Shown here: positions 1 to 64,000 of the stretch, in pieces
Layout: each line of letters begins with the position of its first letter
How positions within the stretch are numbered: the stretch's first letter is position 1
Assembly (NCBI RefSeq): GCF_001465345.1
Contig: NZ_CP013655.1
Span: forward strand, 3,411,091 to 3,475,090
Reading direction: 5' to 3'
DNA: 64,000 bases
Source of the DNA: Enterococcus rotai
GTDB lineage: Bacteria > Bacillota > Bacilli > Lactobacillales > Enterococcaceae
The notes under the pieces: model-generated
Database searches by the model: none
Told to the model about the DNA's origin: nothing
The model's input: the letters and a program-made list of their open reading frames with translations, nothing else
Made by a program: the position numbers and the translations under genes

Positions 1-210
1 TTCATCGACAACATTCATCTCACCATCAAAGACTTTTATTTTCTCACCATAAGACTCAATTCGTTTTGCTTCACTTTTCAAACTTATCTGGTGAATCGTA
101 AAAGTAATCAACAAGGTCACAATTAGGATAGTGATTAGACCTAAGATGACTTTGCCCATTCCTTGTAATAATCTGACAAGAAATGATTTAGTTTTCAGTT
201 GTTTGGTCAT
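1..210 (-). CDS. alpha/beta hydrolase-like protein, N-terminal fragment
   Basis: The minus frame from an ATG at 208-210 stays open for 70 codons to the window edge, so only the N-terminus is seen. It begins with a basic stretch, then one hydrophobic segment (about residues 16-36), then a region reading GEKIKVFDGEMNVVDE. Membrane-anchored alpha/beta hydrolases that follow TetR genes in enterococci commonly begin this way, but the catalytic triad lies outside the window. The start overlaps the 3' end of the tetR gene by 23 bases, so the two are translationally coupled and probably share TetR autoregulation. Function is inferred from the N-terminus and context only. Confidence 0.55.
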   Translation of the reverse strand, partial: MTKQLKTKSFLVRLLQGMGKVILGLITILIVTLLITFTIHQISLKSEAKRIESYGEKIKVFDGEMNVVDE

Positions 211-856
211 TTAATTCTGCCACCTTTAGCATAATTTGTTGGTCAAGTTTCTCTAAAAAGCCATCATTGATAATTGGCATTCCAGTATTCTCAAGCATTG
301 TTTTAGCCGCCATGATTTTTTCAAAAAAGGTCTCCGCTGTATTGGGAAATAGCGCTTGAATAAACCACGTACTTAAAATCAAAATCGCTAATTCAGCCAT
401 TTGTTTCGGTTGAGCAACGGTGACTGATCCATCACTATTTCCTTCGATTAAACAGGTTTCTACTAAAGGAGCCATGATTTCATTCGTCGTCCGAATATAC
501 ATTGAAAAGAATTTGGGATTATCTAACAAGGTAAAACTAAGGATTCGAGATTGACTGGCCTCACTATTGAACATTCCTTCAAATAAAAGTGCCTGAATTT
601 TTTCTAATCCATTTAATTTATCTTTTTCCATAATTTCTGTCAGGGCTGTCTCGTTGGGAATAAATCGTCTGACAACCGCATCTATGATCTCATCTTTTGA
701 CGCATAGTGATGATAAACGGCTCCTTTGGTTAAACCATCTAATCCTTTTACGATATCTGAGATGGATGTTTTTTCGTAGCCTTTTTCGATAAATAGTTCT
801 GTTGAAACGTCTAGAATTAATGATTTGGCTTCCTCTGCTGTATATTTTTTGGTCAT
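188..856 (-). CDS. TetR/AcrR family transcriptional regulator
   Basis: The 222-residue protein has an N-terminal TetR DNA-binding domain: the SLILDVSTELFIEKGYEKTS segment, then ISDIVKGL and the recognition-helix region LTKGAVYHHYASKDEI. The rest is a helical ligand-binding domain with no recognisable specificity. The ATG at 856 is chosen over an upstream ATG at 880 because a good ribosome site (AAAGGAGAGACC) sits just before it. A palindrome in its own 5' region suggests autorepression. The gene overlaps the hydrolase-like gene downstream, which is the likely regulated partner. Confidence 0.85.
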   Translation of the reverse strand: MTKKYTAEEAKSLILDVSTELFIEKGYEKTSISDIVKGLDGLTKGAVYHHYASKDEIIDAVVRRFIPNETALTEIMEKDKLNGLEKIQALLFEGMFNSEASQSRILSFTLLDNPKFFSMYIRTTNEIMAPLVETCLIEGNSDGSVTVAQPKQMAELAILILSTWFIQALFPNTAETFFEKIMAAKTMLENTGMPIINDGFLEKLDQQIMLKVAELNDQTTEN

Positions 857-875
857 TGTGGTCTCTCCTTTAAAA

Positions 876-925
876 AACATTCAATCGGTATGTTTTTATC
901 ATACGCTTTTTTTGGGGAATGTCAA
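876..925 (-). promoter_or_regulatory. tetR promoter and probable TetR operator
   Basis: On the minus strand a perfect -35 TTGACA (920-925) is followed after 16 bases by TATGAT (898-903). Just downstream, at 876-894, lies the inverted repeat AACAT-N9-ATGTT, which would cover the transcription start. This placement suits TetR-type autorepression. The operator role is inferred. Confidence 0.6.
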
Positions 926-977
926 ATTATATTGATTTGATACTCAAATTAAGCTGAGTTTTATATCATTTGATTTA

Positions 978-1455
978 TCAAATTGAAATAGACCGTTGTT
1001 TCTCATTTACGTAACTCAAAAATACCTCTAATGGTGTCTGGTAGTTCAATGAGTTTCTTGGTATATAATTTCTTTTTGGAAGAAGCTGCTTAATCAATCG
1101 CTTGACCAAAATCGTTAAAATCCATTCATTTTATAGATCCATCTTTACATGACGGGCTATTAGAATACTAACTAAGTTTGCATTATGACGATTTTCTAGG
1201 ATCTGCAAAGTAGATAGAATTATCATTGGCGTTACTCCCATTTTTCCGATTAGAAAACACTTTACCACAATCAAAACTAATTGATTTAAATAATTTTTTG
1301 AAACATTCTGTAACTATTCAGTCGTCTTTTTTCAATATCAGCTGCTTCCGACTTTCTGGTTTTAGGGTAATAATGACTTTCGAAAGGTGCTCAATTAGAC
1401 TGATAATGACATCTAGTATCCAGCCTTTGTTTGAATGTATTCATGCTGCCCTGTA
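978..1455 (-). pseudogene. decayed IS30-family transposase remnant
   Basis: Minus-strand translation gives scattered IS30-like pieces in shifting frames. The clearest is the C-terminal block LPKRNYIPRNSLNYQTPLEV ending at a TGA at 978-980. Upstream come FDCGKVFSNRK and YFADP, which resemble the DxGKEF and YFADP blocks of the DDE domain, and MDFNDFGQ. Stops and frameshifts interrupt the reading throughout, and no intact inverted repeats were recognised. A plus-strand open frame at 1226-1456 is a shadow of this remnant. It is a dead element marking past IS activity beside the defence module. Confidence 0.7.
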
Positions 1456-1767
1456 GAGAGATCAGTAGAGGGTGATCACAAAGTATTTTCTTTTCCTTAC
1501 ATTGTTGGGACTAGACACTAATAGTTTTTCCTCATTTGAGAAAGTTATAAATATTGTAGATAGTACGTCTAGAACGATTTAAAACCTTAAAAGTAACGTA
1601 ACCGGTTAATACTGGTTGAAATAAGTTTCTATCATTTTGGTGTAAGATGAATATAAGTCATTTATATTCACTCCTTGTAATTCTTTAGTCGGGACTATTT
1701 TGAGTGTGTCATAAATTACTTATTTAGTTATCTAGCTTAATTTTTACTATCGGCTCACATAGAAATA
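1456..1767. other. intergenic stretch, nothing recognised
   Basis: This AT-rich stretch lies between the IS30 remnant and the terminator of the Septu-like operon. No convincing open frame, RNA or repeat was seen. Confidence 0.4.
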
Positions 1768-1810
1768 CAAAAAAGCCCTTTTCTTCTCAAATATATTTTG
1801 AAGAAAGAGC
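1768..1810 (-). terminator. Rho-independent terminator after the HNH gene
   Basis: The minus strand reads GCTCTTTCTTC, a loop, GAAGAAAAGGGC, then a run of six T. It lies about 70 bases past the HNH stop codon and would end the Septu-like operon transcript. Confidence 0.75.
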
Positions 1811-1879
1811 AGATATTATTTGTCTTAAAACTAGTTTTCGGTTATTTAAAAACTTTATTGAGATACACATTTTTCTATT

Positions 1880-2473
1880 TCAACTATCTTTTAGATTATT
1901 ATACGTGAAGTAGTCTTTTATCAGATTTTTAAATACAGCCATCCCATTTTTTTGATAGTCAGTAAAAATATCCCGATAAAGTTTATAGTATTCTTCAAGT
2001 GCTTTAGCCGGAATATCATTCAGATCATCAATAATCTGATCTACTAAACTTGATATAATACAATCTATATTTGGATCATTTACATCCTTAACTATCTTTG
2101 CATATCTATGGATAAAATTTACAAGTGTATCTATGATAAGTTCATCATTATATCTATCTTCTAACTTAAATAGCTTTATGAAATTTTCAGTTGCATCTTT
2201 CCCCTTGTTATCTATTTTTATTTTTCCTGGCTGATAACTAAAACTAATTGCTGCATCAATATTATCGTAAAATGGATGTAAAATTGGCGAATACATCCGG
2301 TCCTTTTTTATTCTATTATTACAAGTTGAACAAGATACAATCAAATTCGTAGAATGAATTGATAAAAATGGAAAATGCGCCTTGGGTAAAAAATGATCGA
2401 TATCGATACTGTTTATTAATAATTTTTCAATTCCGCAATAAGGACAGACACCAACTGATCTACCTTCTTTCAT
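1880..2473 (-). CDS. HNH endonuclease, PtuB-like
   Basis: The 197-residue protein starts almost directly with an HNH zinc/nuclease core: CPYCG at about residues 10-14, then DIDHFLPKAHFP and NLIVSCSTCNNRIKKDR. This matches the CxxC, DHFxPK and CxxCN pattern of HNH nucleases paired with AAA ATPases in Septu-type anti-phage systems (PtuAB). It would cut DNA when the partner ATPase is triggered. It overlaps the preceding gene by four bases (ATGA). The HNH core sitting at the extreme N-terminus is odd, because related proteins carry a long segment before it; that segment may be the preceding ORF. The Septu assignment is inference. Confidence 0.7.
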   Translation of the reverse strand: MKEGRSVGVCPYCGIEKLLINSIDIDHFLPKAHFPFLSIHSTNLIVSCSTCNNRIKKDRMYSPILHPFYDNIDAAISFSYQPGKIKIDNKGKDATENFIKLFKLEDRYNDELIIDTLVNFIHRYAKIVKDVNDPNIDCIISSLVDQIIDDLNDIPAKALEEYYKLYRDIFTDYQKNGMAVFKNLIKDYFTYNNLKDS

Positions 2474-3036
2474 AAATTCCTATGAATATCACACTCTTCA
2501 CAATAAATTTTATGAAAGCTTTTCGAACATAAAATATTATCATAAAAATAATCAAAAACTGAATTTACACGTGCATTTCCAGAAAGAGCGAAATTTTGAT
2601 AACCATTATTCACCTGATCTAAAATAGTTTTGTATTTAGCACCAGAATTACTATTCTCATATAGTTGTTTTAGATTAATTGATTCTTGAAAAGAAACATT
2701 TTTGAGAAGTGCCAACTTCTCCCACAACTTACTATTTGATACCGAACAAAGTTTCAATAATTTTTTCTCACTATCACTTAATTTATTACATTCTTGCAAA
2801 ATAACTTTTTTTGAATACTCTTTGTATTTTGATTGCAATCCTGCCTGTTCATAGTTGCAATTATTTTTCCATAAAGTAATGGTCATTTCAACTTTATGCT
2901 CTTCATCTATAGAGTTAGCGTTAAGAATATTTAAGTTTATATCTACTGGGTTAGAGAGTGTTACAAATTCAATAACATCATCTAAAAAAGCATCTGTTGC
3001 TTGAGCTATCTTCACATTTATCGGTGTGCCAATCAT
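2470..3036 (-). CDS. unknown protein between ATPase and HNH nuclease
   Basis: This 188-residue protein is of unrecognised family. Its C-terminus (VFDYFYDNILCSKSFHKIYC) resembles the segment that often comes right before the CPYC motif in full-length HNH proteins. It could therefore be the N-terminal half of a split nuclease rather than an independent subunit. It overlaps the ATPase gene by four bases and the HNH gene by four bases, so all three are translationally coupled. The start ATG at 3036 is set by that coupling. Confidence 0.6.
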   Translation of the reverse strand: MIGTPINVKIAQATDAFLDDVIEFVTLSNPVDINLNILNANSIDEEHKVEMTITLWKNNCNYEQAGLQSKYKEYSKKVILQECNKLSDSEKKLLKLCSVSNSKLWEKLALLKNVSFQESINLKQLYENSNSGAKYKTILDQVNNGYQNFALSGNARVNSVFDYFYDNILCSKSFHKIYCEECDIHRNL

Positions 3037-4412
3037 TTTTTTGAATACTCCTTAATTATTTTATAGAACTCATTAAATAACTGAAATTTTTCTCCTGAAT
3101 CTCCCATTCTATGATAACGTTCAACGCCTTCTTTTCGACTATTTTCTTTATAAAGTTTTTTCCTAGTTTCCTTTATATATTGCTGAACTATCCTCGATTC
3201 ATTTGGTTCAGCGTAAAAGACCTCATTAAGTATTCTATCAACGTCTGCACCAAACGATTTAAAATCAATCTGTTTTTGTTGAAGGTTCCCATCCCTCGTT
3301 TGTTTTAAACCAATTAAATTCTCAGGTTCAACATTTGCTACCAACAGAGGTGAATGTGTGGCAATGATAAAATGACATTTTTTCCCTTTAAAAAGCTCGT
3401 CTAACAATGAAATATACTCACTGATCCACCTCGGGTGTAAATGAATTTCAGGTTCATCAATTAAGATAATCGAATGATCTTCAACTTTATGGATTAATTC
3501 CTCCATTCTTAAAATAAAACTCAGTTCACCTGAACTCATGTCAGTAATAGGAAGTAAGTACTTGTTCTTTTCACACCAAATTTCTTTTACAATCGTATCA
3601 TAAGAAATAAATTTACTCAGTCTTGTGAACTTTTCCAATAACGTTGAATTTTCTTTAACGAATTGAGTGCTCAATAAACAATACTTTTTTTTATATCCTA
3701 TTTTTGGGGTATTGATATTAAGTTCACTTTTTTTGCAAAAAAAATATAATGTACTATATAAAGCTTTGACATCCTTCAATACATTACTCTCTTTTGATCT
3801 GCTTCTTCTATCAAGATTTTTAAAATAGTAATGTTGCATCTCCCTAGATAATTCATTTTTAATACTTTCTAGAACATCATTTAACTTTTCATCATTCGTT
3901 CCGTCTTTTATTTTTGGATAAGGTGTCTGCCGTAATTCAAAAAATAGTTGATTTTTTTTTACACCTAACTTTTCAAATACTCTAATTGTTTGTACATCAT
4001 TTCTAGTTAAGAACTGCTCAAGCATTTCATTTGATACGTCTCGAATATATTTATTAGAATAATTTGTACGAACTGAAGTGTTTAATTTTAATTTATCTAT
4101 TAATCCATAAGAAAATGAATAACATTTTACTTTGATATTTTGATTATTATTGCTTGAATAATATGTATAATTTTTACCATTCAAAGAATAGTCAATGGTA
4201 TAATCAACATCATTCATGTTTTTTTCAAAAGATTTATCCGTAAATGCTTCAAGAATTAATTGAAAAAAAGTAGTTTTAAATGTTCCATTCTCTCCTATTA
4301 AAAGAGATAAATTGTAATTTTTAGATAAAATACTCTCTGTATTAGTACTAAAATCAAGTTCAAAATTTTCTATCCCTTTATATTTTTTTACCACTATTTT
4401 TTCTATTTTCAC
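3033..4412 (-). CDS. AAA/ABC-type ATPase, PtuA-like defence ATPase
   Basis: The 459-residue protein has an SMC/ABC-like N-terminus (KIEKIVVKKYKGIENFELDF), a P-loop at residues 40-47 reading GENGTFKT, an SSGE signature region, Walker B ILIDEPEIHLHP and a C-terminal switch HFIIATHSP. This layout is shared by OLD-like and PtuA ATPases of defence systems. The P-loop is unusual: the glycine before the lysine (GxxxxGK) is Phe-45. The start is GTG at 4412, with AGGAGG eight bases upstream. It heads a three-gene operon with the HNH nuclease, which is why Septu is favoured over other ATPase defence systems. Confidence 0.75.
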   Translation of the reverse strand: MKIEKIVVKKYKGIENFELDFSTNTESILSKNYNLSLLIGENGTFKTTFFQLILEAFTDKSFEKNMNDVDYTIDYSLNGKNYTYYSSNNNQNIKVKCYSFSYGLIDKLKLNTSVRTNYSNKYIRDVSNEMLEQFLTRNDVQTIRVFEKLGVKKNQLFFELRQTPYPKIKDGTNDEKLNDVLESIKNELSREMQHYYFKNLDRRSRSKESNVLKDVKALYSTLYFFCKKSELNINTPKIGYKKKYCLLSTQFVKENSTLLEKFTRLSKFISYDTIVKEIWCEKNKYLLPITDMSSGELSFILRMEELIHKVEDHSIILIDEPEIHLHPRWISEYISLLDELFKGKKCHFIIATHSPLLVANVEPENLIGLKQTRDGNLQQKQIDFKSFGADVDRILNEVFYAEPNESRIVQQYIKETRKKLYKENSRKEGVERYHRMGDSGEKFQLFNEFYKIIKEYSKK

Positions 4413-4648
4413 TGTAAATACCTCCTAATAATGTTTAATCTTTGATCATCAAAATTGTCCTATTAATTTTACAATTAGTTCTTTATAATAATTTTAACAT
4501 TAATCAAAGCAACATAAAAGAGTAATTAGTACTGTCATTTCGGAAGCTCACTTTTTAATTATTCATCTTTGTAATAGAATGTTTATTCTTTTATATTATT
4601 AAATTAAAGAGCGAAGCTTCATTCCTTTTTATGTTCATCTTGAAGCCT

Positions 4649-4730
4649 GTCAATTTATTTATATTTAGTTTATAGAGTTGAAGTAAAAAAGCTGAGTAAG
4701 TCCCGAGTTAGAACATTACTCAACTGTATA
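4649..4730 (-). repeat. left copy of ~80 bp repeat, containing operon terminator
   Basis: This stretch matches 20861-20940 in the same orientation, including the identical block AAAAAAGCTGAGTAAGTCC. Within it (4689-4725) the minus strand forms AGTTGAGT...ACTCAGCTTTTTTA, a Rho-independent terminator 54 bases after the ABC permease gene and so the natural end of the biosynthetic operon. The rest of the gap 4413-4778 holds only the promoter region of the Septu-like operon and AT-rich sequence. Confidence 0.7.
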
Positions 4731-4778
4731 TAACTTAAATAGTCCTACTCCTTTGATTCTCATCAAACGAAAGACATG

Positions 4779-7088
4779 TTATTCAACACTTTTAAGTGCT
4801 TCAGTCATTTTAATTTTATTGATTTTTTTATTTGAAAGGTAGTTAACAATAATGATTAAAACAATCGTAAAAATTATCGTAATCAAATAACTCTGTCGAT
4901 CAATAACTGGCCTAAAATAAAGCTCATCTCCCATTCCTGCATTAGAAAAGATTTTTTCATGGATTTTAATCCCAAAGGGTATCCCTATAATGATACCGCA
5001 AAGAGATAAAATAATGTTTTCAGTCGAAAGAATCTTTTTAAGTTCAGAAAATCTAAAACCTAAAACAGATAAAGTTGCCATATCACGTTCCCTATCTGAA
5101 AAATTCAAGGTACCTAAATTGTACAAGACTACAGTCAACAACAGACTAGCAGATAATATTAATAAAATTGACATCGAAAGTGTACTTCCCATGCTACCTA
5201 AAAAGTCATTTTCCTGATTTTTTGTTAAGACAATTTTCTTCATTTCATCATTTGAAAATGTTGATTTTAGATTTTCACCTACCAAACTCGTCGGCACAAA
5301 TACTTGATCAGCTTTCTCCCATGCAGATTTTGTTAAATAGAAGCCTTGCCCAATACTCAACTCTGCAATATCAGTCACCTTTAGTTTGACTAAATTCCCA
5401 GCAGAATTTCTAAATCGAATATCATCTCCTTTATTTAAAGAAAAAATTTCAGCTGTTTTCTTTGTAATAAGTAAACGATCCTCTGATAATTTTACTTGTT
5501 TATTCTCATCATAAAACTTTATATACGAACTATTATCCTCTATAACATGAATCAAACCACTCTTATTTTTACTATTAGATAAAATAAAATACGGTCGTTC
5601 TTCAAGTCCTTCTATCTCTTTATTGCTCCGAGTTTTATCATACAGTTCTCTTGAATCTGTGTCACTTGCTACATAAGCCTTTTCTTCGTATAAATAAGAT
5701 TTTTCGTAAACTGAGCTAGCCACATGATTGATTGTATCTCTAATTCCCAAAGCAGATAACAAGAGACTCGTGCAGCCAACCACTCCTATAATCGTCATTG
5801 ACATTCTGATTTTACTTCTAAACATTTGCCGCAAAGTCAACTTTTGAGATGTTTTTAATCCATTCCAAAAAGGTTTGATTCTTTCCAACAAAATATTATA
5901 GCCTTTGGTGGTACTCTTTTCTCTTAAAAGTGAAGCTGGAGACTCTTTTTCAACATTATAAAAAACAATCAACGTGGCAACGCACGTACTAAAAATAGAT
6001 AATGCAGTAATTATGGCTACTTGATAGCCATTGATGACAATTTCAGGATGATCAAAAATAAATAGCTCATTAAAAAATCGCCAGATATAATTAGGAATGA
6101 CCTTCCAACCAATTAATACTCCGAAAAATACACCAATAATACTCACCCATATACCATAAAATAAATAATGTGTAATTATTTTAAAACTGCTGTATCCTAG
6201 CGCTTTCATCGTTCCAATAATCGCTCGTTCCTTATTGATTAGGCGGTACATTGTTGTAAAGCTCATTAGGATGACTATCGCAAAAAAGATAATTGGAAAC
6301 AGGTTGCCTATTGATTGATATTGTTGTACTTTTTGACTAGTAGCTAAATCATTCAACGTTTCCTTTGACTCTAGAATGCTAATAATTTCCTGTTCGTATT
6401 TCTGTTCGATTTCTTTTTTGACTGTTTCGACATTTTTCCCATCTGCTACTTTTATGACGAGTTTATTGGTCATTGCATTATTTTGTGTAAAATATTTCGT
6501 GTCTTTTTTATTCATATAGATAAAGCCGTAATCTTCGTGATTTGGTACCACAGTTGTTGAATCTGGCGTAATATAAATATAAGAAGAGCTTACAGCCAAT
6601 CCACTAATCGAAACCTCTTTCTCAAGTGAATTTATTTCAATCGTGAGCTTGTCCCCAATGTCTAAATGATTTGCTTCAGCAAAGCTTTTATCGATAATAA
6701 CCGTATTCTTTTTGTTTAAATTTTTTCCTTTAACAATCGTATACTGATTGAGTTTAGCCTCTTGATCTACGCCGTTAATTAGGACTTCTTTGCCGTCACT
6801 ATCTGCAATTGCACCTTCTATTAGAAATTGTTCTTCGAGCCGATTAATGTTTTCTGACTCACTGAGTCCTGAAAAATCTTTGTTTGTTGGTTTGATCAAC
6901 ACTTCAATGTCAGCCTTATTTTCTTTACGATAGTTCGTTTCAACATAATCATTTAAACTTCTCCAAGTGCTATCGATTCCTATATAAATTGCTACGCCTA
7001 AAATCAACATCAATGCAATTGATAGAAGCTGGATGCTATTTTTTTTTAAACTACGAAGAAACATTTTTTTCAAAGGAGAAATTACCAT
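4779..7088 (-). CDS. ABC transporter permease, FtsX/MacB type
   Basis: The 769-residue protein has one helix near residues 17-36, a large extracytoplasmic domain to about residue 250, three helices (about 255-275, 300-330 and 360-380), a second FtsX-like half starting near residue 430 with another outside domain, and three C-terminal helices. This duplicated FtsX layout is typical of exporters of peptides or small metabolites in Firmicutes. Its start overlaps the ATPase gene by seven bases. As the last gene of the NRPS operon it probably exports or gives immunity to the product. Substrate is unknown. Confidence 0.85.
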   Translation of the reverse strand: MVISPLKKMFLRSLKKNSIQLLSIALMLILGVAIYIGIDSTWRSLNDYVETNYRKENKADIEVLIKPTNKDFSGLSESENINRLEEQFLIEGAIADSDGKEVLINGVDQEAKLNQYTIVKGKNLNKKNTVIIDKSFAEANHLDIGDKLTIEINSLEKEVSISGLAVSSSYIYITPDSTTVVPNHEDYGFIYMNKKDTKYFTQNNAMTNKLVIKVADGKNVETVKKEIEQKYEQEIISILESKETLNDLATSQKVQQYQSIGNLFPIIFFAIVILMSFTTMYRLINKERAIIGTMKALGYSSFKIITHYLFYGIWVSIIGVFFGVLIGWKVIPNYIWRFFNELFIFDHPEIVINGYQVAIITALSIFSTCVATLIVFYNVEKESPASLLREKSTTKGYNILLERIKPFWNGLKTSQKLTLRQMFRSKIRMSMTIIGVVGCTSLLLSALGIRDTINHVASSVYEKSYLYEEKAYVASDTDSRELYDKTRSNKEIEGLEERPYFILSNSKNKSGLIHVIEDNSSYIKFYDENKQVKLSEDRLLITKKTAEIFSLNKGDDIRFRNSAGNLVKLKVTDIAELSIGQGFYLTKSAWEKADQVFVPTSLVGENLKSTFSNDEMKKIVLTKNQENDFLGSMGSTLSMSILLILSASLLLTVVLYNLGTLNFSDRERDMATLSVLGFRFSELKKILSTENIILSLCGIIIGIPFGIKIHEKIFSNAGMGDELYFRPVIDRQSYLITIIFTIVLIIIVNYLSNKKINKIKMTEALKSVE

Positions 7089-7786
7089 ACTAATTCCTCC
7101 ACATCTGAAGGACTTTCCTGCGTATAACTATCTGCAATTTTCCCATTATGCATTTTAATTACTTTATCTGCAATTTTAGTAAATTCTATATTGTGAGTCA
7201 CAATGATGACTGTTTTATTCATTTTTTTAGAAGTGTCTACTAAAAGCTTGATGATTGTTTTACCTGTTTCTGAATCTAAGGCTCCCGTTGGTTCGTCACA
7301 TAGTAACATTTTAGGATTTTTCGCAAGTGCTCTGGCAATAGAGACGCGTTGTTGTTCGCCACCTGATAACTGACTTGGAAAATTCCCTGCTCGCTGATCA
7401 AGACCAACGCTAGTTAATACCTCACGAGAATTAAGCGGCTCTTTACAAACTTCCGCAGCTAACTCAATATTTTCCAGAGCAGATAAATTAGGGACTAAAT
7501 TGTAAAATTGAAAGACAAACCCAACATCATTCCTACGATATTCTGTCAGTTCTTCTTTTTTTAGTGAAGAAATTTCTTTATTGTCGATAACGATTGTACC
7601 GGAACTTGTTTTTTCCATTCCACCTAGTAGATTCAAAAGGGTTGTTTTTCCAGCGCCACTTGCACCTACTATTACAACAAATTCCCCTTCATTAATCGTG
7701 AAGTTTACTTGGTTTACAGCGTTTACCGTGACTTCCCCACTTACTTGGTATATTTTGCTGACCTCTTTAAAATTGATGTATGTCAT
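7082..7786 (-). CDS. ABC transporter ATP-binding protein (MacB/LolD type)
   Basis: The 234-residue ATPase has Walker [10 protein letters not shown] (about residues 41-49), signature [15 protein letters not shown], Walker [13 protein letters not shown] and switch His in VTHN. These are the hallmarks of LolD/MacB-class ATPases that partner FtsX permeases. The ribosome site AAGGAGG is embedded in the 3' end of the NRPS gene, and the start overlaps the NRPS stop (ATGA). It should power the permease encoded directly downstream. Confidence 0.92.
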
Positions 7787-10700
7787 TGTTTTTCCTCCTT
7801 TTTTCTAAATGTCTGATTCATAGCCCTTGCTAATAATTTGACATTATCTCCTTCAAAGATAGTTGTATGATCACCTGATATATGTTTTTCAATCCAACTG
7901 CCTTTTACATGTTGCCTCCACTGAACATAATTAGGAATTTTTTCGGATTCAGCACCAAAATAAAAAATGTCTTTAAGAACACTCGTTGAGTCTTCATATA
8001 AATGTCTTGCAGTCTCAAAACTTCTAAATAAATTGATATAATAAATTAGCTCTCGTGGACTACTTTCACCAAAAAAGGGGATTAGCCTTGCTAACTCATT
8101 AGGTACAATTTTTAACAATTTGGGCATCAAGTCTAGTCTCTTTTCTAATAAAAGAATAATTTGTTCCCAAAGCTCATCTGTATTTACAGCACTCTCTACT
8201 TTATAATCAAATGTTTCATAAATAAATTGTTGTTCATTTTTCAACTGAAATTCGAATTTTTGTATTTTATTTTCAACTGGTGGCATCGTATTAATCATAA
8301 AAAGATTGTTTACTTTTGAATTTATCTTAGATATTTCATACCCTATTGTTCCTCCAATACACCAACCACCTAAATAATCAATAGATTCGAAATTTTCTAA
8401 ATATTCATTGTACTCTTTAGCTAATTTTGTAAAGTCAATTACTCTAGGAGCAGATTTTTTAATATCCTTTTTAAATCTAATTGCGAATACATTATATTTT
8501 GAATCAATATTCTTAGCTAATTCATTATATATTCCTATTTCTCCAGATCCTGCATGGATAAATACAATACTTTTTTCACTTGTTCCCTTTTTTAATTGCG
8601 TCAAAAATTGATTTGTCTTAAAATTGTTATCTTCTTGTTTTATTTTTTCAAGATAACGAGCCTGATCATTCAATGAAAAATGATTCAATAGTTCTTCAAT
8701 TGTAATATCTACATTATACTTATTGTTAATTTTATAAAGCAATTCAGGTAATTTAATTGAGTCACCACCTATTTCGAAAAATGTTGCACTTTTAGTTAGT
8801 CTAGTGTTATTTTCTTCTAGATCAATTACTTGCGTCCATAAGTCGAAAAGTTCAAGTTCTTTCTCAGTAAACTTCTGACTAGCTTTTGGTTCCATTTCTT
8901 TTAATTTTTTAAGATTGATTTTCCCATTACTTGTTAATGGTAATGTATTTAAATGAGTAAATGAACTAGGTATCATATATGTTGGTAAAACTTTTCTTAA
9001 TTCGCTCCTGAATATTTCATGACTAATTTCATTCATAGTGTTTGTAGTATAGAAGGCGCTTAAATACTTTTTCTCATTCTGATTTTCTTTGACAACAACC
9101 TTAGTTTCACTTATATCCTTGATAGATGATAGACTATGTTCTATCTCAATTAGATCGATTCTATATCCATTAACCTTCAACTCTGATTCCATTCTACCTA
9201 ATATATTGACATATCCTTCATCTGTTAAATAGCCTTTATCACCCGTTCTATAAATTGGACCCCATTGCGCATGTTCATAGAAAACACCATGATTTTGATT
9301 TTTCAACAAATATCCATTTGCTAGTCCTTCACCTGCAATGACCAATTCACCACTTACATTGCTATTAACCAAGCAATCATTTCGATCTAAAACGTAATAA
9401 TTCTGATTACTTAGAGGATATCCATAGGGAACTCTTCTGTCTGAAAAATCGTTGAGCGGATAGTAAATTGACCAGATAGATGCTTCAGTTGCACCTCCTA
9501 AACTAAAAATATTCAACTCTTCATTTAGAAACGTTCCTTTGATTTGATAGACCAGATCTGCTGGAATAAAATCGCCACTCATTAATATATTTCTAATATT
9601 CATAATTTTACAATCAAAAATTGATAAGAGCGTTTGCACCAACCCAGGTGTTGAATTCCAAAAAGTTGCCTGTAAAATTTTTTCTTTAAATGGATACAAG
9701 TTTGATGAATTTGGGCATAATATAGTTTCACATCCAGAAAGTAACGGAGTTAATAGATCAAACACTGACAGATCAAAAGACAAGTCTGAAACATTAAAAA
9801 GAACATCTTCTTGATTTACTCTTGTTCTTGCAATAATATCATCGATAGTGTTAAGTACTGGCCTCTCAGAAATTGATATTCCCTTTGGTTCTCCAGTTGT
9901 TCCAGAAGTAAAGATAACATAAAGTTCATCGTTTGGAATCTCTTGATATTCATTTTCTAACCTTAAACTAGGTTCAGCTCTGAAGACTCGTTCTCCTTTT
10001 ATCAGAAGCTGAATATTGCTCGTTTTTAACAATTTTCTATATCTATTTTCAGGCATATCTTCTGAAATAAAGCAAAAAGAATCTGAAGTTTTGATTACCG
10101 CCAGCATTTGAACTGTGCTTTCAATAGACTTTTTACCGACTATTCCTATCCTAATTTTTTTAAAATCGTATCGCTGTTTTTCTCTACCTATCACTTCAGC
10201 CAAGTCATCGCTTTTTCTGTCTAATTCATTAAAAGTTATTGAATCATCTACTTCAGAAAAAGCTAATTTTTCAGGAAATTCTTTTTTTACTTTTTTAAAC
10301 GCTGATAATATACTTTGAGTATTTTTTTTAATAATTGATGGACTCGAATTATACTTAAAATACTTTTGTTCGATCAACTGATTGAGTTTTTTTGATATAC
10401 TTCTTACATCAATTTCTTCGTCCAAAAGAAAGCCATCAATACTTTGAATAAAGAACTGGAACATTTCATCTATCTGATTGATTTCAAAAATCTCTTTTAA
10501 GTAGTCCCAACTAATATTCAAGCTTCCATTCACTATTTTCATTTGACAATCCAGATATACTTGAGCTGTTTCCGAAATCCAATAGTCTATTTCGCCTAAT
10601 TCATCAAATTTATCAAAATCAAATAGCATAGAAGTAAATACATATGGCATTAAAGGCTGACGTCCACGCTTTTTTAATTCTCTTAGAACTTCGATTCCTT

Positions 10701-11652
10701 CAAAAGAAGATCGTCTAAAACTTGAAAAGATGTTTCTATGAGTGTCTAACGTATTCTCTAAAATCGTTTTATTCATATCAATATCAGTTGGAACTAAGAC
10801 TGTACTAGTAAAATCACCTATAACCGATAAATATTTTTCTCCTCTCGACCTTTTAAATGTAGTAACATTGATTGTAAATTTCTTATTTTCAGACCATTGT
10901 TGCAGAGCAGTACTATAAAGAGTTAAAAAGAGCGAATTTAATGATATTTTTCTTCTTTCAGCAATCTCTTTTAGTTTTGAAAGCTTCTCTGCTGTATAAA
11001 TATATTCTTTTCTAGCAAATTTACTGTGACTTGCTTTTTCTTCCTTCACTAATAAATTTGGCGCATCTGGCAAAGTCTCTATCTTTTGTTTCCAATATTC
11101 TCTATCTTTCTCATACCTTGCAGATTTTTTTGAATTTAAGTATGAGTCATTTATTTCTAAAAGAAGGTCAGACACGTCTGTTAATTTTACTCGATCATTT
11201 TTCACTGTCTTTTTTATGTCATCAAACAACTGAAATAAACTTAGACCATCAGCTATTAATAAATCTATACTTATAAAAATCAAATAATTACTAGGTTCCT
11301 CTACATTTTTTACTGCTTCAAAAGTATACAATGGAAAATCACCAGATTGATATAATTTATGTGATAACCGTTCTCTTGTTCTCTCTCTAAAACTCTTCAT
11401 TTCATCATTAGATTTTGAGCTAACGATTATTTCATAATTAAAATTATTGATAATTTCAAACGTTTCCATATTTTTTACTTTTGCTCTTAACATCGGTTGT
11501 ACTTGTATTACTTTGTTTAACGCATCCTGAAATTCCTGAATATTTCCTTTATACTTAACTTCCAAATACATATGAGTACCAGTCTTTGCATCAAAAGATT
11601 CATTTCTCCCTAAAAGATACGCTTTTTGAACTTCTGTCATTTTTATTTCCAT
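7783..11652 (-). CDS. single-module NRPS: Cy-A-PCP-TE, probably cysteine-activating
   Basis: The protein has 1289 residues from the ATG at 11652, chosen for its AGGGAG site over an ATG 45 bases upstream. Domains in order: a heterocyclization domain with LLGR-type N-terminal motif (TEVQKAYLLGR), DxxxxDxxS (Asp130, Asp135, Ser138), IGDFTS (278-283) and PYVFTS; an adenylation domain with FTSGTTGEPKG, SLGGATEASIW, YRTGD and NGK; a carrier domain with phosphopantetheine Ser965 (GGDS); and a thioesterase whose nucleophile motif GWCIG carries Cys1098. Pocket residues read by eye (D, L, F, N, L or M, S, L, I, W) lie close to the known cysteine code. Expected chemistry is acyl transfer to Cys, cyclodehydration to thiazoline and TE release. 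Start overlaps the PPTase gene by 53 bases. Confidence 0.88.
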   Translation of the reverse strand: MEIKMTEVQKAYLLGRNESFDAKTGTHMYLEVKYKGNIQEFQDALNKVIQVQPMLRAKVKNMETFEIINNFNYEIIVSSKSNDEMKSFRERTRERLSHKLYQSGDFPLYTFEAVKNVEEPSNYLIFISIDLLIADGLSLFQLFDDIKKTVKNDRVKLTDVSDLLLEINDSYLNSKKSARYEKDREYWKQKIETLPDAPNLLVKEEKASHSKFARKEYIYTAEKLSKLKEIAERRKISLNSLFLTLYSTALQQWSENKKFTINVTTFKRSRGEKYLSVIGDFTSTVLVPTDIDMNKTILENTLDTHRNIFSSFRRSSFEGIEVLRELKKRGRQPLMPYVFTSMLFDFDKFDELGEIDYWISETAQVYLDCQMKIVNGSLNISWDYLKEIFEINQIDEMFQFFIQSIDGFLLDEEIDVRSISKKLNQLIEQKYFKYNSSPSIIKKNTQSILSAFKKVKKEFPEKLAFSEVDDSITFNELDRKSDDLAEVIGREKQRYDFKKIRIGIVGKKSIESTVQMLAVIKTSDSFCFISEDMPENRYRKLLKTSNIQLLIKGERVFRAEPSLRLENEYQEIPNDELYVIFTSGTTGEPKGISISERPVLNTIDDIIARTRVNQEDVLFNVSDLSFDLSVFDLLTPLLSGCETILCPNSSNLYPFKEKILQATFWNSTPGLVQTLLSIFDCKIMNIRNILMSGDFIPADLVYQIKGTFLNEELNIFSLGGATEASIWSIYYPLNDFSDRRVPYGYPLSNQNYYVLDRNDCLVNSNVSGELVIAGEGLANGYLLKNQNHGVFYEHAQWGPIYRTGDKGYLTDEGYVNILGRMESELKVNGYRIDLIEIEHSLSSIKDISETKVVVKENQNEKKYLSAFYTTNTMNEISHEIFRSELRKVLPTYMIPSSFTHLNTLPLTSNGKINLKKLKEMEPKASQKFTEKELELFDLWTQVIDLEENNTRLTKSATFFEIGGDSIKLPELLYKINNKYNVDITIEELLNHFSLNDQARYLEKIKQEDNNFKTNQFLTQLKKGTSEKSIVFIHAGSGEIGIYNELAKNIDSKYNVFAIRFKKDIKKSAPRVIDFTKLAKEYNEYLENFESIDYLGGWCIGGTIGYEISKINSKVNNLFMINTMPPVENKIQKFEFQLKNEQQFIYETFDYKVESAVNTDELWEQIILLLEKRLDLMPKLLKIVPNELARLIPFFGESSPRELIYYINLFRSFETARHLYEDSTSVLKDIFYFGAESEKIPNYVQWRQHVKGSWIEKHISGDHTTIFEGDNVKLLARAMNQTFRKKEEKQ

Positions 11653-12148
11653 TTTTATTTTCTCCCTTAAAATGATTACAAATATACGCAACAACATAAT
11701 TATTTTGCTCGACTATCTTCACCGTTACATGGTTCTTATTTTTATAAGATACTTTGTAACGATTGAGTTCGTCCTGTTCAATACTAATTTCTTTAAAATC
11801 AATATACAATCCTTCTCCAAAATACTTTGAATACACCTCCTTTATCCCCCATAGTTTAAAAAAATTTTCTTGTTGAGCCTTTGAATAGCTGATGCAATCT
11901 TTGCAGTTAAACATAAATGATATAAAAATATCCATCTGTTCATGAGTTAGAGGTTTCTTTTTTTCAATATCAATTGATACAGGGCAAATAGATGAAGTTA
12001 TAAGTGCCGCATAGTTTCCCGAATACGATTTAGAAAAGAATTTTGGATTTTTACACTTTATTAATTGATTAAAGTAAATCCTTTGATTTTCCTTGCTGAT
12101 ATTTTTTTCCAGCAAATATATTTCACTTCTCAACTTCTTCATCCCCAT
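11600..12148 (-). CDS. 4'-phosphopantetheinyl transferase, Sfp type
   Basis: The 182-residue protein carries the Sfp signature pieces SIDIEK (about residues 57-62) and FFKLWGIKEVYSKYFGEGL (about 95-113), where the WxxKE pattern binds Mg and CoA. It would install phosphopantetheine on the NRPS carrier domain and on the stand-alone carrier protein of this operon. It is shorter than typical Sfp (about 220-230 residues). The start is uncertain because the ribosome site is weak (AGGTATA). Its 3' end runs into the NRPS start. Confidence 0.8.
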   Translation of the reverse strand: MGMKKLRSEIYLLEKNISKENQRIYFNQLIKCKNPKFFSKSYSGNYAALITSSICPVSIDIEKKKPLTHEQMDIFISFMFNCKDCISYSKAQQENFFKLWGIKEVYSKYFGEGLYIDFKEISIEQDELNRYKVSYKNKNHVTVKIVEQNNYVVAYICNHFKGENKNGNKNDRSSKSVSFREK

Positions 12149-12213
12149 CCATATATACCTGTTTATAAATTAATTTAAAAAATAGATGTAATGTTGAAGA
12201 AATTATTTTAGCG

Positions 12214-13731
12214 TCATACTACATCATTTTTTAAGTTGCAAATTATTTTGGATACCTTTTTCCGATCAAGTTTACCAGTGTTTTTTTTAGGAAGTTCTCC
12301 ATAATCAAATAAGTAAACACCATCCAATAACATATAGGACGATAATACTTTATTCAATTTTTCATTGATATCAACGCAATTATATTCTATAGTACTTTCA
12401 ATACAAGCAATAATCTTAGGTTCACCGGAAGATCTTTTAGATTGAATAACAATTACCTCTTTTATATTTGGAAAAAAAGACAAAATTGCCGATTCAATCT
12501 CAGCCAGCTGTACTCGATGGCCTCGAACTTTTACTTGTGTATCCTTTCGTTCAATATAATAAAGACCAGCTTCCCTTACTTCAATGATATCACCAGTACT
12601 ATATATACTTTTTGGTTCTGCTCTTTGATTATTTTTAAAGTAACTCCCAACTACAGGTATTTTGTAATCCAATACAAGCTCACCTATTTTACCTTTTGTA
12701 TGATAATTCTCAACAGGATATATTTCACCATTTTCTAATTTTAGTCTATAATCCAAACATCTATTTGCAATACCCAAACATCCTACCTGATCTACATGAG
12801 TCAGATATTGACCAGAGCAGTAAGAAGACTCTGTTTGTCCATATAAAGCATATATTGGTTTTGCTGGGAACAATTCAGCAGCTTTTAAATAGTCATGTTT
12901 CAAAACAGCTTCTCCACCCAAAACAAAAACTTTTAAATGATTTAATTGATTTTTTTTCTGGTGGATTCTTAAAAAATATCTAAAGAAAGTAGGGACACTA
13001 TGCCAGATAGTAATTTTATTTTTTTTGAGCCATCTATCTAATAACATTATATTTTTCATATTTTTTAAATCACACAAATATAGAGTTGCCCCAGAATAAA
13101 GTGAAGTATAGATATCTACAACAGAAGCATCATGACTAAGAGTTGAAAATAGTGTTAGGCGGTCATTTGCAGTAATGTGCAAATTTTTAATATATTCTTT
13201 AACATAATAATCAACTGCAAAAGAAGTTTGGCAAACATACTTAGGATGACCTGTTGATCCCGAAGTAGGTAATCGATAAACCTCTTCACAGTTTAAGCTT
13301 TTTTTAAAAGATATATCATGATTTTTAAATAAATCAAAAGTGGCAAGATCTACAATTATTAGTTTGGGAAAGATTTTATTAAAATAGTTTGTATTTTCTT
13401 CACTTAGTTGGTTTGTTAGAATCATATCAAGATTTGCAGTTAAAATTATCTTTTCAATTTTTGCAATTGGATCGCCTTTTTCAATAGGTATATATGTACA
13501 TTCGGCATATAGACAGCCGATCATTGCAATAATACTTGTTACCTCGTGATCAAACAGCAATCCACAAGTAAAAGTAACAATTTTATTGTATTGAGTATTA
13601 GTAATTAATTCAGCTATTCCTCTGCTTGAATTTAATAAATTTCTATAAGTTATTACTATCTCTCCATCAACAAGAGCTGCTTTATCTGGGAAACGTTTAA
13701 CTGTAGACTCAATTTCTTTAATCAACATCAT
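12214..13731 (-). CDS. stand-alone adenylation (AMP-ligase) enzyme
   Basis: The 505-residue enzyme begins at the ATG at 13731, after AGGGAG; an upstream ATG at 13788 lacks a site. Motifs seen: LPTSGSTGHPK (A3), YALYGQTESS (A5), YSTGD (A7), VKVRGHRVQLAEIE (A8) and a C-terminal catalytic lysine region KKNTGKLDRKK (A10). An Asp in LSHDASVVD at the pocket position that usually binds an alpha-amino group suggests an amino acid substrate, though which one cannot be read. It probably loads the discrete carrier protein with the starter unit. It overlaps the MFS gene by 14 bases. Confidence 0.85.
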   Translation of the reverse strand: MMLIKEIESTVKRFPDKAALVDGEIVITYRNLLNSSRGIAELITNTQYNKIVTFTCGLLFDHEVTSIIAMIGCLYAECTYIPIEKGDPIAKIEKIILTANLDMILTNQLSEENTNYFNKIFPKLIIVDLATFDLFKNHDISFKKSLNCEEVYRLPTSGSTGHPKYVCQTSFAVDYYVKEYIKNLHITANDRLTLFSTLSHDASVVDIYTSLYSGATLYLCDLKNMKNIMLLDRWLKKNKITIWHSVPTFFRYFLRIHQKKNQLNHLKVFVLGGEAVLKHDYLKAAELFPAKPIYALYGQTESSYCSGQYLTHVDQVGCLGIANRCLDYRLKLENGEIYPVENYHTKGKIGELVLDYKIPVVGSYFKNNQRAEPKSIYSTGDIIEVREAGLYYIERKDTQVKVRGHRVQLAEIESAILSFFPNIKEVIVIQSKRSSGEPKIIACIESTIEYNCVDINEKLNKVLSSYMLLDGVYLFDYGELPKKNTGKLDRKKVSKIICNLKNDVV

Positions 13732-14959
13732 TGACTCCCTTTTTTTTAAAAATAATAGATCGTAAGAGAAATGAAGCAACAAGCACACAAATAATAATAA
13801 TTGTTGTCATAAGCATGATCCCCTTTTTAAAGTTCATATTAATAGTCGTAGATAGTACTGGTATTAACATCGTAGTTGAAAATGAAATCAACATTTGACG
13901 AATACCAGATACTCTTCCCATAAACTCCTGTTTGCTTTTCATTTGTAATGTAAAGCTAAACATAGATACTGATATAGCATTAGTAATTCCTAGCAATAAC
14001 ATTGCAACACAAATAATATATTTCTGATCAATAACTAGTAAGCCAATCGCTATACCTTCAATAGATAAAGCAATTAATGCTATATAAAACGTATGATGAA
14101 TCTTTTCGTTTCGTCCAAATAGATTAACCCCAATTATTGCTCCGATAGCAAATAAAGAGTCCCAAATGGATAACCAACTACTTCCTACATTTATAAAAGA
14201 TAGCAACGGTGCATATGTTAAATTAATAAAAGAAACAATAACAAAATCAATCGTACCAATGAGGGCAATAAAAAGGATAATTCTATGCTTAGCTAAATGA
14301 AGAATCATTTCTTTCCAATCATGTAAAACGTTCTTAGGAGAAAATAGTTTAAAATTGTTAAAAAATTCTAAAATAGACTCTTCTTGTTGATTGGGTATAT
14401 ATGAAATTTTCACGAAAAAAGCTGAACAAAAATAAGATATACCATTAATGAAAATAGCTACATATGGTGAAAAAATCGCAATAATAATTCCTGCAAATCC
14501 TGCACCCATAAATTGACCTATTTGCTGGTAGGTTGACGTTCTTGCATTGTATTTAGCTAAATCAGAATCATGCGCTATCAAAGGGCCTATTGTAAAAATT
14601 GAAGTTCTATAAAAGGGTCTTAGTAAACTCAATAATGTTGCGGCAAAGACTAATGACGATGTTATTCCTAGCATTGAAAAAAAGCCTGCTATTACAATAA
14701 TTATTCCTCTTAATATCTCGGAAATAACAGCAGCTGATTTTGCTCGCCCATTATCAGCTGCAATACTAGCAAAAGACTGCGTCAAAAAAGCCAACACTGC
14801 TTCTAGGACAAGGATTAAAGCAAACGACGATGTTTTCCCTGTTTGATTATATAAAATCATTCCCACTGCTAATACATACATTCCATTACCAATATTCGAA
14901 ATAAGCATTCCCATTGGTAATAAAAATTGTGGATCATTATAATACTTTCTTCTAGTCAT
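13718..14959 (-). CDS. MFS transporter
   Basis: The 413-residue membrane protein has about twelve hydrophobic segments and the short charged cytoplasmic loop AADNGRAKSAA in the MFS motif A position. It resembles the drug/metabolite efflux MFS group often found in natural-product operons, including siderophore export. Ribosome site AGGTGG precedes the ATG. The operon has both this and an ABC exporter, so one may export product and the other confer immunity or handle an intermediate. Confidence 0.85.
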   Translation of the reverse strand: MTRRKYYNDPQFLLPMGMLISNIGNGMYVLAVGMILYNQTGKTSSFALILVLEAVLAFLTQSFASIAADNGRAKSAAVISEILRGIIIVIAGFFSMLGITSSLVFAATLLSLLRPFYRTSIFTIGPLIAHDSDLAKYNARTSTYQQIGQFMGAGFAGIIIAIFSPYVAIFINGISYFCSAFFVKISYIPNQQEESILEFFNNFKLFSPKNVLHDWKEMILHLAKHRIILFIALIGTIDFVIVSFINLTYAPLLSFINVGSSWLSIWDSLFAIGAIIGVNLFGRNEKIHHTFYIALIALSIEGIAIGLLVIDQKYIICVAMLLLGITNAISVSMFSFTLQMKSKQEFMGRVSGIRQMLISFSTTMLIPVLSTTINMNFKKGIMLMTTIIIICVLVASFLLRSIIFKKKGVNDVD

Positions 14960-14974
14960 TCCTATACCACCTTT

Positions 14975-16225
14975 TTAATAAAAGCTAAGTTGGATATCTT
15001 TTTCAAACTCTTCCAAAAATTCAAAATACTGTTTTTTAGGCATATCTCTTGGGAAACAACCTGTTATCCAAGCTAAATAAGAAAATGACTCTCCCTCGGC
15101 AGCAATATAATCACCAGCTCTTTTTCTAAGAAAAATCTTGTCAATCGCCTCATGTTTTAATTTCTCCCCCACCTTAATCTCTTTAATTTTACCTTGTCCT
15201 TTATAACTGACATTGTACCAAAAAAGGTTTTCCATAGGTTTCCATTCTCTTCGGTATTTTTTGATACGCATAATTTCCTGAGGAATATAAGATTTTAGTA
15301 ACATTTCATAGTAAGGCTCCCCCGACGTCTTTTCAAAAATTTGATAAAAAGATCCTCCAGCTCCTGGTCTTAAAGCTGCTTCAATTACGTACGGTTGATT
15401 TTTCTCGTCTAGTCTTAATTCGGTATGTGTCGCACCATTTTCTATCTGACATGCTTTAGCTGCGCTATGAGCTTCACTTAGAATATCAGATTTAATTTTT
15501 TGATCTAAATCTACTTCTGTAAAGTACAGTCTATCTGGAAAGTTTGGTCCTACAGGTGTTCCTTTCGACATAATACCATCAATAATTGGTTCACCATTTA
15601 TCCAAATTGTATCAACGGAATATTCTCTTCCATTGATATACTCTTCAATAAGATAGCCGCTAGTTTGAGCAGCCTCTTTATTGAGAACTGTTTTATTAAA
15701 ACGAATAATTTTTTTGATTTGATTTATTAATTCAACTTCTGTACTCACGATTTTTACGCCTGCACTCCCTGCACCAAATACTGGTTTCACAATCAGTGGA
15801 AACTCAAGCGTTAAAGACGTTAACTCATCAATAGTTTTTCCAAAAAACATTTGAGGTGTCTTTACATTTTTTTGTAACCATGTAGATTTCATCAACGTTT
15901 TGTCTCTCAGTGTCATATAAGTACTCGTATTATTCACATTAATATTCATTGCTTCTGCAATCAAAGCAACTTTATTGGTCAATTGCTCTATGCAAGAAAC
16001 AATACCAAAAATTTCCCCATATTGATTTTCAATAATGTTAACAATATTTTGTGTATCACTATCGAAAATATCTAAAACAAGATACGGATATGAAGAATCA
16101 ATATCTTTTTCCGAGAGATAAATAAAAATTGGTTGATAGCCTATTTTTTTTGCTGCTTCATATAAATATTGAGTACTAGTATCTTCAGAAAAAATCAGAA
16201 TAACATTTTTTTTTCTATTGATCAT
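14975..16225 (-). CDS. ATP-grasp carboxylate-amine ligase
   Basis: The 416-residue protein has an ATP-grasp core: LRDKTLMKSTWLQKNVKTP, the flexible loop FPLIVKPVFGAGSAGVKIV (about residues 143-161), the nucleotide and metal block LIEEYINGREYSVDTI, and HTELRLDEKNQPYVIEAALR with metal-binding Glu and a downstream Arg. ATP-grasp ligases activate a carboxylate as acyl phosphate and join it to an amine or thiol. In this operon it may append an amino acid or act on the thiazoline acid. The start overlaps the carrier protein gene (ATGA), which suggests the two act close together. Confidence 0.85.
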   Translation of the reverse strand: MINRKKNVILIFSEDTSTQYLYEAAKKIGYQPIFIYLSEKDIDSSYPYLVLDIFDSDTQNIVNIIENQYGEIFGIVSCIEQLTNKVALIAEAMNINVNNTSTYMTLRDKTLMKSTWLQKNVKTPQMFFGKTIDELTSLTLEFPLIVKPVFGAGSAGVKIVSTEVELINQIKKIIRFNKTVLNKEAAQTSGYLIEEYINGREYSVDTIWINGEPIIDGIMSKGTPVGPNFPDRLYFTEVDLDQKIKSDILSEAHSAAKACQIENGATHTELRLDEKNQPYVIEAALRPGAGGSFYQIFEKTSGEPYYEMLLKSYIPQEIMRIKKYRREWKPMENLFWYNVSYKGQGKIKEIKVGEKLKHEAIDKIFLRKRAGDYIAAEGESFSYLAWITGCFPRDMPKKQYFEFLEEFEKDIQLSFY

Positions 16226-16473
16226 TTTAATTCCTCACTTTGATTGAAAAAATGACTAATTTTATTTAGTGTGGAAACTGAATCCACTTCAAATTCATCA
16301 AAATCAATCTCAATTCCTGCTTGTTCTTCAATTCTTAATACAAGCTCCATTAATGCTAAAGAATCTACCCCAAGGTTCTTAATCGGCACATATTCAAACT
16401 GTTCAATATTTCCGATGATATCATTAATGACTTTTTCTTCAACCAAACCCGATAATAATTTCTCTATATTCAT
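16222..16473 (-). CDS. acyl/peptidyl carrier protein
   Basis: The 83-residue acidic protein has the carrier signature LGVDSLALMELVLRIEEQ, with the phosphopantetheine serine in DSL (about residue 39). The ribosome site GGAGGAAAA precedes the ATG. Fatty-acid ACP genes normally sit with fab genes. This one lies between the unknown 329-aa gene and the ATP-grasp gene, so it is probably the pathway's discrete starter-unit carrier, charged by the AMP-ligase. Confidence 0.88.
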   Translation of the reverse strand: MNIEKLLSGLVEEKVINDIIGNIEQFEYVPIKNLGVDSLALMELVLRIEEQAGIEIDFDEFEVDSVSTLNKISHFFNQSEELK

Positions 16474-16475
16474 AT

Positions 16476-17465
16476 CTATTTTTCCTCCATTAATAATTTT
16501 ATGGTCAGTTGATAAGCTTGATTTTGAAACTCTTTATAATCTGAAACAAGTTGTTGGTATTGGAGTAGATATTTCTCCAAAAAGTGAGTTTTCGGACGAT
16601 TATAGAGCAAACTAAACCACTTTAGCAACGTTTCTAAATCTTGATTGATTTTGTTGATTGTATTCAATATTTCAGCATTTGGTTCATAATACTCTGCTAT
16701 CTCTTGCCATGCAGTTGTTATTGGCTCGATTTTGTTTGCTAAATGCTTATACATTCGCAGTTGCGTCTTTTTAGACATCTCACCTGAAAGAACGGCTTCT
16801 TTTTCTGAAAGAAAATAATCATATAAAGTCCATAAGCTTTGATCATCACAGATTACTTTTTCACCAGAATTAAAAATGGTATTTTTTTCTACTGTATATC
16901 CATATTGCTCGTTCATAATATGACTAAACGGTTGGTTACTCTCTTCAATTGTCTGTACGAATTCAGTTGGAACCTTTATAAAACTTAGTGTGATTTCTCC
17001 CGAATCAGAAACAGGAAATTTTTCTAATAATTCTGGAACAGAAATAGGTACTTTAGTTTCTTTCATTGTTTCATTTGTTTTAGTTATAAAAACGGTGCTT
17101 TGATCAATTGATTCTATTAAGTTACTTGTAAAGTACTTACTACTGTCAGGACGTATTGTTTCAAGCATACTATGCGCATAATAAGACTGATTTAAAAATT
17201 CATCCAAGGTTGTTTCTAACTCTGATGGTTTTATAACTAGTGTTTCTTCCAACTTATCTTGAATTTCTTTTAAACCATTATGCGTGGCTAGAATGGGCTC
17301 ATTTTTTTCCGTGTAATCAAACTCGAAAAAACGATCAGCCATCAACCAATTGAATTTTTTAAGTTTCATATTTCGCTTAAAAATATGGTATAGTGTTCGT
17401 TCATAACACGGATAAATCAAACTTTCAACCTGTTCCCTATCAGTCATTTGATATTCTTTTTCCAT
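16476..17465 (-). CDS. unknown biosynthetic-operon protein (329 aa)
   Basis: I do not recognise a family. The protein is soluble, with no signal peptide or transmembrane segment. It is helical and rich in Glu and Lys, with an aromatic N-terminus (YPCYERTLYHIFKR, then KFNWLMADRFFEFDY). The C-terminal third looks like long amphipathic helices, and no cofactor motif was seen. It sits two bases before the carrier protein gene and 13 bases after thiF, with an AGGAG site, so it is clearly part of the operon. It may be a scaffold or a new enzyme class. Confidence 0.75.
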   Translation of the reverse strand: MEKEYQMTDREQVESLIYPCYERTLYHIFKRNMKLKKFNWLMADRFFEFDYTEKNEPILATHNGLKEIQDKLEETLVIKPSELETTLDEFLNQSYYAHSMLETIRPDSSKYFTSNLIESIDQSTVFITKTNETMKETKVPISVPELLEKFPVSDSGEITLSFIKVPTEFVQTIEESNQPFSHIMNEQYGYTVEKNTIFNSGEKVICDDQSLWTLYDYFLSEKEAVLSGEMSKKTQLRMYKHLANKIEPITTAWQEIAEYYEPNAEILNTINKINQDLETLLKWFSLLYNRPKTHFLEKYLLQYQQLVSDYKEFQNQAYQLTIKLLMEEK

Positions 17466-17478
17466 AGTAGTCTCCTAT

Positions 17479-18216
17479 TCATATCTCTTGGTTATCTTGA
17501 TGTCTATATTGATTACACATGCAATTTTTCCTCTGCTGAACTGCAATTTTTTGAATCTGATTATTTTCAAGATTAATGTAAATTAATTCAGTATTCATTT
17601 TTTGCCCTGTCAAGATCTTTATAGCCTCTGAAGCTTGCCATGACCCTACAACACCAGCTGTACACCCTATGATGGGGACTTTTTTTTGAGTTGTTTTCTG
17701 GTCTTTTGGAAAAAGGCATTCGTAGCAAGGCGTGTTTGCTTTGTTAGGGTCGACATATAAAAGGTATCCTGTCATTGATTCTACAGCCCCAAAAACAATT
17801 GGAATGTGATATTTAAGTGAAAACTTATTTAGTAATACTCGTGTTTCAACATTATCAACGGCATCGATTATTAAATCTGGCTTGCCAATAACTTCTAATA
17901 TATTTTCTTTTGTTAATCTGACCTGATTACTTAAAATCTTTGTAGTTGAATTAAGTTTATTCAACGATTTTTCTGCTGAAAGAGCTTTAGCTTCCCCCAG
18001 CCTATGTTCATTGTGTATGATTTGTCTATTTAAATTTGAGACTTCTAAAATATCATCATCTATAATACAGATATTGCCAATGCCCGCAGCGGTTAAGTAC
18101 AATAGTATGGGTGAACCTAGCCCTCCGGCACCTATCACAGCAACCGAACTCTCCTTTAAGCTTTTTTGCCCTGTTTCACCTATTTGGGACATTAATAACT
18201 GACGCTCATATCGCAT
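17479..18216 (-). CDS. ThiF/MoeB-like E1 adenylyltransferase
   Basis: The 245-residue protein has the E1 nucleotide loop GAGGLGS (about residues 30-36), the metal/ATP segment IIDDDILEVSNLNRQ, DAVDN and GAVESMTGYL, a zinc pair CYEC, GCTAGVVGSWQASEAIK and a C-terminal NCMC pair. This fits ThiF/MoeB enzymes, which adenylate the C-terminal glycine of a ubiquitin-like carrier before thiocarboxylate formation. No C-terminal rhodanese domain is present, so sulfur must come from another protein. Its substrate is almost certainly the ThiS-like protein encoded 61 bases upstream. Confidence 0.9.
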   Translation of the reverse strand: MRYERQLLMSQIGETGQKSLKESSVAVIGAGGLGSPILLYLTAAGIGNICIIDDDILEVSNLNRQIIHNEHRLGEAKALSAEKSLNKLNSTTKILSNQVRLTKENILEVIGKPDLIIDAVDNVETRVLLNKFSLKYHIPIVFGAVESMTGYLLYVDPNKANTPCYECLFPKDQKTTQKKVPIIGCTAGVVGSWQASEAIKILTGQKMNTELIYINLENNQIQKIAVQQRKNCMCNQYRHQDNQEI

Positions 18217-18277
18217 AAATACAACTCCCTATAACTCTTTTATAGTCAAAAAAGATTATGTTTGAGACGATGTTTAT

Positions 18278-18523
18278 CTATCCACCAGATAGCTGAAGCA
18301 AAACAATAACTTCTGAATCTTCTGACAATTCTTTTGAAAAAATTTGATTTTTTTCAACTACATTCTCATTTACTACAAATACTGTATTCCATTTCAGCTC
18401 TTCTTGTTGATCAAAAAATGCTTTTTTGAAATCCTCATCTGTGCCTTTCAAATTATTTATCGCTTCCCCCAAATTGGAGATTTTGAATGATTGTTTTTTT
18501 CCTAGATAATTGATATCCATCAT
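18278..18523 (-). CDS. ThiS/MoaD-like sulfur-carrier protein
   Basis: The 81-residue protein is a beta-grasp carrier: an MDINYLGKKQSF start, a NEN segment and a C-terminal tail LLQLSGG. The chain ends exactly in Gly-Gly, the form adenylated by ThiF and converted to a thiocarboxylate. No extra residues have to be trimmed, unlike QbsE-type carriers. It overlaps the JAMM-FGE gene by four bases (ATGA) with AGGAGG ahead. The gene sits in the NRPS operon with no thiamine or molybdopterin genes in the window, so a role as sulfur or thioacid donor in a secondary pathway is likely. Confidence 0.88.
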   Translation of the reverse strand: MMDINYLGKKQSFKISNLGEAINNLKGTDEDFKKAFFDQQEELKWNTVFVVNENVVEKNQIFSKELSEDSEVIVLLQLSGG

Positions 18524-19617
18524 ACATTCCTCCTTTTTACTCTAAATCCTAAATCTCTTGCAAAATAATCTTTGTCTTCCAATTGATCCACAGTTTTTCT
18601 ACACATTTCAGGAAAAGCAAAATAGCTTCCTCCTTTTGTATTCGCAACTTCAGTTTTTGATTCAAAACATGCACACCATTCCCAAGCATTACCTTGCATA
18701 TCATACAAACCGTATTGATTTGGCTTTAAAGTAGCTACTTGTTGTAATTGATTTTTTGAATTTTCACTATAAAGTGCAACTTTCATAAAAGCTTCATTAT
18801 GATGCTCATAATCAAATGGATCTAGCTGATCATCAGCATATAACTCCCACTCTTCTTTTGTAAGTAGTTCTGTATCTGTTACCTCGCAAAAATACTGTGC
18901 CTCATACCAAGTAATATTTACTACAGGAAATTTTTCTTCCCCAATATTATATTGATGATTTTTGAATACTCTCTTATACTGTTCATTTGTTATCATTGTT
19001 TTTGAAATGAATAATTCTCCACATTTTGCAAAATCTTCTATTGTGAAACAATCTGATATTTGATTATTAATTGACATTTTTAGCAAAGAACTATTTAATA
19101 CTTTTTGTCGTCCATATCCTTTTATCGATACTATGTTTCTTGATTGATCACATAGAATAACAGGTATCTCATTAAAGTTAACATTGCTAAGAATCTCAAA
19201 GATCTTTATTGTTGGTTTTTGGGCATTTCTTAAACTAATAATCAAATGCCAAAAATTTTCGCTTGGATGAAATTCTGCATCTACTTTTGTGAAAATCGGT
19301 GGATGTCTTAAATGAGTATGGAAAACACCAATTTTTTTCAATTTATTTTTAATGATGTATTTTTCAATAGCTACACTTTCTTGAATTGATGACAGAAAAC
19401 CGGCATTGAGATTATTTTCATAATATTTACCAAATTTATTAAACCTCTCCATCACATTTTCTTCTTTTCTTGAGTCTTCACTAAAAATATAATAATCAGT
19501 TGCAATTTCTTCATCTTCTTTTGAAAAAAAATAGCCGAACGTTTTCTTAGGATAAAAATCTTGTATTTCTGAAATAAATTTTTGATATGTGTTAGCTTCA
19601 ATTTTTGCTTTCATCAT
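18520..19617 (-). CDS. JAMM-like domain fused to FGE-sulfatase-like domain
   Basis: The protein has 365 residues from the ATG at 19617 (AAAGGAGAAG site; an ATG 33 bases upstream lacks one). The N-terminal half shows a JAMM/MPN zinc motif: HTH at 100-102, then Thr110 and Asp113 in HTHx7TxxD. The glutamate expected in the PxExxG position appears to be Lys25. The C-terminal half (about 215-365) resembles formylglycine-generating enzyme: GNAWEWC, KGGSYF, MCRKT and GFRV. Of the two copper-binding cysteines of FGE, only the second appears kept; the first is Ala. JAMM proteases cleave at the C-terminus of ubiquitin-like carriers, so the ThiS-like protein is the likely partner. The fusion is unusual. 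Confidence 0.78.
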   Translation of the reverse strand: MMKAKIEANTYQKFISEIQDFYPKKTFGYFFSKEDEEIATDYYIFSEDSRKEENVMERFNKFGKYYENNLNAGFLSSIQESVAIEKYIIKNKLKKIGVFHTHLRHPPIFTKVDAEFHPSENFWHLIISLRNAQKPTIKIFEILSNVNFNEIPVILCDQSRNIVSIKGYGRQKVLNSSLLKMSINNQISDCFTIEDFAKCGELFISKTMITNEQYKRVFKNHQYNIGEEKFPVVNITWYEAQYFCEVTDTELLTKEEWELYADDQLDPFDYEHHNEAFMKVALYSENSKNQLQQVATLKPNQYGLYDMQGNAWEWCACFESKTEVANTKGGSYFAFPEMCRKTVDQLEDKDYFARDLGFRVKRRNV

Positions 19618-19631
19618 TGTTACTTCTCCTT

Positions 19632-19673
19632 TTAAAAATTTATTAACCATATTAATAGCCCAATAATTTGCAT
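19632..19673 (-). CDS. short hydrophobic peptide ORF, candidate leaderless pheromone
   Basis: A 13-codon ORF reads MQIIGLLIWLINF. It has a near-perfect ribosome site AAGGAGG (19682-19688) eight bases before its ATG, and its stop lies 14 bases before the JAMM-FGE start. It is the first ORF of the biosynthetic operon and directly faces a divergent Rgg-type regulator. Rgg proteins are known to bind short hydrophobic peptides; RopB of Streptococcus pyogenes uses a leaderless 8-residue peptide. The ORF is too short for normal gene finders. That it acts as a signal is inference; a leader peptide or simple coupling ORF is the alternative. Confidence 0.6.
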   Translation of the reverse strand: MQIIGLLIWLINF

Positions 19674-19696
19674 AGTCAACACCTCCTTATTGGTCT

Positions 19697-19750
19697 ATTA
19701 TAATTTTGAAAAACCTAAATTATAGAAAATGTACCTCATACCGACATTTC
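19697..19750 (-). promoter_or_regulatory. biosynthetic operon promoter with candidate Rgg site
   Basis: The minus strand has a perfect -10 TATAAT (19697-19702) but no good -35 hexamer at the proper distance, as in activator-dependent promoters. Just upstream is an inverted repeat GAAAATGT-N11-ACATTTC (19725-19750), centred near -48 from the probable start. This is where an Rgg activator would bind. The site assignment is inferred from position alone. Confidence 0.5.
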
Positions 19751-19853
19751 ATAAAAAACTAGTCGCTTATTTTTCCATTTGATTCAAGGTGTTACATGAC
19801 GTAAAATATAACTATTAGAGAGTAGGATAATTCAAATCATAAGGAGAATAATT

Positions 19854-20708
19854 ATGGAAATTGGACCATTACTAAAAAAAATACGTAATAGCAAGAATAT
19901 GACTCAAGAATCATTAGCTACTGGTATCATCTCAAGAAGTCACCTTTCAGAATTAGAGAACAGTAACTACTATTGCTCTTACGATAAATTTATTTTGTTA
20001 CTTAGAAAATTAAATGTCAGTTTAATGGAGTTTGAAGAACTTTTAAACCAAAGTATTTTTTTTGAAGAAGAATCGCTTTTAAAAAAACTAATGCAAGCAA
20101 ACAATAGTCAAAACGAACGTGACCTAAAAATGGTTCAAAAAAAAATAAATTCTTACATTAAAAAAAGTAATAACCCCTCTTCTAGAATAATACATGCTCA
20201 AATTCTTTGTGAAGCCATTATTGAATATCGGAAACACGGAAAAATATGTAATCCTGAGAGATTTGCACCGCTAAAAGAATACCTAACCGCTTGTAACGAT
20301 TGGGGCTATTATGAAATAAATTTACTTAATAACTCTTTATTTGTTTATGATGTTGATACTGCTATAACCCTTTCATCTTCCCTCATTATGAATTGCCAAA
20401 AAACTCAATCAGTAATGACAAAAGAAGTTTTAATTTTGACCTTGATTAATATGAGCGATTATCTGTTAAAATTAGATTTAAATAGAGAATCTTTAAAATA
20501 TAGCAGACTAGCTATTAAATTATGTGAAAATACAAACAGGTTATTTGAAAAATGTCTTGCTTCAATCAATGCCGCACTTGCTCAAACAAAAATAGATAAG
20601 TCTCCCCAACCCAAAATAGAGACATGGATTGAGTTCCTTCGTTTTTCTGGCTACCATGATTTAGCAAATCAGATTGATAAAGAAGTTGCTGATATTGTTT
20701 TGGATTAG
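19854..20708 (+). CDS. Rgg/RopB-type peptide-responsive transcriptional regulator
   Basis: The 284-residue protein has an N-terminal HTH (about residues 1-60) with the Rgg pattern KIRNSKNMTQESLA, GIISRSHLSELENS and LLRKLNVSLMEFEELL, followed by an all-helical repeat domain of the type that binds peptides. The site AAGGAGAA precedes the ATG, and a plausible promoter (TTCAAG, 18 bases, TATAAC) lies upstream. It is divergent from the biosynthetic operon and its 13-codon peptide ORF, so it is the likely pathway regulator. Which strand or activity state it controls cannot be read. Confidence 0.88.
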   Translation: MEIGPLLKKIRNSKNMTQESLATGIISRSHLSELENSNYYCSYDKFILLLRKLNVSLMEFEELLNQSIFFEEESLLKKLMQANNSQNERDLKMVQKKINSYIKKSNNPSSRIIHAQILCEAIIEYRKHGKICNPERFAPLKEYLTACNDWGYYEINLLNNSLFVYDVDTAITLSSSLIMNCQKTQSVMTKEVLILTLINMSDYLLKLDLNRESLKYSRLAIKLCENTNRLFEKCLASINAALAQTKIDKSPQPKIETWIEFLRFSGYHDLANQIDKEVADIVLD

Positions 20709-20860
20709 TTTAGTTATCCTTTGAAAGCTAGACGATTAATCCCTAATTTACTATGTTACTAATATCTTTTAACGTAATACTTATACTTTTATCTATCAAA
20801 TTTTCCTAACGAATTCGAAATTTTCATTCCCTTTTTTCTCTGTTCGCCTTGATTCTCGTT

Positions 20861-20940
20861 GTTGATTTATTTATACTTAGTGTATAGAATGGAAATAAAA
20901 AAGCTGAGTAAGTCCTGATTCAGAACATCACTCAACTTTA
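20861..20940 (-). repeat. right copy of ~80 bp repeat flanking the biosynthetic region
   Basis: This matches 4649-4730 in the same orientation. Its terminator fold (20901-20938) is better than in the left copy: an outer AAGTTGAGT/ACTCAGCTT stem and an inner GTTCTG-AAT-CAGGAC stem, with TTTTTT on the minus strand. No minus-strand gene precedes it closely, so this copy has no obvious operon to terminate. Confidence 0.7.
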
Positions 20941-21128
20941 TGACAATTTAATCCTTGGCACCTTTTTGTTTGGCTGGCACCGAACGGAAATGGTCTTGAA
21001 AACATCAGTAAATGTCTACGCAAGTATGCCAATAGTAAATGAATCACTAGTTTTTTTGTTGTGTCTCTTTTTTGAGCTACAACTAGAAAGGATTACTAGG
21101 TTTCTTTAAGGTACTATTGACTTATTCA

Positions 21129-21158
21129 GGTATTGGACATTGCGCCAATGCCTTTTTT
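21129..21158 (+). terminator. plus-strand Rho-independent terminator
   Basis: GGTATTGG, a short loop, CCAATGCC and six T form a clean terminator. The nearest plus-strand gene upstream is the Rgg gene, about 420 bases away. The stretch 20941-21128 shows no gene. Confidence 0.65.
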
Positions 21159-21238
21159 GTTTCTATTCTAGGTCTGATTTTTGTCGATGGTGGTGATAAT
21201 GAAACGTAACGATGTACAGGTTTAAAAATAGAAAAATA

Positions 21239-21343
21239 AAAAACGGCACCTTACAACCTGACTGGCATCACGTTGCAAGGCCCCGAATAAGCAGCAGTAA
21301 CTGCATAATCGAGTTGCCGATAGCGCGTACCGAAGTACTCGCA
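21239..21343 (-). ncRNA. candidate structured small RNA
   Basis: On the minus strand a -10-like TACAAT (21350-21355) precedes a GC-rich stretch in AT-rich surroundings. It starts with a UUCG tetraloop hairpin (GAGTAC-TTCG-GTACGC, 21323-21342), continues with a small GCAG-TTA-CTGC hairpin, and ends in a strong stem CCTTGCAAC/GTTGTAAGG followed by CCGTTTTTT (21245-21282). This layout fits a free-standing RNA of about 105 nt with its own terminator. I do not recognise the family; the -35 is weak. Confidence 0.45.
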
Positions 21344-21522
21344 TGTTTTATTGTACTTAATTTTGATTGATTTTACTAGTCTCTTTGCTGGATTCTTTCA
21401 TCTTTTTGGCGATTTCATGTGTTCTTTGGCGAACTATTGCACACGATGAGGCACAGATAGGTCTGATCGTTTTTTATTTTCCTGTTGGTTTTTCAAAAAA
21501 AAATAGGAATGGATGTGTAGTG

Positions 21523-21789
21523 ATGAGTAAAGAACAGAATTTGAAGGCGGTACCTTATCAGGATATTTTGGATGTGCGGAGTGAGTTGATCAAGCTAAGG
21601 TCTTGGCAGAAGTCGTTGGTTTATTTGGATGAGTTTTTTGATGGGAAGGTTACGAGGAATAAGAAAGATATGCGGATGCGGTATTATTCTTGTCAGCAGT
21701 TGTATCAGGTTTTTTCTGGGGATTTTGAGGGGGTATTGAAGGAGAGTGAGGAGATTGTAGCGAGGATGGTTCAGAGAGGGAAAATGTAA
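21523..21789 (+). CDS. small unknown protein, paralogue of the 30449-30757 product
   Basis: The 88-residue product reads from ATG at 21523; the frame is open further upstream but that part looks non-coding. It aligns by eye with the 102-residue product at 30449: VPYQDILDVRSELIKLRSWQ against VSYQDMYAMKDTLEQLESWT, then YYSCQQLYQVFSGDF against YYSISQIFGSFMDDF. It is charged and helical with no membrane segment. Function unknown. The two copies bracket the restriction-modification region. The GA-rich codon usage differs from its neighbours. Confidence 0.65.
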   Translation: MSKEQNLKAVPYQDILDVRSELIKLRSWQKSLVYLDEFFDGKVTRNKKDMRMRYYSCQQLYQVFSGDFEGVLKESEEIVARMVQRGKM

Positions 21790-21826
21790 ACATACACGCA
21801 CTATTTAGGAACATCTCTATCAAAAA

Positions 21827-21876
21827 GAAAACAAGCCCTATTTTAGTTTTTAAACTTAAATTAAGGTCTTGTTTTC
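21827..21876. terminator. bidirectional terminator
   Basis: GAAAACAAG at 21827 pairs with CTTGTTTTC at 21868-21876 across an AT-rich loop, with A and T runs on either side. It sits between two convergent genes and can serve both. Confidence 0.65.
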
Positions 21877-21928
21877 ATCTTTTCATTTTATAGACTAGAA
21901 ATAATCTAAAGACAAACAATCTACTTAT

Positions 21929-23482
21929 TCATAATTTTACAATATAACTTGAAAAAAGTTCTTTTAAATCTGAAACTAAAAATTGATCGTAGTTCAAATA
22001 ATCCTGAAAGAGTATTTTTTCTTCACAAGGAGTATAAAATATCTCTCCATATTCTGAAATACGTACATCATAACATTCTGTTTTATCATCAGAAATGTCA
22101 TATCTCTTACTAACATATTTTAGTCCGATATCTTTCATTATATCCATTTCTTGCATATATAATTCTCCATAATTTAGTACAATAAACAACATCATGGGGT
22201 CATTATTAAAATGCTGCAATAAAATGTCTTTTAAAGATATTTCTTTAAAATTATATTCTATATTTCCTCGATATATTTGCGCTGATTCATAATCTTTATG
22301 ATCTATCATAATTTCATATGTAGGTTCTATTCCATATATTATACATTCCAATATACTTTCAGGATTTGTCATAGAAACAAAAATCGTATAGTTGTCGTAG
22401 TTCTCTTCTAATTCATTAAAAATACAAGTAAAATGTTGCTTCCAAATTTTATTACCGTAAAAAGCATTCTTTGCAGTGCTAAACACCTCTTTCAGTTTTG
22501 CCAAATAGTTAGAATTGGCGTAATCATAAAAGAAAACATAGTTTGTATCGTTTAACCCTGCTGTATCTTGAACTATTTTATTTACTGTATATAAATGGTC
22601 TTTAGCAAAAGATCCTCCACAAACATGATGCTCAATCTTCCAATCAGAATTCAACATATTCAAAAATTTCTCTGGATAGCCAATCTCAGATGTATCACAA
22701 TATGATCGGTTGATTACCTCCCCTAATATTGCTTGTTCTATCTCTCCCTGTAATTCTTCTCCATCACAATATTGCTCTATTTCTAATAATTTTTCATATA
22801 AATTTTCATAATCTATTAAGTCATGTTTACTCTGCTTTTTACAAAATTCTATATAATTACTAATTGGTACTTTTTGGAAAGCTAGATATATTCCTTTTGG
22901 ATAGATAACCTGATTATTTGTGCCTTGATAATTTAGATTTAATAAAATATATTCCTTAATACCCACTTGTTCTAAAAGATAACCTATTATTGATAATTCA
23001 TCATCTATACAACGTTTGGATTCATAGAGAAAAATATGTTGAATTCTTGATATTTTTCTTTGAATAGGATTAGGTAGTGGTTTTATCTTTCTTTTAGCTA
23101 TTGGTATGAAATTATTATTGACTTCGATCTCATAACCTTCAACTAGTAAATCAGTCTCTAATACAAATTGAGAAAAAGGAACCAATAATTCATCCCAAGT
23201 TGTAGAAATTAAGATAACTCTAATTTCGCTTTGCTTAATATATAGATTTCTTTTTAATAAAGCTGAATATTTGAAAATTTCGTGTAACGCTTGTCGTGCA
23301 GCTTGATTACTTCTTTTTATTTCAATAATCACGTAGTTCCCTTGCTTATCTTTAGCTAGTAAATCTACATATCCTTTTGTCCCATCATTATTGGGTAATA
23401 AGTATTCTTTTCCAATTAAACTTAGTTCATCCGATAAAAAGTTTAAATTTTCTGCTAAATAATCCCGAATTTGGGACTCCAT
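21929..23482 (-). CDS. PD-(D/E)XK (NucS/DUF91-like) nuclease-domain protein
   Basis: The protein has 517 residues from the ATG at 23482, which follows GAAGGAGG; an ATG 69 bases upstream has no site. Residues 1-120 form a PD-(D/E)XK-like fold: an N-terminal helix segment, GYVDLLAKD with the catalytic Asp, then YVIIEIKR (ExK), then RQALHEIFKYSALL. The remaining 390 residues are not recognised. It lies about 90 bases after hsdR in the same direction and is likely co-transcribed as a fourth gene of the type I system. It could be an extra effector nuclease or an independent anti-phage protein. Confidence 0.7.
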   Translation of the reverse strand: MESQIRDYLAENLNFLSDELSLIGKEYLLPNNDGTKGYVDLLAKDKQGNYVIIEIKRSNQAARQALHEIFKYSALLKRNLYIKQSEIRVILISTTWDELLVPFSQFVLETDLLVEGYEIEVNNNFIPIAKRKIKPLPNPIQRKISRIQHIFLYESKRCIDDELSIIGYLLEQVGIKEYILLNLNYQGTNNQVIYPKGIYLAFQKVPISNYIEFCKKQSKHDLIDYENLYEKLLEIEQYCDGEELQGEIEQAILGEVINRSYCDTSEIGYPEKFLNMLNSDWKIEHHVCGGSFAKDHLYTVNKIVQDTAGLNDTNYVFFYDYANSNYLAKLKEVFSTAKNAFYGNKIWKQHFTCIFNELEENYDNYTIFVSMTNPESILECIIYGIEPTYEIMIDHKDYESAQIYRGNIEYNFKEISLKDILLQHFNNDPMMLFIVLNYGELYMQEMDIMKDIGLKYVSKRYDISDDKTECYDVRISEYGEIFYTPCEEKILFQDYLNYDQFLVSDLKELFSSYIVKL

Positions 23483-23569
23483 TTCCAAACCTCCTTCATA
23501 GGTTGAATCAAAATTTCTATACAAAAATAGTATTGAAATTTGATAATTCATTCCAATACTATTCTTATT

Positions 23570-26500
23570 TTATAAGTTTCCAACATATCCTCTACCTGAC
23601 ACAGCTCTATTCAAGATAAATTGGAAAATTGTTTCTGTCTTATTTTGAAAAACTTCTTTATCGTATGAATCTGGTAGGGCTTTATCAAGTACTGTTTCTA
23701 TTTTATTTTTCACTCGTTGTTTTGGCTGTTCATCTTTAAACCAGTCGACACTCAAAAATTTTCCGTTTTCTTTCATCAACGAATGATACAATTGAGTGGC
23801 TGCTGATTTCACTTGCTTTTCTTCTTCTTTTGTTAGTTTTTCTTTCAAGAGTAAATCATATAAAACCAATTCTTCTTCGGAAAGATGTTCTGTTGACGCA
23901 CGTGCATCTTCTTTTTTCAAATCTTTTACAAATTTCTTTAACTCTTCAAAATAATTCTCATTTGCTGTAGCACCCGCATTATATCCTTGAACTAATTTTT
24001 CGTACCTTTGAGCAAAAGAAACTCTTGTTTCATTCTTATTTAGCATTGCTTCTAATTTTTGTTCGATAAAGTTTCTCAACTCAACCAATTCAATGTTTAC
24101 ATATTCTGATTTCTGAATTTTTGCAATCAGGGATTCCACATCTAACTCTGAAAGCGAGATTGTTTTATTATCATAATCAACATCTGAATCTTCTTTGATA
24201 TAAAATAAATTCTCTGAATCCACACTCACATCCAATAACCCTTCAACTTTCACTTGTGCATCTTCAATTCTTTCATTTTGAATCAAATTCCCCATCAGTT
24301 TTGACATGTATTGAACTAGCTTAAAGATACGATTATCCCAATCATATTGGAAAATTTCAGGACAAGAAGCATCATAAATATTCTTTAATAAATTCGTATA
24401 AATAATAAATTGCGCTTTTTGTTCATCTGTTGCTAGAACAACATTAACTGCAGATTTTATCTTACAAGTTTTTGAAAATACATCTTCAGTATTTACTATT
24501 TCCATTAAATCAATATTTAAGGATGTACAAAAATGAATAATTTCTTCCTGAGTTAAGACAAGCATCTCAACCAGCTCATCTACTTGTTTTACTGGCAAGT
24601 CTAATTCAGCCTCATGATGAGAACCGCCGTAGTCTTTCAGGGCTTTTTTCATATAATGGAAAATATTCACATGATCTACAATCAAGCCATTGATCTTAAT
24701 CCCACGTTTATCATCTGAATAAACACGATTCGCACGGGCAATGGCTTGCATTAATGTGTGGCTCTTCATTGGTTTATCTAAATAAAGCGTTGAAACCGAA
24801 GGCGCATCAAAGCCAGTTAGCCACATAGCGGTTACAAAAACCAACTGTAACGGATGATCTGGATCTTTGAATTGTTCTTCAATATCACGACCTTCGTCAT
24901 CCACTTGATGATATCTTTTTCTAAGTTGCATAATATCTAAGCCAAACCGTTCAAACTTTTCTTCTTCTCCGCTTTCTTCGCTTACCACAACAGCCATTTC
25001 GACGCTATTCATGAATGTTTTCTCTTTTACTAAAGCTTCTTTCTCTTCTTGAGATTGTGCTCGTTGTAACTCAGAATTAATGGCTCGTATTCTTTTTTTC
25101 CAATGCTCTTGCACTTTGTTATACATCATAACTGTCGCATATTTATCGACTGAAATGACCATCCCTTTTCCTAAAAAACCTCTTTTTGGAAAGTGCTTCA
25201 CGATGTATTGAGCAACTTCATCTAACCGGTCGTCTCGTTTCATTACGTTTAAAGAACTACGGTATTTATTCTCTAATTTCTTTCGTTCTTCTTCTGTTAA
25301 TTCTTCTTTATCAATAATATCCAAAAATTCATCATTTAATAGATCATTATTTAAATTAACTGTAGGAACTTTTTTGGTATAGAACAAAGGAACTGTGGCA
25401 CCATCATTAATGGAATCATTAAACGTATATTCACTCACTGGATTTCCAAAATAATCATAGGTTAATTGTTTACTACCTAACAATGGCGTTCCTGTAAAAG
25501 CAATATATTGTGCATTTGGTATGCCTTTACGCATGTTTTCAGCTAAATTTTTATATTGGGTTCGATGCGCTTCATCTACAATCACAATAATATCTTTACG
25601 TTCAGAAAGCAGAGGAAACTCTTTGTATTTATCGTATCTAAATTTTTGTATCGTAGTGAAAATCATCGAGATGTTACTTTTAAGTAATTTTCTAAGTTGC
25701 AAGCCACTTTTTGGTTTAACCATGTTGGTATCTTCAACCACACCTGTTCGCACAAAATTTTTGATTAACTGCGAATCTAGATCATTGCGATCTGTCACAA
25801 GTAAAAAGGTATAGTTTCCTGCAAATTTCCGTCTGATTTTCCGAACATACATCACCATGGAAAAGCTTTTTCCACTACCTTGTGTATGCCAAAATACCCC
25901 TAATTTCCCATTTCTAGCTTCTCGATTCTCAAAAGCTTCAATCGCATGATTGACACCTAAAAACTGATGATTTTTCGCAACGATTTTCGTATCTTTATTT
26001 AGATACAAAATAAAGTTTTCAATATAATCTAAAACTTTCGCTTTTGGCATAAGTCCTTTCAGTAAATATTGAATGGACAGCTCTTCATCATGAATTTTTG
26101 TTCGATCAATCACTTCTTTTTCATCCTCAATTTTAAGCCATTCAAAATAATGAGAGAAAGTCGAATTATAGCTGCCAGCCTTGGTGATATGTCCATTTGA
26201 AATAATACATAATTGATTGAAGAAAAATAATTGCGGAATATCCTTTTTCTGATCCATCAGATTTTTTGAATACCCTAATTGGACATTTTCACTTGGTTTC
26301 TTTAACTCAATCCAAACTAAAGGAAGTCCATTGATATACACGATAATATCCGGTCGACGGTACCCAATCTCACCAGCAATCCAAACTTGTCGAGCGGCAA
26401 TAAAATAATTATTTTCAGGATGCTCAAAATCAATTAGCTTTAATGTTTCAATCTGTTCCTCATCATTAAGAGAGAATTTTATATTGACACCGTTGATTAA

Positions 26501-26794
26501 AGATTGATAATACTCATAATTTTTATCTTTTAATAACCTAGAATTCAAAGAATCATCCTTGATAATTGCTTGTACTTCCCCAACAATGAGTGCATCTGGA
26601 ATTGAAGGATTTAGTTTACGAGCGTATTCTAAAAGAACATCAGGTAAAACAACTTGTTTTTTTGTCTGTCGATGTGTTCCGTCCTTAAGAGAAGAATTTG
26701 TTTTTGTGTAAGCATTCAAAAGTGAATAACCTAAATCTTCAAATTCTTCCATAATACGCAATTCTAAATCATCTTCCGTTATAAAATCAACCAT
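23570..26794 (-). CDS. hsdR: type I restriction enzyme, R subunit
   Basis: The 1074-residue protein has an N-terminal PD-(D/E)XK nuclease ([20 protein letters not shown] at about residues 148-167), then SF2 helicase motifs: [11 protein letters not shown] (Walker A), IVDEAHRTQ (DEAH), AFTGTPL (motif III) and the helicase C-terminal segment [13 protein letters not shown]-terminal helical region would dock to the methyltransferase core. It cuts DNA at a distance after ATP-driven translocation. The AAGGAGG site sits just before the ATG. Length is in the normal range for HsdR, and no damage is seen. Confidence 0.95.
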
Positions 26795-26827
26795 TTTAGA
26801 CCTCCTTTAGTTCAAGTTTCATTTTTC

Positions 26828-28042
26828 TTACTCTAGTTCAATTTCTCCAGAAAGAAGTTTTGGGAGTAGAGTGTCTCTAAGTTCTTTTAAGGATTCAATT
26901 TCACTTCTTTTGTTTGCAATCAATTCAAAAATACTCATTACAGATTCATGAAACATCAGTATTACTTCAAATGATGGACTTACAAACTTATAATTTTCAA
27001 AATCATTTTTAGAAATATTAATATACACACTTCCTGATCCAGTATTCGCAAAATATTTAAACATTTCTTCTAATAACAAAAATACAAATTCTTGATAATG
27101 ATTATCTATAACTCTTGCTATACCTGCTCCTCTACCGATCGCATATTCTTGCTGAACAATTGTTGGATTCCCGATAGTTGCACGAACTCCAAAAATAATA
27201 TCGGCTTTTTTTGTCACTTTTTTAGGTTCAGTAGTATACTTTTTGGGGTTAACAAAACCATTCTTAAAATCACTCGCACCATTGATTAGTGGTAAACCAA
27301 TATTTTCATTGTTATATGATGTTCCTTTTGGAGATTGTCCCATAATAATTTCTGTAATATTCTTTAATGAGCTTACTTCCCATCCTTCTGGAATTTCACC
27401 CAGTTCACTTTCAATCATTTTCCCACCATTTAATTTGTATGGATTTCCATTTTTATTAGGAAATTCAAAATCAATGAACCAATGGTTGAAAAGAGTAGTT
27501 GCTGTTTCTTCTAAAGTGTTTATAATTTGATTATTGAGTTCGATTTTTGAATCTAAATTTCCTAAAATGCGACTCATTATTTTCTGTTCTGTAAGTGTAG
27601 GAATAGCCATTTCATACTCTAATATCGCTTCTTTTTGAGCTCTTTGCCTACCAGAAGTTCCAGTCATTGAAGCTATGGCTATGTTCCTAATTTCCTCTGA
27701 GATAGACAAATAATAGATAAATAAAGGATCAGAAATGCCTTCTTTAGCACGCAGAACAAAAAATTCAGTTGAGCCATATCCTACTTCGTCCTTATCTAGT
27801 ATATCTACAATTGCCGTTTTTCCATTTTCTAAGCAAGGAGTTATCCTTGCCATCAAAGTATCTCCATTTCTAAACTTAGTTCCACTTTTAAACATTTCAA
27901 TTTCAAAACCATTTATTTTTCTAGCAAAATTAGGCAATTTATCCATACTAATCTTTTTTGCTAATGTATCGCGTTTTAGAATTTCTTTAGGAGCAAAATC
28001 AATTATTTCATCTAGTCGTTTTCTTTTCCACTCAGATCTCAT
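26828..28042 (-). CDS. hsdS: type I restriction enzyme, S (specificity) subunit
   Basis: The 404-residue protein has two target-recognition domains. The first spans about residues 1-150; then comes the conserved LDSKIELNNQIINTLEETA helix with LFNHWFIDFEFP; then ELGEIPEGWEVSSLKNI opens the second domain (about 215-370), ending in a second coiled helix (SEIESLKELRDTLLPKLLSG). It fixes the bipartite DNA target of the complex. The start overlaps hsdM by 11 bases, with AGGAGG ahead. No inverted duplicate hsdS or recombinase was seen, so phase variation by inversion is not indicated. Confidence 0.93.
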   Translation of the reverse strand: MRSEWKRKRLDEIIDFAPKEILKRDTLAKKISMDKLPNFARKINGFEIEMFKSGTKFRNGDTLMARITPCLENGKTAIVDILDKDEVGYGSTEFFVLRAKEGISDPLFIYYLSISEEIRNIAIASMTGTSGRQRAQKEAILEYEMAIPTLTEQKIMSRILGNLDSKIELNNQIINTLEETATTLFNHWFIDFEFPNKNGNPYKLNGGKMIESELGEIPEGWEVSSLKNITEIIMGQSPKGTSYNNENIGLPLINGASDFKNGFVNPKKYTTEPKKVTKKADIIFGVRATIGNPTIVQQEYAIGRGAGIARVIDNHYQEFVFLLLEEMFKYFANTGSGSVYINISKNDFENYKFVSPSFEVILMFHESVMSIFELIANKRSEIESLKELRDTLLPKLLSGEIELE

Positions 28043-29705
28043 ACCCTATCCCTCCTAGGGCATTACGAATTTCTTTTTCCAACTCACTAGATTGTTGGAA
28101 CTGTTCCGATAATTGCTTTGTTAGCCTTTGCATCTTCTCTTCGAATGGTTCTTCATCTGCTTCTATCTCTTCCACACCAACGTATAGACCAGGGGATAAA
28201 CTCCAATCTTTTGATTCAATGCTGTTTTCTCCATGAACTGGAACAACGCTACATAATCCCGCTATGTCTTTATACAGTCTTTCTGGAAATTGTTCATTGA
28301 CCCAATTTAGTTGTTTTAGCCAATATTCCTTTTGGTCATCATTTAAGTCAATATTTTCTTGATACCAGTTTTTGAGTTCTTCATATTCTTGAGTATTGCC
28401 TTCATACAACCTTGTAATCAAGGCAAGATTTTTAATATGCGCCTCATCAAATTTACGATGTGCACGATCTACCTGTGTATATAATTCTTTTTTATCAGCA
28501 TTAATAAACAAAACTTCTTCATGTTTCTTTGATTTATCAAAGAACCAAAGAGTTGCTGGCAAAGTAACTGTATTAAACATATTTGAAGGTAACACAACAA
28601 TTTGTGAGAGGTGACCACTTTCTAATAAACGTTTGCGAATGTCTTTTTGTCCGCCGTCCCCTGCTGTGGAAGCTCCATTTGGCATAACTAATGCTGCTTT
28701 TCCATTTTTTTTCAGTGCAGTGGCAAATTGATTAATCCATAAGTAATTGGCATTGGGGACTTTCTCAATTTCATCTTTTTTACTAGAATTTCTTGGAATA
28801 CCATATTCATTAAATCTTTTTTGATTACATACACGCTCGTATTCAACACCTCTTACATTAAACGGAGGATTGGCAAAAACATAATCAAACTTCTCATAGC
28901 TAATGTGGGGATCTTCGTAAAATGAATTGGCTTGGAAAATATCTCCGTTCATGTTATGAAGTAATAAATTCAATTGAGCTAATTTTACAGTTGCCGGTTC
29001 TTTTTCAACGCCGTGGGCTCTTAAAGCATTTGGGCCATAGCCATGTTTTTTCGCATAAAGAGCCGATTGAACAAACATGCCTCCTGAGCCACATGCCGGA
29101 TCTAATATTCTACCTTTTTTGGGTTGGACAACTTCTACCATATATTGAACAACTGATGCTGGGGTGTAAAAGACACCGCCACCTTGTCCTTCAGCCATGG
29201 CAAATTTTCCAAGAAAGAACTCATAGATTTCTCCAAAAATATCAACTGATCCCTCAGTTGGAATATCTTTGAAATTCTTCAGCAAATTTTTTAAATTCGT
29301 TGCTGGTATTTCTTTGTATTTTTCTTTGGGTAATGCTCCTTCTACAGACGATGCATATCTTTCCATTTCAGTCATTGCATTTACAATTGCTGGCGCAATA
29401 ACATCTTCTTTTTCTGGAAGATTTAATAAATAATCGTATCTTGCGTCATCTGGCACATAAATTCCTGCTAATTCAAGAGCAATCTCACTTTTATTTGCTG
29501 AAATACGTGTACTTTTTTGCCTTTTTTCAAATTCTTCTTCAATAGCTTTTTCAAATTTTTTATATTTAGCGTCAGCAAAACGCAAAAAAATTAGCCCTAA
29601 AATGGGTTCAGCATAATCATGGGCACTTAAATTAGAGTTGGCACGCATATCAATCGCCGTCGTCCAAAGATCGTCTTTCAGTTTTTTTAATTCTTTATCA
29701 TTCAA
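28032..29705 (-). CDS. hsdM: type I restriction-modification, M subunit (N6-adenine methyltransferase)
   Basis: The 557-residue protein starts with the HsdM helical domain (LWTTAIDMRANSNLSAHDYA), then the SAM site DPACGSGGMF (about residues 202-211) and catalytic NPPF (NPPFNVRG). It methylates adenine in the target set by HsdS. The start is TTG at 29705, with AAAGGGG ahead; no in-frame ATG fits better. It heads the hsdM-hsdS-hsdR order, with the nuclease-like gene following. Confidence 0.95.
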   Translation of the reverse strand: MNDKELKKLKDDLWTTAIDMRANSNLSAHDYAEPILGLIFLRFADAKYKKFEKAIEEEFEKRQKSTRISANKSEIALELAGIYVPDDARYDYLLNLPEKEDVIAPAIVNAMTEMERYASSVEGALPKEKYKEIPATNLKNLLKNFKDIPTEGSVDIFGEIYEFFLGKFAMAEGQGGGVFYTPASVVQYMVEVVQPKKGRILDPACGSGGMFVQSALYAKKHGYGPNALRAHGVEKEPATVKLAQLNLLLHNMNGDIFQANSFYEDPHISYEKFDYVFANPPFNVRGVEYERVCNQKRFNEYGIPRNSSKKDEIEKVPNANYLWINQFATALKKNGKAALVMPNGASTAGDGGQKDIRKRLLESGHLSQIVVLPSNMFNTVTLPATLWFFDKSKKHEEVLFINADKKELYTQVDRAHRKFDEAHIKNLALITRLYEGNTQEYEELKNWYQENIDLNDDQKEYWLKQLNWVNEQFPERLYKDIAGLCSVVPVHGENSIESKDWSLSPGLYVGVEEIEADEEPFEEKMQRLTKQLSEQFQQSSELEKEIRNALGGIGYEI

Positions 29706-29956
29706 TTTTAGTTGCCCCTTTATCTATAAAAATATGTTTAATTATTTATATACGTAGTCAAGTAAATTATATATTAAAGCAATGTAAAAGTATACTTTTC
29801 AGTGTATTTATAGTTAATCATTACCTGTCTTGATGGAATCTATTGTGTATACATCATTATCTCAATCTGAACTCAGTAAATAAGCCATTCTCAATATCTT
29901 AAAGAATGACTTTTTTCAATATTTTTTATCCGTTATTTCAACACCTAGCTTTATTC

Positions 29957-30271
29957 CTAAAAAGATTTCAACATTAACAAAATATGTTCTAGTTGCTCAC
30001 TTTCATACCCTATCAATCTTTTATTAATTTCTTTCAAATAATACTCTTTTGAACGAGTTTCTCGAAGAAATTCTTCAACGGTCACATCTAAATAGTCGCA
30101 AATAACATATAGCATTTGAATGGAAGGTGTAACACGCTCATTTTCAATAGAATTGATATAATTATCACTTTGTCCAATTGCCAAACTCATTTCTCTAGCA
30201 CTAACGTTTTTCCTAGAGCGAAAGTAGCTTAGCTTTTTTGATATAAAACGTTTAAGTTCTGATTCATGCAT
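29957..30271 (-). CDS. XRE-family helix-turn-helix regulator
   Basis: The 104-residue protein carries an HTH (about residues 16-70): NVSAREMSLAIGQSDNYINS, then IENERVTPSIQMLYVICDYLDVTVEEF, followed by a short helical tail. GAGGAG precedes the ATG. It is divergent from the small gene at 30449 and lies ahead of hsdM, like control proteins of restriction-modification islands. Its probable operator is a direct repeat in the intergenic region. Confidence 0.85.
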   Translation of the reverse strand: MHESELKRFISKKLSYFRSRKNVSAREMSLAIGQSDNYINSIENERVTPSIQMLYVICDYLDVTVEEFLRETRSKEYYLKEINKRLIGYESEQLEHILLMLKSF

Positions 30272-30305
30272 TTTATCACTCCTCTTTCACACACAATTTT
30301 ACAAC

Positions 30306-30374
30306 ATAAAAACCAAAATTTACGAGTTATAAAAACCAATTTCTATTGAAATTCATTTTTATAAAGTGTATAAT
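30306..30374 (+). promoter_or_regulatory. promoter of the 30449 gene and repeated operator
   Basis: TTGAAA (30346-30351) and TATAAT (30369-30374) are 17 bases apart, a near-consensus promoter reading toward 30449. Upstream, ATAAAAACCAA occurs twice (30306-30316 and 30329-30339), with starts 23 bases apart, between the divergent genes. This is a plausible binding pair for the XRE protein. Confidence 0.6.
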
Positions 30375-30448
30375 GTTCATAAGGCATATTTAAAAAGTGT
30401 AATCGCCTTTTATCTCAATCATACTAAAAAATAGGAGGATACAAAATA

Positions 30449-30757
30449 TTGGAAAAAGAAAAGACTACACTATTAACCCAAAACAAGCAACCCATCAAAC
30501 AAGTCTCCTACCAAGACATGTATGCTATGAAAGATACTCTGGAACAACTTGAATCATGGACAGAAATTTTAATGGTGGTAGATAAACACTTTGCCAATAG
30601 AAAACTACCACTAGACAAGAAAAAAATTGCAAAAGATTACTACTCCATATCTCAAATTTTCGGTTCATTTATGGATGATTTTTCAACCTGTATTGACCGA
30701 TTAGAAACACAACTGGATCAATTAATGAAAAAAGAAAAAGTGAAAATTACTCAATAA
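30449..30757 (+). CDS. small unknown protein, paralogue of the 21523-21789 product
   Basis: The 102-residue charged protein starts at TTG (30449), with AGGAGG ten bases ahead. It shares the core VSYQDMY...L..L.SW......VD..F.....................YYS..Q.F..F..DF with the 88-residue product at 21523. It is probably helical and cytoplasmic. Function unknown. Its strong promoter and the divergent XRE gene suggest tight control. The pair of relatives on either side of the hsd operon suggests either duplication or linked roles in the island. Confidence 0.7.
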   Translation: MEKEKTTLLTQNKQPIKQVSYQDMYAMKDTLEQLESWTEILMVVDKHFANRKLPLDKKKIAKDYYSISQIFGSFMDDFSTCIDRLETQLDQLMKKEKVKITQ

Positions 30758-30802
30758 TTCCAATCATTTTATGAGTTCTTCGAACATTGACAGATTTAGA
30801 TA

Positions 30803-30859
30803 ATAAACGAAGCCAATAGCTATGTTAAATCTACATAATAGCTGTTGACTTCGTTTATT
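30803..30859. repeat. long imperfect inverted repeat
   Basis: AATAAACGAAG (30803-30813) pairs with CTTCGTTTATT (30849-30859). The pairing continues inward through CAATAGCTA and TAGCTGTTG around a TAAATCT loop. With arms over 20 bases it is longer than most terminators here and is only weakly followed by T. It may terminate the small gene at 30449 or be a small palindromic mobile repeat. Confidence 0.55.
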
Positions 30860-31002
30860 GCATTAATACATGTAAAATATCATTTTATTCATTTCACACA
30901 ATTAGGTAAGATAATCCTTTGTTCTATCCATATCGCTTCATGTTGAGCCTTCCAACACTGCTTTAATCCAACGATTTGATAGTCAGCTTACAAATTTCAA
31001 CT

Positions 31003-34000
31003 TTAATCAATAGCTCTTTTCAACTCATCAATCTCTAATGGTGAAAGAACCGTTGAAAGATTTGCATGACCTGCAAGTCTTTTCTTTGATTCCAAAGGTA
31101 ATTGTTGCATGATACTTAATAAAGTACGACTGCCAAAATAACTTTTTTCAATTTTTGAATTTTCTATCAATAAAAAGAACAGCTTAATCAATAAATCTTT
31201 TTTCTCACTATTTTTTTGTTCTTTGAGACTATCAGGAAGTGAATGAATGTTTACCTTCCCTTTATAATCAGAAATGTTTTCTTCAAATACCCGTAAAACC
31301 TTTTCTCCTTTAGATAATACAGTGCTGTCTTCCTCTAAATAATAAAGAATGTCTCTTCCAAAATCACCTTCCTTATCATGCAGCATTATTTCTCGAAGCC
31401 ACTTCTCTTCATACTCAAACTCAAATTCACTTTGAAAAATAAGAGAGAGCATCCAAGAAAAATTGATGTTATTCCAATTTATCTCCATTCCTTCATCACT
31501 AGGGTTTATCTTAGATAGAGCAAGAAAGAACAGATTATTTTGATTTACATTATTTACATAGCCTTTTTTCAGTAACTCTTGACCTACAAGCTTAAATTTA
31601 TCTAAATCACCTTGTTTGAATCCGCTTATTGAAAAAGAATATCCTTGGAAAGTATTGATCGTAACCTTTTCTAAATCTATTGAATTATCAACTGTTGTCA
31701 AAGCTCCCAGCGTAAATTCTCTAAATTGATTGAAATTAACTTTAGCTACAATCTCTTTAATTACACCACGTTTAGACTTGTCCTTTTTGTTTATTAATAT
31801 CAGTATATCCAAATACCTTCCTAACTCAGTATTAATAAAATCATCACGTTCAATTAATTCAGGTCTCTCTTTATTTGTATACACATAGTTATAACTAAGC
31901 TTATTAACCTCGACTTGAAATAGCTTTTCAAAAGCTTTATGTTCAAATTCCTTTTTAGAAATCAACTCTTGGAAGAACAATTTTTCTTCCCAACTAAAAC
32001 TATCTGAATTGAATTTTTCTAAAAATATATTTAAAGCCTTCTCTTTTAAATCAGAGTTATAATCATCCGTTAAAATTTTGAGAAAAAGTCTATCAAATTT
32101 TGGATATAGAAGTGACCCCTTATCAATGATTATCTTCTCTATTTTTTGCGAAACTACATCATTTTTTTTCAATACATTTAACAAATAATTAGAAGTTTCT
32201 TTATTGGTTTTTTCAGAATAAAAGTCTTCTCTCTGTGAAAATGACTCATCTTGACCACCTAATAAAATCTCCAAGATTGATTCTTCATTTTCTTTAAGAA
32301 TCTGACTACTGTCTATAAATGAACGAGGATGAACAATACTAGCAGGTCCTGATTCAATCGCATTTTCATAAACTTCAAGAGCATCCTCTCCTATTTCTGT
32401 TTTATGATTTCTTGCAAATTCATTTAGCTCAGTTCCAAAAATAGTATCAGTAAAATCAATTTTAGCTATTAACTTGTTAACAATAGGATTAGGCAATTTC
32501 TTTTCATTATCAATATTAACTAGCACTCGTTGAAATAGACGCGTTTCCAATAAGGGTTCGGGGAAATTCTCTAAAATAAACGTATCTTCGAACAATAATT
32601 TTTCATCTAAAAGGGAATTATATATAATCTTTATTAACCCATCCATTGAAATAATTTCATCAAATGACCAATAGAGATATATTCCTTCGTCCTTTACTGA
32701 CTCGATAATTGGCGTAATCATTTCATTTCTAAAATTAATTTTAAGACTCTGATCACCGTAAAAAATATTTCTATGACGTGAAATTTCCTGTTGAAATTGT
32801 TCACTTAGCCAATATCCCATCAAATCTGAATCACCTGAAAAAGATGTATTAACTAACGATTGATTTTGTGCCAAATGTTTTCTTATTTCATTAATATCTT
32901 CGTTTGAAATATTATCTGAGTTCAGAAGTTGTTCATACACTTCAAAAAGATCTTGGCAGTAAATATTTAGTTTTTTATTCTTAAAAATTTCAACAATTAT
33001 TTTAAGTTGTTCAGTGTCTATATTTTTAAAATTTTTACTAACCATATTCCAAAAACTACTGATATTACTAATTTTCTTCAATAAGATCTGACTACGTAAA
33101 GTAATTTTTAAAATCTTCTTTTGCAAATCAATATCATCCGTTTTAAAAATATCAGATAAATAATGTTCATCTTCCGAATATTTCTCAAGTATTTTCTGAT
33201 AAATTTCTTTATCGGTTGATATACTGTGGAGTATAGCCCAATCCTCACTAGACTTAGCCACTTCTAATTTTCTCTGAACAGAACTTACCATTTTCTCTAC
33301 TTCTTTTGGCAAATCATCATAATCATCACCATACCAAAAAATGGTTGTACGATTATTGTTTTGGTAGGTTTGATTATAAAGGTTTCTGAACTCTGGAGAT
33401 TCATTCCGCTCTGTTTTCATCATCGCAAAATTTTTAGATGTTGCTGGTAATAAGGATAAAATCTCTTCTTCTTCCATACTACTTCCAAGAAATAAAACAA
33501 TAGGTTGTTTCATTTCAAACCATGTTCTTAATTTCTGAAATTCCTGTGTTTCTTTTAAATATTGCCGAGAATAATCCAATGATGAATTAACAAAATAATG
33601 CCCTTCTCCTTCTGTAGTTCCATGCAAATGCAACACATCACCAGATATTAGTCTACTACTCCAATTGGTAAATTCATGTAGATTATTTATAGTTTTAAAT
33701 GCATCTTTCTGCTTGATACGTTTCAAATGTTTCTCAATTTCGAAATCATAATTTGAAGTTATAAAGATTGGATCTAATTTTATCAATTCAACTAACACAC
33801 TATTTTCTAAATAATCTGGTACGACTTCTTTAAAAAAATATTTTTCAAAATTAAGCTTTACATCGTCAAAGTCTTCTCCCAAAATATCGTGCAACAAAGT
33901 ATGTAATAAATCAATCTTTCTTTTTGGACCATTTTTTGATCTCAAGATTTCATCAAATTGCGAAAGCAATTTATTTGATACTTCTATCTTTCCCCCCGCA

Positions 34001-34182
34001 ACATGTTGTATATTGAATTGCCAAAAATGAATTAATTTTTCAATATAACCATTCCAGTTAGGATAGCCTTGCGAAAGTGAAATACCTGCTCCTACAAAAA
34101 CAACTAGATTAAAGTTTTTTACTGCTCCTGCTAATGAATCAACTAACTCATCAAATTCGTTTTCTGTATAATAATTGCCCAT
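31003..34182 (-). CDS. large SIR2-domain protein, probable anti-phage NADase
   Basis: The 1059-residue protein has an N-terminal SIR2 domain (about residues 20-300): VVFVGAGISLSQGYP with the NAD-binding GAG, DPIFITSNYDFEIEKHL with Asn and Asp, and VLHLHGT with the His. The remaining 750 residues are Glu- and Lys-rich helices, probably a repeat-type sensor, with no recognised domain. SIR2 proteins of this size and layout (for example DSR2) defend against phage by depleting NAD. The assignment as a defence gene rests on domain and island context. GGGAG precedes the ATG. It is monocistronic. Confidence 0.75.
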   Translation of the reverse strand: MGNYYTENEFDELVDSLAGAVKNFNLVVFVGAGISLSQGYPNWNGYIEKLIHFWQFNIQHVAGGKIEVSNKLLSQFDEILRSKNGPKRKIDLLHTLLHDILGEDFDDVKLNFEKYFFKEVVPDYLENSVLVELIKLDPIFITSNYDFEIEKHLKRIKQKDAFKTINNLHEFTNWSSRLISGDVLHLHGTTEGEGHYFVNSSLDYSRQYLKETQEFQKLRTWFEMKQPIVLFLGSSMEEEEILSLLPATSKNFAMMKTERNESPEFRNLYNQTYQNNNRTTIFWYGDDYDDLPKEVEKMVSSVQRKLEVAKSSEDWAILHSISTDKEIYQKILEKYSEDEHYLSDIFKTDDIDLQKKILKITLRSQILLKKISNISSFWNMVSKNFKNIDTEQLKIIVEIFKNKKLNIYCQDLFEVYEQLLNSDNISNEDINEIRKHLAQNQSLVNTSFSGDSDLMGYWLSEQFQQEISRHRNIFYGDQSLKINFRNEMITPIIESVKDEGIYLYWSFDEIISMDGLIKIIYNSLLDEKLLFEDTFILENFPEPLLETRLFQRVLVNIDNEKKLPNPIVNKLIAKIDFTDTIFGTELNEFARNHKTEIGEDALEVYENAIESGPASIVHPRSFIDSSQILKENEESILEILLGGQDESFSQREDFYSEKTNKETSNYLLNVLKKNDVVSQKIEKIIIDKGSLLYPKFDRLFLKILTDDYNSDLKEKALNIFLEKFNSDSFSWEEKLFFQELISKKEFEHKAFEKLFQVEVNKLSYNYVYTNKERPELIERDDFINTELGRYLDILILINKKDKSKRGVIKEIVAKVNFNQFREFTLGALTTVDNSIDLEKVTINTFQGYSFSISGFKQGDLDKFKLVGQELLKKGYVNNVNQNNLFFLALSKINPSDEGMEINWNNINFSWMLSLIFQSEFEFEYEEKWLREIMLHDKEGDFGRDILYYLEEDSTVLSKGEKVLRVFEENISDYKGKVNIHSLPDSLKEQKNSEKKDLLIKLFFLLIENSKIEKSYFGSRTLLSIMQQLPLESKKRLAGHANLSTVLSPLEIDELKRAID

Positions 34183-34408
34183 AATAATCTCCCGTCTTAC
34201 TGCAATAATTTAGTTAGCATTATTTCAATCTTATAAATAAGTATTATTTACTTTTTTTCTTCAATAACTCTAACATTTTTATATCAAACTTTCTACTGTT
34301 CAACCTATTTTAAACCGATACAAATTTATAAGTTCACCGAAACAAAAATAGTATTATTCTAGGTACTACTGGTACTAATATTAATACTACTTTTATTTTC
34401 AGATATTA

Positions 34409-34450
34409 AAAAAACTAGGAATGCCTAGATAACAGCGTTCCTAGTTTTTA
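34409..34450. terminator. bidirectional terminator
   Basis: AAACTAGGAA-TGC pairs with GCG-TTCCTAGTTT, with A runs before and T runs after. It lies in the gap between the 308-aa gene and the SIR2 gene. Confidence 0.7.
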
Positions 34451-34881
34451 TTTTGTTATTAACCAACTGAACCTTTCATTTGAGATTTTACAAATGAATG
34501 GGCTGGAAAACCAGTCATATTAACAAATCAATATTTTCTTATTAAAACTAAATGTCATTGAAAATCAAGCGATTGTCATTCAAAAATTGTGGACACTTAG
34601 GAAAGAAATTACCCGAGTATTCATCGGTTGTTTTAGAATATAAACTAAATCCATTAAAAACTGCAAAGAAAGCAAAAAATATTGACAATGTTCCAAAATG
34701 ACCATTTTTAATAATAAAAACTCCTTTTGAAAAAGTCATTTGATAAAAAAACACCGCAAATGATAGTAGATCTAAATAGACACGACCCTGGATTCACCCA
34801 ATAAAAATGAGTATCTATATTCTGTGATATTATACTTAGCGGATCAGAAAACAATTTTACTTTTGTTTTTAAACCTCAAAA
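34451..34881. other. gap with fragmentary coding remnants
   Basis: No convincing gene. A minus ORF at 34459-34518 encodes 19 residues ending MKGSVG, similar to the last residues of SufB (MEGSVG), just before a terminator. Another minus frame (34548-34754) has one hydrophobic segment (LSIFFAFFAVFNGFSLY); an AAAAGGAG lies inside it but no ordinary start codon follows in frame. Both look like relics. Confidence 0.35.
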
Positions 34882-35808
34882 TTATTTTTTTTTCAATAAC
34901 TCTGTAATATTTTTTTTAATAGTTTTTCCTATTTCATTAAAAAATGCTCGCTCTTTTTTTTCACTCCAACTAGCCCTTGGTGGTGTCTGTGCATTTGAAA
35001 AAACTTTTATTAGATTAGGTATAAGCTCTATGAATGATCTTAAAAGTATTCTTGATTTTACAATTTCTTCAATACCAAACATATCGGGTCCTTCATAATC
35101 AATTATAGACACATCTATGAAACTTTCTTCTCCTAAAGTAATATCATAAAAATGGTTATCATCTTTAATTTCTAAATTCACTTTCGATATATTTTGATTT
35201 TCAAATAAAAATAAAAGAGTTGTCAACATATTCAGAATTCTTTTCCCAGTTCCTTGGATTGTGTTTATTTTGTCTTCTGTTTTCCCCATAAAACCTGTTA
35301 GACTTTTTAGGTACAGGCTTGAATTCACGCCTAACGGTAGGCTAGGATTTTCAATTAAATTATATACTAACCAAATAAAAAGGTCTGACTTAATACCACC
35401 TATAGTTTCTTCTTTAATTTCATGTTTTCCCTCATAACCGTGCAATTTCCTTAGTATAGATAAAGTAGGTTGTGTATATCCTCTATTAACTATATACTTA
35501 ACTTTATTTTTATGGCTGTAAATTATTATCTCATAATCTTCAGTTCTAATTCTCTTTTCTCTATTACTATTTTTTTTTTCACTATTTCTAACTCTTTCAA
35601 ATTGAAACTCTAAAAAATTATACTCTACAGTTTCATTATCTAGTTGTATACTTTCATTTTTTGGAAAAGCTTTTGTTATTCTAAAAGATAAATTACTATT
35701 ATCAAATGGATCTATACTAGGTTTAAGCCATTCAGAATAAGACATTATATGATCTATTAAGCTATCTATATCTCTATTTATCGTATTTTGCCACTTTGAA
35801 TATACCAT
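34882..35808 (-). CDS. unknown protein, third gene of an unidentified island module
   Basis: The 308-residue protein has no recognised family, signal or membrane segment. It is basic at the C-terminus (EKKERAFFNEIGKTIKKNITELLKKK) and has a helical middle. AAGGGG precedes the ATG. It starts 11 bases after the membrane-protein gene ends, so it is an operon partner. It may be the cytoplasmic sensor or effector of a three-part system; this is inferred only from operon structure and location in a defence island. Confidence 0.6.
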   Translation of the reverse strand: MVYSKWQNTINRDIDSLIDHIMSYSEWLKPSIDPFDNSNLSFRITKAFPKNESIQLDNETVEYNFLEFQFERVRNSEKKNSNREKRIRTEDYEIIIYSHKNKVKYIVNRGYTQPTLSILRKLHGYEGKHEIKEETIGGIKSDLFIWLVYNLIENPSLPLGVNSSLYLKSLTGFMGKTEDKINTIQGTGKRILNMLTTLLFLFENQNISKVNLEIKDDNHFYDITLGEESFIDVSIIDYEGPDMFGIEEIVKSRILLRSFIELIPNLIKVFSNAQTPPRASWSEKKERAFFNEIGKTIKKNITELLKKK

Positions 35809-35819
35809 ATTGACACCCC

Positions 35820-36437
35820 TTAATTTTGTTTCAATTCTAATTTATTCTTTTTAAGACTAACAAAACCTAACCAGATTGGTTTTTCTAAAACAAGGTAATC
35901 TTTATCACCCTTGTTGTATTCTTCCAAAACTAGACTTAATTTAATTGTTCTAACAGTTGAAACGTCCTTCTTATATCTGGATATCATTTTGTTTATATCT
36001 AACTCGTAATTTGAACCGCCTGAGTCAATAGAAATAAATTTTCTACTTGAATTTTCATGTAACTGAATCATATAAGATTCAGGACATACCAAAGTAATAC
36101 TCTTATAAGTTTTCCTAACTTTTCCTTTGGCTACTATTTTCATTTCTATATCCATGCTTTTTGCTAAATCTGATTCTGAAAAAACAATCTTATTAGTTTC
36201 TTGATTTGGGTAGCTAATATTTACGTCAATATGTAGTAAGCGATTGCTGACGAAATTAAACACTAATGCAAATATCACACTAAAAACAAAATTATAAAAA
36301 CCAATGTCTAATGATGCCAAAACTTTTTGATCAGTTATATTTAAAAAAATGGTTGCAAGCGGAAATTTATATGCACATATACATGAACCTATCATTAAGA
36401 ATAAGACTTTAACTTGTTTTAACACTTCACTCCCCAT
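35820..36437 (-). CDS. unknown membrane protein with two N-terminal helices
   Basis: The 205-residue protein has two hydrophobic segments (about residues 10-33 and 45-65, VLFLMIGSCICAYKF and FVFSVIFALVFNFV), then a mainly beta soluble domain of 140 residues. Family unknown. It overlaps the upstream 163-aa gene by 11 bases. Two-helix proteins with a soluble domain are common membrane effectors in anti-phage systems, so this may be the effector of the module. Confidence 0.6.
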   Translation of the reverse strand: MGSEVLKQVKVLFLMIGSCICAYKFPLATIFLNITDQKVLASLDIGFYNFVFSVIFALVFNFVSNRLLHIDVNISYPNQETNKIVFSESDLAKSMDIEMKIVAKGKVRKTYKSITLVCPESYMIQLHENSSRKFISIDSGGSNYELDINKMISRYKKDVSTVRTIKLSLVLEEYNKGDKDYLVLEKPIWLGFVSLKKNKLELKQN

Positions 36438-36918
36438 TAAAATACCTCGTTAAAACTGGAACAATGAAATTATTAAATATTTCTTCATCTCCGAAATATA
36501 TACCATTTGATAATATTTTTGCATTGTCGTAGTTTCCGCCTCGACCTACAATTTTTATTTCACTAATATCTATAGATTCATTATCATAACACCAAGACAA
36601 TTCCTCTATTAATCTTACTACATTTGAGTAATCAGTTCTCATAGAAAGAATTATCTTATTAATATTCTCTTGTACTTCTAAATCATCTTCGCTTCCTATT
36701 TTCAGAGCTGCTACTATATATTCTTTATTATTTATTGCAGTTTCTTTTATTAGCTCTATCATAACTTCAGAGTTAAACAAAACTTGACGGCTATTTTCCT
36801 GTTTTAATTTTTTTATCAGTTGTGAATATGAAATCTTCTTAGCATCATAAGAAATTAATTGAAAAGAGTAACAATTATTTTGGAAATGTTTAAATATTTT
36901 TTTATTTTCTACATTCAT
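36427..36918 (-). CDS. unknown protein, first gene of an unidentified island module
   Basis: The 163-residue soluble protein has no family I recognise. A C-terminal block IVGRGGNYDNAKILSNGIYFGDEE is Gly-rich and could form a loop. It is preceded by a weak GGGGGAT site and overlaps the next gene. The three genes read together toward the SIR2 gene. Confidence 0.6.
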   Translation of the reverse strand: MNVENKKIFKHFQNNCYSFQLISYDAKKISYSQLIKKLKQENSRQVLFNSEVMIELIKETAINNKEYIVAALKIGSEDDLEVQENINKIILSMRTDYSNVVRLIEELSWCYDNESIDISEIKIVGRGGNYDNAKILSNGIYFGDEEIFNNFIVPVLTRYFNGE

Positions 36919-37050
36919 ATTCCATCCCCCATTTCTTATATCAAGATAATTATATCAAGCATTACAACACATTACTATTAAAATTCATAAAAATTTGGCT
37001 TTTATTTCTAATTGGCGTTAATTTTATTGTTACTTTCTACATCACAAAAC

Positions 37051-37090
37051 AAAAAAAGCCAGAAATACCTGCAATCAGACATTTCCAGCT
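37051..37090 (-). terminator. suf operon terminator
   Basis: On the minus strand AGCTGGAAATGTCTG, ATT, GCAGGTATTTCTGGCT and TTTTTT form a Rho-independent terminator 13 bases after the sufB stop. Confidence 0.85.
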
Positions 37091-37102
37091 TCCAAGATTT
37101 AA

Positions 37103-38497
37103 TTACCCGACTGATCCTTCCATCTCATAACTAATCAATCGATTCAATTCAACCGCATACTCCATCGGCAATTCCTTCGTAAACGGCTCCACAAATCCCA
37201 TAACGATCATCTCAGTCGCTTCAATTTCAGTCAACCCACGACTCATCAAGTAATAAAGCTGCTCTTCCGAAATTTTCGAAACCTTCGCTTCATGCTCCAA
37301 CGCCACTTGACTGTTATGAATCTCATTAAACGGAATCGTATCAGATTTCGATTTATCATCCATAATGATCGTATCACACTCAATATGTGAAATTGATCCA
37401 GCACTATCTTTCCCAAACGTTACTTGACCACGGTAGTTCACTTCACCGCCGTCTTTGGCAATTGATTTAGAAACGATCGAACTTGAAGTGTTTGGCGCAT
37501 TATGAATCATTTTCGCCCCTGTATCTTGGATTTGGTTTTCTCCAGCAAATGCAATTGAAAGCATTGTGCCGCGAGCGCCTTTTCCATCTAGATAAACACT
37601 TGGGTATTTCATCGTTGTTTTGGCACCTAAGTTCCCGTCGATCCACTCAACTGTGGCACCTTCATAAGCTTTGGCACGTTTTGTTACCAAGTTATAAACG
37701 TTATCAGACCAGTTTTGGATGGTTGTATAACGTGTATAGGCATCTTTATGGGTAAAGATCTCAACGATTGCTGCATGTAAGCTATTGCTTGTATACGTAG
37801 GAGCTGTACAGCCTTCTACGTAATGAACGCTCGCACCTTCATCCACGATAATCAGTGTACGTTCAAATTGTCCTGTGTTTTCCGCATTGATTCGGAAGTA
37901 TGTTTGTAATGGTACATCCACACGAACCCCTTTTGGTACATAGATAAATGTTCCACCCGACCAAACTGCTGAGTTTAGTGCAGCTAATTTGTTATCTGTT
38001 GGTGGGACTAATTTTGCGAAGTATTTTTTGAATATATCGGGATATTCTTTCAACGCTGAATCTGTATCTGTAAAGATGATCCCTAATTTTTGGAATTCTT
38101 CTTTCATATTGTGGTAAACCACTTCTGATTCATATTGCGCTGAAGCTCCAGCTAGGTAAGCACGTTCGGCTTCTGGAATTCCAATTTTTTCAAAGGTTTC
38201 TTTGATTTTATCTGGTACATCATCCCAGTCACGAGCAGGTTTGTCGCTAGCTCTTTGGAAATATTTGATTTTTTCAAAATCGATATCAGATAAATCTGGT
38301 CCCCAATTTTGCATAGGCATTTTGTGGAATTGTTCTAATGATTTCAAACGGAATTCCAACATCCATTCTGGTTCTTCTTTCTTACGTGAAATTTCTCTAA
38401 CAACTTCCTCTGTTAGTCCACTTCCCGTACTGAAAATTGGTTTCACATCATCATGGAAACCAAATTGATATTCTTCTAACTCAGGTACAGTACTCAA
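37103..38497 (-). CDS. sufB: Fe-S cluster assembly scaffold SufB
   Basis: The 464-residue protein matches SufB throughout: [55 protein letters not shown] and the C-terminal [18 protein letters not shown] with MEGSVG. It forms the scaffold SufBCD complex that builds Fe-S clusters. The start is TTG at 38497, with AAGGA ahead. It is the last gene of the sufCDSUB operon, the usual Firmicute order. Confidence 0.95.
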
Positions 38498-38545
38498 ATT
38501 ATCTCACGTCCTTTTCTTGATTCCTTACTGACTTCAACTTATTTA

Positions 38546-41518
<2,973 letters not shown>

Positions 41519-41532
41519 TTATCTTGTCCTCC

Positions 41533-42303
41533 TTATGCTTCTTCTTTGTATTCGATACCTAATTCTTGGCTGATTCCTGCATAGCCTTCTGCTTCTAAAC
41601 GTTTTGCAAGTTCAGCACCGCCAGTTTTCACTACACGGCCTTCCATCATGATATGCACCACATCTGGTGTGATGTAGTTCAATAGACGTTGGTAGTGAGT
41701 GATGATCAATGCACCAAAGTTTTCACCGCGCATTTCGTTTACACCTTTTGAAACAACTTTCAACGCATCGATATCTAAACCAGAATCAATTTCATCTAAT
41801 ATGGCAAATGTTGGTTCTAACATCAATAATTGTAGGATTTCGTTCCGTTTCTTTTCTCCACCAGAGAAGCCTTCGTTTAAATAACGTTCAGCCATTTCTT
41901 CTGGCATATTTAGTAGATCCATTTTTTTATCTAATTTTTTGATGAATTCCATTACTGAGATTTTGTTATCTTCATCACGTTTTGCATTGATCGCCGCACG
42001 CATAAATTCAGCATTTGTGATACCTGGAATTTCACTTGGGTATTGCATCGCAAGGAATAAACCTAAACGGGCACGTTCGTCCACTTCAAGTTCTAAGACA
42101 TTTTCGCCATCAAACAAGATTTCGCCTTCTGTGACTTCGTAATTAGGATTTCCCATGATGGCCGCAGATAAGGTTGATTTACCTGTTCCGTTTGGCCCCA
42201 TGATTGCGTGGATTTCACCTGTTTTCATCGTCAGGTTAACCCCTTTTAAAATCTTTTTATCTTCGATTGATACGTGTAAATTTTTAATTTCTAAAACGGA
42301 CAT
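41533..42303 (-). CDS. sufC: Fe-S cluster assembly ATPase SufC
   Basis: The 256-residue ABC ATPase starts at ATG 42303 (MSVLEIKNLHV), after GGAGGGAA; an upstream in-frame ATG at 42378 has no site and lies in the promoter. Motifs: Walker A GPNGTGKSTL, signature FSGGEKKRNE, Walker B FAILDEIDSGLD and ITHY. It drives scaffold conformational changes and is the first gene of sufCDSUB. Confidence 0.95.
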   Translation of the reverse strand: MSVLEIKNLHVSIEDKKILKGVNLTMKTGEIHAIMGPNGTGKSTLSAAIMGNPNYEVTEGEILFDGENVLELEVDERARLGLFLAMQYPSEIPGITNAEFMRAAINAKRDEDNKISVMEFIKKLDKKMDLLNMPEEMAERYLNEGFSGGEKKRNEILQLLMLEPTFAILDEIDSGLDIDALKVVSKGVNEMRGENFGALIITHYQRLLNYITPDVVHIMMEGRVVKTGGAELAKRLEAEGYAGISQELGIEYKEEA

Positions 42304-42334
42304 GTACAATTCCCTCCAACTTAAAATAATTATT

Positions 42335-42378
42335 TTATCGTTCTCATTCATTTTATCCCAATTGAGAATGATAAGCAA
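42335..42378 (-). promoter_or_regulatory. suf promoter overlapped by an inverted repeat
   Basis: Minus-strand -35 TTGCTT (42373-42378), 17 bases, -10 TAAAAT (42350-42355). An inverted repeat, TTATCGTTCTCA (42335-42346) and TGAGAATGATAA (42363-42374), covers the promoter. The half-site GAGAATGATAA resembles Fur/PerR-type operators, so iron or peroxide control is plausible but not shown. Confidence 0.55.
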
Positions 42379-42619
42379 TCTCTTTACTAGAATAATTCTT
42401 AATTAAGCTAGCTTTTGTTTGTGAAAAAGTGGACTTAATTAGAATCTTTCTAAATTAACTATTGTTCTTTTATTTGGATTTTACTCCGTTGCTTGCTTTT
42501 ATACGTTCCTGATTACTTTGATTTTCCCCACATATTGTGAGATAATTTACAACGATTTCAGAATAATTTTGACTAGAGCAAAAATCATTTTGTCCAGCCA
42601 ACCGAAAAGAGGGTTTTTA

Positions 42620-43564
42620 ATGTTTAAAAAAGGCATCATTCTTGTTAATCTTGGTACACCAGATAAACCTGAAACCAAGGAAGTTCGAGCTTATCTTAAA
42701 CGCTTTTTAGGAGATAAACGAGTGATCGATACTAATCGTTTGATCTGGCTTCCTGTTTTACACGGGATCATTCTACGAACCAGACCAAAAAAATCTGCTG
42801 CTTTGTACCAACAAATCTGGCAAGAAGCTGGTTCACCGTTACTTATTTATACTCAATCACAAACGAAGCAACTGCAAGCACGCTTTCCAGATCAAGTTGT
42901 GCGTTATGCTATGTCATACAGCAGCCCTTTGATTCCAGAAGTGTTACAAGAGATGCATGATTTAGGGGTAACTGATTTGACGATCATTCCATTGTATCCC
43001 CAATATTCAACAACGACTACAGCGCCAATATTCGATGAAGTAGCAAAATTTTATTTGAAAGCTGAAGCAATTCCTAGCTTACATTTTATTCAATCATTTT
43101 ATGATGAGCCATTATATATCGAAGCCTTAGCGAATCAAATCAAACAAGCTTTAACAGAAAGAAAAATAGATAAAATTGTGTTCTCTTATCACGGTATTCC
43201 AGTTTCTTATGTAGAAAAAGGGGATCATTATTTAGAGCATTGTCAACAAACGACCCAAACTGTTATGGAACAGGTCGGTGATGTTTCGCACATTAGCACC
43301 TTTCAATCAAAATTTGGACCTGCTGAATGGCTGACACCAGCTACTGATCAAACGTTAAAAGAGTTACCTAAGCAAGGAGCTAAAAATATTTTGATTCTGA
43401 CACCTGGTTTTGTTTCTGACTGTTTAGAAACGATAGAAGAAATTGAAAAAGAAAATTATGGCTATTTTATGGAAAATGGCGGTGAACATTTCCACTATAT
43501 TCATCCATTTAATGCTGATCCTATTTTCATTGATATTTTAGAACAACTGATAAATAAAAAATAA
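42620..43564 (+). CDS. hemH: ferrochelatase (coproporphyrin type likely)
   Basis: The protein has 314 residues from ATG 42620 (KRGFL-coding sequence upstream is the ribosome site AAAGAGGG). Family blocks: GIILVNLGTPDKPET, RYAMSYSSPLIPEVL, LYPQYSTTTTAP, FSYHGIPVSYVEKGD with the catalytic His, and LTPGFVSDCLETIEEI with the conserved Glu pair. It inserts iron into a porphyrin. Other heme-synthesis genes are not in the window; enterococci generally lack the full pathway, so it may act on imported precursors. It is divergent from suf. Confidence 0.92.
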   Translation: MFKKGIILVNLGTPDKPETKEVRAYLKRFLGDKRVIDTNRLIWLPVLHGIILRTRPKKSAALYQQIWQEAGSPLLIYTQSQTKQLQARFPDQVVRYAMSYSSPLIPEVLQEMHDLGVTDLTIIPLYPQYSTTTTAPIFDEVAKFYLKAEAIPSLHFIQSFYDEPLYIEALANQIKQALTERKIDKIVFSYHGIPVSYVEKGDHYLEHCQQTTQTVMEQVGDVSHISTFQSKFGPAEWLTPATDQTLKELPKQGAKNILILTPGFVSDCLETIEEIEKENYGYFMENGGEHFHYIHPFNADPIFIDILEQLINKK

Positions 43565-43571
43565 CCATACT

Positions 43572-43615
43572 AAAAAGGAGTGTTCTCTACTGATTAGCAG
43601 AGTCACTCCTTTTTA
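43572..43615. terminator. bidirectional terminator after hemH
   Basis: AAAAAGGAGTG pairs with CACTCCTTTTT, with an inner CTCT/AGAG stem. It serves hemH on the plus strand and the secreted-protein gene on the minus strand. Confidence 0.8.
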
Positions 43616-43630
43616 CTATTTAATTCATTA

Positions 43631-44176
43631 TTATTGTAGGTTCATTGAAATATAAGCAGGTTCAATGGTTACTTTAGACATATTGCCCACATTCGGTAAA
43701 GCTGCCCAGTTAGGAACAATACTCCGATTCGCTTTTACAAATAGAGAGGTTCCATAAGCACCTTGTGTTATCGCAACCGTTGTTTTGAATACCGGTGTTA
43801 AGCCATTCACTTGCGTTACAGTATACCCCCAAATCTTGTCGTCGCCATTAAAGTAAGAATCGCTTGGTGAATAGGTTCCAACAAAATCAAAAATACGGTC
43901 TTTTACAACATATGCAGCTTGAATCGATCGACTATTGGCTGTTGCCTGAGCGTATTGAATCTCACCTGAATAATCAGCATAACCATACCGACCCGCTTCG
44001 AACGTATAAACGCCCGAATAGATTCTTTTCCAGGCTCCACTTGAATCAAACGTGAAAACAGCGCCATTGTTCATATCAATTTCTTGTGCGGCTTCACTCT
44101 TTTGGCTGTTAACAATACTTGCAAAAAGCATTGTAATCAGCGCGATGGTAAATAAAATTACTTTTCTTTTTTTCAT
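43631..44176 (-). CDS. secreted protein of unknown function
   Basis: The 181-residue protein has a clear signal peptide (MKKRKVILFTIALITMLFAS, cleavage probably near SEAA at about residues 27-30). The mature part is about 150 residues, aromatic and Ser/Thr-rich, predicted beta, without cysteines or a sorting motif. It is therefore probably released. AAAGGAGA precedes the ATG. No family recognised. It is monocistronic. Confidence 0.75.
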   Translation of the reverse strand: MKKRKVILFTIALITMLFASIVNSQKSEAAQEIDMNNGAVFTFDSSGAWKRIYSGVYTFEAGRYGYADYSGEIQYAQATANSRSIQAAYVVKDRIFDFVGTYSPSDSYFNGDDKIWGYTVTQVNGLTPVFKTTVAITQGAYGTSLFVKANRSIVPNWAALPNVGNMSKVTIEPAYISMNLQ

Positions 44177-44317
44177 CTTTCTTATCTCCTTTTTTTATTT
44201 CAGTATACCGAAATTTAATATTAACATAAAAATATATTTATCTCAACATTAGAACATATTTTTTAAACTATAAAAAATAAATATATTACAAAAAACAGGT
44301 ATTTTTTGTAGTTTTAT

Positions 44318-44359
44318 TGTAAAAAATCTGAAATGAGTTGGAACACTCATTTCAGATTT
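44318..44359 (-). terminator. metNIQ operon terminator
   Basis: The minus strand reads AAATCTGAAATGAGT, a short loop, ACTCATTTCAGATTT and a T run. This 15-base perfect stem lies just past metQ. Confidence 0.88.
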
Positions 44360-44364
44360 CATCT

Positions 44365-45219
44365 TTATTTATCTACTGGTTTTACAGATCCATCCCATTT
44401 TTCAAGAATCCAATCTTGGATTTCTTTACTATGCAAGGCATCAACTAATTTTTTGATTTTATCGCTATCTTTATCTTCAGAACGAACAGCCACAATATTT
44501 ACATATGGTGAGTTGTCTTTTTCAAGTAAAACTGAATCTTTCAACGGATTCAGCCCTGCGCTATAAGCAAAGTTAGCGTTGATTGCAACAAGATCTGCTT
44601 CATCGTTATTGTATGTTGTTGTTAATACTTCAGGATTGATATTATGGATAAATTTCAAGTTTTTAGGATTTTTATCAATATCTTCAAATGTCGCTGTTTC
44701 TAAGTCAACACCGTCTTTAACCGTAACTAAATCTGCATCTTGTAAAATTGTAATGATTCGACCCCAGTCAGATTCTGAGTTTGATGTAATGATCGTTGCG
44801 CCGTCTTTTAAGTCTTTAATATCTTTGATTCGTTTTGAGTATAGACCCATTGGCTCAATATGAATACCGCCAGCATTTGCAAAATCATAATTATTTTCTT
44901 TGACTTGTAAATTAAAGTACGGAATATGCTGGAAGTAATTAGCATCAATATCGCCTTCAGCTAGGTTTTTATTTGGTAAGATGTAGTCATCGAATTGAAC
45001 GATTTCTAGATCAACACCTTCTTTTTTCAAAATTGGTTTAACTTGTTCAAGGATTTCTGCATGAGGTGAAGCTGATGCACCGACTTTTAAAACTGAAGAT
45101 TCTTTTGCAGATCCTGCTGATTTACTATCATCTGTTTTGTCCTTTGCGCCTCCACAAGCAACTAAACCAAATGTTACAACTGCCAATGCTGCTAAACCGA
45201 ATAATTTCTTTTTCATCAT
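44365..45219 (-). CDS. metQ: methionine ABC transporter substrate-binding lipoprotein
   Basis: The 284-residue protein has a lipoprotein signal with lipobox LVACGG (Cys at about 22), then the NlpA/MetQ fold: KVGASASPHAEILEQV, DANYFQHIPYFN, and AINANFAYSAGLNPL. It binds methionine or its analogues outside the membrane for MetNI. The site GGAGGAAA precedes adjacent ATG codons. It is third in the T-box-controlled operon. Confidence 0.92.
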   Translation of the reverse strand: MMKKKLFGLAALAVVTFGLVACGGAKDKTDDSKSAGSAKESSVLKVGASASPHAEILEQVKPILKKEGVDLEIVQFDDYILPNKNLAEGDIDANYFQHIPYFNLQVKENNYDFANAGGIHIEPMGLYSKRIKDIKDLKDGATIITSNSESDWGRIITILQDADLVTVKDGVDLETATFEDIDKNPKNLKFIHNINPEVLTTTYNNDEADLVAINANFAYSAGLNPLKDSVLLEKDNSPYVNIVAVRSEDKDSDKIKKLVDALHSKEIQDWILEKWDGSVKPVDK

Positions 45220-45252
45220 GTATTTCCTCCAATTATGTTCTATTTTGATTGT

Positions 45253-45942
45253 TTATCGTTTGTCAGAGCGTTTCACTAATTGATCGCCGACAAACTGAAT
45301 AATAAACACAATAACCAAGATTAAAACTGTTGCAACCAACGTTACTGTATTATTGTTACGACTAAATCCTTCTTGATACGCTAAACCACCAAGACCTCCG
45401 CCACCGATGATCCCAGCCATTGCTGTAAAGCCAATCATTGTGATCGTTGTTAGCGTTACACCCGATAATAACGCTGGTGTGCTTTCAGGGATCAAGACTT
45501 TAAAGATTTTTTGAATTCTAGAAGCCCCCATTGCATCGGCTGCTTCTAGCACACCACTGTCCACTTCACGAAAGGCAATTTCGACTAAACGAGCGTAAAA
45601 TGGTGCAGCTGATACGATCAATGATGGAATTGCTGCCTTTGCACCAATTCCTGTTCCAACTAATTTTCTTGAAAAGTCCATCAACAAGATAATCAACACG
45701 ATATAAGGAATCGAGCGGAAAATATTGCTAACGACTGATAAAACACTATAACAAATTTTTGCAAACGGTGATTTGTTACGGCTTAAACTGTATAATAGCA
45801 AACCTAATAAAAAACCAATAATAATAACAAAAATCATCGCAACGACCGTCATAAACAATGTATCGATCGCCGCCTGCTGCATTGATTCTGGATTCACTCG
45901 GCTAAAGTTTAAATATTTCTCTGCAAATGTTTCATTCGCCAC
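45253..45942 (-). CDS. metI: methionine ABC transporter permease
   Basis: The 229-residue protein has about five or six membrane helices and the permease EAA-type loop EAADAMGASRIQKIFKVLIP, which docks the ATPase. It starts within the last 11 bases of metN and is followed after 33 bases by metQ. Confidence 0.92.
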   Translation of the reverse strand: MANETFAEKYLNFSRVNPESMQQAAIDTLFMTVVAMIFVIIIGFLLGLLLYSLSRNKSPFAKICYSVLSVVSNIFRSIPYIVLIILLMDFSRKLVGTGIGAKAAIPSLIVSAAPFYARLVEIAFREVDSGVLEAADAMGASRIQKIFKVLIPESTPALLSGVTLTTITMIGFTAMAGIIGGGGLGGLAYQEGFSRNNNTVTLVATVLILVIVFIIQFVGDQLVKRSDKR

Positions 45943-46969
45943 GGTGAATCACCTCCATTACAACTTCTTTTTCATTGAAAAATGCCAATGCCTTATCTAT
46001 TTCACTAGTTGTTCCTGTAATCATCACAGTCAAGGTCCCAAAGGCTCCTTCTTTTGCTTGTTGAACTTGACCTTGAACCACATTGATATCTACAGCAAAC
46101 TGACGAATTGCTTGTGAGATCACAGGCTCATTGGCATTATCACCGCTAAATTGCAATGTTGCAACAAGTCCTGCTGGATTTTCTTTGATCAACTCTTGCA
46201 ACAGCTCTTCTGTATCTTCTTTTGGCTCTAATTCCTGTTGAACGAAACGTTTGGTAACAGCTTGTTGCGGATGTCTAAAGACTTCTAAAACATCCCCTTC
46301 TTCAACGATTTGGCCCTGTTCCATTACCGCAACTTTGTTGCAGATCTTACGAATCACATGCATTTCGTGGGTAATCAATACAATGGTTAAGTTCAACGTT
46401 TGATTGATTTCCAAAAGCAGATCCAATACTTCATCTGTCGTTTGTGGATCTAATGCACTTGTTGCTTCGTCACAAAGTAAGATTTCTGGATTATTGGCTA
46501 ACGCTCGAGCAATCCCTACACGCTGTTTTTGGCCACCAGATAATTGACTTGGATAAGCATCTCCACGACCTTCTAATCCAACTAAGCTTAAAAGTTCTTG
46601 TGCTCGTTCCTTTCTGACTTTCTTTGGAACATTCGCTAGCTCTAAAGGCAACATAATATTCTCTAAAATCGTTCTTGACCATAGTAGATTAAAGTGCTGA
46701 AAGATCATTCCAATTTTTTTACGAAATTGGCGTAACTCTCGGTTGGCCATTTGGGCAACATTTTGACCTTGAATAATGACTTCTCCTTGTGTTGGCAATT
46801 CTAGACCATTTAATAAACGAACCAAGGTACTTTTACCAGCGCCAGAATAACCAACGATTCCATAAATATCACCTTGATCAACAGTTAGTGAAACATCATT
46901 CACCGCTGTTACTTGCCCGCTTTTACCGGAAAATTGTTTTTGTACGTTTTGTAATTCGATTAGAGGCAT
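45932..46969 (-). CDS. metN: methionine ABC transporter ATP-binding protein
   Basis: The 345-residue ATPase has Walker A GYSGAGKST, signature LSGGQKQRVGIARAL, Walker B ILLCDEATSALDP and ITHE. A C-terminal NIL-type regulatory domain (about residues 265-345) binds methionine to inhibit transport in known MetN. The site GGAGGGGAAG precedes the ATG. It follows a T-box leader. Confidence 0.94.
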   Translation of the reverse strand: MPLIELQNVQKQFSGKSGQVTAVNDVSLTVDQGDIYGIVGYSGAGKSTLVRLLNGLELPTQGEVIIQGQNVAQMANRELRQFRKKIGMIFQHFNLLWSRTILENIMLPLELANVPKKVRKERAQELLSLVGLEGRGDAYPSQLSGGQKQRVGIARALANNPEILLCDEATSALDPQTTDEVLDLLLEINQTLNLTIVLITHEMHVIRKICNKVAVMEQGQIVEEGDVLEVFRHPQQAVTKRFVQQELEPKEDTEELLQELIKENPAGLVATLQFSGDNANEPVISQAIRQFAVDINVVQGQVQQAKEGAFGTLTVMITGTTSEIDKALAFFNEKEVVMEVIHRGE

Positions 46970-47177
46970 TTCTTCCCCTCCACTTTCTTTGGTTTTGCTT
47001 CTTTTTTATTATACTACATGATTTGCTTTGCGTTGTGAAATAGCAGGTAGATTATTTTTTTATAATACAGTGTGATTAATCTACTGCTTGGACTGTCATT
47101 CACTAGTAAGAAATTCCTCTCACTTCGTTCGCCAAGTACTGTTCAACATCATTTTACTTTGTAAATTGTGTAGAACA

Positions 47178-47464
47178 TGCAAAAAGCTTCCGCCCCATGT
47201 CATCGATCTGACAAAAGGACGAAAGCTTGTCTTTCGTGTTACCACCTTGATTTACCATTATTTCACAATAATAGCCTTATACAGTACTTGAATTCGCATA
47301 CTGTTGTGCTATAACGGGCACTCCCGTAATAAGTTCACATTCGCTTACTTATTCTGCTCAAAGACCATCTTCCATCTCAACTATGCTGCCCATTTTCAGC
47401 GAACAAGGCTCTCTTCAAACATGTTTGACATGTACTCTTCTTTTCAAAGCTTTCACTTTATATT
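47178..47464 (-). promoter_or_regulatory. T-box leader of metNIQ
   Basis: The minus-strand leader of about 290 bases carries the T-box sequence AAGGTGGTAACACG (47235-47248). It is followed by a terminator stem, AAGCTTTCGTCC against GGGGCGGAAGCTT, and TTTTT (47180-47227). Upstream lies a long Stem I region; an ATG triplet at 47297-47299 is a candidate methionine specifier, not proven. Uncharged tRNA-Met would stabilise the antiterminator and allow metNIQ transcription. The rest of the gap to metN shows no gene. Confidence 0.85.
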
Positions 47465-47470
47465 GATGAA

Positions 47471-47499
47471 ATTATAGCAATATCCAAATCGCTTGTCAA
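47471..47499 (-). promoter_or_regulatory. consensus promoter of the metNIQ T-box leader
   Basis: TTGACA (47494-47499) and TATAAT (47471-47476) on the minus strand are exactly 17 bases apart, a perfect housekeeping-sigma promoter. Confidence 0.88.
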
Positions 47500-47511
47500 T
47501 CATTTTCACAC

Positions 47512-47841
47512 TTAGCTTAATTCTGCTTCATCCACATCTGTTAAAATCGCAATCCAAGCATTCAGTTGATTGCCATCGTCTAATGTACTAGGATCTTGTT
47601 CAGCTGCTTCATTGATCGCTGAAACCGTCCCGCTAAGTGGTGTACTAAATTCACTGACTGCTTTTTCAGCTTCTAATTCAATCAATGAATCTCCTTTTTT
47701 CAACGTTTGTCCTACTTTCGGCATGGTTGCAAAAGTAATATTGCCTAAATCTTCTTGCGCTTGATTGGTCAAACCGATTTTATAGCCAGCATCTGTTTTT
47801 AAGAGCCACAAGCTATCGATTATTTTCAATTCTTCCGCCAT
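47512..47841 (-). CDS. GcvH-like lipoyl-domain protein
   Basis: The 109-residue protein has the H-protein fold: YKIGLTNQAQEDLGNITFA, then the lipoyl lysine in ELEAEKAVSEF (about residue 61). It is shorter than GcvH of the glycine cleavage system, and no gcvTP genes are nearby. It may therefore serve as a lipoate relay carrier, as GcvH-like proteins do in other Firmicutes. Its ATG overlaps the stop of the ArsC-like gene. Confidence 0.82.
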   Translation of the reverse strand: MAEELKIIDSLWLLKTDAGYKIGLTNQAQEDLGNITFATMPKVGQTLKKGDSLIELEAEKAVSEFSTPLSGTVSAINEAAEQDPSTLDDGNQLNAWIAILTDVDEAELS

Positions 47842-48197
47842 TATTGAATAGCTCCTTTGTAATCAGATTCTTTAAATCCGTTTGCTAAAAATTGCTCTCC
47901 TTTAACAAAAATCGGACGTTTGATCAGCATACCATCAGTTGCTAATAATTCACTTGCTTCCTTGATTGAAAAGTCGTTGACTTTATCTTTCAAGCCTTGT
48001 TCTCTATAGCGGATGCCACTTGTATTAAAGAAACGGCGGACTGGTAAATCACTTTGCTCCATCCAACTTGCTAATTGTTTTGCAGTGGGTGGATTTTCGA
48101 TCATATCGATCGTTTCGTATTTTACCTGATGCTCATCTAACCAAGCCTTTGCTTTCTTACAAGTTGAACATTTTGGATACCAGAAAAATGTGTACAT
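47841..48197 (-). CDS. ArsC/Spx-family thioredoxin-fold protein
   Basis: The protein has 118 residues from the ATG giving MYTFFWYPKCSTCKKAKAWL; an ATG 18 bases upstream is possible. The CSTC redox motif is at residues 10-13, followed by the family's IRYREQGLKD and IKRPIFVKGEQFLANGFKE. It matches ArsC/YffB-like reductases rather than Spx proper. The substrate is not evident. It is coupled to the GcvH-like gene. Confidence 0.85.
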   Translation of the reverse strand: MYTFFWYPKCSTCKKAKAWLDEHQVKYETIDMIENPPTAKQLASWMEQSDLPVRRFFNTSGIRYREQGLKDKVNDFSIKEASELLATDGMLIKRPIFVKGEQFLANGFKESDYKGAIQ

Positions 48198-48215
48198 TTT
48201 AACGCCTTCTTTCAT

Positions 48216-49400
48216 TTAATAGTCTTCGATCGTTGCTTCTTTTTGATATTTCATCGACATGATCAACCCTACGCCTAGCATATTCCCTAAAATCGAGGAA
48301 CCACCTTGACTAATAAATGGTAATGGAATCCCTGTTAAAGGCAATAGCCCAATATTTGCACCAATATTTTCAAATACATGGAACAAAATCATCATGATAA
48401 TCCCTGTTGCAATGTAGGCATAAAATTCATTATTTGTCTCAAAACAAACACGAATCATGCGGTAGATCAAGATAAAGTATAGCAAAATAATAAAACAGCC
48501 GCCAATGAAACCAAAGTTCTCACCGACAACAGTGAAAATCATATCTGACTCTCTAACTGGCACATAAACATCACTGACATTAAAACCTTTACCAAATAAT
48601 CCGCCAGAACCGATTGCCGTCAATGCCAATGCCGGTTGTTGTGAACGATCAGGATCATGGTGGAAAGGTTTCATCCAGAGATCAATCCGATCAAACTGAT
48701 AGGGTTTAAACCCAACTGAATAAAGAAACTCACGCCCTGTTGTTGTTGTAACAAGATAAATCGTTCCTGCACCGATTAAAATAGCCGCTAAAAAAGTCGG
48801 TAAGATAATCTTCCACGATATTCCTGACATCAAGAAGACACCACCGAAAATGGCAAGGAAAACCAACATCGTTCCAAAATCATCTTGTAGTAAAATCAAA
48901 ACAATGACTGGCAACGTCACCAGCAACATTTTACCGATCAGCCAAAAGTCCGATTTTAACGTTCGATTGACATTTTTCACATTATGCATGGTCACAACAT
49001 AAGCTAACATTAAAATAAATGCTACTTTCATCAGCTCTGAAGGTTGAAAAGTCGTCCCACCGATACTGATCCAGTTTTTAGATCCAGTTTGTGATTCTAG
49101 ATAAGGATCATAAAATTTTAATAATAACCCCATCATGATCAAACCAATCGCATAAAAAATCGGAGTCAAGCGCCATAGTAATTTTGAACTAAAATTCATG
49201 ACCACAACAATGCTGACGCCACCAACTAAGTACCATAGCCCTTGTTTCATCAACATGTTGCCTATCTCTGGTCGCATCGGATCATTACTTAAGGCCACAT
49301 AAAGTGACAAGATCCCGATAATCGATAGAAGGAACACAGGTAAAATCACACCATAATCAATTCTATTATCTAAATTTCGCATTAGTTTATTTTTATTCAT
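48216..49400 (-). CDS. rodA: RodA/FtsW-family peptidoglycan polymerase
   Basis: The 394-residue SEDS protein has about ten membrane helices, the conserved SKNWISIGGTTFQPSELMKVA segment, and the C-terminal block NIGANIGLLPLTGIPLPFISQGGSS. It polymerises lipid II with a partner penicillin-binding protein. RodA is preferred over FtsW because it lies away from the division cluster; this is moderately sure. Confidence 0.85.
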   Translation of the reverse strand: MNKNKLMRNLDNRIDYGVILPVFLLSIIGILSLYVALSNDPMRPEIGNMLMKQGLWYLVGGVSIVVVMNFSSKLLWRLTPIFYAIGLIMMGLLLKFYDPYLESQTGSKNWISIGGTTFQPSELMKVAFILMLAYVVTMHNVKNVNRTLKSDFWLIGKMLLVTLPVIVLILLQDDFGTMLVFLAIFGGVFLMSGISWKIILPTFLAAILIGAGTIYLVTTTTGREFLYSVGFKPYQFDRIDLWMKPFHHDPDRSQQPALALTAIGSGGLFGKGFNVSDVYVPVRESDMIFTVVGENFGFIGGCFIILLYFILIYRMIRVCFETNNEFYAYIATGIIMMILFHVFENIGANIGLLPLTGIPLPFISQGGSSILGNMLGVGLIMSMKYQKEATIEDY

Positions 49401-49607
49401 TCGTCATCCCTTTTCCTTAAATCATACGCTTTTTATTATAACTTTCTATAGGGAGAAAAGAAAGTATAGTCTTGATGATTTTGGAAAAACTTTAAAGTAC
49501 AAGTTTAAGTGTATCCTTTCAACAAACTTTTCTATGTTCATTTAATTACATATTGCTTTGATGCACTACAAAACTATATAATAAAATTTAAAGGGAGATG
49601 AATAGGA

Positions 49608-50360
49608 TTGAAGAAGATTTATTTGTTAGTAATTAGTTTGTTTCTTTTATCGCTTAGTGGCTGTGAGAAACAGACCAATACTGAAAACGAAGCGCGAAAC
49701 TCAGACGAACCTTGGATTACACTTGATACAGATACAATTGAATCTGATGAAAATGGCCAATTTCAGATTACAGGAAAAGCCAAATATAGCAGTTTTTCTG
49801 CTAATATCTTCCAAAATAAAAATGGTGTTCGTACACAAGGAACACGAGGTGTTCTCAAAATAGATAAAGATGGGACATTTATTTGGAGAAATATTTTTAT
49901 AGATGGCAAAGAACCTACAACTGATGTATCATTTTCATCCTACAAAGAAAAAGAAAAGATTCAATATCAGATTAAAGTTGATTATAGTAAATTTGTTGCT
50001 AAACAGGAAGAAGATAAGTTAGTAGAAGAAGAAATCAACAGTGCAATGCCCGCTCTTTTAGAAGAAATCGTTGCGTTGTCTGAAGATATGATTATCAATA
50101 TTGATAAAAAATATCATAGTTACCGAAGTTTACTAGTAACAGTCCCCTTAGATGTAAAGTATGAACGTAATAATGTGAAGAAAAAATATATGGATACGAT
50201 TGGTTTTCTAGTTCAAGACAAAACTGCCAGTACGTTATACCCAAATAAAGAACAGATTCCTTACATCACATTTCGTTATGAAAAAACGAATGAATTTTTA
50301 GGTGCTACTGATTTAATCAACCGAAGAAAATTTATTCTTTATGATGACGTTAATAATTGA
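49608..50360 (+). CDS. lipoprotein of unknown function
   Basis: The 250-residue protein has a lipoprotein signal (KKIYLLVISLFLLSLSGCEK, lipobox LSGC). Residues about 40-110 form a beta-rich domain (WITLDTDTIESDENGQFQIT) reminiscent of Ig-like extracellular modules, followed by a helical acidic middle and a beta C-terminus. The start is TTG at 49608 with GGGAG upstream. Function unknown. Confidence 0.75.
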   Translation: MKKIYLLVISLFLLSLSGCEKQTNTENEARNSDEPWITLDTDTIESDENGQFQITGKAKYSSFSANIFQNKNGVRTQGTRGVLKIDKDGTFIWRNIFIDGKEPTTDVSFSSYKEKEKIQYQIKVDYSKFVAKQEEDKLVEEEINSAMPALLEEIVALSEDMIINIDKKYHSYRSLLVTVPLDVKYERNNVKKKYMDTIGFLVQDKTASTLYPNKEQIPYITFRYEKTNEFLGATDLINRRKFILYDDVNN

Positions 50361-50409
50361 AAATGTTGAGTTAATAAAACACCAAATATTATTGAATCTC
50401 AATAACAAA

Positions 50410-50450
50410 AATAGACTAAACAAAACTTAAATCGTTTTGTTTAGTCTATT
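50410..50450. terminator. bidirectional terminator
   Basis: AATAGACTAAACAAAAC pairs perfectly with GTTTTGTTTAGTCTATT around a short loop, between convergent genes. Confidence 0.85.
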
Positions 50451-50495
50451 GGTCTTGAAACCATATTTGTAAATTACATCATTATAAGAATAGAA

Positions 50496-50681
50496 TTATT
50501 TTACAACATCTAATACTTTTTCATACGCTTCAACTTGTGCATATAAACGTTGGATCTGCAATTCATTTTCAATATAATTGATCGAGTTTCCAAGATTTTC
50601 TTGACGTTTGTCTTCTAAACGTTCAACTTCTTTTTTTGCTTCATTAGCTAATTTAGTGATTTTATCAATTTTTTCTGACAT
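50496..50681 (-). CDS. small coiled-coil protein, unknown function
   Basis: The 61-residue protein is highly charged and heptad-like (MSEKIDKITKLANEAKKEVE), predicted as one or two long helices. AGGAGG lies just ahead of the ATG, and it is an independent unit. No family recognised. Confidence 0.65.
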   Translation of the reverse strand: MSEKIDKITKLANEAKKEVERLEDKRQENLGNSINYIENELQIQRLYAQVEAYEKVLDVVK

Positions 50682-50805
50682 GATGCATTCCTCCTATATA
50701 CTTAGTTATATAACCAGTTTAGGCTCTTTTTTGTAAATATACAAAAATTACGCGTATCTTGAAGAAGAAATGTTGAATAATCCCTGTGCTCTAACTAAGA
50801 CTTTA

Positions 50806-52272
50806 TTATTCTTGCCATTTCTTTCTATTGGACCTTAACAAAACTGTAACAACAAATCCAGCTAATAGACTTCCGATTACAGCTAAATTAGCTGAATTCC
50901 GATCATTCTCTCCTGTCCTTGGAAGTGTGGGTGTAGATGTTGGTATCGTTAGTTTATAACTATTACTAGTCTTATTACTGGAATTTCGTATTACATTTTT
51001 CTCGTAAATATACGTAATAATTTGGTTCTCATCCATAAATACACCCTTGGGACGTCCAATTACCTCTTTAAAAGTATAGCCAACAATTTCTTTTTGCTCG
51101 GTGTTATAAACTTCTCCAATTATTCCTGATTCCAAGATATCATCCGCTAACTTATTCCCAGTGCTATCTTCGTATTTTACAGTAATAGTTGATTTTTTGG
51201 GGGCTGTTTTGGTGTAGATATAGCTGACTGTTTGAGGTTCTTCTGTAAACAATCCATTTTTATTTCCTTGTACTTCTTGAAAAACATACCCATCAACTTC
51301 TTTTTGTTCCGTGCTATATTGCTCTCCAAGCATTCCTGACAAGACAATATCCTCTGTTAACTTATGACCGGTTGTATCTTGATAGTTAACAGTCACGTCT
51401 GCCGCTTTTACTGGATCCTTACTATATACATAGGTTACGACTTGTTTTTGATCGGTAAAATGACCAATAATATTTTGAGGCAATTTATCTTGATTTAGTG
51501 TATAGCCAGGAATTTCTACTTTATATTGTTCTGTCCCTGCATCGTACTCCTCATCAATATTCCCTTCGATTATTTGGGAATCATGAATTTCCATTCCATT
51601 TTCGTCTTCATAAACAACTTCGACAGCTTCAGCTGGGATCGGAGTGTTCGTAAAGTTCACGCCTCTACCAAATCTCCAATCATAATATGTGCCATAGCCT
51701 CCCGAGTCATAACCACCACTAAAAGGGACGATGTCCTGACCTAAAGCACCATTTTCTAGAATCGTTGCTTTCCTTGGCGCCATAGTAAACGATATAAGCA
51801 AATCTGCATCCCAATTAGTCTCATCTTCTGGATGAACGATATTTTGAGTAAGCTCCATTTTGTATCCTAGTAAATTACTTAATTCGGGAAGTGCTTCGCT
51901 AAAATTAATTCCATCCGTTGTATAGGTTAGCTTGGCATTTCCCTTTGTAACGGTAGGGTACGACGTAAATTGAAACCAAAAATTCCCTGTCGCATCCTGG
52001 TTAATAAATTTTGCTAAATATTTTGACATCGTACCTTGATTTACAATTATTTCTTGTTGAAAGTAGACCGTCTTATTTTGATTTAAATCGATCATCGTTG
52101 GTTCAGAGAAAATATCGTGAAAAGCTTTTCCTACAATAACATAGTCGGTTCCATCATCTGACGTTTTGATTGCTGAACTAGAAGTATTTCCTTGAGCAAA
52201 AACAGATGGTGAAACTAGCAGCAAAAATCCTAAAAATAAAAGTCCTGTATAGTAGTACAATTTTTTCATCAT
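50806..52272 (-). CDS. LPXTG cell-wall anchored protein with MucBP repeats
   Basis: The 488-residue surface protein has a signal peptide (to about residue 26, ending VFAQG), an N-terminal domain of about 200 residues that may be a ligand-binding module, then three MucBP-type repeats of about 65 residues (starts near 218, 290 and 358; each with YxDxxG and a YxYxK end). The C-terminal sorting signal is LPRTGE, a hydrophobic helix and a basic tail. Sortase A would anchor it. MucBP repeats are tied to mucin or surface adhesion. Confidence 0.9.
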   Translation of the reverse strand: MMKKLYYYTGLLFLGFLLLVSPSVFAQGNTSSSAIKTSDDGTDYVIVGKAFHDIFSEPTMIDLNQNKTVYFQQEIIVNQGTMSKYLAKFINQDATGNFWFQFTSYPTVTKGNAKLTYTTDGINFSEALPELSNLLGYKMELTQNIVHPEDETNWDADLLISFTMAPRKATILENGALGQDIVPFSGGYDSGGYGTYYDWRFGRGVNFTNTPIPAEAVEVVYEDENGMEIHDSQIIEGNIDEEYDAGTEQYKVEIPGYTLNQDKLPQNIIGHFTDQKQVVTYVYSKDPVKAADVTVNYQDTTGHKLTEDIVLSGMLGEQYSTEQKEVDGYVFQEVQGNKNGLFTEEPQTVSYIYTKTAPKKSTITVKYEDSTGNKLADDILESGIIGEVYNTEQKEIVGYTFKEVIGRPKGVFMDENQIITYIYEKNVIRNSSNKTSNSYKLTIPTSTPTLPRTGENDRNSANLAVIGSLLAGFVVTVLLRSNRKKWQE

Positions 52273-52411
52273 TTATCCCTCATCCACGTTTTTTTACCAA
52301 AAGAATCGTAACACAGCATTACGGTCTAAGGTGTTTTTTTATTTTCGTAGAATAAAAAATTAGAGCATTTTCAAAAACGACTTATTTTTTAGCTATATTT
52401 AGAGACAAAAT

Positions 52412-52457
52412 AAAAAAGCCCACCCCATCAACGGCTAAAACATTGATGGGGCGGGCC
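52412..52457 (-). terminator. terminator after tRNA-Thr
   Basis: The minus strand reads GGCCCGCCCCATCAATG, a loop, TTGATGGGGTGGGC and TTTTTT, a GC-rich stem right after the tRNA gene. Confidence 0.9.
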
Positions 52458-52466
52458 TTATCATTA

Positions 52467-52539
52467 TGCCAGCTGCAGGGATCGAACCTGTGACCTATGC
52501 GTTACGAGTGCATTGCTCTACCAACTGAGCTAAGCTGGC
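52467..52539 (-). tRNA. tRNA-Thr, anticodon CGU
   Basis: A 73-base cloverleaf on the minus strand: acceptor stem GCCAGCT/AGCTGGC, D arm GCTCAGTTGGTAGAGC, anticodon loop CTCGTAA with CGT at positions 34-36, and T arm with TTCGATC. The discriminator is A and CCA is not encoded. The anticodon stem and T stem each appear to have one A-C mismatch at an end. Confidence 0.9.
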
Positions 52540-52677
52540 AATACATTCAAAATTATAAGACTAAACCTACCTTTTGTAAAGGCAAAACGGTTCCTTTTTT
52601 TAAAATAAAATTAGTTTTCTGAAATTTTTCTTCATTTATGGTATAATGAAATAAGTTAAGAAAGGAAGTTTTTTTGA

Positions 52678-52914
52678 ATGTCTAATTTCGGTAACTTTAA
52701 TCGTCCTGTTGAGCCTTCTGCAGAAGGGGATTTATTCACTGTTGATACTCAGGTCACTTTCTTGATGCATGGTCAGCCACAAACGGGAATTATCACAAAA
52801 CAGTTAAATAATTCTGCTGTAGTGGAAATTGATGAGAATTCTGATAACACCGATTTAATGGTTAAAAGTAATGGTGTGATCGTCATCAATTACAAAAAAC
52901 TTAAAAAAGTATAG
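52678..52914 (+). CDS. DUF2187 (YkvS-like) family protein
   Basis: The 78-residue protein has a small SH3-like beta fold: VDTQVTFLMHGQPQTGIITK, then NSAVVEID and VINYKKLKKV. This matches DUF2187 proteins of Bacillus and Enterococcus, of unknown function. A good AAGGAAG site precedes the ATG. Confidence 0.8.
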   Translation: MSNFGNFNRPVEPSAEGDLFTVDTQVTFLMHGQPQTGIITKQLNNSAVVEIDENSDNTDLMVKSNGVIVINYKKLKKV

Positions 52915-52918
52915 ATTT

Positions 52919-52949
52919 TTCCATCCATAATTACTGGATGGATTTTTTG
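52919..52949 (+). terminator. terminator after DUF2187 gene
   Basis: CCATCCA, a loop, TGGATGG and ATTTTTT directly follow the stop codon on the plus strand. Confidence 0.8.
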
Positions 52950-52959
52950 TTTTAAAAGA

Positions 52960-52999
52960 AAGAACGGATAAAAACATGAAGATGTTTTTATCCGTTCTT
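52960..52999 (-). terminator. upp terminator
   Basis: AAGAACGGATAAAAACAT pairs with ATGTTTTTATCCGTTCTT around GAAG, just past the upp stop. The stem is symmetric and may work in both directions. Confidence 0.85.
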
Positions 53000-53005
53000 T
53001 TGCTA

Positions 53006-53635
53006 TTACTTAGTTCCAAATAAACGGTCACCAGCATCGCCCAAACCAGGAACGATATAACCATCTTTATCCAAATACTCATCTAACGCTGCAGTATAGA
53101 TATCAATATCTGGATGTGCTTCTTGTAAGGCTTTGATCCCTTCAGGAGCGGCTACTAGACAAACAAATTTAATATTGCTGCCGCCGCGCGCTTTCAATGC
53201 ATCAATCGCCATGATTGCTGACCCTCCAGTTGCTAACATTGGATCAACTACGAATAATTGACGTGCATCGATATCTTCAGGCATTTTTACAAAGTACTCT
53301 ACAGGCTCTAATGTATCATGATCACGGTACAAACCGATATGTCCAACTTTTGCTGCTGGAATCAATTCCAAAATACCATCTACCATTCCAATACCTGCGC
53401 GTAAAATCGGTACGATTGCAACCTTTTTACCAGATAATGTTTTTTGTGTTGTTTTACAGATCGGTGTCTCGATAACAACATCTTCTAAAGGCATATCTCT
53501 TGAAACTTCATATGCCATAAGCATTGCGATCTCATTAACAACTTCACGAAAAACCTTTGTTCCACAATCCTTATCTCTAATGATTGTTAATTTGTGTTGG
53601 ATCAGTGGATGATCAATAACTTGGAATTTTCCCAT
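53006..53635 (-). CDS. upp: uracil phosphoribosyltransferase
   Basis: The protein has 209 residues from ATG 53635 ([17 protein letters not shown]); an ATG two codons earlier sits too close to the AAGGAG site. The PRPP-binding loop is [13 protein letters not shown] (about residues 129-141), with [13 protein letters not shown] and the C-terminal uracil-binding region [16 protein letters not shown]. It salvages uracil to UMP. The glyA-upp order is common in Firmicutes. Confidence 0.96.
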
Positions 53636-53682
53636 GCTCATTCTCCTTCAATAATTTATTCCTTCCTATTGTAAAACAAAAT

Positions 53683-53708
53683 CGAGCGATTGACTAGTCA
53701 ATCACTCG
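53683..53708 (-). terminator. glyA terminator
   Basis: CGAGTGATTGAC and GTCAATCGCTCG form a near-perfect stem, followed by ATTTTGTTTT on the minus strand, seven bases after glyA. Confidence 0.75.
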
Positions 53709-53714
53709 AAACTT

Positions 53715-54953
53715 TTAGTTATAAAGTGGATATTTTTTTGTTAACTCGCTAACAGCTGTCCGAACTTCTGTTAAAGTTGCTTCATTTTCGTGGTCATTTA
53801 AGACTTTCACGATCAATTTCGCTACTTCTACACAATCATCTTCTTTAAATCCTCGCGTTGTGATTGCAGGTGTTCCAAGACGGATCCCACTTGTTTTGAA
53901 TGGACTAAGTTGTTCAAATGGAATTGAATTTTTATTGGCCGTGATATTGACACTATCTAAAATCGCTTCTGCTTCTTTACCATTCAACCCAAAACCACTC
54001 ACATCGATCAATAATAAATGATTATCAGTAGAACCACTGACTAAACGAGCCTCTGGTGTTTGATTGAAAACCTTTGTCATCGCTTTGGCATTTTCAATAA
54101 CTTGTTCACTGTATTCTTTAAACGTAATGTCTAATGCTTCTTTAAACGCAACTGCTTTACCTGCAATTACATGTTCTAATGGTCCGCCCTGAATACCAGG
54201 GAATATATTGCTATTGATTTTTTTCGCTAGATCTTCGTCATTTGTTAAAATAAGACCGCCACGTGGTCCACGTAATGTTTTATGTGTCGTAGATGTCGTG
54301 ATATCAGCATATGGTACTGGATTAGGATGTAGACCAGCAGCTACAAGACCAGCAATATGAGCCATATCTACCATTAATTTAGCGCCAACTTCATCTGCGA
54401 TTTCACGGAATTTTTCGAAATCGATTGTGCGAGAATACGCACTAGCTCCTGCTACGATTAATTTTGGTTGATGTTCACGAGCCAAAATACGTACAACATT
54501 ATAATCGATCACTTCAGTTGTTGGATCCACACCATAACTAACAAAATTATAGGTTTTACCACTAAAATTGACTGGTGAACCATGAGTTAAATGTCCTCCC
54601 GCAGACAAATCCATTCCTAAAACGGTATCTCCTGGTTCAATTAATGAAAGATAAGCTGCTGTATTTGCTTGCGAACCTGAATGAGGCTGTACATTGGCAA
54701 ATTTAGCACCAAATAATTCTTTCGCACGATCAATTGCTAGATCTTCAACGATATCGATAAATTCGCAACCACCATAGTAACGTTTACCTGGGTATCCTTC
54801 TGCATACTTATTTGTTAAAATACTGCCTTGAGCCGCCATAACACCTTTAGAAACCACGTTTTCTGAAGCAATCAGCTCCAAATTGTTTTCTTGACGATCG
54901 TTCTCTTTCGCAATTGCATCCCATAAATCAGGATCAAATGTTTTATAATCCAT
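53715..54953 (-). CDS. glyA: serine hydroxymethyltransferase
   Basis: The protein has 412 residues from ATG 54953 (GGAGG site; upstream ATG codons lack one). The PLP lysine is in [14 protein letters not shown] (about residue 226). Other blocks: [37 protein letters not shown]. It interconverts serine and glycine with tetrahydrofolate. Confidence 0.96.
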
Positions 54954-55008
54954 TAAACAAGCCTCCATTTCATTTGTTTGTATCGATTGTATCATAATTA
55001 AATGCGCT

Positions 55009-56046
55009 CTACTTGAAAATCGAATCATTTTTTAAAATATTTTGATTTGCTGCCTTTTTTAAGCGGTTCATATAGGCAATTCCCAACTCTGATTCAGGAA
55101 AAGCTTGAGCAAAAATCACATCTATCGCTTGTTCGTCTAAACTTCTAAGTCCAGCAAACAACAATTTAGTCGCCTGTTCAACTGAATGCTCGCCAAAAGA
55201 AAAGACTGCCTCAACTTCAGCCGAAAATGTTGCTGTTATTTGCTCATCTGCAAATAACCCGATTCGCTGATTGTTATTTTTAGCCCAAGTGATGGCCTTT
55301 TTAAACACCTTCTGATCACCGTCTACGATCCACACGGGTACATCTGGAGAATAATGCTTATACTTCATTCCGGGCGCTTTAGGTGTTTCTTTTTCACTAA
55401 TTAAATGCTGATCGATCATTACCTGACCAATCACTTGTTCTAAACGTTCTTTCGTGATTGCACCTGGTCTCAATATTACTGGAATACCATCTTTCGCGGT
55501 TAAATCTAACACCGTTGACTCCACACCGATTTGTGTTGGACCATCGTCGACGATACCAGCTATTTTCCCTTGAAGATCGTGATAAACATGCTGAGCTGTC
55601 GTCGGACTAGGTTTGCCAGAAGTATTAGCGCTGGGTCCAACTAACGGCACTCCAGAGATTTTGATCAACTTCAATGTTTCAGCATTATTAGGCATCCGAA
55701 AAGCAACGGTCTTCAACCCACCAGTTACAGTGGTGGAAAAAGCATTTGGTTTTACATTAAAAATCAACGTCAATGGCCCCGGCCAAAAAGTATCTACTAA
55801 TGCTTCAGTCTGCTCTGGGAAATCTGCTACATATTGTTTGACCATTTCAAAATCACTTACGTGAACGATCAGTGGATTATCACTAGGACGTCCTTTAACC
55901 GCATATACTTGCTTCACCGCAGCTTCATTCAATGCATTTGCACCCAGTCCATAGACTGTTTCAGTGGGAAAAGCGATCAATTCACCTTGGCGAATGAGTG
56001 TTGCTGCTTGCTCAAGTTCATCTGCTGTAAATTGTTTTGTTTTCAC
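55009..56046 (-). CDS. sua5: L-threonylcarbamoyladenylate synthase (Sua5/TsaC family)
   Basis: The 345-residue protein has the YrdC/TsaC domain ([51 protein letters not shown]) plus the C-terminal Sua5 domain (from about residue 230), so it is the long form like YwlC. It makes the threonylcarbamoyl donor for tRNA t6A37. The start is GTG at 56046, with GGAGG ahead. It sits between prmC and glyA. Confidence 0.93.
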
Positions 56047-56065
56047 TTGCTGATCCCTCCTCTTT

Positions 56066-56899
56066 TTATGAAACGATGATCATTCGATTATTACCAGATA
56101 AGTCTTGGGCAATTTCTACTTGTTTGTGCGCAAAGGCTTGCTGAAATAACTGTTTAACAGCTTGCCCTTGCTGAAAACCGATTTCTAGATAGATCTTACC
56201 ATTTGGATTTAGCCGCTCTTTTGCTTCCTCAGCTAATTGTTGATAAATCGCTAAACCGTCGTTTTCCGCAAACAATGCCGTTTTTGGTTCAAAGGTGCGG
56301 ACACTTTTATCCATCAAATCCCATTCGGCATTACTGATATAGGGAGGGTTTGAGATCAAGATATCGATTTTGGTCGCTTTGATTGGTTTTAGTCCATCAC
56401 CATGAATAAAATCAATCGTAGCTCCCAAACGTGTCGCATTTTGTTCTGCTATTTTTAGTGCTTCCTCAGAAATATCGATTGCTATTACCTGCCAATCAGG
56501 TCGAGCTAATTTTAAACTGATTCCAATTGCGCCCGTTCCAGTTCCAACATCCACAACAGTTAACGGCTGATTTAGATTTTCCTTTAGACAACGATCAACT
56601 AGTTCTTCTGTTTCAGGTCTAGGAATCAAGGTATGCTCATTCACTAAAAACCGATGCTCAAAAAAATCGCTATAGCCTAACAAATATTGTGGCGGATAAT
56701 TCTGCCCAAGTTGCTTTAAATCTTCCGTAATTTGCTGTTCCTCTTCTGGTGAGATTTCTTCTTTTAAATGAAGTAACCAGTCCGTTTTAGTCCAGCCTTT
56801 TCTTTCAAGAAAGACAAATAGAATACTGTATCCTTCTATCCCTTGTTTTTCTAAAAAAGAAGAAGCCCGTTCAAGGACTTCAAAATAACGGTTACCCAT
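56066..56899 (-). CDS. prmC: release factor glutamine methyltransferase
   Basis: The 277-residue methyltransferase has SAM motif [15 protein letters not shown] (about residues 115-129) and catalytic NPPY in LISNPPYIS. It methylates the GGQ glutamine of release factors. It overlaps prfA by eight bases, matching the substrate gene next door. Confidence 0.95.
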
Positions 56900-57965
56900 T
56901 TTGCATCTCTTCTAATTTTGATGTTTGATCGTATAAAACTAAAGCATCGACGATTTCATCTAATTTCCCAGCTAAAATTTGATCTAGTTTTTGAATCGTT
57001 AACCCAATACGGTGATCCGTCACACGATTTTGCGGGAAGTTATAGGTACGGATTCGTTCTGAACGGTCTCCAGTTCCTACAGCAGATTTACGATTTGCAT
57101 CATATTCGCTTTGCGCTTCTTGTTGCATTTGGTCATAGACTCTGGCACGTAAAATTTTCATCGCTTTCTCACGGTTTTTGATTTGAGAACGTTCATCTTG
57201 CATTGCAACCGCAATCCCTGTTGGAATGTGAGTCAAACGTACAGCAGAAGCGGTTTTATTGACATGCTGACCACCAGCACCACTGGCATGGTAAATATCA
57301 GTACGGATATCTTTGTCAGCAAGATCTAATTCTACTTCTTCCGCTTCTGGTAATACAACAACCGTTGCAGTAGACGTGTGAATACGACCTTGGGATTCTG
57401 TTGAAGGAACTCGTTGAACTCGGTGTGCGCCACTTTCGTATTTTAATTTAGAGAAGACATTGTCTCCAGAAATCATCATGATGACTTCTTTATAGCCACC
57501 AATCCCCGTAATATTGGCCTCCATAACATCTGTCTTCCAACCTTGGGATTCTGCATACTTTTGATACATACCGAATAAGTCACCGGCAAATAAAGCTGCT
57601 TCATCGCCACCTGCGGCACCACGGATTTCCATGATGATGTTTTTGTCATCATTTGGATCTGTCGGCAATAGTAATATTTTAATACGCTCTTCTAACACTT
57701 CTTTTTCTTTTTTTAGTTCTGAAAGTTCTTCTTTCGCCATTTCAGCCATCTCAGCATCTAGTTTTTCACCTAATAGTTCTTCTGTATCGCTGATCCCTTC
57801 GACGACTTGTTTGTAACGGCGATAAACATCGACAGTTTCACGAGTGTTTGCTTCTTCTTTTGATAATTGCATAAAGCGTTTCGTATCACTGATCACTTCT
57901 GGATCGCTTAATAATTCGCCCAGCTCTTCATAGCGATCTTCAATTGATTGTAACTGATCGTACAT
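56892..57965 (-). CDS. prfA: peptide chain release factor 1
   Basis: The 357-residue protein has the GGQ motif in [11 protein letters not shown] (about residues 228-238) and the RF1-type anticodon-mimic region in domain 2. It ends translation at UAA and UAG. Domain order and length are normal. Confidence 0.97.
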
Positions 57966-58023
57966 AGTTAGTTGCTCCTTTTTTAGTTAAGTAATAAGTC
58001 TATTTTATTTTTCATTTTTTACT

Positions 58024-58620
58024 TTATTCATTGTTTGTTACTTGTTCACCATCGATCGGTGGATGGAAATAGTGATTACGGCATACGGGATAATAGGCTT
58101 CATTACCGCCGATTTGCACTTGCGTCCCCTCATAAACTGGTTGCCCATCGATATAGTGTAAATTCATTGTCGCTTTCTTGTGGCAGAACCAGCAAATCGT
58201 TTTTAGCTCTTCTAGTTTGTCTGCATACAGCATCAAATATTTTGAGCCTTCAAATAGTTCATTCCGAAAATCATTTTTCAAGCCAAACGCCATGACTGGA
58301 ATATTCAATTCATCCACCACGCGAGCAAATTCGATCACATGTTGTTTTCCTAAAAATTGAGATTCATCAACCAAAATACAATAGGGTTTATAATCTAGCT
58401 CTTGGATCAATTGATAAACGTTTGTTTCTTTAAAAATCGGGATTGCTTCTCTTCTAAGTCCGATACGACTTGAAACGACACCAACGCCATCTCTAGTATC
58501 AAGTCCGCTTGTCATAATCACAACAGGTTTGTCCTGTTCTTCATAGTTATGTGCTACTTTTAAGATCTCAATGGTTTTCCCACTGTTCATTGCGCCATAT
58601 TTAAAAAATAATTGTGCCAT
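58024..58620 (-). CDS. tdk: thymidine kinase
   Basis: The 198-residue type II thymidine kinase has the P-loop [11 protein letters not shown] (about 8-18), catalytic DESQF, and zinc cysteines in CWFCHKK and the C-terminal CRNHYF. It salvages thymidine. It is the last core gene before the integrated element. Confidence 0.96.
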
Positions 58621-58786
58621 TACTTCGTCGTCACCTCTCGTTTAGTTCCTCTCGTATTTTACTATAAAACCGAAGTTTTTTACAGTGGTAAATTTAAGGC
58701 TTATGTATCAAGGGTTTTCACTTACCTAAAAATTTCTATATCTGCAGTCATACCTGCTCCTTTTTTTACAAGGACTGTAAAAATAA

Positions 58787-59980
58787 TCATCCCACTTTAA
58801 TCAGTGGAACAATTATCTCATCTGCTTTGTTAGCTATTTCTACTATATAATTAGGACTTGTATGGGTGTAACTATCTGTCATACTCTTATCTTTTTTGAC
58901 ATGACCTACATATTTACTTAGTTTATTTTTGGTTGTTTCATATTCTGTTAGTAGTGTAATAAACGTGTGTCGAAAGGCATGTGCAGTAAATTTTTCTCTT
59001 CCCATTGATTCACACAACACTTCTAATTTGTAATTTATTGTACTGTTAATGTATCTTCTTTCTTGTGCGATATTGTAAAAAACCACACCTGAATACTCAC
59101 TATTTTCACGGTTAAATTTTTCTTCTGTTTTTTTCTGTGCCACTTTCCATTCTTTTAATAACTCTAGTAAATAATCTGAAGTAATTGGTATTACTCTATT
59201 AGAATCTGCAGTTTTAGGTGTTGAAACAGTCACTTTTCTTTTTAATTCTACTTGTGTTTTATTAATTGTTAATGTCTTTTTGTTAAAATCGATATCTGAC
59301 CAGTTTAATGCTAATGCTTCTCCTATTCTAATTCCCGTCATTGCTAATAAACTAAATAATGCTTTGTATTGCGCTACTCGGCTATCGCTACCCTTCTTTA
59401 ATTTTGTTTGCTCTTCAAATCCTTTAAAAAATTCGTTTAATTCTTTTGCTGTCAAATACTTTTCCTCCTCTTTTTTCTTAGCTTTTAATTTTGATTTTTG
59501 TACAACCACAATATTTACAGGGTTTAACCTAATTATTCCTGCATCTTTTGCCAACTCAAAAATTGATTTAATCATACTTAAATGGTTATTCATATTAGTA
59601 TATTTCGGTGTTAATTCATCAATCAATTCTTGTATGACTGCTGAATTGATAGTTCTTATTTTTTTATTTCCTAATTTATCTTTAAAACCTGTTTTATATC
59701 TCGTTTCATACCCCATAATTGATTGTAATTTCACATCTTTTTTTCTGGTTAACTCAATCCAGTAATCGAAAACATCATCTACTGTAGAATCATAATTAAA
59801 TTTGATTTTTACAATATCTTCCATTTCATCCCTATATCTTGCCTCTGCTAACCTAGCATCACTCTTCGTCCGAAACCCTCCTCTACAAATATCTCTTCTT
59901 TTTTTTGTTATTGGCTCTCTGATTGTAATTACAAATTTCCATCGAAAGCCTTTCTTTACCTTATATTTCGATACCGACAT
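58787..59980 (-). CDS. int: tyrosine-family site-specific integrase
   Basis: The 397-residue integrase has an N-terminal arm-binding domain (about 1-60, KKGFRWKFVITI), a SAM-like core-binding domain (about 65-170), and a catalytic domain with Arg in TGIRIGEAL, Lys in TPKTADSNR context, HAFRHT and VGHVKKDKSMTDSYTH, where the last Tyr is the nucleophile. It resembles integrases of Gram-positive prophages and Tn916-like elements. It reads toward tdk, so one attachment site should lie in 58621-58790, where no gene is present. Confidence 0.92.
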   Translation of the reverse strand: MSVSKYKVKKGFRWKFVITIREPITKKRRDICRGGFRTKSDARLAEARYRDEMEDIVKIKFNYDSTVDDVFDYWIELTRKKDVKLQSIMGYETRYKTGFKDKLGNKKIRTINSAVIQELIDELTPKYTNMNNHLSMIKSIFELAKDAGIIRLNPVNIVVVQKSKLKAKKKEEEKYLTAKELNEFFKGFEEQTKLKKGSDSRVAQYKALFSLLAMTGIRIGEALALNWSDIDFNKKTLTINKTQVELKRKVTVSTPKTADSNRVIPITSDYLLELLKEWKVAQKKTEEKFNRENSEYSGVVFYNIAQERRYINSTINYKLEVLCESMGREKFTAHAFRHTFITLLTEYETTKNKLSKYVGHVKKDKSMTDSYTHTSPNYIVEIANKADEIIVPLIKVG

Positions 59981-60034
59981 GTAACTTTTTCCCTCTCTTA
60001 TTTTTGTTTTTTTCTCTAGTTTACCTCTCTAATT

Positions 60035-60313
60035 TTACTTATTATAGTTTCTCATCCATTCTTGTACTTCAATTAAATTATAACGAACTACTTTACCAAA
60101 ACTAAAATATGGCATTCCTTGCTCTCGCATACGCATAATAGTGTTTTCCGATACATTTAATAGTTCTGCTAATTGAGTTTTTGTTACATATTGAAATTTA
60201 CTTGCTTCTTTAATTGATTTCATATTTAAATCTTTCAATTCAATTGCTAACTCTTTTATTATTTGTTTTTGTTGCTCATCACTTAATATAACCATTAACC
60301 CATTATTTCCCAT
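60035..60313 (-). CDS. excisionase-like HTH protein
   Basis: The protein has 92 residues from ATG 60313 (AGGAG site; an earlier ATG lacks one). The C-terminal 55 residues form a MerR/excisionase-type winged helix: TKTQLAELLNVSENTIMRMR, then MPYFSFGKVVRYNLIEVQEW. It sits 54 bases upstream of the integrase in transcription order, as excisionase genes do. Confidence 0.8.
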   Translation of the reverse strand: MGNNGLMVILSDEQQKQIIKELAIELKDLNMKSIKEASKFQYVTKTQLAELLNVSENTIMRMREQGMPYFSFGKVVRYNLIEVQEWMRNYNK

Positions 60314-60350
60314 TGAATACTCCTTTCTTTTTATTTGTAAACTCATCTTA

Positions 60351-60476
60351 TAATCTTAATCGTAATCATTCCACTGATTTTTATCATCTTGTTATCGGAT
60401 TGAATAATTTCCTTTATTGATTAAGATAAATACATTACACCATCATAATCGTAATGCTTCCACATCGTTTTATCAT
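60351..60476. repeat. imperfect direct repeats upstream of the excisionase gene
   Basis: TAATCGTAATCATTCCACTGAT (from 60357) recurs as TAATCGTAATGCTTCCACATCG (from 60446), both followed by TTTATCAT. The spacing is about 89 bases. Such repeats near xis are often arm-type or regulator sites; function not shown. Confidence 0.45.
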
Positions 60477-60504
60477 TTCCCTATCTAATTTAATTCCTGT
60501 ATAC

Positions 60505-60547
60505 AAAAAAGACGTTAAAACACCTAATTTCAGGATATTTTAACGTC
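60505..60547 (-). terminator. terminator of the 463-aa gene
   Basis: The minus strand reads GACGTTAAAA, a loop, TTTTAACGTC and TTTTTTG about 25 bases past the stop codon. Confidence 0.85.
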
Positions 60548-60572
60548 ATAAGTATGGACACTTTTTCACTTC

Positions 60573-61964
60573 CTAATTTGATTTCCCAAATCTTTTTATG
60601 GCACCTGTTAAGTGATTCATTCGGATTTGATGAGTCTCACACAATAATTTTTGGATTTCATCTTGATTCAAATGGATATTTTCTACTTTTTTTTCTTCTT
60701 TGGCATAGATTTTGTAATAGTAAGCATACAACCGTTTGTATACTGTTTCTCTCTTAATACCTAATTTATCTGCAATTCCTTTAATTGAATTACCTTTAAG
60801 TAACTCTTTATGGATTTTTTCACCCGCATTCTTTGTAGATTCTTTTTTACTTTTTAAATGTTCATTCCTTTTCAGCACTCCAACTGCCCTTCTAAGTTTT
60901 GTGGAACTAGAAGAACTTTTTGATAATGCTGCTTTGAACAACACAGTTAGTTCATATCTTTTTGAATCTACCTCTTTCAACTTTAAAAAGTTTGCTACCT
61001 TTTCTGGAAAGAAAATAGTTAAACAGTCTAATTCTTTTGCTTGTTTATTAGATAAATGACTGAGCTTATTTTCAATTAATTCATATTCTTCCATCCATTG
61101 ATTTGCTTGATTTATTGCCGATAATATATAGTAATTTTTATTACTATCAAATTTTGAAAGGAGTTGAATAACATAAAATAGATACAAATGATAAGCTGTA
61201 ACCGAATATTTTTGATAAAGTTCATGATTAAATTCCTTTAATTGTTTACCAAATTCTTCCATCCCCAATGAATTATAAGGTATACCACTTAAATTTTCCA
61301 AAATAATAAGTAAACGTTCTTCTGTTTCAGTCATCAGTAAAACATAGTAAGTGATACTAAGATAATTTAGATAGCCTTCCCATACTTTATCAATTTCCTT
61401 TTCATCAACTTGATGAGCAAGAGGAACTCTAAATTTATCTTCCAAATGCTGTAAGTCTTGTCTTAATAATAATAGATACTCTGTTTTAGTCACTTCCTCT
61501 TGCACATTGTCTACTTTAATAGTTTGACTATCTTTTTTGAAAAAGGTTCTTGTTGTATATGCTTTGCGATAATACCTTAATAACCGTCTTCTTACTTCAT
61601 AGTCGGCATACCTAATTGGTATTAAACCAAATATCTCATATAATAAATTCTTATCCGAAGTGTCTAGACCTAAATATTTATAGGCTAATTCTTGCATTAT
61701 AGAAGTATCTTCTACTCGGTATCTAGACAATAGGAAGGCAACATCCCAATTTTCTTGAACAGATTTTTCACTGTTTATCCAGATTTTTACTAGCTCTATT
61801 GCTTCTTGTTCATCCTCTATTTCCTCAAACCTCAACTCTATTCGAGCTTCTAAAATTTGAATAGCATTATTTAAGTTCACAACTTTTTCATCAAACTCTA
61901 CTTTAGAACAAATTTTTATCAAATCAGCAGTAATTTGTTTTGCTCTCACATTTAATTTATCCAT
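60573..61964 (-). CDS. unknown mobile-element protein with C-terminal HTH
   Basis: The 463-residue protein is mostly helical with no catalytic motif I recognise. Residues about 390-425 read GNSIKGIADKLGIKRETVYKRLYAYY, a resolvase-like helix-turn-helix. The N-terminal 370 residues look like helical repeats. It may be a regulator or replication/maintenance protein of the element. It diverges from the methyltransferase gene. Confidence 0.65.
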   Translation of the reverse strand: MDKLNVRAKQITADLIKICSKVEFDEKVVNLNNAIQILEARIELRFEEIEDEQEAIELVKIWINSEKSVQENWDVAFLLSRYRVEDTSIMQELAYKYLGLDTSDKNLLYEIFGLIPIRYADYEVRRRLLRYYRKAYTTRTFFKKDSQTIKVDNVQEEVTKTEYLLLLRQDLQHLEDKFRVPLAHQVDEKEIDKVWEGYLNYLSITYYVLLMTETEERLLIILENLSGIPYNSLGMEEFGKQLKEFNHELYQKYSVTAYHLYLFYVIQLLSKFDSNKNYYILSAINQANQWMEEYELIENKLSHLSNKQAKELDCLTIFFPEKVANFLKLKEVDSKRYELTVLFKAALSKSSSSSTKLRRAVGVLKRNEHLKSKKESTKNAGEKIHKELLKGNSIKGIADKLGIKRETVYKRLYAYYYKIYAKEEKKVENIHLNQDEIQKLLCETHQIRMNHLTGAIKRFGKSN

Positions 61965-62020
61965 ACGTTTCTCCTATGATATAATCTTACTATTAAGTAT
62001 ATCAGAAAAGAGAAAATACT

Positions 62021-62905
62021 ATGAATAAAATATTGAATACGATTACAAAAGGAGATTCTTTTGAACTAATAAATCAAGTTGATGACCACTCTATTGATTT
62101 ATTATTAACTGACCCACCTTACTTTCTGAATGGTTCAGGAGGGTTTAAAGGAAAAGAATGGGATTCTTCTAAAAGTTTATTAGATGCTGCTACTATTGGA
62201 AAGATAGAATCTGGTATTTTAAACAAAACACAAGCAAAAAAAGAATACTTAAAAGCAGTAGAGGCTTATTTTATTAATATGACTACTGTTCTTCTTCCTA
62301 AATTAAAAAAAGACGGTACCTTGATTATATTTAATAGAAAACATAATCTAGATACCATTAACAATGTTTTATCTCAAGATAATTTTACTGCAGAAGAATG
62401 GAAGCTTTCCGCACTTTCTAAAGAGCAATCTCAGCCAAATTCAAGATGGTATACTACATATCTAGAATGGAAAAAAACGAATCCTAATCAACAAATTAAT
62501 ACATTAGATTGGTCAGAATATGCTTTGATTGCTAACAATATGACCATTTCTAACCCGAAGAAAATTTCGCAAATCCCACAATATTGGGATGATAATCTAA
62601 ACTCGGATAATCAATACTATGCAACCTCACCATACAATTCTAAAACTATCTTTTACGATAATGCCAAACATGTATCACCTAAACCCATCTCTTTGTGGGC
62701 AGATTTGGTTAAAAGGTTTACTAAACCCAATGATTTAATCCTAGATATCTACTCTGGTTCTGGTACAACAGCAATGGTAGCAGAAGATTTAAATAGAAAG
62801 TATATTGCCTTTGAGTATGAAGAAGAACAAGTTATTCGTAGTTTAAAGCGCTTAAACGGTTTTAGAGACAATATGCCTCATACTGCATTTCCTTTTGAAG
62901 GATAA
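62021..62905 (+). CDS. DNA methyltransferase (N4-cytosine/N6-adenine, DPPY type)
   Basis: The 294-residue methyltransferase has catalytic DPPY in LLLTDPPYFLN (about residues 32-35) and, near the C-terminus, the SAM motif LILDIYSGSGTTAMVAEDL (about 244-262). This is the beta-class motif order. No cognate endonuclease is visible within the window. It may be an orphan methyltransferase that protects the element or regulates it; the partner could lie beyond 64000. Confidence 0.9.
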   Translation: MNKILNTITKGDSFELINQVDDHSIDLLLTDPPYFLNGSGGFKGKEWDSSKSLLDAATIGKIESGILNKTQAKKEYLKAVEAYFINMTTVLLPKLKKDGTLIIFNRKHNLDTINNVLSQDNFTAEEWKLSALSKEQSQPNSRWYTTYLEWKKTNPNQQINTLDWSEYALIANNMTISNPKKISQIPQYWDDNLNSDNQYYATSPYNSKTIFYDNAKHVSPKPISLWADLVKRFTKPNDLILDIYSGSGTTAMVAEDLNRKYIAFEYEEEQVIRSLKRLNGFRDNMPHTAFPFEG

Positions 62906-63171
62906 ATTTAATAATAGATTTTCTTACATTCTAAAACTCAATTGTTTCTATGTAAAAAATTAAAAGAGAGTCTAAAGGATAATTGTACCTACACAAAATC
63001 ACTACCTCTATTTAGTGAATTACCTATTTCTACTAATACATCCATTTTAAATGAACATTCTTTCTTTTCTCGGCACGCTAACTATTTTACTTTAATATTT
63101 TATAAAGATATTAACTTTTTTCACATCACAACTATTGACACTTTTATCTATTTTAAAATGTTCTATGTATG

Positions 63172-63194
63172 CACAAGTAGATTTTCTACTTGTG
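63172..63194. terminator. bidirectional terminator
   Basis: CACAAGTAGA-TTT-TCTACTTGTG is a perfect hairpin between the convergent methyltransferase and 132-aa genes. The rest of 62906-63171 shows no convincing gene. Confidence 0.75.
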
Positions 63195-63199
63195 TTATT

Positions 63200-63598
63200 T
63201 TATATAAAATCTATTCTTATGTTTTTAAAACGTTCATCTTTAATTTCTTCTTTAATAATTTCTGCCACAGTATCTTTTGGATAAAATGATAAACCTTCTA
63301 GAATATCTGAAGGTATAGAAGATACAGAAATTAATAAACATTCAGTATCTGCAAACACATCTTCTAAACTCAATAAAATACGGATTCCCTCAAGTAAAGA
63401 GTCTACCCAATACTTTTCATCATACTCATCTAAATCAACAGAATTAAGCGCTACTGATAAGCTTCCACCAGTATATTCAAGAAAATTACTACCTTTATCA
63501 TACTCTTTGTAATCCATGTCCATACCTACAAAATTCTTCGCACCATAAATACACATTCCTAATACCACCATTTGTTCTTTTAAAATTTCACTATTCAT
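63200..63598 (-). CDS. small unknown mobile-element protein
   Basis: The 132-residue acidic protein has no recognised family. It has an internal hydrophobic helix (LLEGIRILLSLEDVF) and no membrane segment. AGGAGG precedes the ATG. It is probably an accessory gene of the integrated element. Confidence 0.6.
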   Translation of the reverse strand: MNSEILKEQMVVLGMCIYGAKNFVGMDMDYKEYDKGSNFLEYTGGSLSVALNSVDLDEYDEKYWVDSLLEGIRILLSLEDVFADTECLLISVSSIPSDILEGLSFYPKDTVAEIIKEEIKDERFKNIRIDFI

Positions 63599-64000
63599 TT
63601 TATTTCCTCCTAATTAATTTTTTTGTACATGGTATTTTTATTAATTCCTTTCTTTTAAATTTTTACTTTCCAATGAAAAAAGTAATTATGTATTATATTT
63701 AATTTAGTGAAATTTGTTATCTTATTCATCTGAGCATCACTAGTATAACTCGTTTTTTTTATTGTTCAAGTCTTTCTTTATCATTTTATCTTTTCTTTTT
63801 TCTGTGTATATTTCTTCTTGTTGTTATATACAATACGACTTATTATATACAAAGATACTAGTAACAAATCAAACTCAATTTTAACTTACATTGAAAATTT
63901 AACCATCATCTTAGTAATTCCTCAAGCCTGTTTTTATCAGCTTTTTAAAGCATAAAATTTGTACACAAAAAAATGTTAAAAGCATGTTGAATTTCTACTT
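63599..64000. other. AT-rich intergenic end of the window
   Basis: No gene was recognised. The sequence TTATATACAA occurs at 63824-63833 and 63843-63852, starts 19 bases apart, a possible operator pair. Confidence 0.35.

Follow-up and report, generated by a model that had tools for sequence, protein, structure and literature searches.

The window, a 64,000-nucleotide stretch of the Enterococcus rotai genome, contains a run of 12 minus-strand genes extending from position 19617 to 4779, behind a divergent Rgg regulator (Table 1, operon genes in their order in the run). Because neighboring genes overlap or lie no more than 65 bases apart and most starts have a purine-rich, RBS-like stretch 5' of them, the simplest reading is a single operon that runs from 19617, the second Met of the JAMM-FGE gene, to 4779. 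Terminator-like matches in positions 1-20000 of the window are at chance level (5 found, versus a mean of 5.3 in shuffled sequence). An earlier sequence-only reading of this DNA had named most of these parts, and all of those it named are present in the one closely spaced run, with its "AMP-ligase" being an amino-acid-type stand-alone A domain. Its gene list was incomplete, as it left out the 329-aa gene of the orphan, a putative transferase. Two direct repeats around the operon and regulator are candidate att sites.

Table 1. Operon genes, regulator and flanking repeats, with positions in the window.
Feature	Position	Strand	Remarks
JAMM-FGE fusion	18520..19617	-	365 aa from second Met (ORF to 19650); N-terminal JAMM (HxHx10D), C-terminal FGE/SUMF1-like
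Ubiquitin-like (ThiS/MoaD/CysO-like) carrier	18278..18523	-	81 aa; C-terminal LSGG
MoeB/ThiF-type E1	17479..18216	-	245 aa; without rhodanese domain
Orphan	16476..17465	-	329 aa; predicted CcbD/CtaG/AziU3 fold; invariant Cys20
Discrete peptidyl carrier protein (PCP)	16222..16473	-	83 aa
ATP-grasp ligase	14975..16225	-	L-amino acid ligase-like
MFS exporter	13718..14959	-	
Stand-alone adenylation (A) domain	12214..13731	-	ORF to 13788; code read DAVHVGLYCK
4'-Phosphopantetheinyl transferase (PPTase)	11600..12148	-	
Cy-A(Cys)-PCP-TE NRPS	7783..11652	-	1289 aa from internal Met (ORF to 11697); probably accessory to core
ABC transporter ATPase	7082..7786	-	
FtsX/MacB-type ABC permease	4779..7088	-	
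Rgg-family regulator	19854..20708	+	Divergent
Left direct repeat	4618..4738	+	Brackets operon and regulator
Right direct repeat	20823..20951	+	77.5% to left copy

Assignment of the gene products

Taken alone, the carrier gave a weak assignment (NCBIfam MoaD family, 8.5e-4) and no match in the Pfam scan; as a family, the putative assignment is firmer. PF02597 was matched by three of the four carrier orthologs (best 1.4e-4), the window's own carrier being the one that does not match, and a profile of all four had 2g1e (9.8e-4), 3dwg_C (0.0021), and 4n6e_B (0.011) as its top three solved structures. Only 4n6e among these is labelled ThiS/MoaD in the search output; 2g1e is MoaD-like and 3dwg is CysO. 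The E1 comprises a ThiF domain only, and its invariant Cys residues are limited to two pairs. Neither a desulfurase nor a rhodanese was detected among the operon proteins in Pfam/NCBIfam-type scans.

All four JAMM proteins match Prok-JAB (best 1.4e-5) and contain the HxHx10D motif; at the MPN+ position where Ser is expected, the window protein has Thr and its three relatives have Ala. The JAMM and FGE-like parts, fused in the window, are encoded by separate adjacent genes in the three relatives. Two identities for the FGE-like domain were considered and not accepted. Of the two active-site Cys of a copper FGE, the first is missing (Ala here, Ser in the three relatives) and the second is kept. 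EgtB/SenA sulfoxide synthases have an N-terminal DinB iron-binding domain, and no DinB match came up when the fusion protein was scanned against Pfam.

For the orphan, fold searches with predicted models placed CcbD, CtaG, and AziU3 first, with the fold shared over most of the protein and TM-scores of about 0.3-0.5, so that by prediction it has the fold of these three proteins. Helical bundles (FAT/vinculin) outranked the full-length matches in one search and were set aside, as their aligned length was only about 100-140 residues. At E<=10, the orphan profile matched neither CtaG nor CcbD by sequence. Transferases of the CcbD/CtaG type have a Cys-His-Glu/Asp catalytic triad; in the alignment of the four orphan sequences, Cys20 and several Glu/Asp residues are invariant. 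Whereas CcbD uses a catalytic His, the orphan has no invariant His, which might be explained by an acceptor that carries a negative charge from the start or may signal another reaction. A PCP and an A domain are encoded in its vicinity. A BtrH/C39-type identity was rejected, as sequence support is absent and the C39-like 3erv fell well below CcbD, CtaG, and AziU3 in the fold searches. A viral fold search with the orphan returned two weak matches under 0.001, one of them named peptidase, and a weak orphan match in another genome (G139; 27%, 5.3e-4) lay in a long frame unrelated by eye and was dropped as chance.

The ATP-grasp protein aligns with 3vot (5.5e-40, residues 2-374 of 416) and qualifies by sequence as an L-amino acid ligase homolog over most of its length. 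Genome G513 has no ATP-grasp gene, and its A-domain code is Phe-like; products may thus differ between relatives. The NRPS contains the Cy motif DxxxxDG as DLLIADG, GGDS in the PCP, and GWCIGG in the TE, with Cys where Ser is usual, and its A-domain code, read as DLFNLSLIWK, is close to the cysteine code. With its Cy DxxxxD motif, Cys-type code, PCP Ser, and TE, it reads as the cysteine heterocyclizing module that the sequence-only reading had proposed.

A conserved core and its possible chemistry

Two genomes of another family (G909 and G959) contain nine equivalents of the first eight genes in the same order, the JAMM and FGE genes being separate there, and without the Cy-NRPS. A third relative has seven of the nine cassette genes, reordered, and in the stretches read from all three relatives the Cy-NRPS is absent beside the carrier/PCP/A-domain/orphan core. 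The first eight genes thus appear to form a cassette of their own.

We tentatively suggest, and would put the chance at somewhat below even, that the operon is built around a self-contained, transferable cassette whose ubiquitin-like sulfur carrier acts on a PCP-held amino acid. The predicted fold of the orphan is what would couple a PCP relay to a sulfur carrier. The parts, their order, and their conservation without the NRPS come from sequence or predicted fold, and from these we infer the chemistry. The stand-alone A domain would load an alpha-amino acid onto the PCP, and the E1 would adenylate the GG end of the carrier, a host desulfurase then supplying the sulfur that turns this end into a thiocarboxylate. 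Through Cys20, the orphan may then accept the aminoacyl group held on the PCP and transfer it to the thiocarboxylate of the carrier; a subsequent S-to-N shift like that of the CysO route would give carrier-CO-NH-CHR-COSH, from which the JAMM domain could cut and release an amino-thioacid. The ATP-grasp ligase would add an amino acid to yield a sulfur-terminated dipeptide for export by the MFS protein, and in this host the Cy-A-PCP-TE protein would add cysteine as a thiazoline, with the ABC pair exporting the product. The order of the orphan, JAMM-release, and ATP-grasp steps is a guess. Our best guess on the product is an amino-thioacid, or a dipeptide derived from one, which this host would then extend with cysteine. 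Slightly more doubtful is the specific claim that a papain-fold transferase moves the amino acid from the PCP straight to the ubiquitin-like carrier and that the JAMM peptidase frees the amino-thioacid; if true, the NRPS carrier world would be joined to the ubiquitin-like carrier world, giving amino-acid thioacids or peptides derived from them.

Alternatively, the carrier might be an amino-acid scaffold and no sulfur donor, comparable to LysW-type carriers and CysO-Cys, with the E1 and orphan attaching the amino acid, the FGE-like domain altering it, and the JAMM protein freeing it. Such a role would suit a JAMM protein that is kept although the GG end of the carrier is already exposed, and that is fused with the FGE-like domain here and adjacent to it in the three relatives, as well as an E1 that lacks a rhodanese and whose invariant Cys residues number only two pairs. 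One of the three orphan fold matches, AziU3, belongs to a pathway that employs an amino-group carrier protein. However, MoeB-like E1s normally serve thiocarboxylate formation, and the first copper Cys is missing from the FGE-like domain; we consider a scaffold unlikely.

If the carrier does donate sulfur to a PCP-held amino acid, the operon would join a short list, as few known natural-product pathways use a ubiquitin-like sulfur carrier. The pathways of thioquinolobactin, PDTC, and thioplatensimycin have in common with it the sulfur-carrier protein, E1-type activation, a JAMM protein, and an activated acyl acceptor. In the sections of PMC6006322 on which we draw, these three share an acyl-CoA synthetase and a type III CoA-transferase, and CoA-based acyl activation is common to the thiocarboxylate pathways covered; an E1-rhodanese fusion occurs in the PDTC and quinolobactin systems (PMC1779556, in the part cited). 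The operon instead uses an A domain, a PCP, a protein with the predicted CcbD/CtaG fold, and an FGE-like partner, and no CoA-transferase match was found among its proteins. With the carrier, E1, and JAMM protein present and the CoA cassette and E1-rhodanese absent, we have not filed it with these pathways on the basis of its sequences.

Lincosamide synthetase (the LmbC/CcbC A domain, a carrier domain, and LmbD/CcbD) likewise combines a stand-alone A domain, a PCP, and the same predicted fold, but it differs in transferring to an amino sugar and in having no ubiquitin-like carrier (PMC4351081, PMC12945683), and no sequence similarity to the orphan was detected. Closthioamide assembly, also thiotemplated and NRPS-independent, has PCPs, an ATP-grasp protein, and CtaG, a fold match of the orphan; there the AANH enzyme CtaC installs sulfur, and the passages cited name no ubiquitin-like carrier (PMC6772006). 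The comparison extends to two further systems.

The CysO-CysM-Mec cysteine pathway, with its CysO carrier, cysteine synthase partner, and JAMM protein, resembles the operon in pairing a CysO-like carrier with a JAMM protein; the operon has no cysteine synthase match and adds a PCP, an A domain, and an FGE-like domain. Bacilysin and dapdiamide are dipeptides of L-amino acid ligase pathways, which likewise have an ATP-grasp protein of this type beside an MFS exporter, with an entirely different amino-acid-making part.

The combination of a sulfur carrier with a peptide-building carrier was not found in the described pathways checked, and full-text searches of an open-access library returned no description of this gene set, in agreement with the sequence-only reading, which had called it undescribed-looking. 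Such a carrier, operating together with a PCP, an amino-acid A domain, and a protein of the CcbD/CtaG fold, would reveal a way for sulfur to enter amino acids along thiotemplate lines. The cassette would also give JAMM-FGE proteins a role, and it is relevant to the question of why such operons include JAMM proteins, a link called mysterious in the cited part of PMC1779556. The set of JAMM, FGE, GG carrier, PCP, and orphan offers a handle for genome mining.

Recent history of the NRPS half

Compared with a second species, the stretch from the PPTase to Rgg differs at 7 of 9,400 bases, whereas the NRPS/exporter half differs by 5.5%, with an abrupt identity step at the boundary between PPTase and NRPS. 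The two halves of the operon have different recent histories. In a genome search with the NRPS, 33 of 41 genomes matched at 1e-30; among the matches listed, close ones (up to 93%) occur besides the host only in G074 and G078, and the others match different NRPS or A-domain proteins at 22-34%. G078 has the PPTase-NRPS-ABC-FtsX genes without the core, and its NRPS is broken.

The sequence-only reading had centered one pathway on the Cy-NRPS, with a small thiazoline carrying extra sulfur as a metallophore or antimicrobial. A Cys-type Cy-A-PCP-TE protein is indeed encoded within the same gene run, and the discrete PCP and A domain could supply its donor. Because three relatives have the core without a Cy-NRPS in the stretches read and the halves differ in recent history, the NRPS does not appear to be the heart of the pathway, and we regard this layout as rather improbable. 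Only in the lineage that has the Cy module would a thiazoline be plausible, and no uptake gene was recognized among the operon proteins, which speaks against a metallophore.

Even less probable, in our judgment, are two pathways on one transcript, with the cassette placed before an older PPTase-NRPS-ABC operon and separate compounds made by each. The identity step and the core-free genes of G078 would be expected from such an arrangement, but the broken NRPS of G078 could equally mean a lost partner, and the lone NRPS module has no loading module apart from the PCP and A domain of the core.

In counting the genomes that carry the cassette, 11 of the 13 genomes matching in one genome search and 27 of the 29 in a further search were dropped, as they matched in the FGE part only. 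A plasmid search with JAMM-FGE gave 77 records, none at 80% query coverage, and every one of the 20 listed begins at residue 161 or beyond, within the FGE part; plasmid searches with JAMM and with two versions of the orphan found nothing. Two pattern scans of genome contigs gave 189 and 42 pattern matches, none confirmed, and one scan of viral contigs found nothing. Because the species of G513 and G909 were not returned although the genome-contig patterns fit their JAMM proteins by eye, these scans say little about rarity; the collection may omit these species.

Cofactor synthesis and the host genome

A thiamine or cofactor role, which the sequence-only reading had named as its counter-case, was examined in the host genome. 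The operon E1 is the sole ThiF-family match, MoaE has no match, and the two proteins matching ThiG are FabK and GMP reductase; on these grounds a thiamine or molybdopterin role was ruled out as unlikely. The host-genome search with PF02597 gave no match and missed even the carrier of the window, so that other divergent carriers may have escaped it. Sulfur transfer for these cofactors, or ubiquitin-like protein conjugation, is very improbable despite the homology of the carrier, E1, and JAMM protein to such systems, as the genes sit with those for an A domain, a PCP, a ligase, and an exporter, and have the same neighbors in the relatives. Because of the single E1 match, the absence of MoaE, and the identity of the ThiG matches, the sulfur-carrier set seems to serve secondary metabolism specifically, as the sequence-only reading had held.

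Operon layout and neighbouring genes

Domain scans placed twelve minus-strand genes in one run from window position 19617 to 4779, in which adjacent genes overlap or lie no more than 65 bases apart and a purine-rich stretch precedes (5') most gene starts. Promoter-like and terminator-like matches occurred at the shuffled level (109 vs. 103.9 and 5 vs. 5.3 expected, respectively) and were left out as evidence.

Genes of the operon, its regulator and the flanking repeats (window positions)
Feature	Coordinates	Description
Rgg-family regulator	19854-20708	divergent from operon; domain scans
Operon gene 1		JAMM-FGE fusion
Operon gene 2		carrier, 81 aa, GG end
Operon gene 3		E1
Operon gene 4		orphan, 329 aa
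Operon gene 5		PCP
Operon gene 6		ATP-grasp
Operon gene 7		MFS
Operon gene 8		stand-alone A domain
Operon gene 9		PPTase
Operon gene 10		Cy-A-PCP-TE
Operon gene 11		ABC ATPase
Operon gene 12		FtsX permease
Direct repeat	4618-4738	left of operon and regulator
Direct repeat	20823-20951	right of operon and regulator

Adjoining the operon, 1880-4412 encodes a PtuA-like ATPase and a PtuB-like HNH protein together with a small gene, a candidate anti-phage set; this region had no alignment in the 40 kb read of G074, a second species with a matching operon. Type I restriction-modification genes (HsdR, HsdS-like, HsdM) occupy 21929-29705, with a NucS-C/Shedu-like protein at one end (21929-23551), and most of this stretch likewise failed to align to the G074 sequence that was read.

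The sulfur-carrier set and a putative aminoacyl relay

The carrier, E1 and JAMM protein are a sulfur-carrier set. The window carrier is divergent, with an NCBIfam MoaD family match of only 8.5e-4 and no match in the Pfam scan, and its assignment becomes firmer once three orthologous sequences are added. PF02597 is matched by three of the four carriers (best 1.4e-4), the window's own being the exception, and all four end in GG. The three best solved matches of the carrier profile are 2g1e (9.8e-4), 3dwg_C (0.0021) and 4n6e_B (0.011); the last is ThiS/MoaD, and we take the others to be MoaD-like and CysO, respectively. The E1 has a ThiF domain alone, and the invariant Cys residues in its alignment comprise two pairs and none besides. 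The JAMM HxHx10D motif is kept in all four proteins; the Ser position of the MPN+ motif holds Thr in the window and Ala in three relatives. The FGE-like part can be aligned to solved formylglycine-generating enzymes, whose two Cys we take to be copper ligands; the first of these positions is Ala in the window and Ser in the three relatives.

The stand-alone A domain, the PCP and the orphan, which has a predicted CcbD/CtaG fold, are akin to the lincosamide-synthetase relay. In the simplest link between both sets, the orphan would pass an aminoacyl group to the carrier thiocarboxylate; were this group an alpha-amino acid, the transfer could be followed by an S-to-N shift, leaving an amide that the JAMM peptidase could cut. 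A need to cut this amide would account for a JAMM protein beside a carrier whose GG is already exposed, and the orphan would need no His base because the acceptor thiocarboxylate would already be an anion. A reading of the carrier as a scaffold for the amino acid fares nearly as well as the thiocarboxylate-acceptor reading.

A-domain codes were read off the GrsA positions. The stand-alone A-domain code, DAVHVGLYCK, nearly equals those of G909 (DAIHVGLYSK) and G959 (DAVHVGLYSK), relatives from another family, and we know of no substrate for it; that of a third such relative, G513, is DAWTIAAICK, the Phe code. The NRPS A-domain code, DLFNLSLIWK, is near the Cys code. Among solved structures, the ATP-grasp protein is most similar to 3vot (5.5e-40), an L-amino acid ligase, and this relationship points to a dipeptide product. 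In the NRPS TE, the nucleophile motif reads GWCIGG (residues ~1096-1101, numbered from the Met at 11652), with Cys replacing Ser, as it does in G074.

Although the window set would work like thiocarboxylate pathways, we do not class it with them because those pathways, in the accessible portion of PMC6006322, use a CoA-transferase, which domain scans did not find among the operon proteins, and because the sets in table rows 4a-4e of PMC1779556, in the part available, are without PCP, ATP-grasp or FGE subtype. The sulfur enzyme of closthioamide is, from the accessible text of PMC6772006, of another type, and the enterococcal clusters named in the available part of a review of RiPP ThiF-like enzymes (PMC12250964) differ in kind. 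Full-text searches of an open-access library listed no description of the window gene set.

Distribution and history of the cassette

In partial genome samples, JAMM-FGE matched 13 of 105 host-family genomes at E<=0.001, full-length only in the host and G074, and 29 of 398 genomes of the class at 1e-8, with the JAMM part matched only in the host and G513. A JAMM profile found three among 295 genomes of G513's family (G513, G909 and G959) and two among 100 of G909's genus, neither new. The orphan profile found the host alone among 299 genomes of the phylum, and the single protein found the host and G074 among 395 of the order, a third match being discarded as chance.

JAMM and FGE are separate genes in the three relatives from the other family, and G909 and G959 keep the window order (JAMM, FGE, carrier, E1, orphan, PCP, ATP-grasp, MFS, A domain). 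The order in G513 is JAMM, FGE, carrier, orphan, PCP, E1, A domain, followed by an MFS gene unmatched to the window's; ATP-grasp was not found in this cassette, and the stretches read from all three genomes held no Cy-NRPS. Identity to the window ranges from ~20% (carrier) and 22% (G513 orphan) to 48% (MFS) and 50% over 66 residues (PCP). By eye, a methyltransferase-looking gene lies on the opposite strand at the G513 cassette end (18823-19446 of L030, the stretch read), possibly for tailoring or self-protection.

Between the window and G074, only 7 of 9,400 positions differ across bases 11591-20990, a block flanked by ~5% divergence (377 of 6,812 at 4779-11590; 40 of 800 at 20991-21790). Correspondingly, the core (eight genes, JAMM-FGE to stand-alone A domain), PPTase and Rgg have dS values of 0-0.011, vs. 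0.15 for the NRPS, 0.26 for ABC and 0.28 for FtsX. In the 40 kb read from G078, a member of the host's genus, the operon is represented only by PPTase-NRPS-ABC-FtsX (9006-16358 of L053; 92.6% over 7,354 bases vs. the window), with the NRPS broken into separate frames, and JAMM-FGE had no match anywhere in the G078 genome; these genes are a remnant without the core. The contrast with G074 and the core-less G078 argue that the core block is probably the product of a recent exchange and that the NRPS half is older in the genus. A genome search found four copies of the direct repeat on a single strand within ~35 kb, suggesting a modular island.
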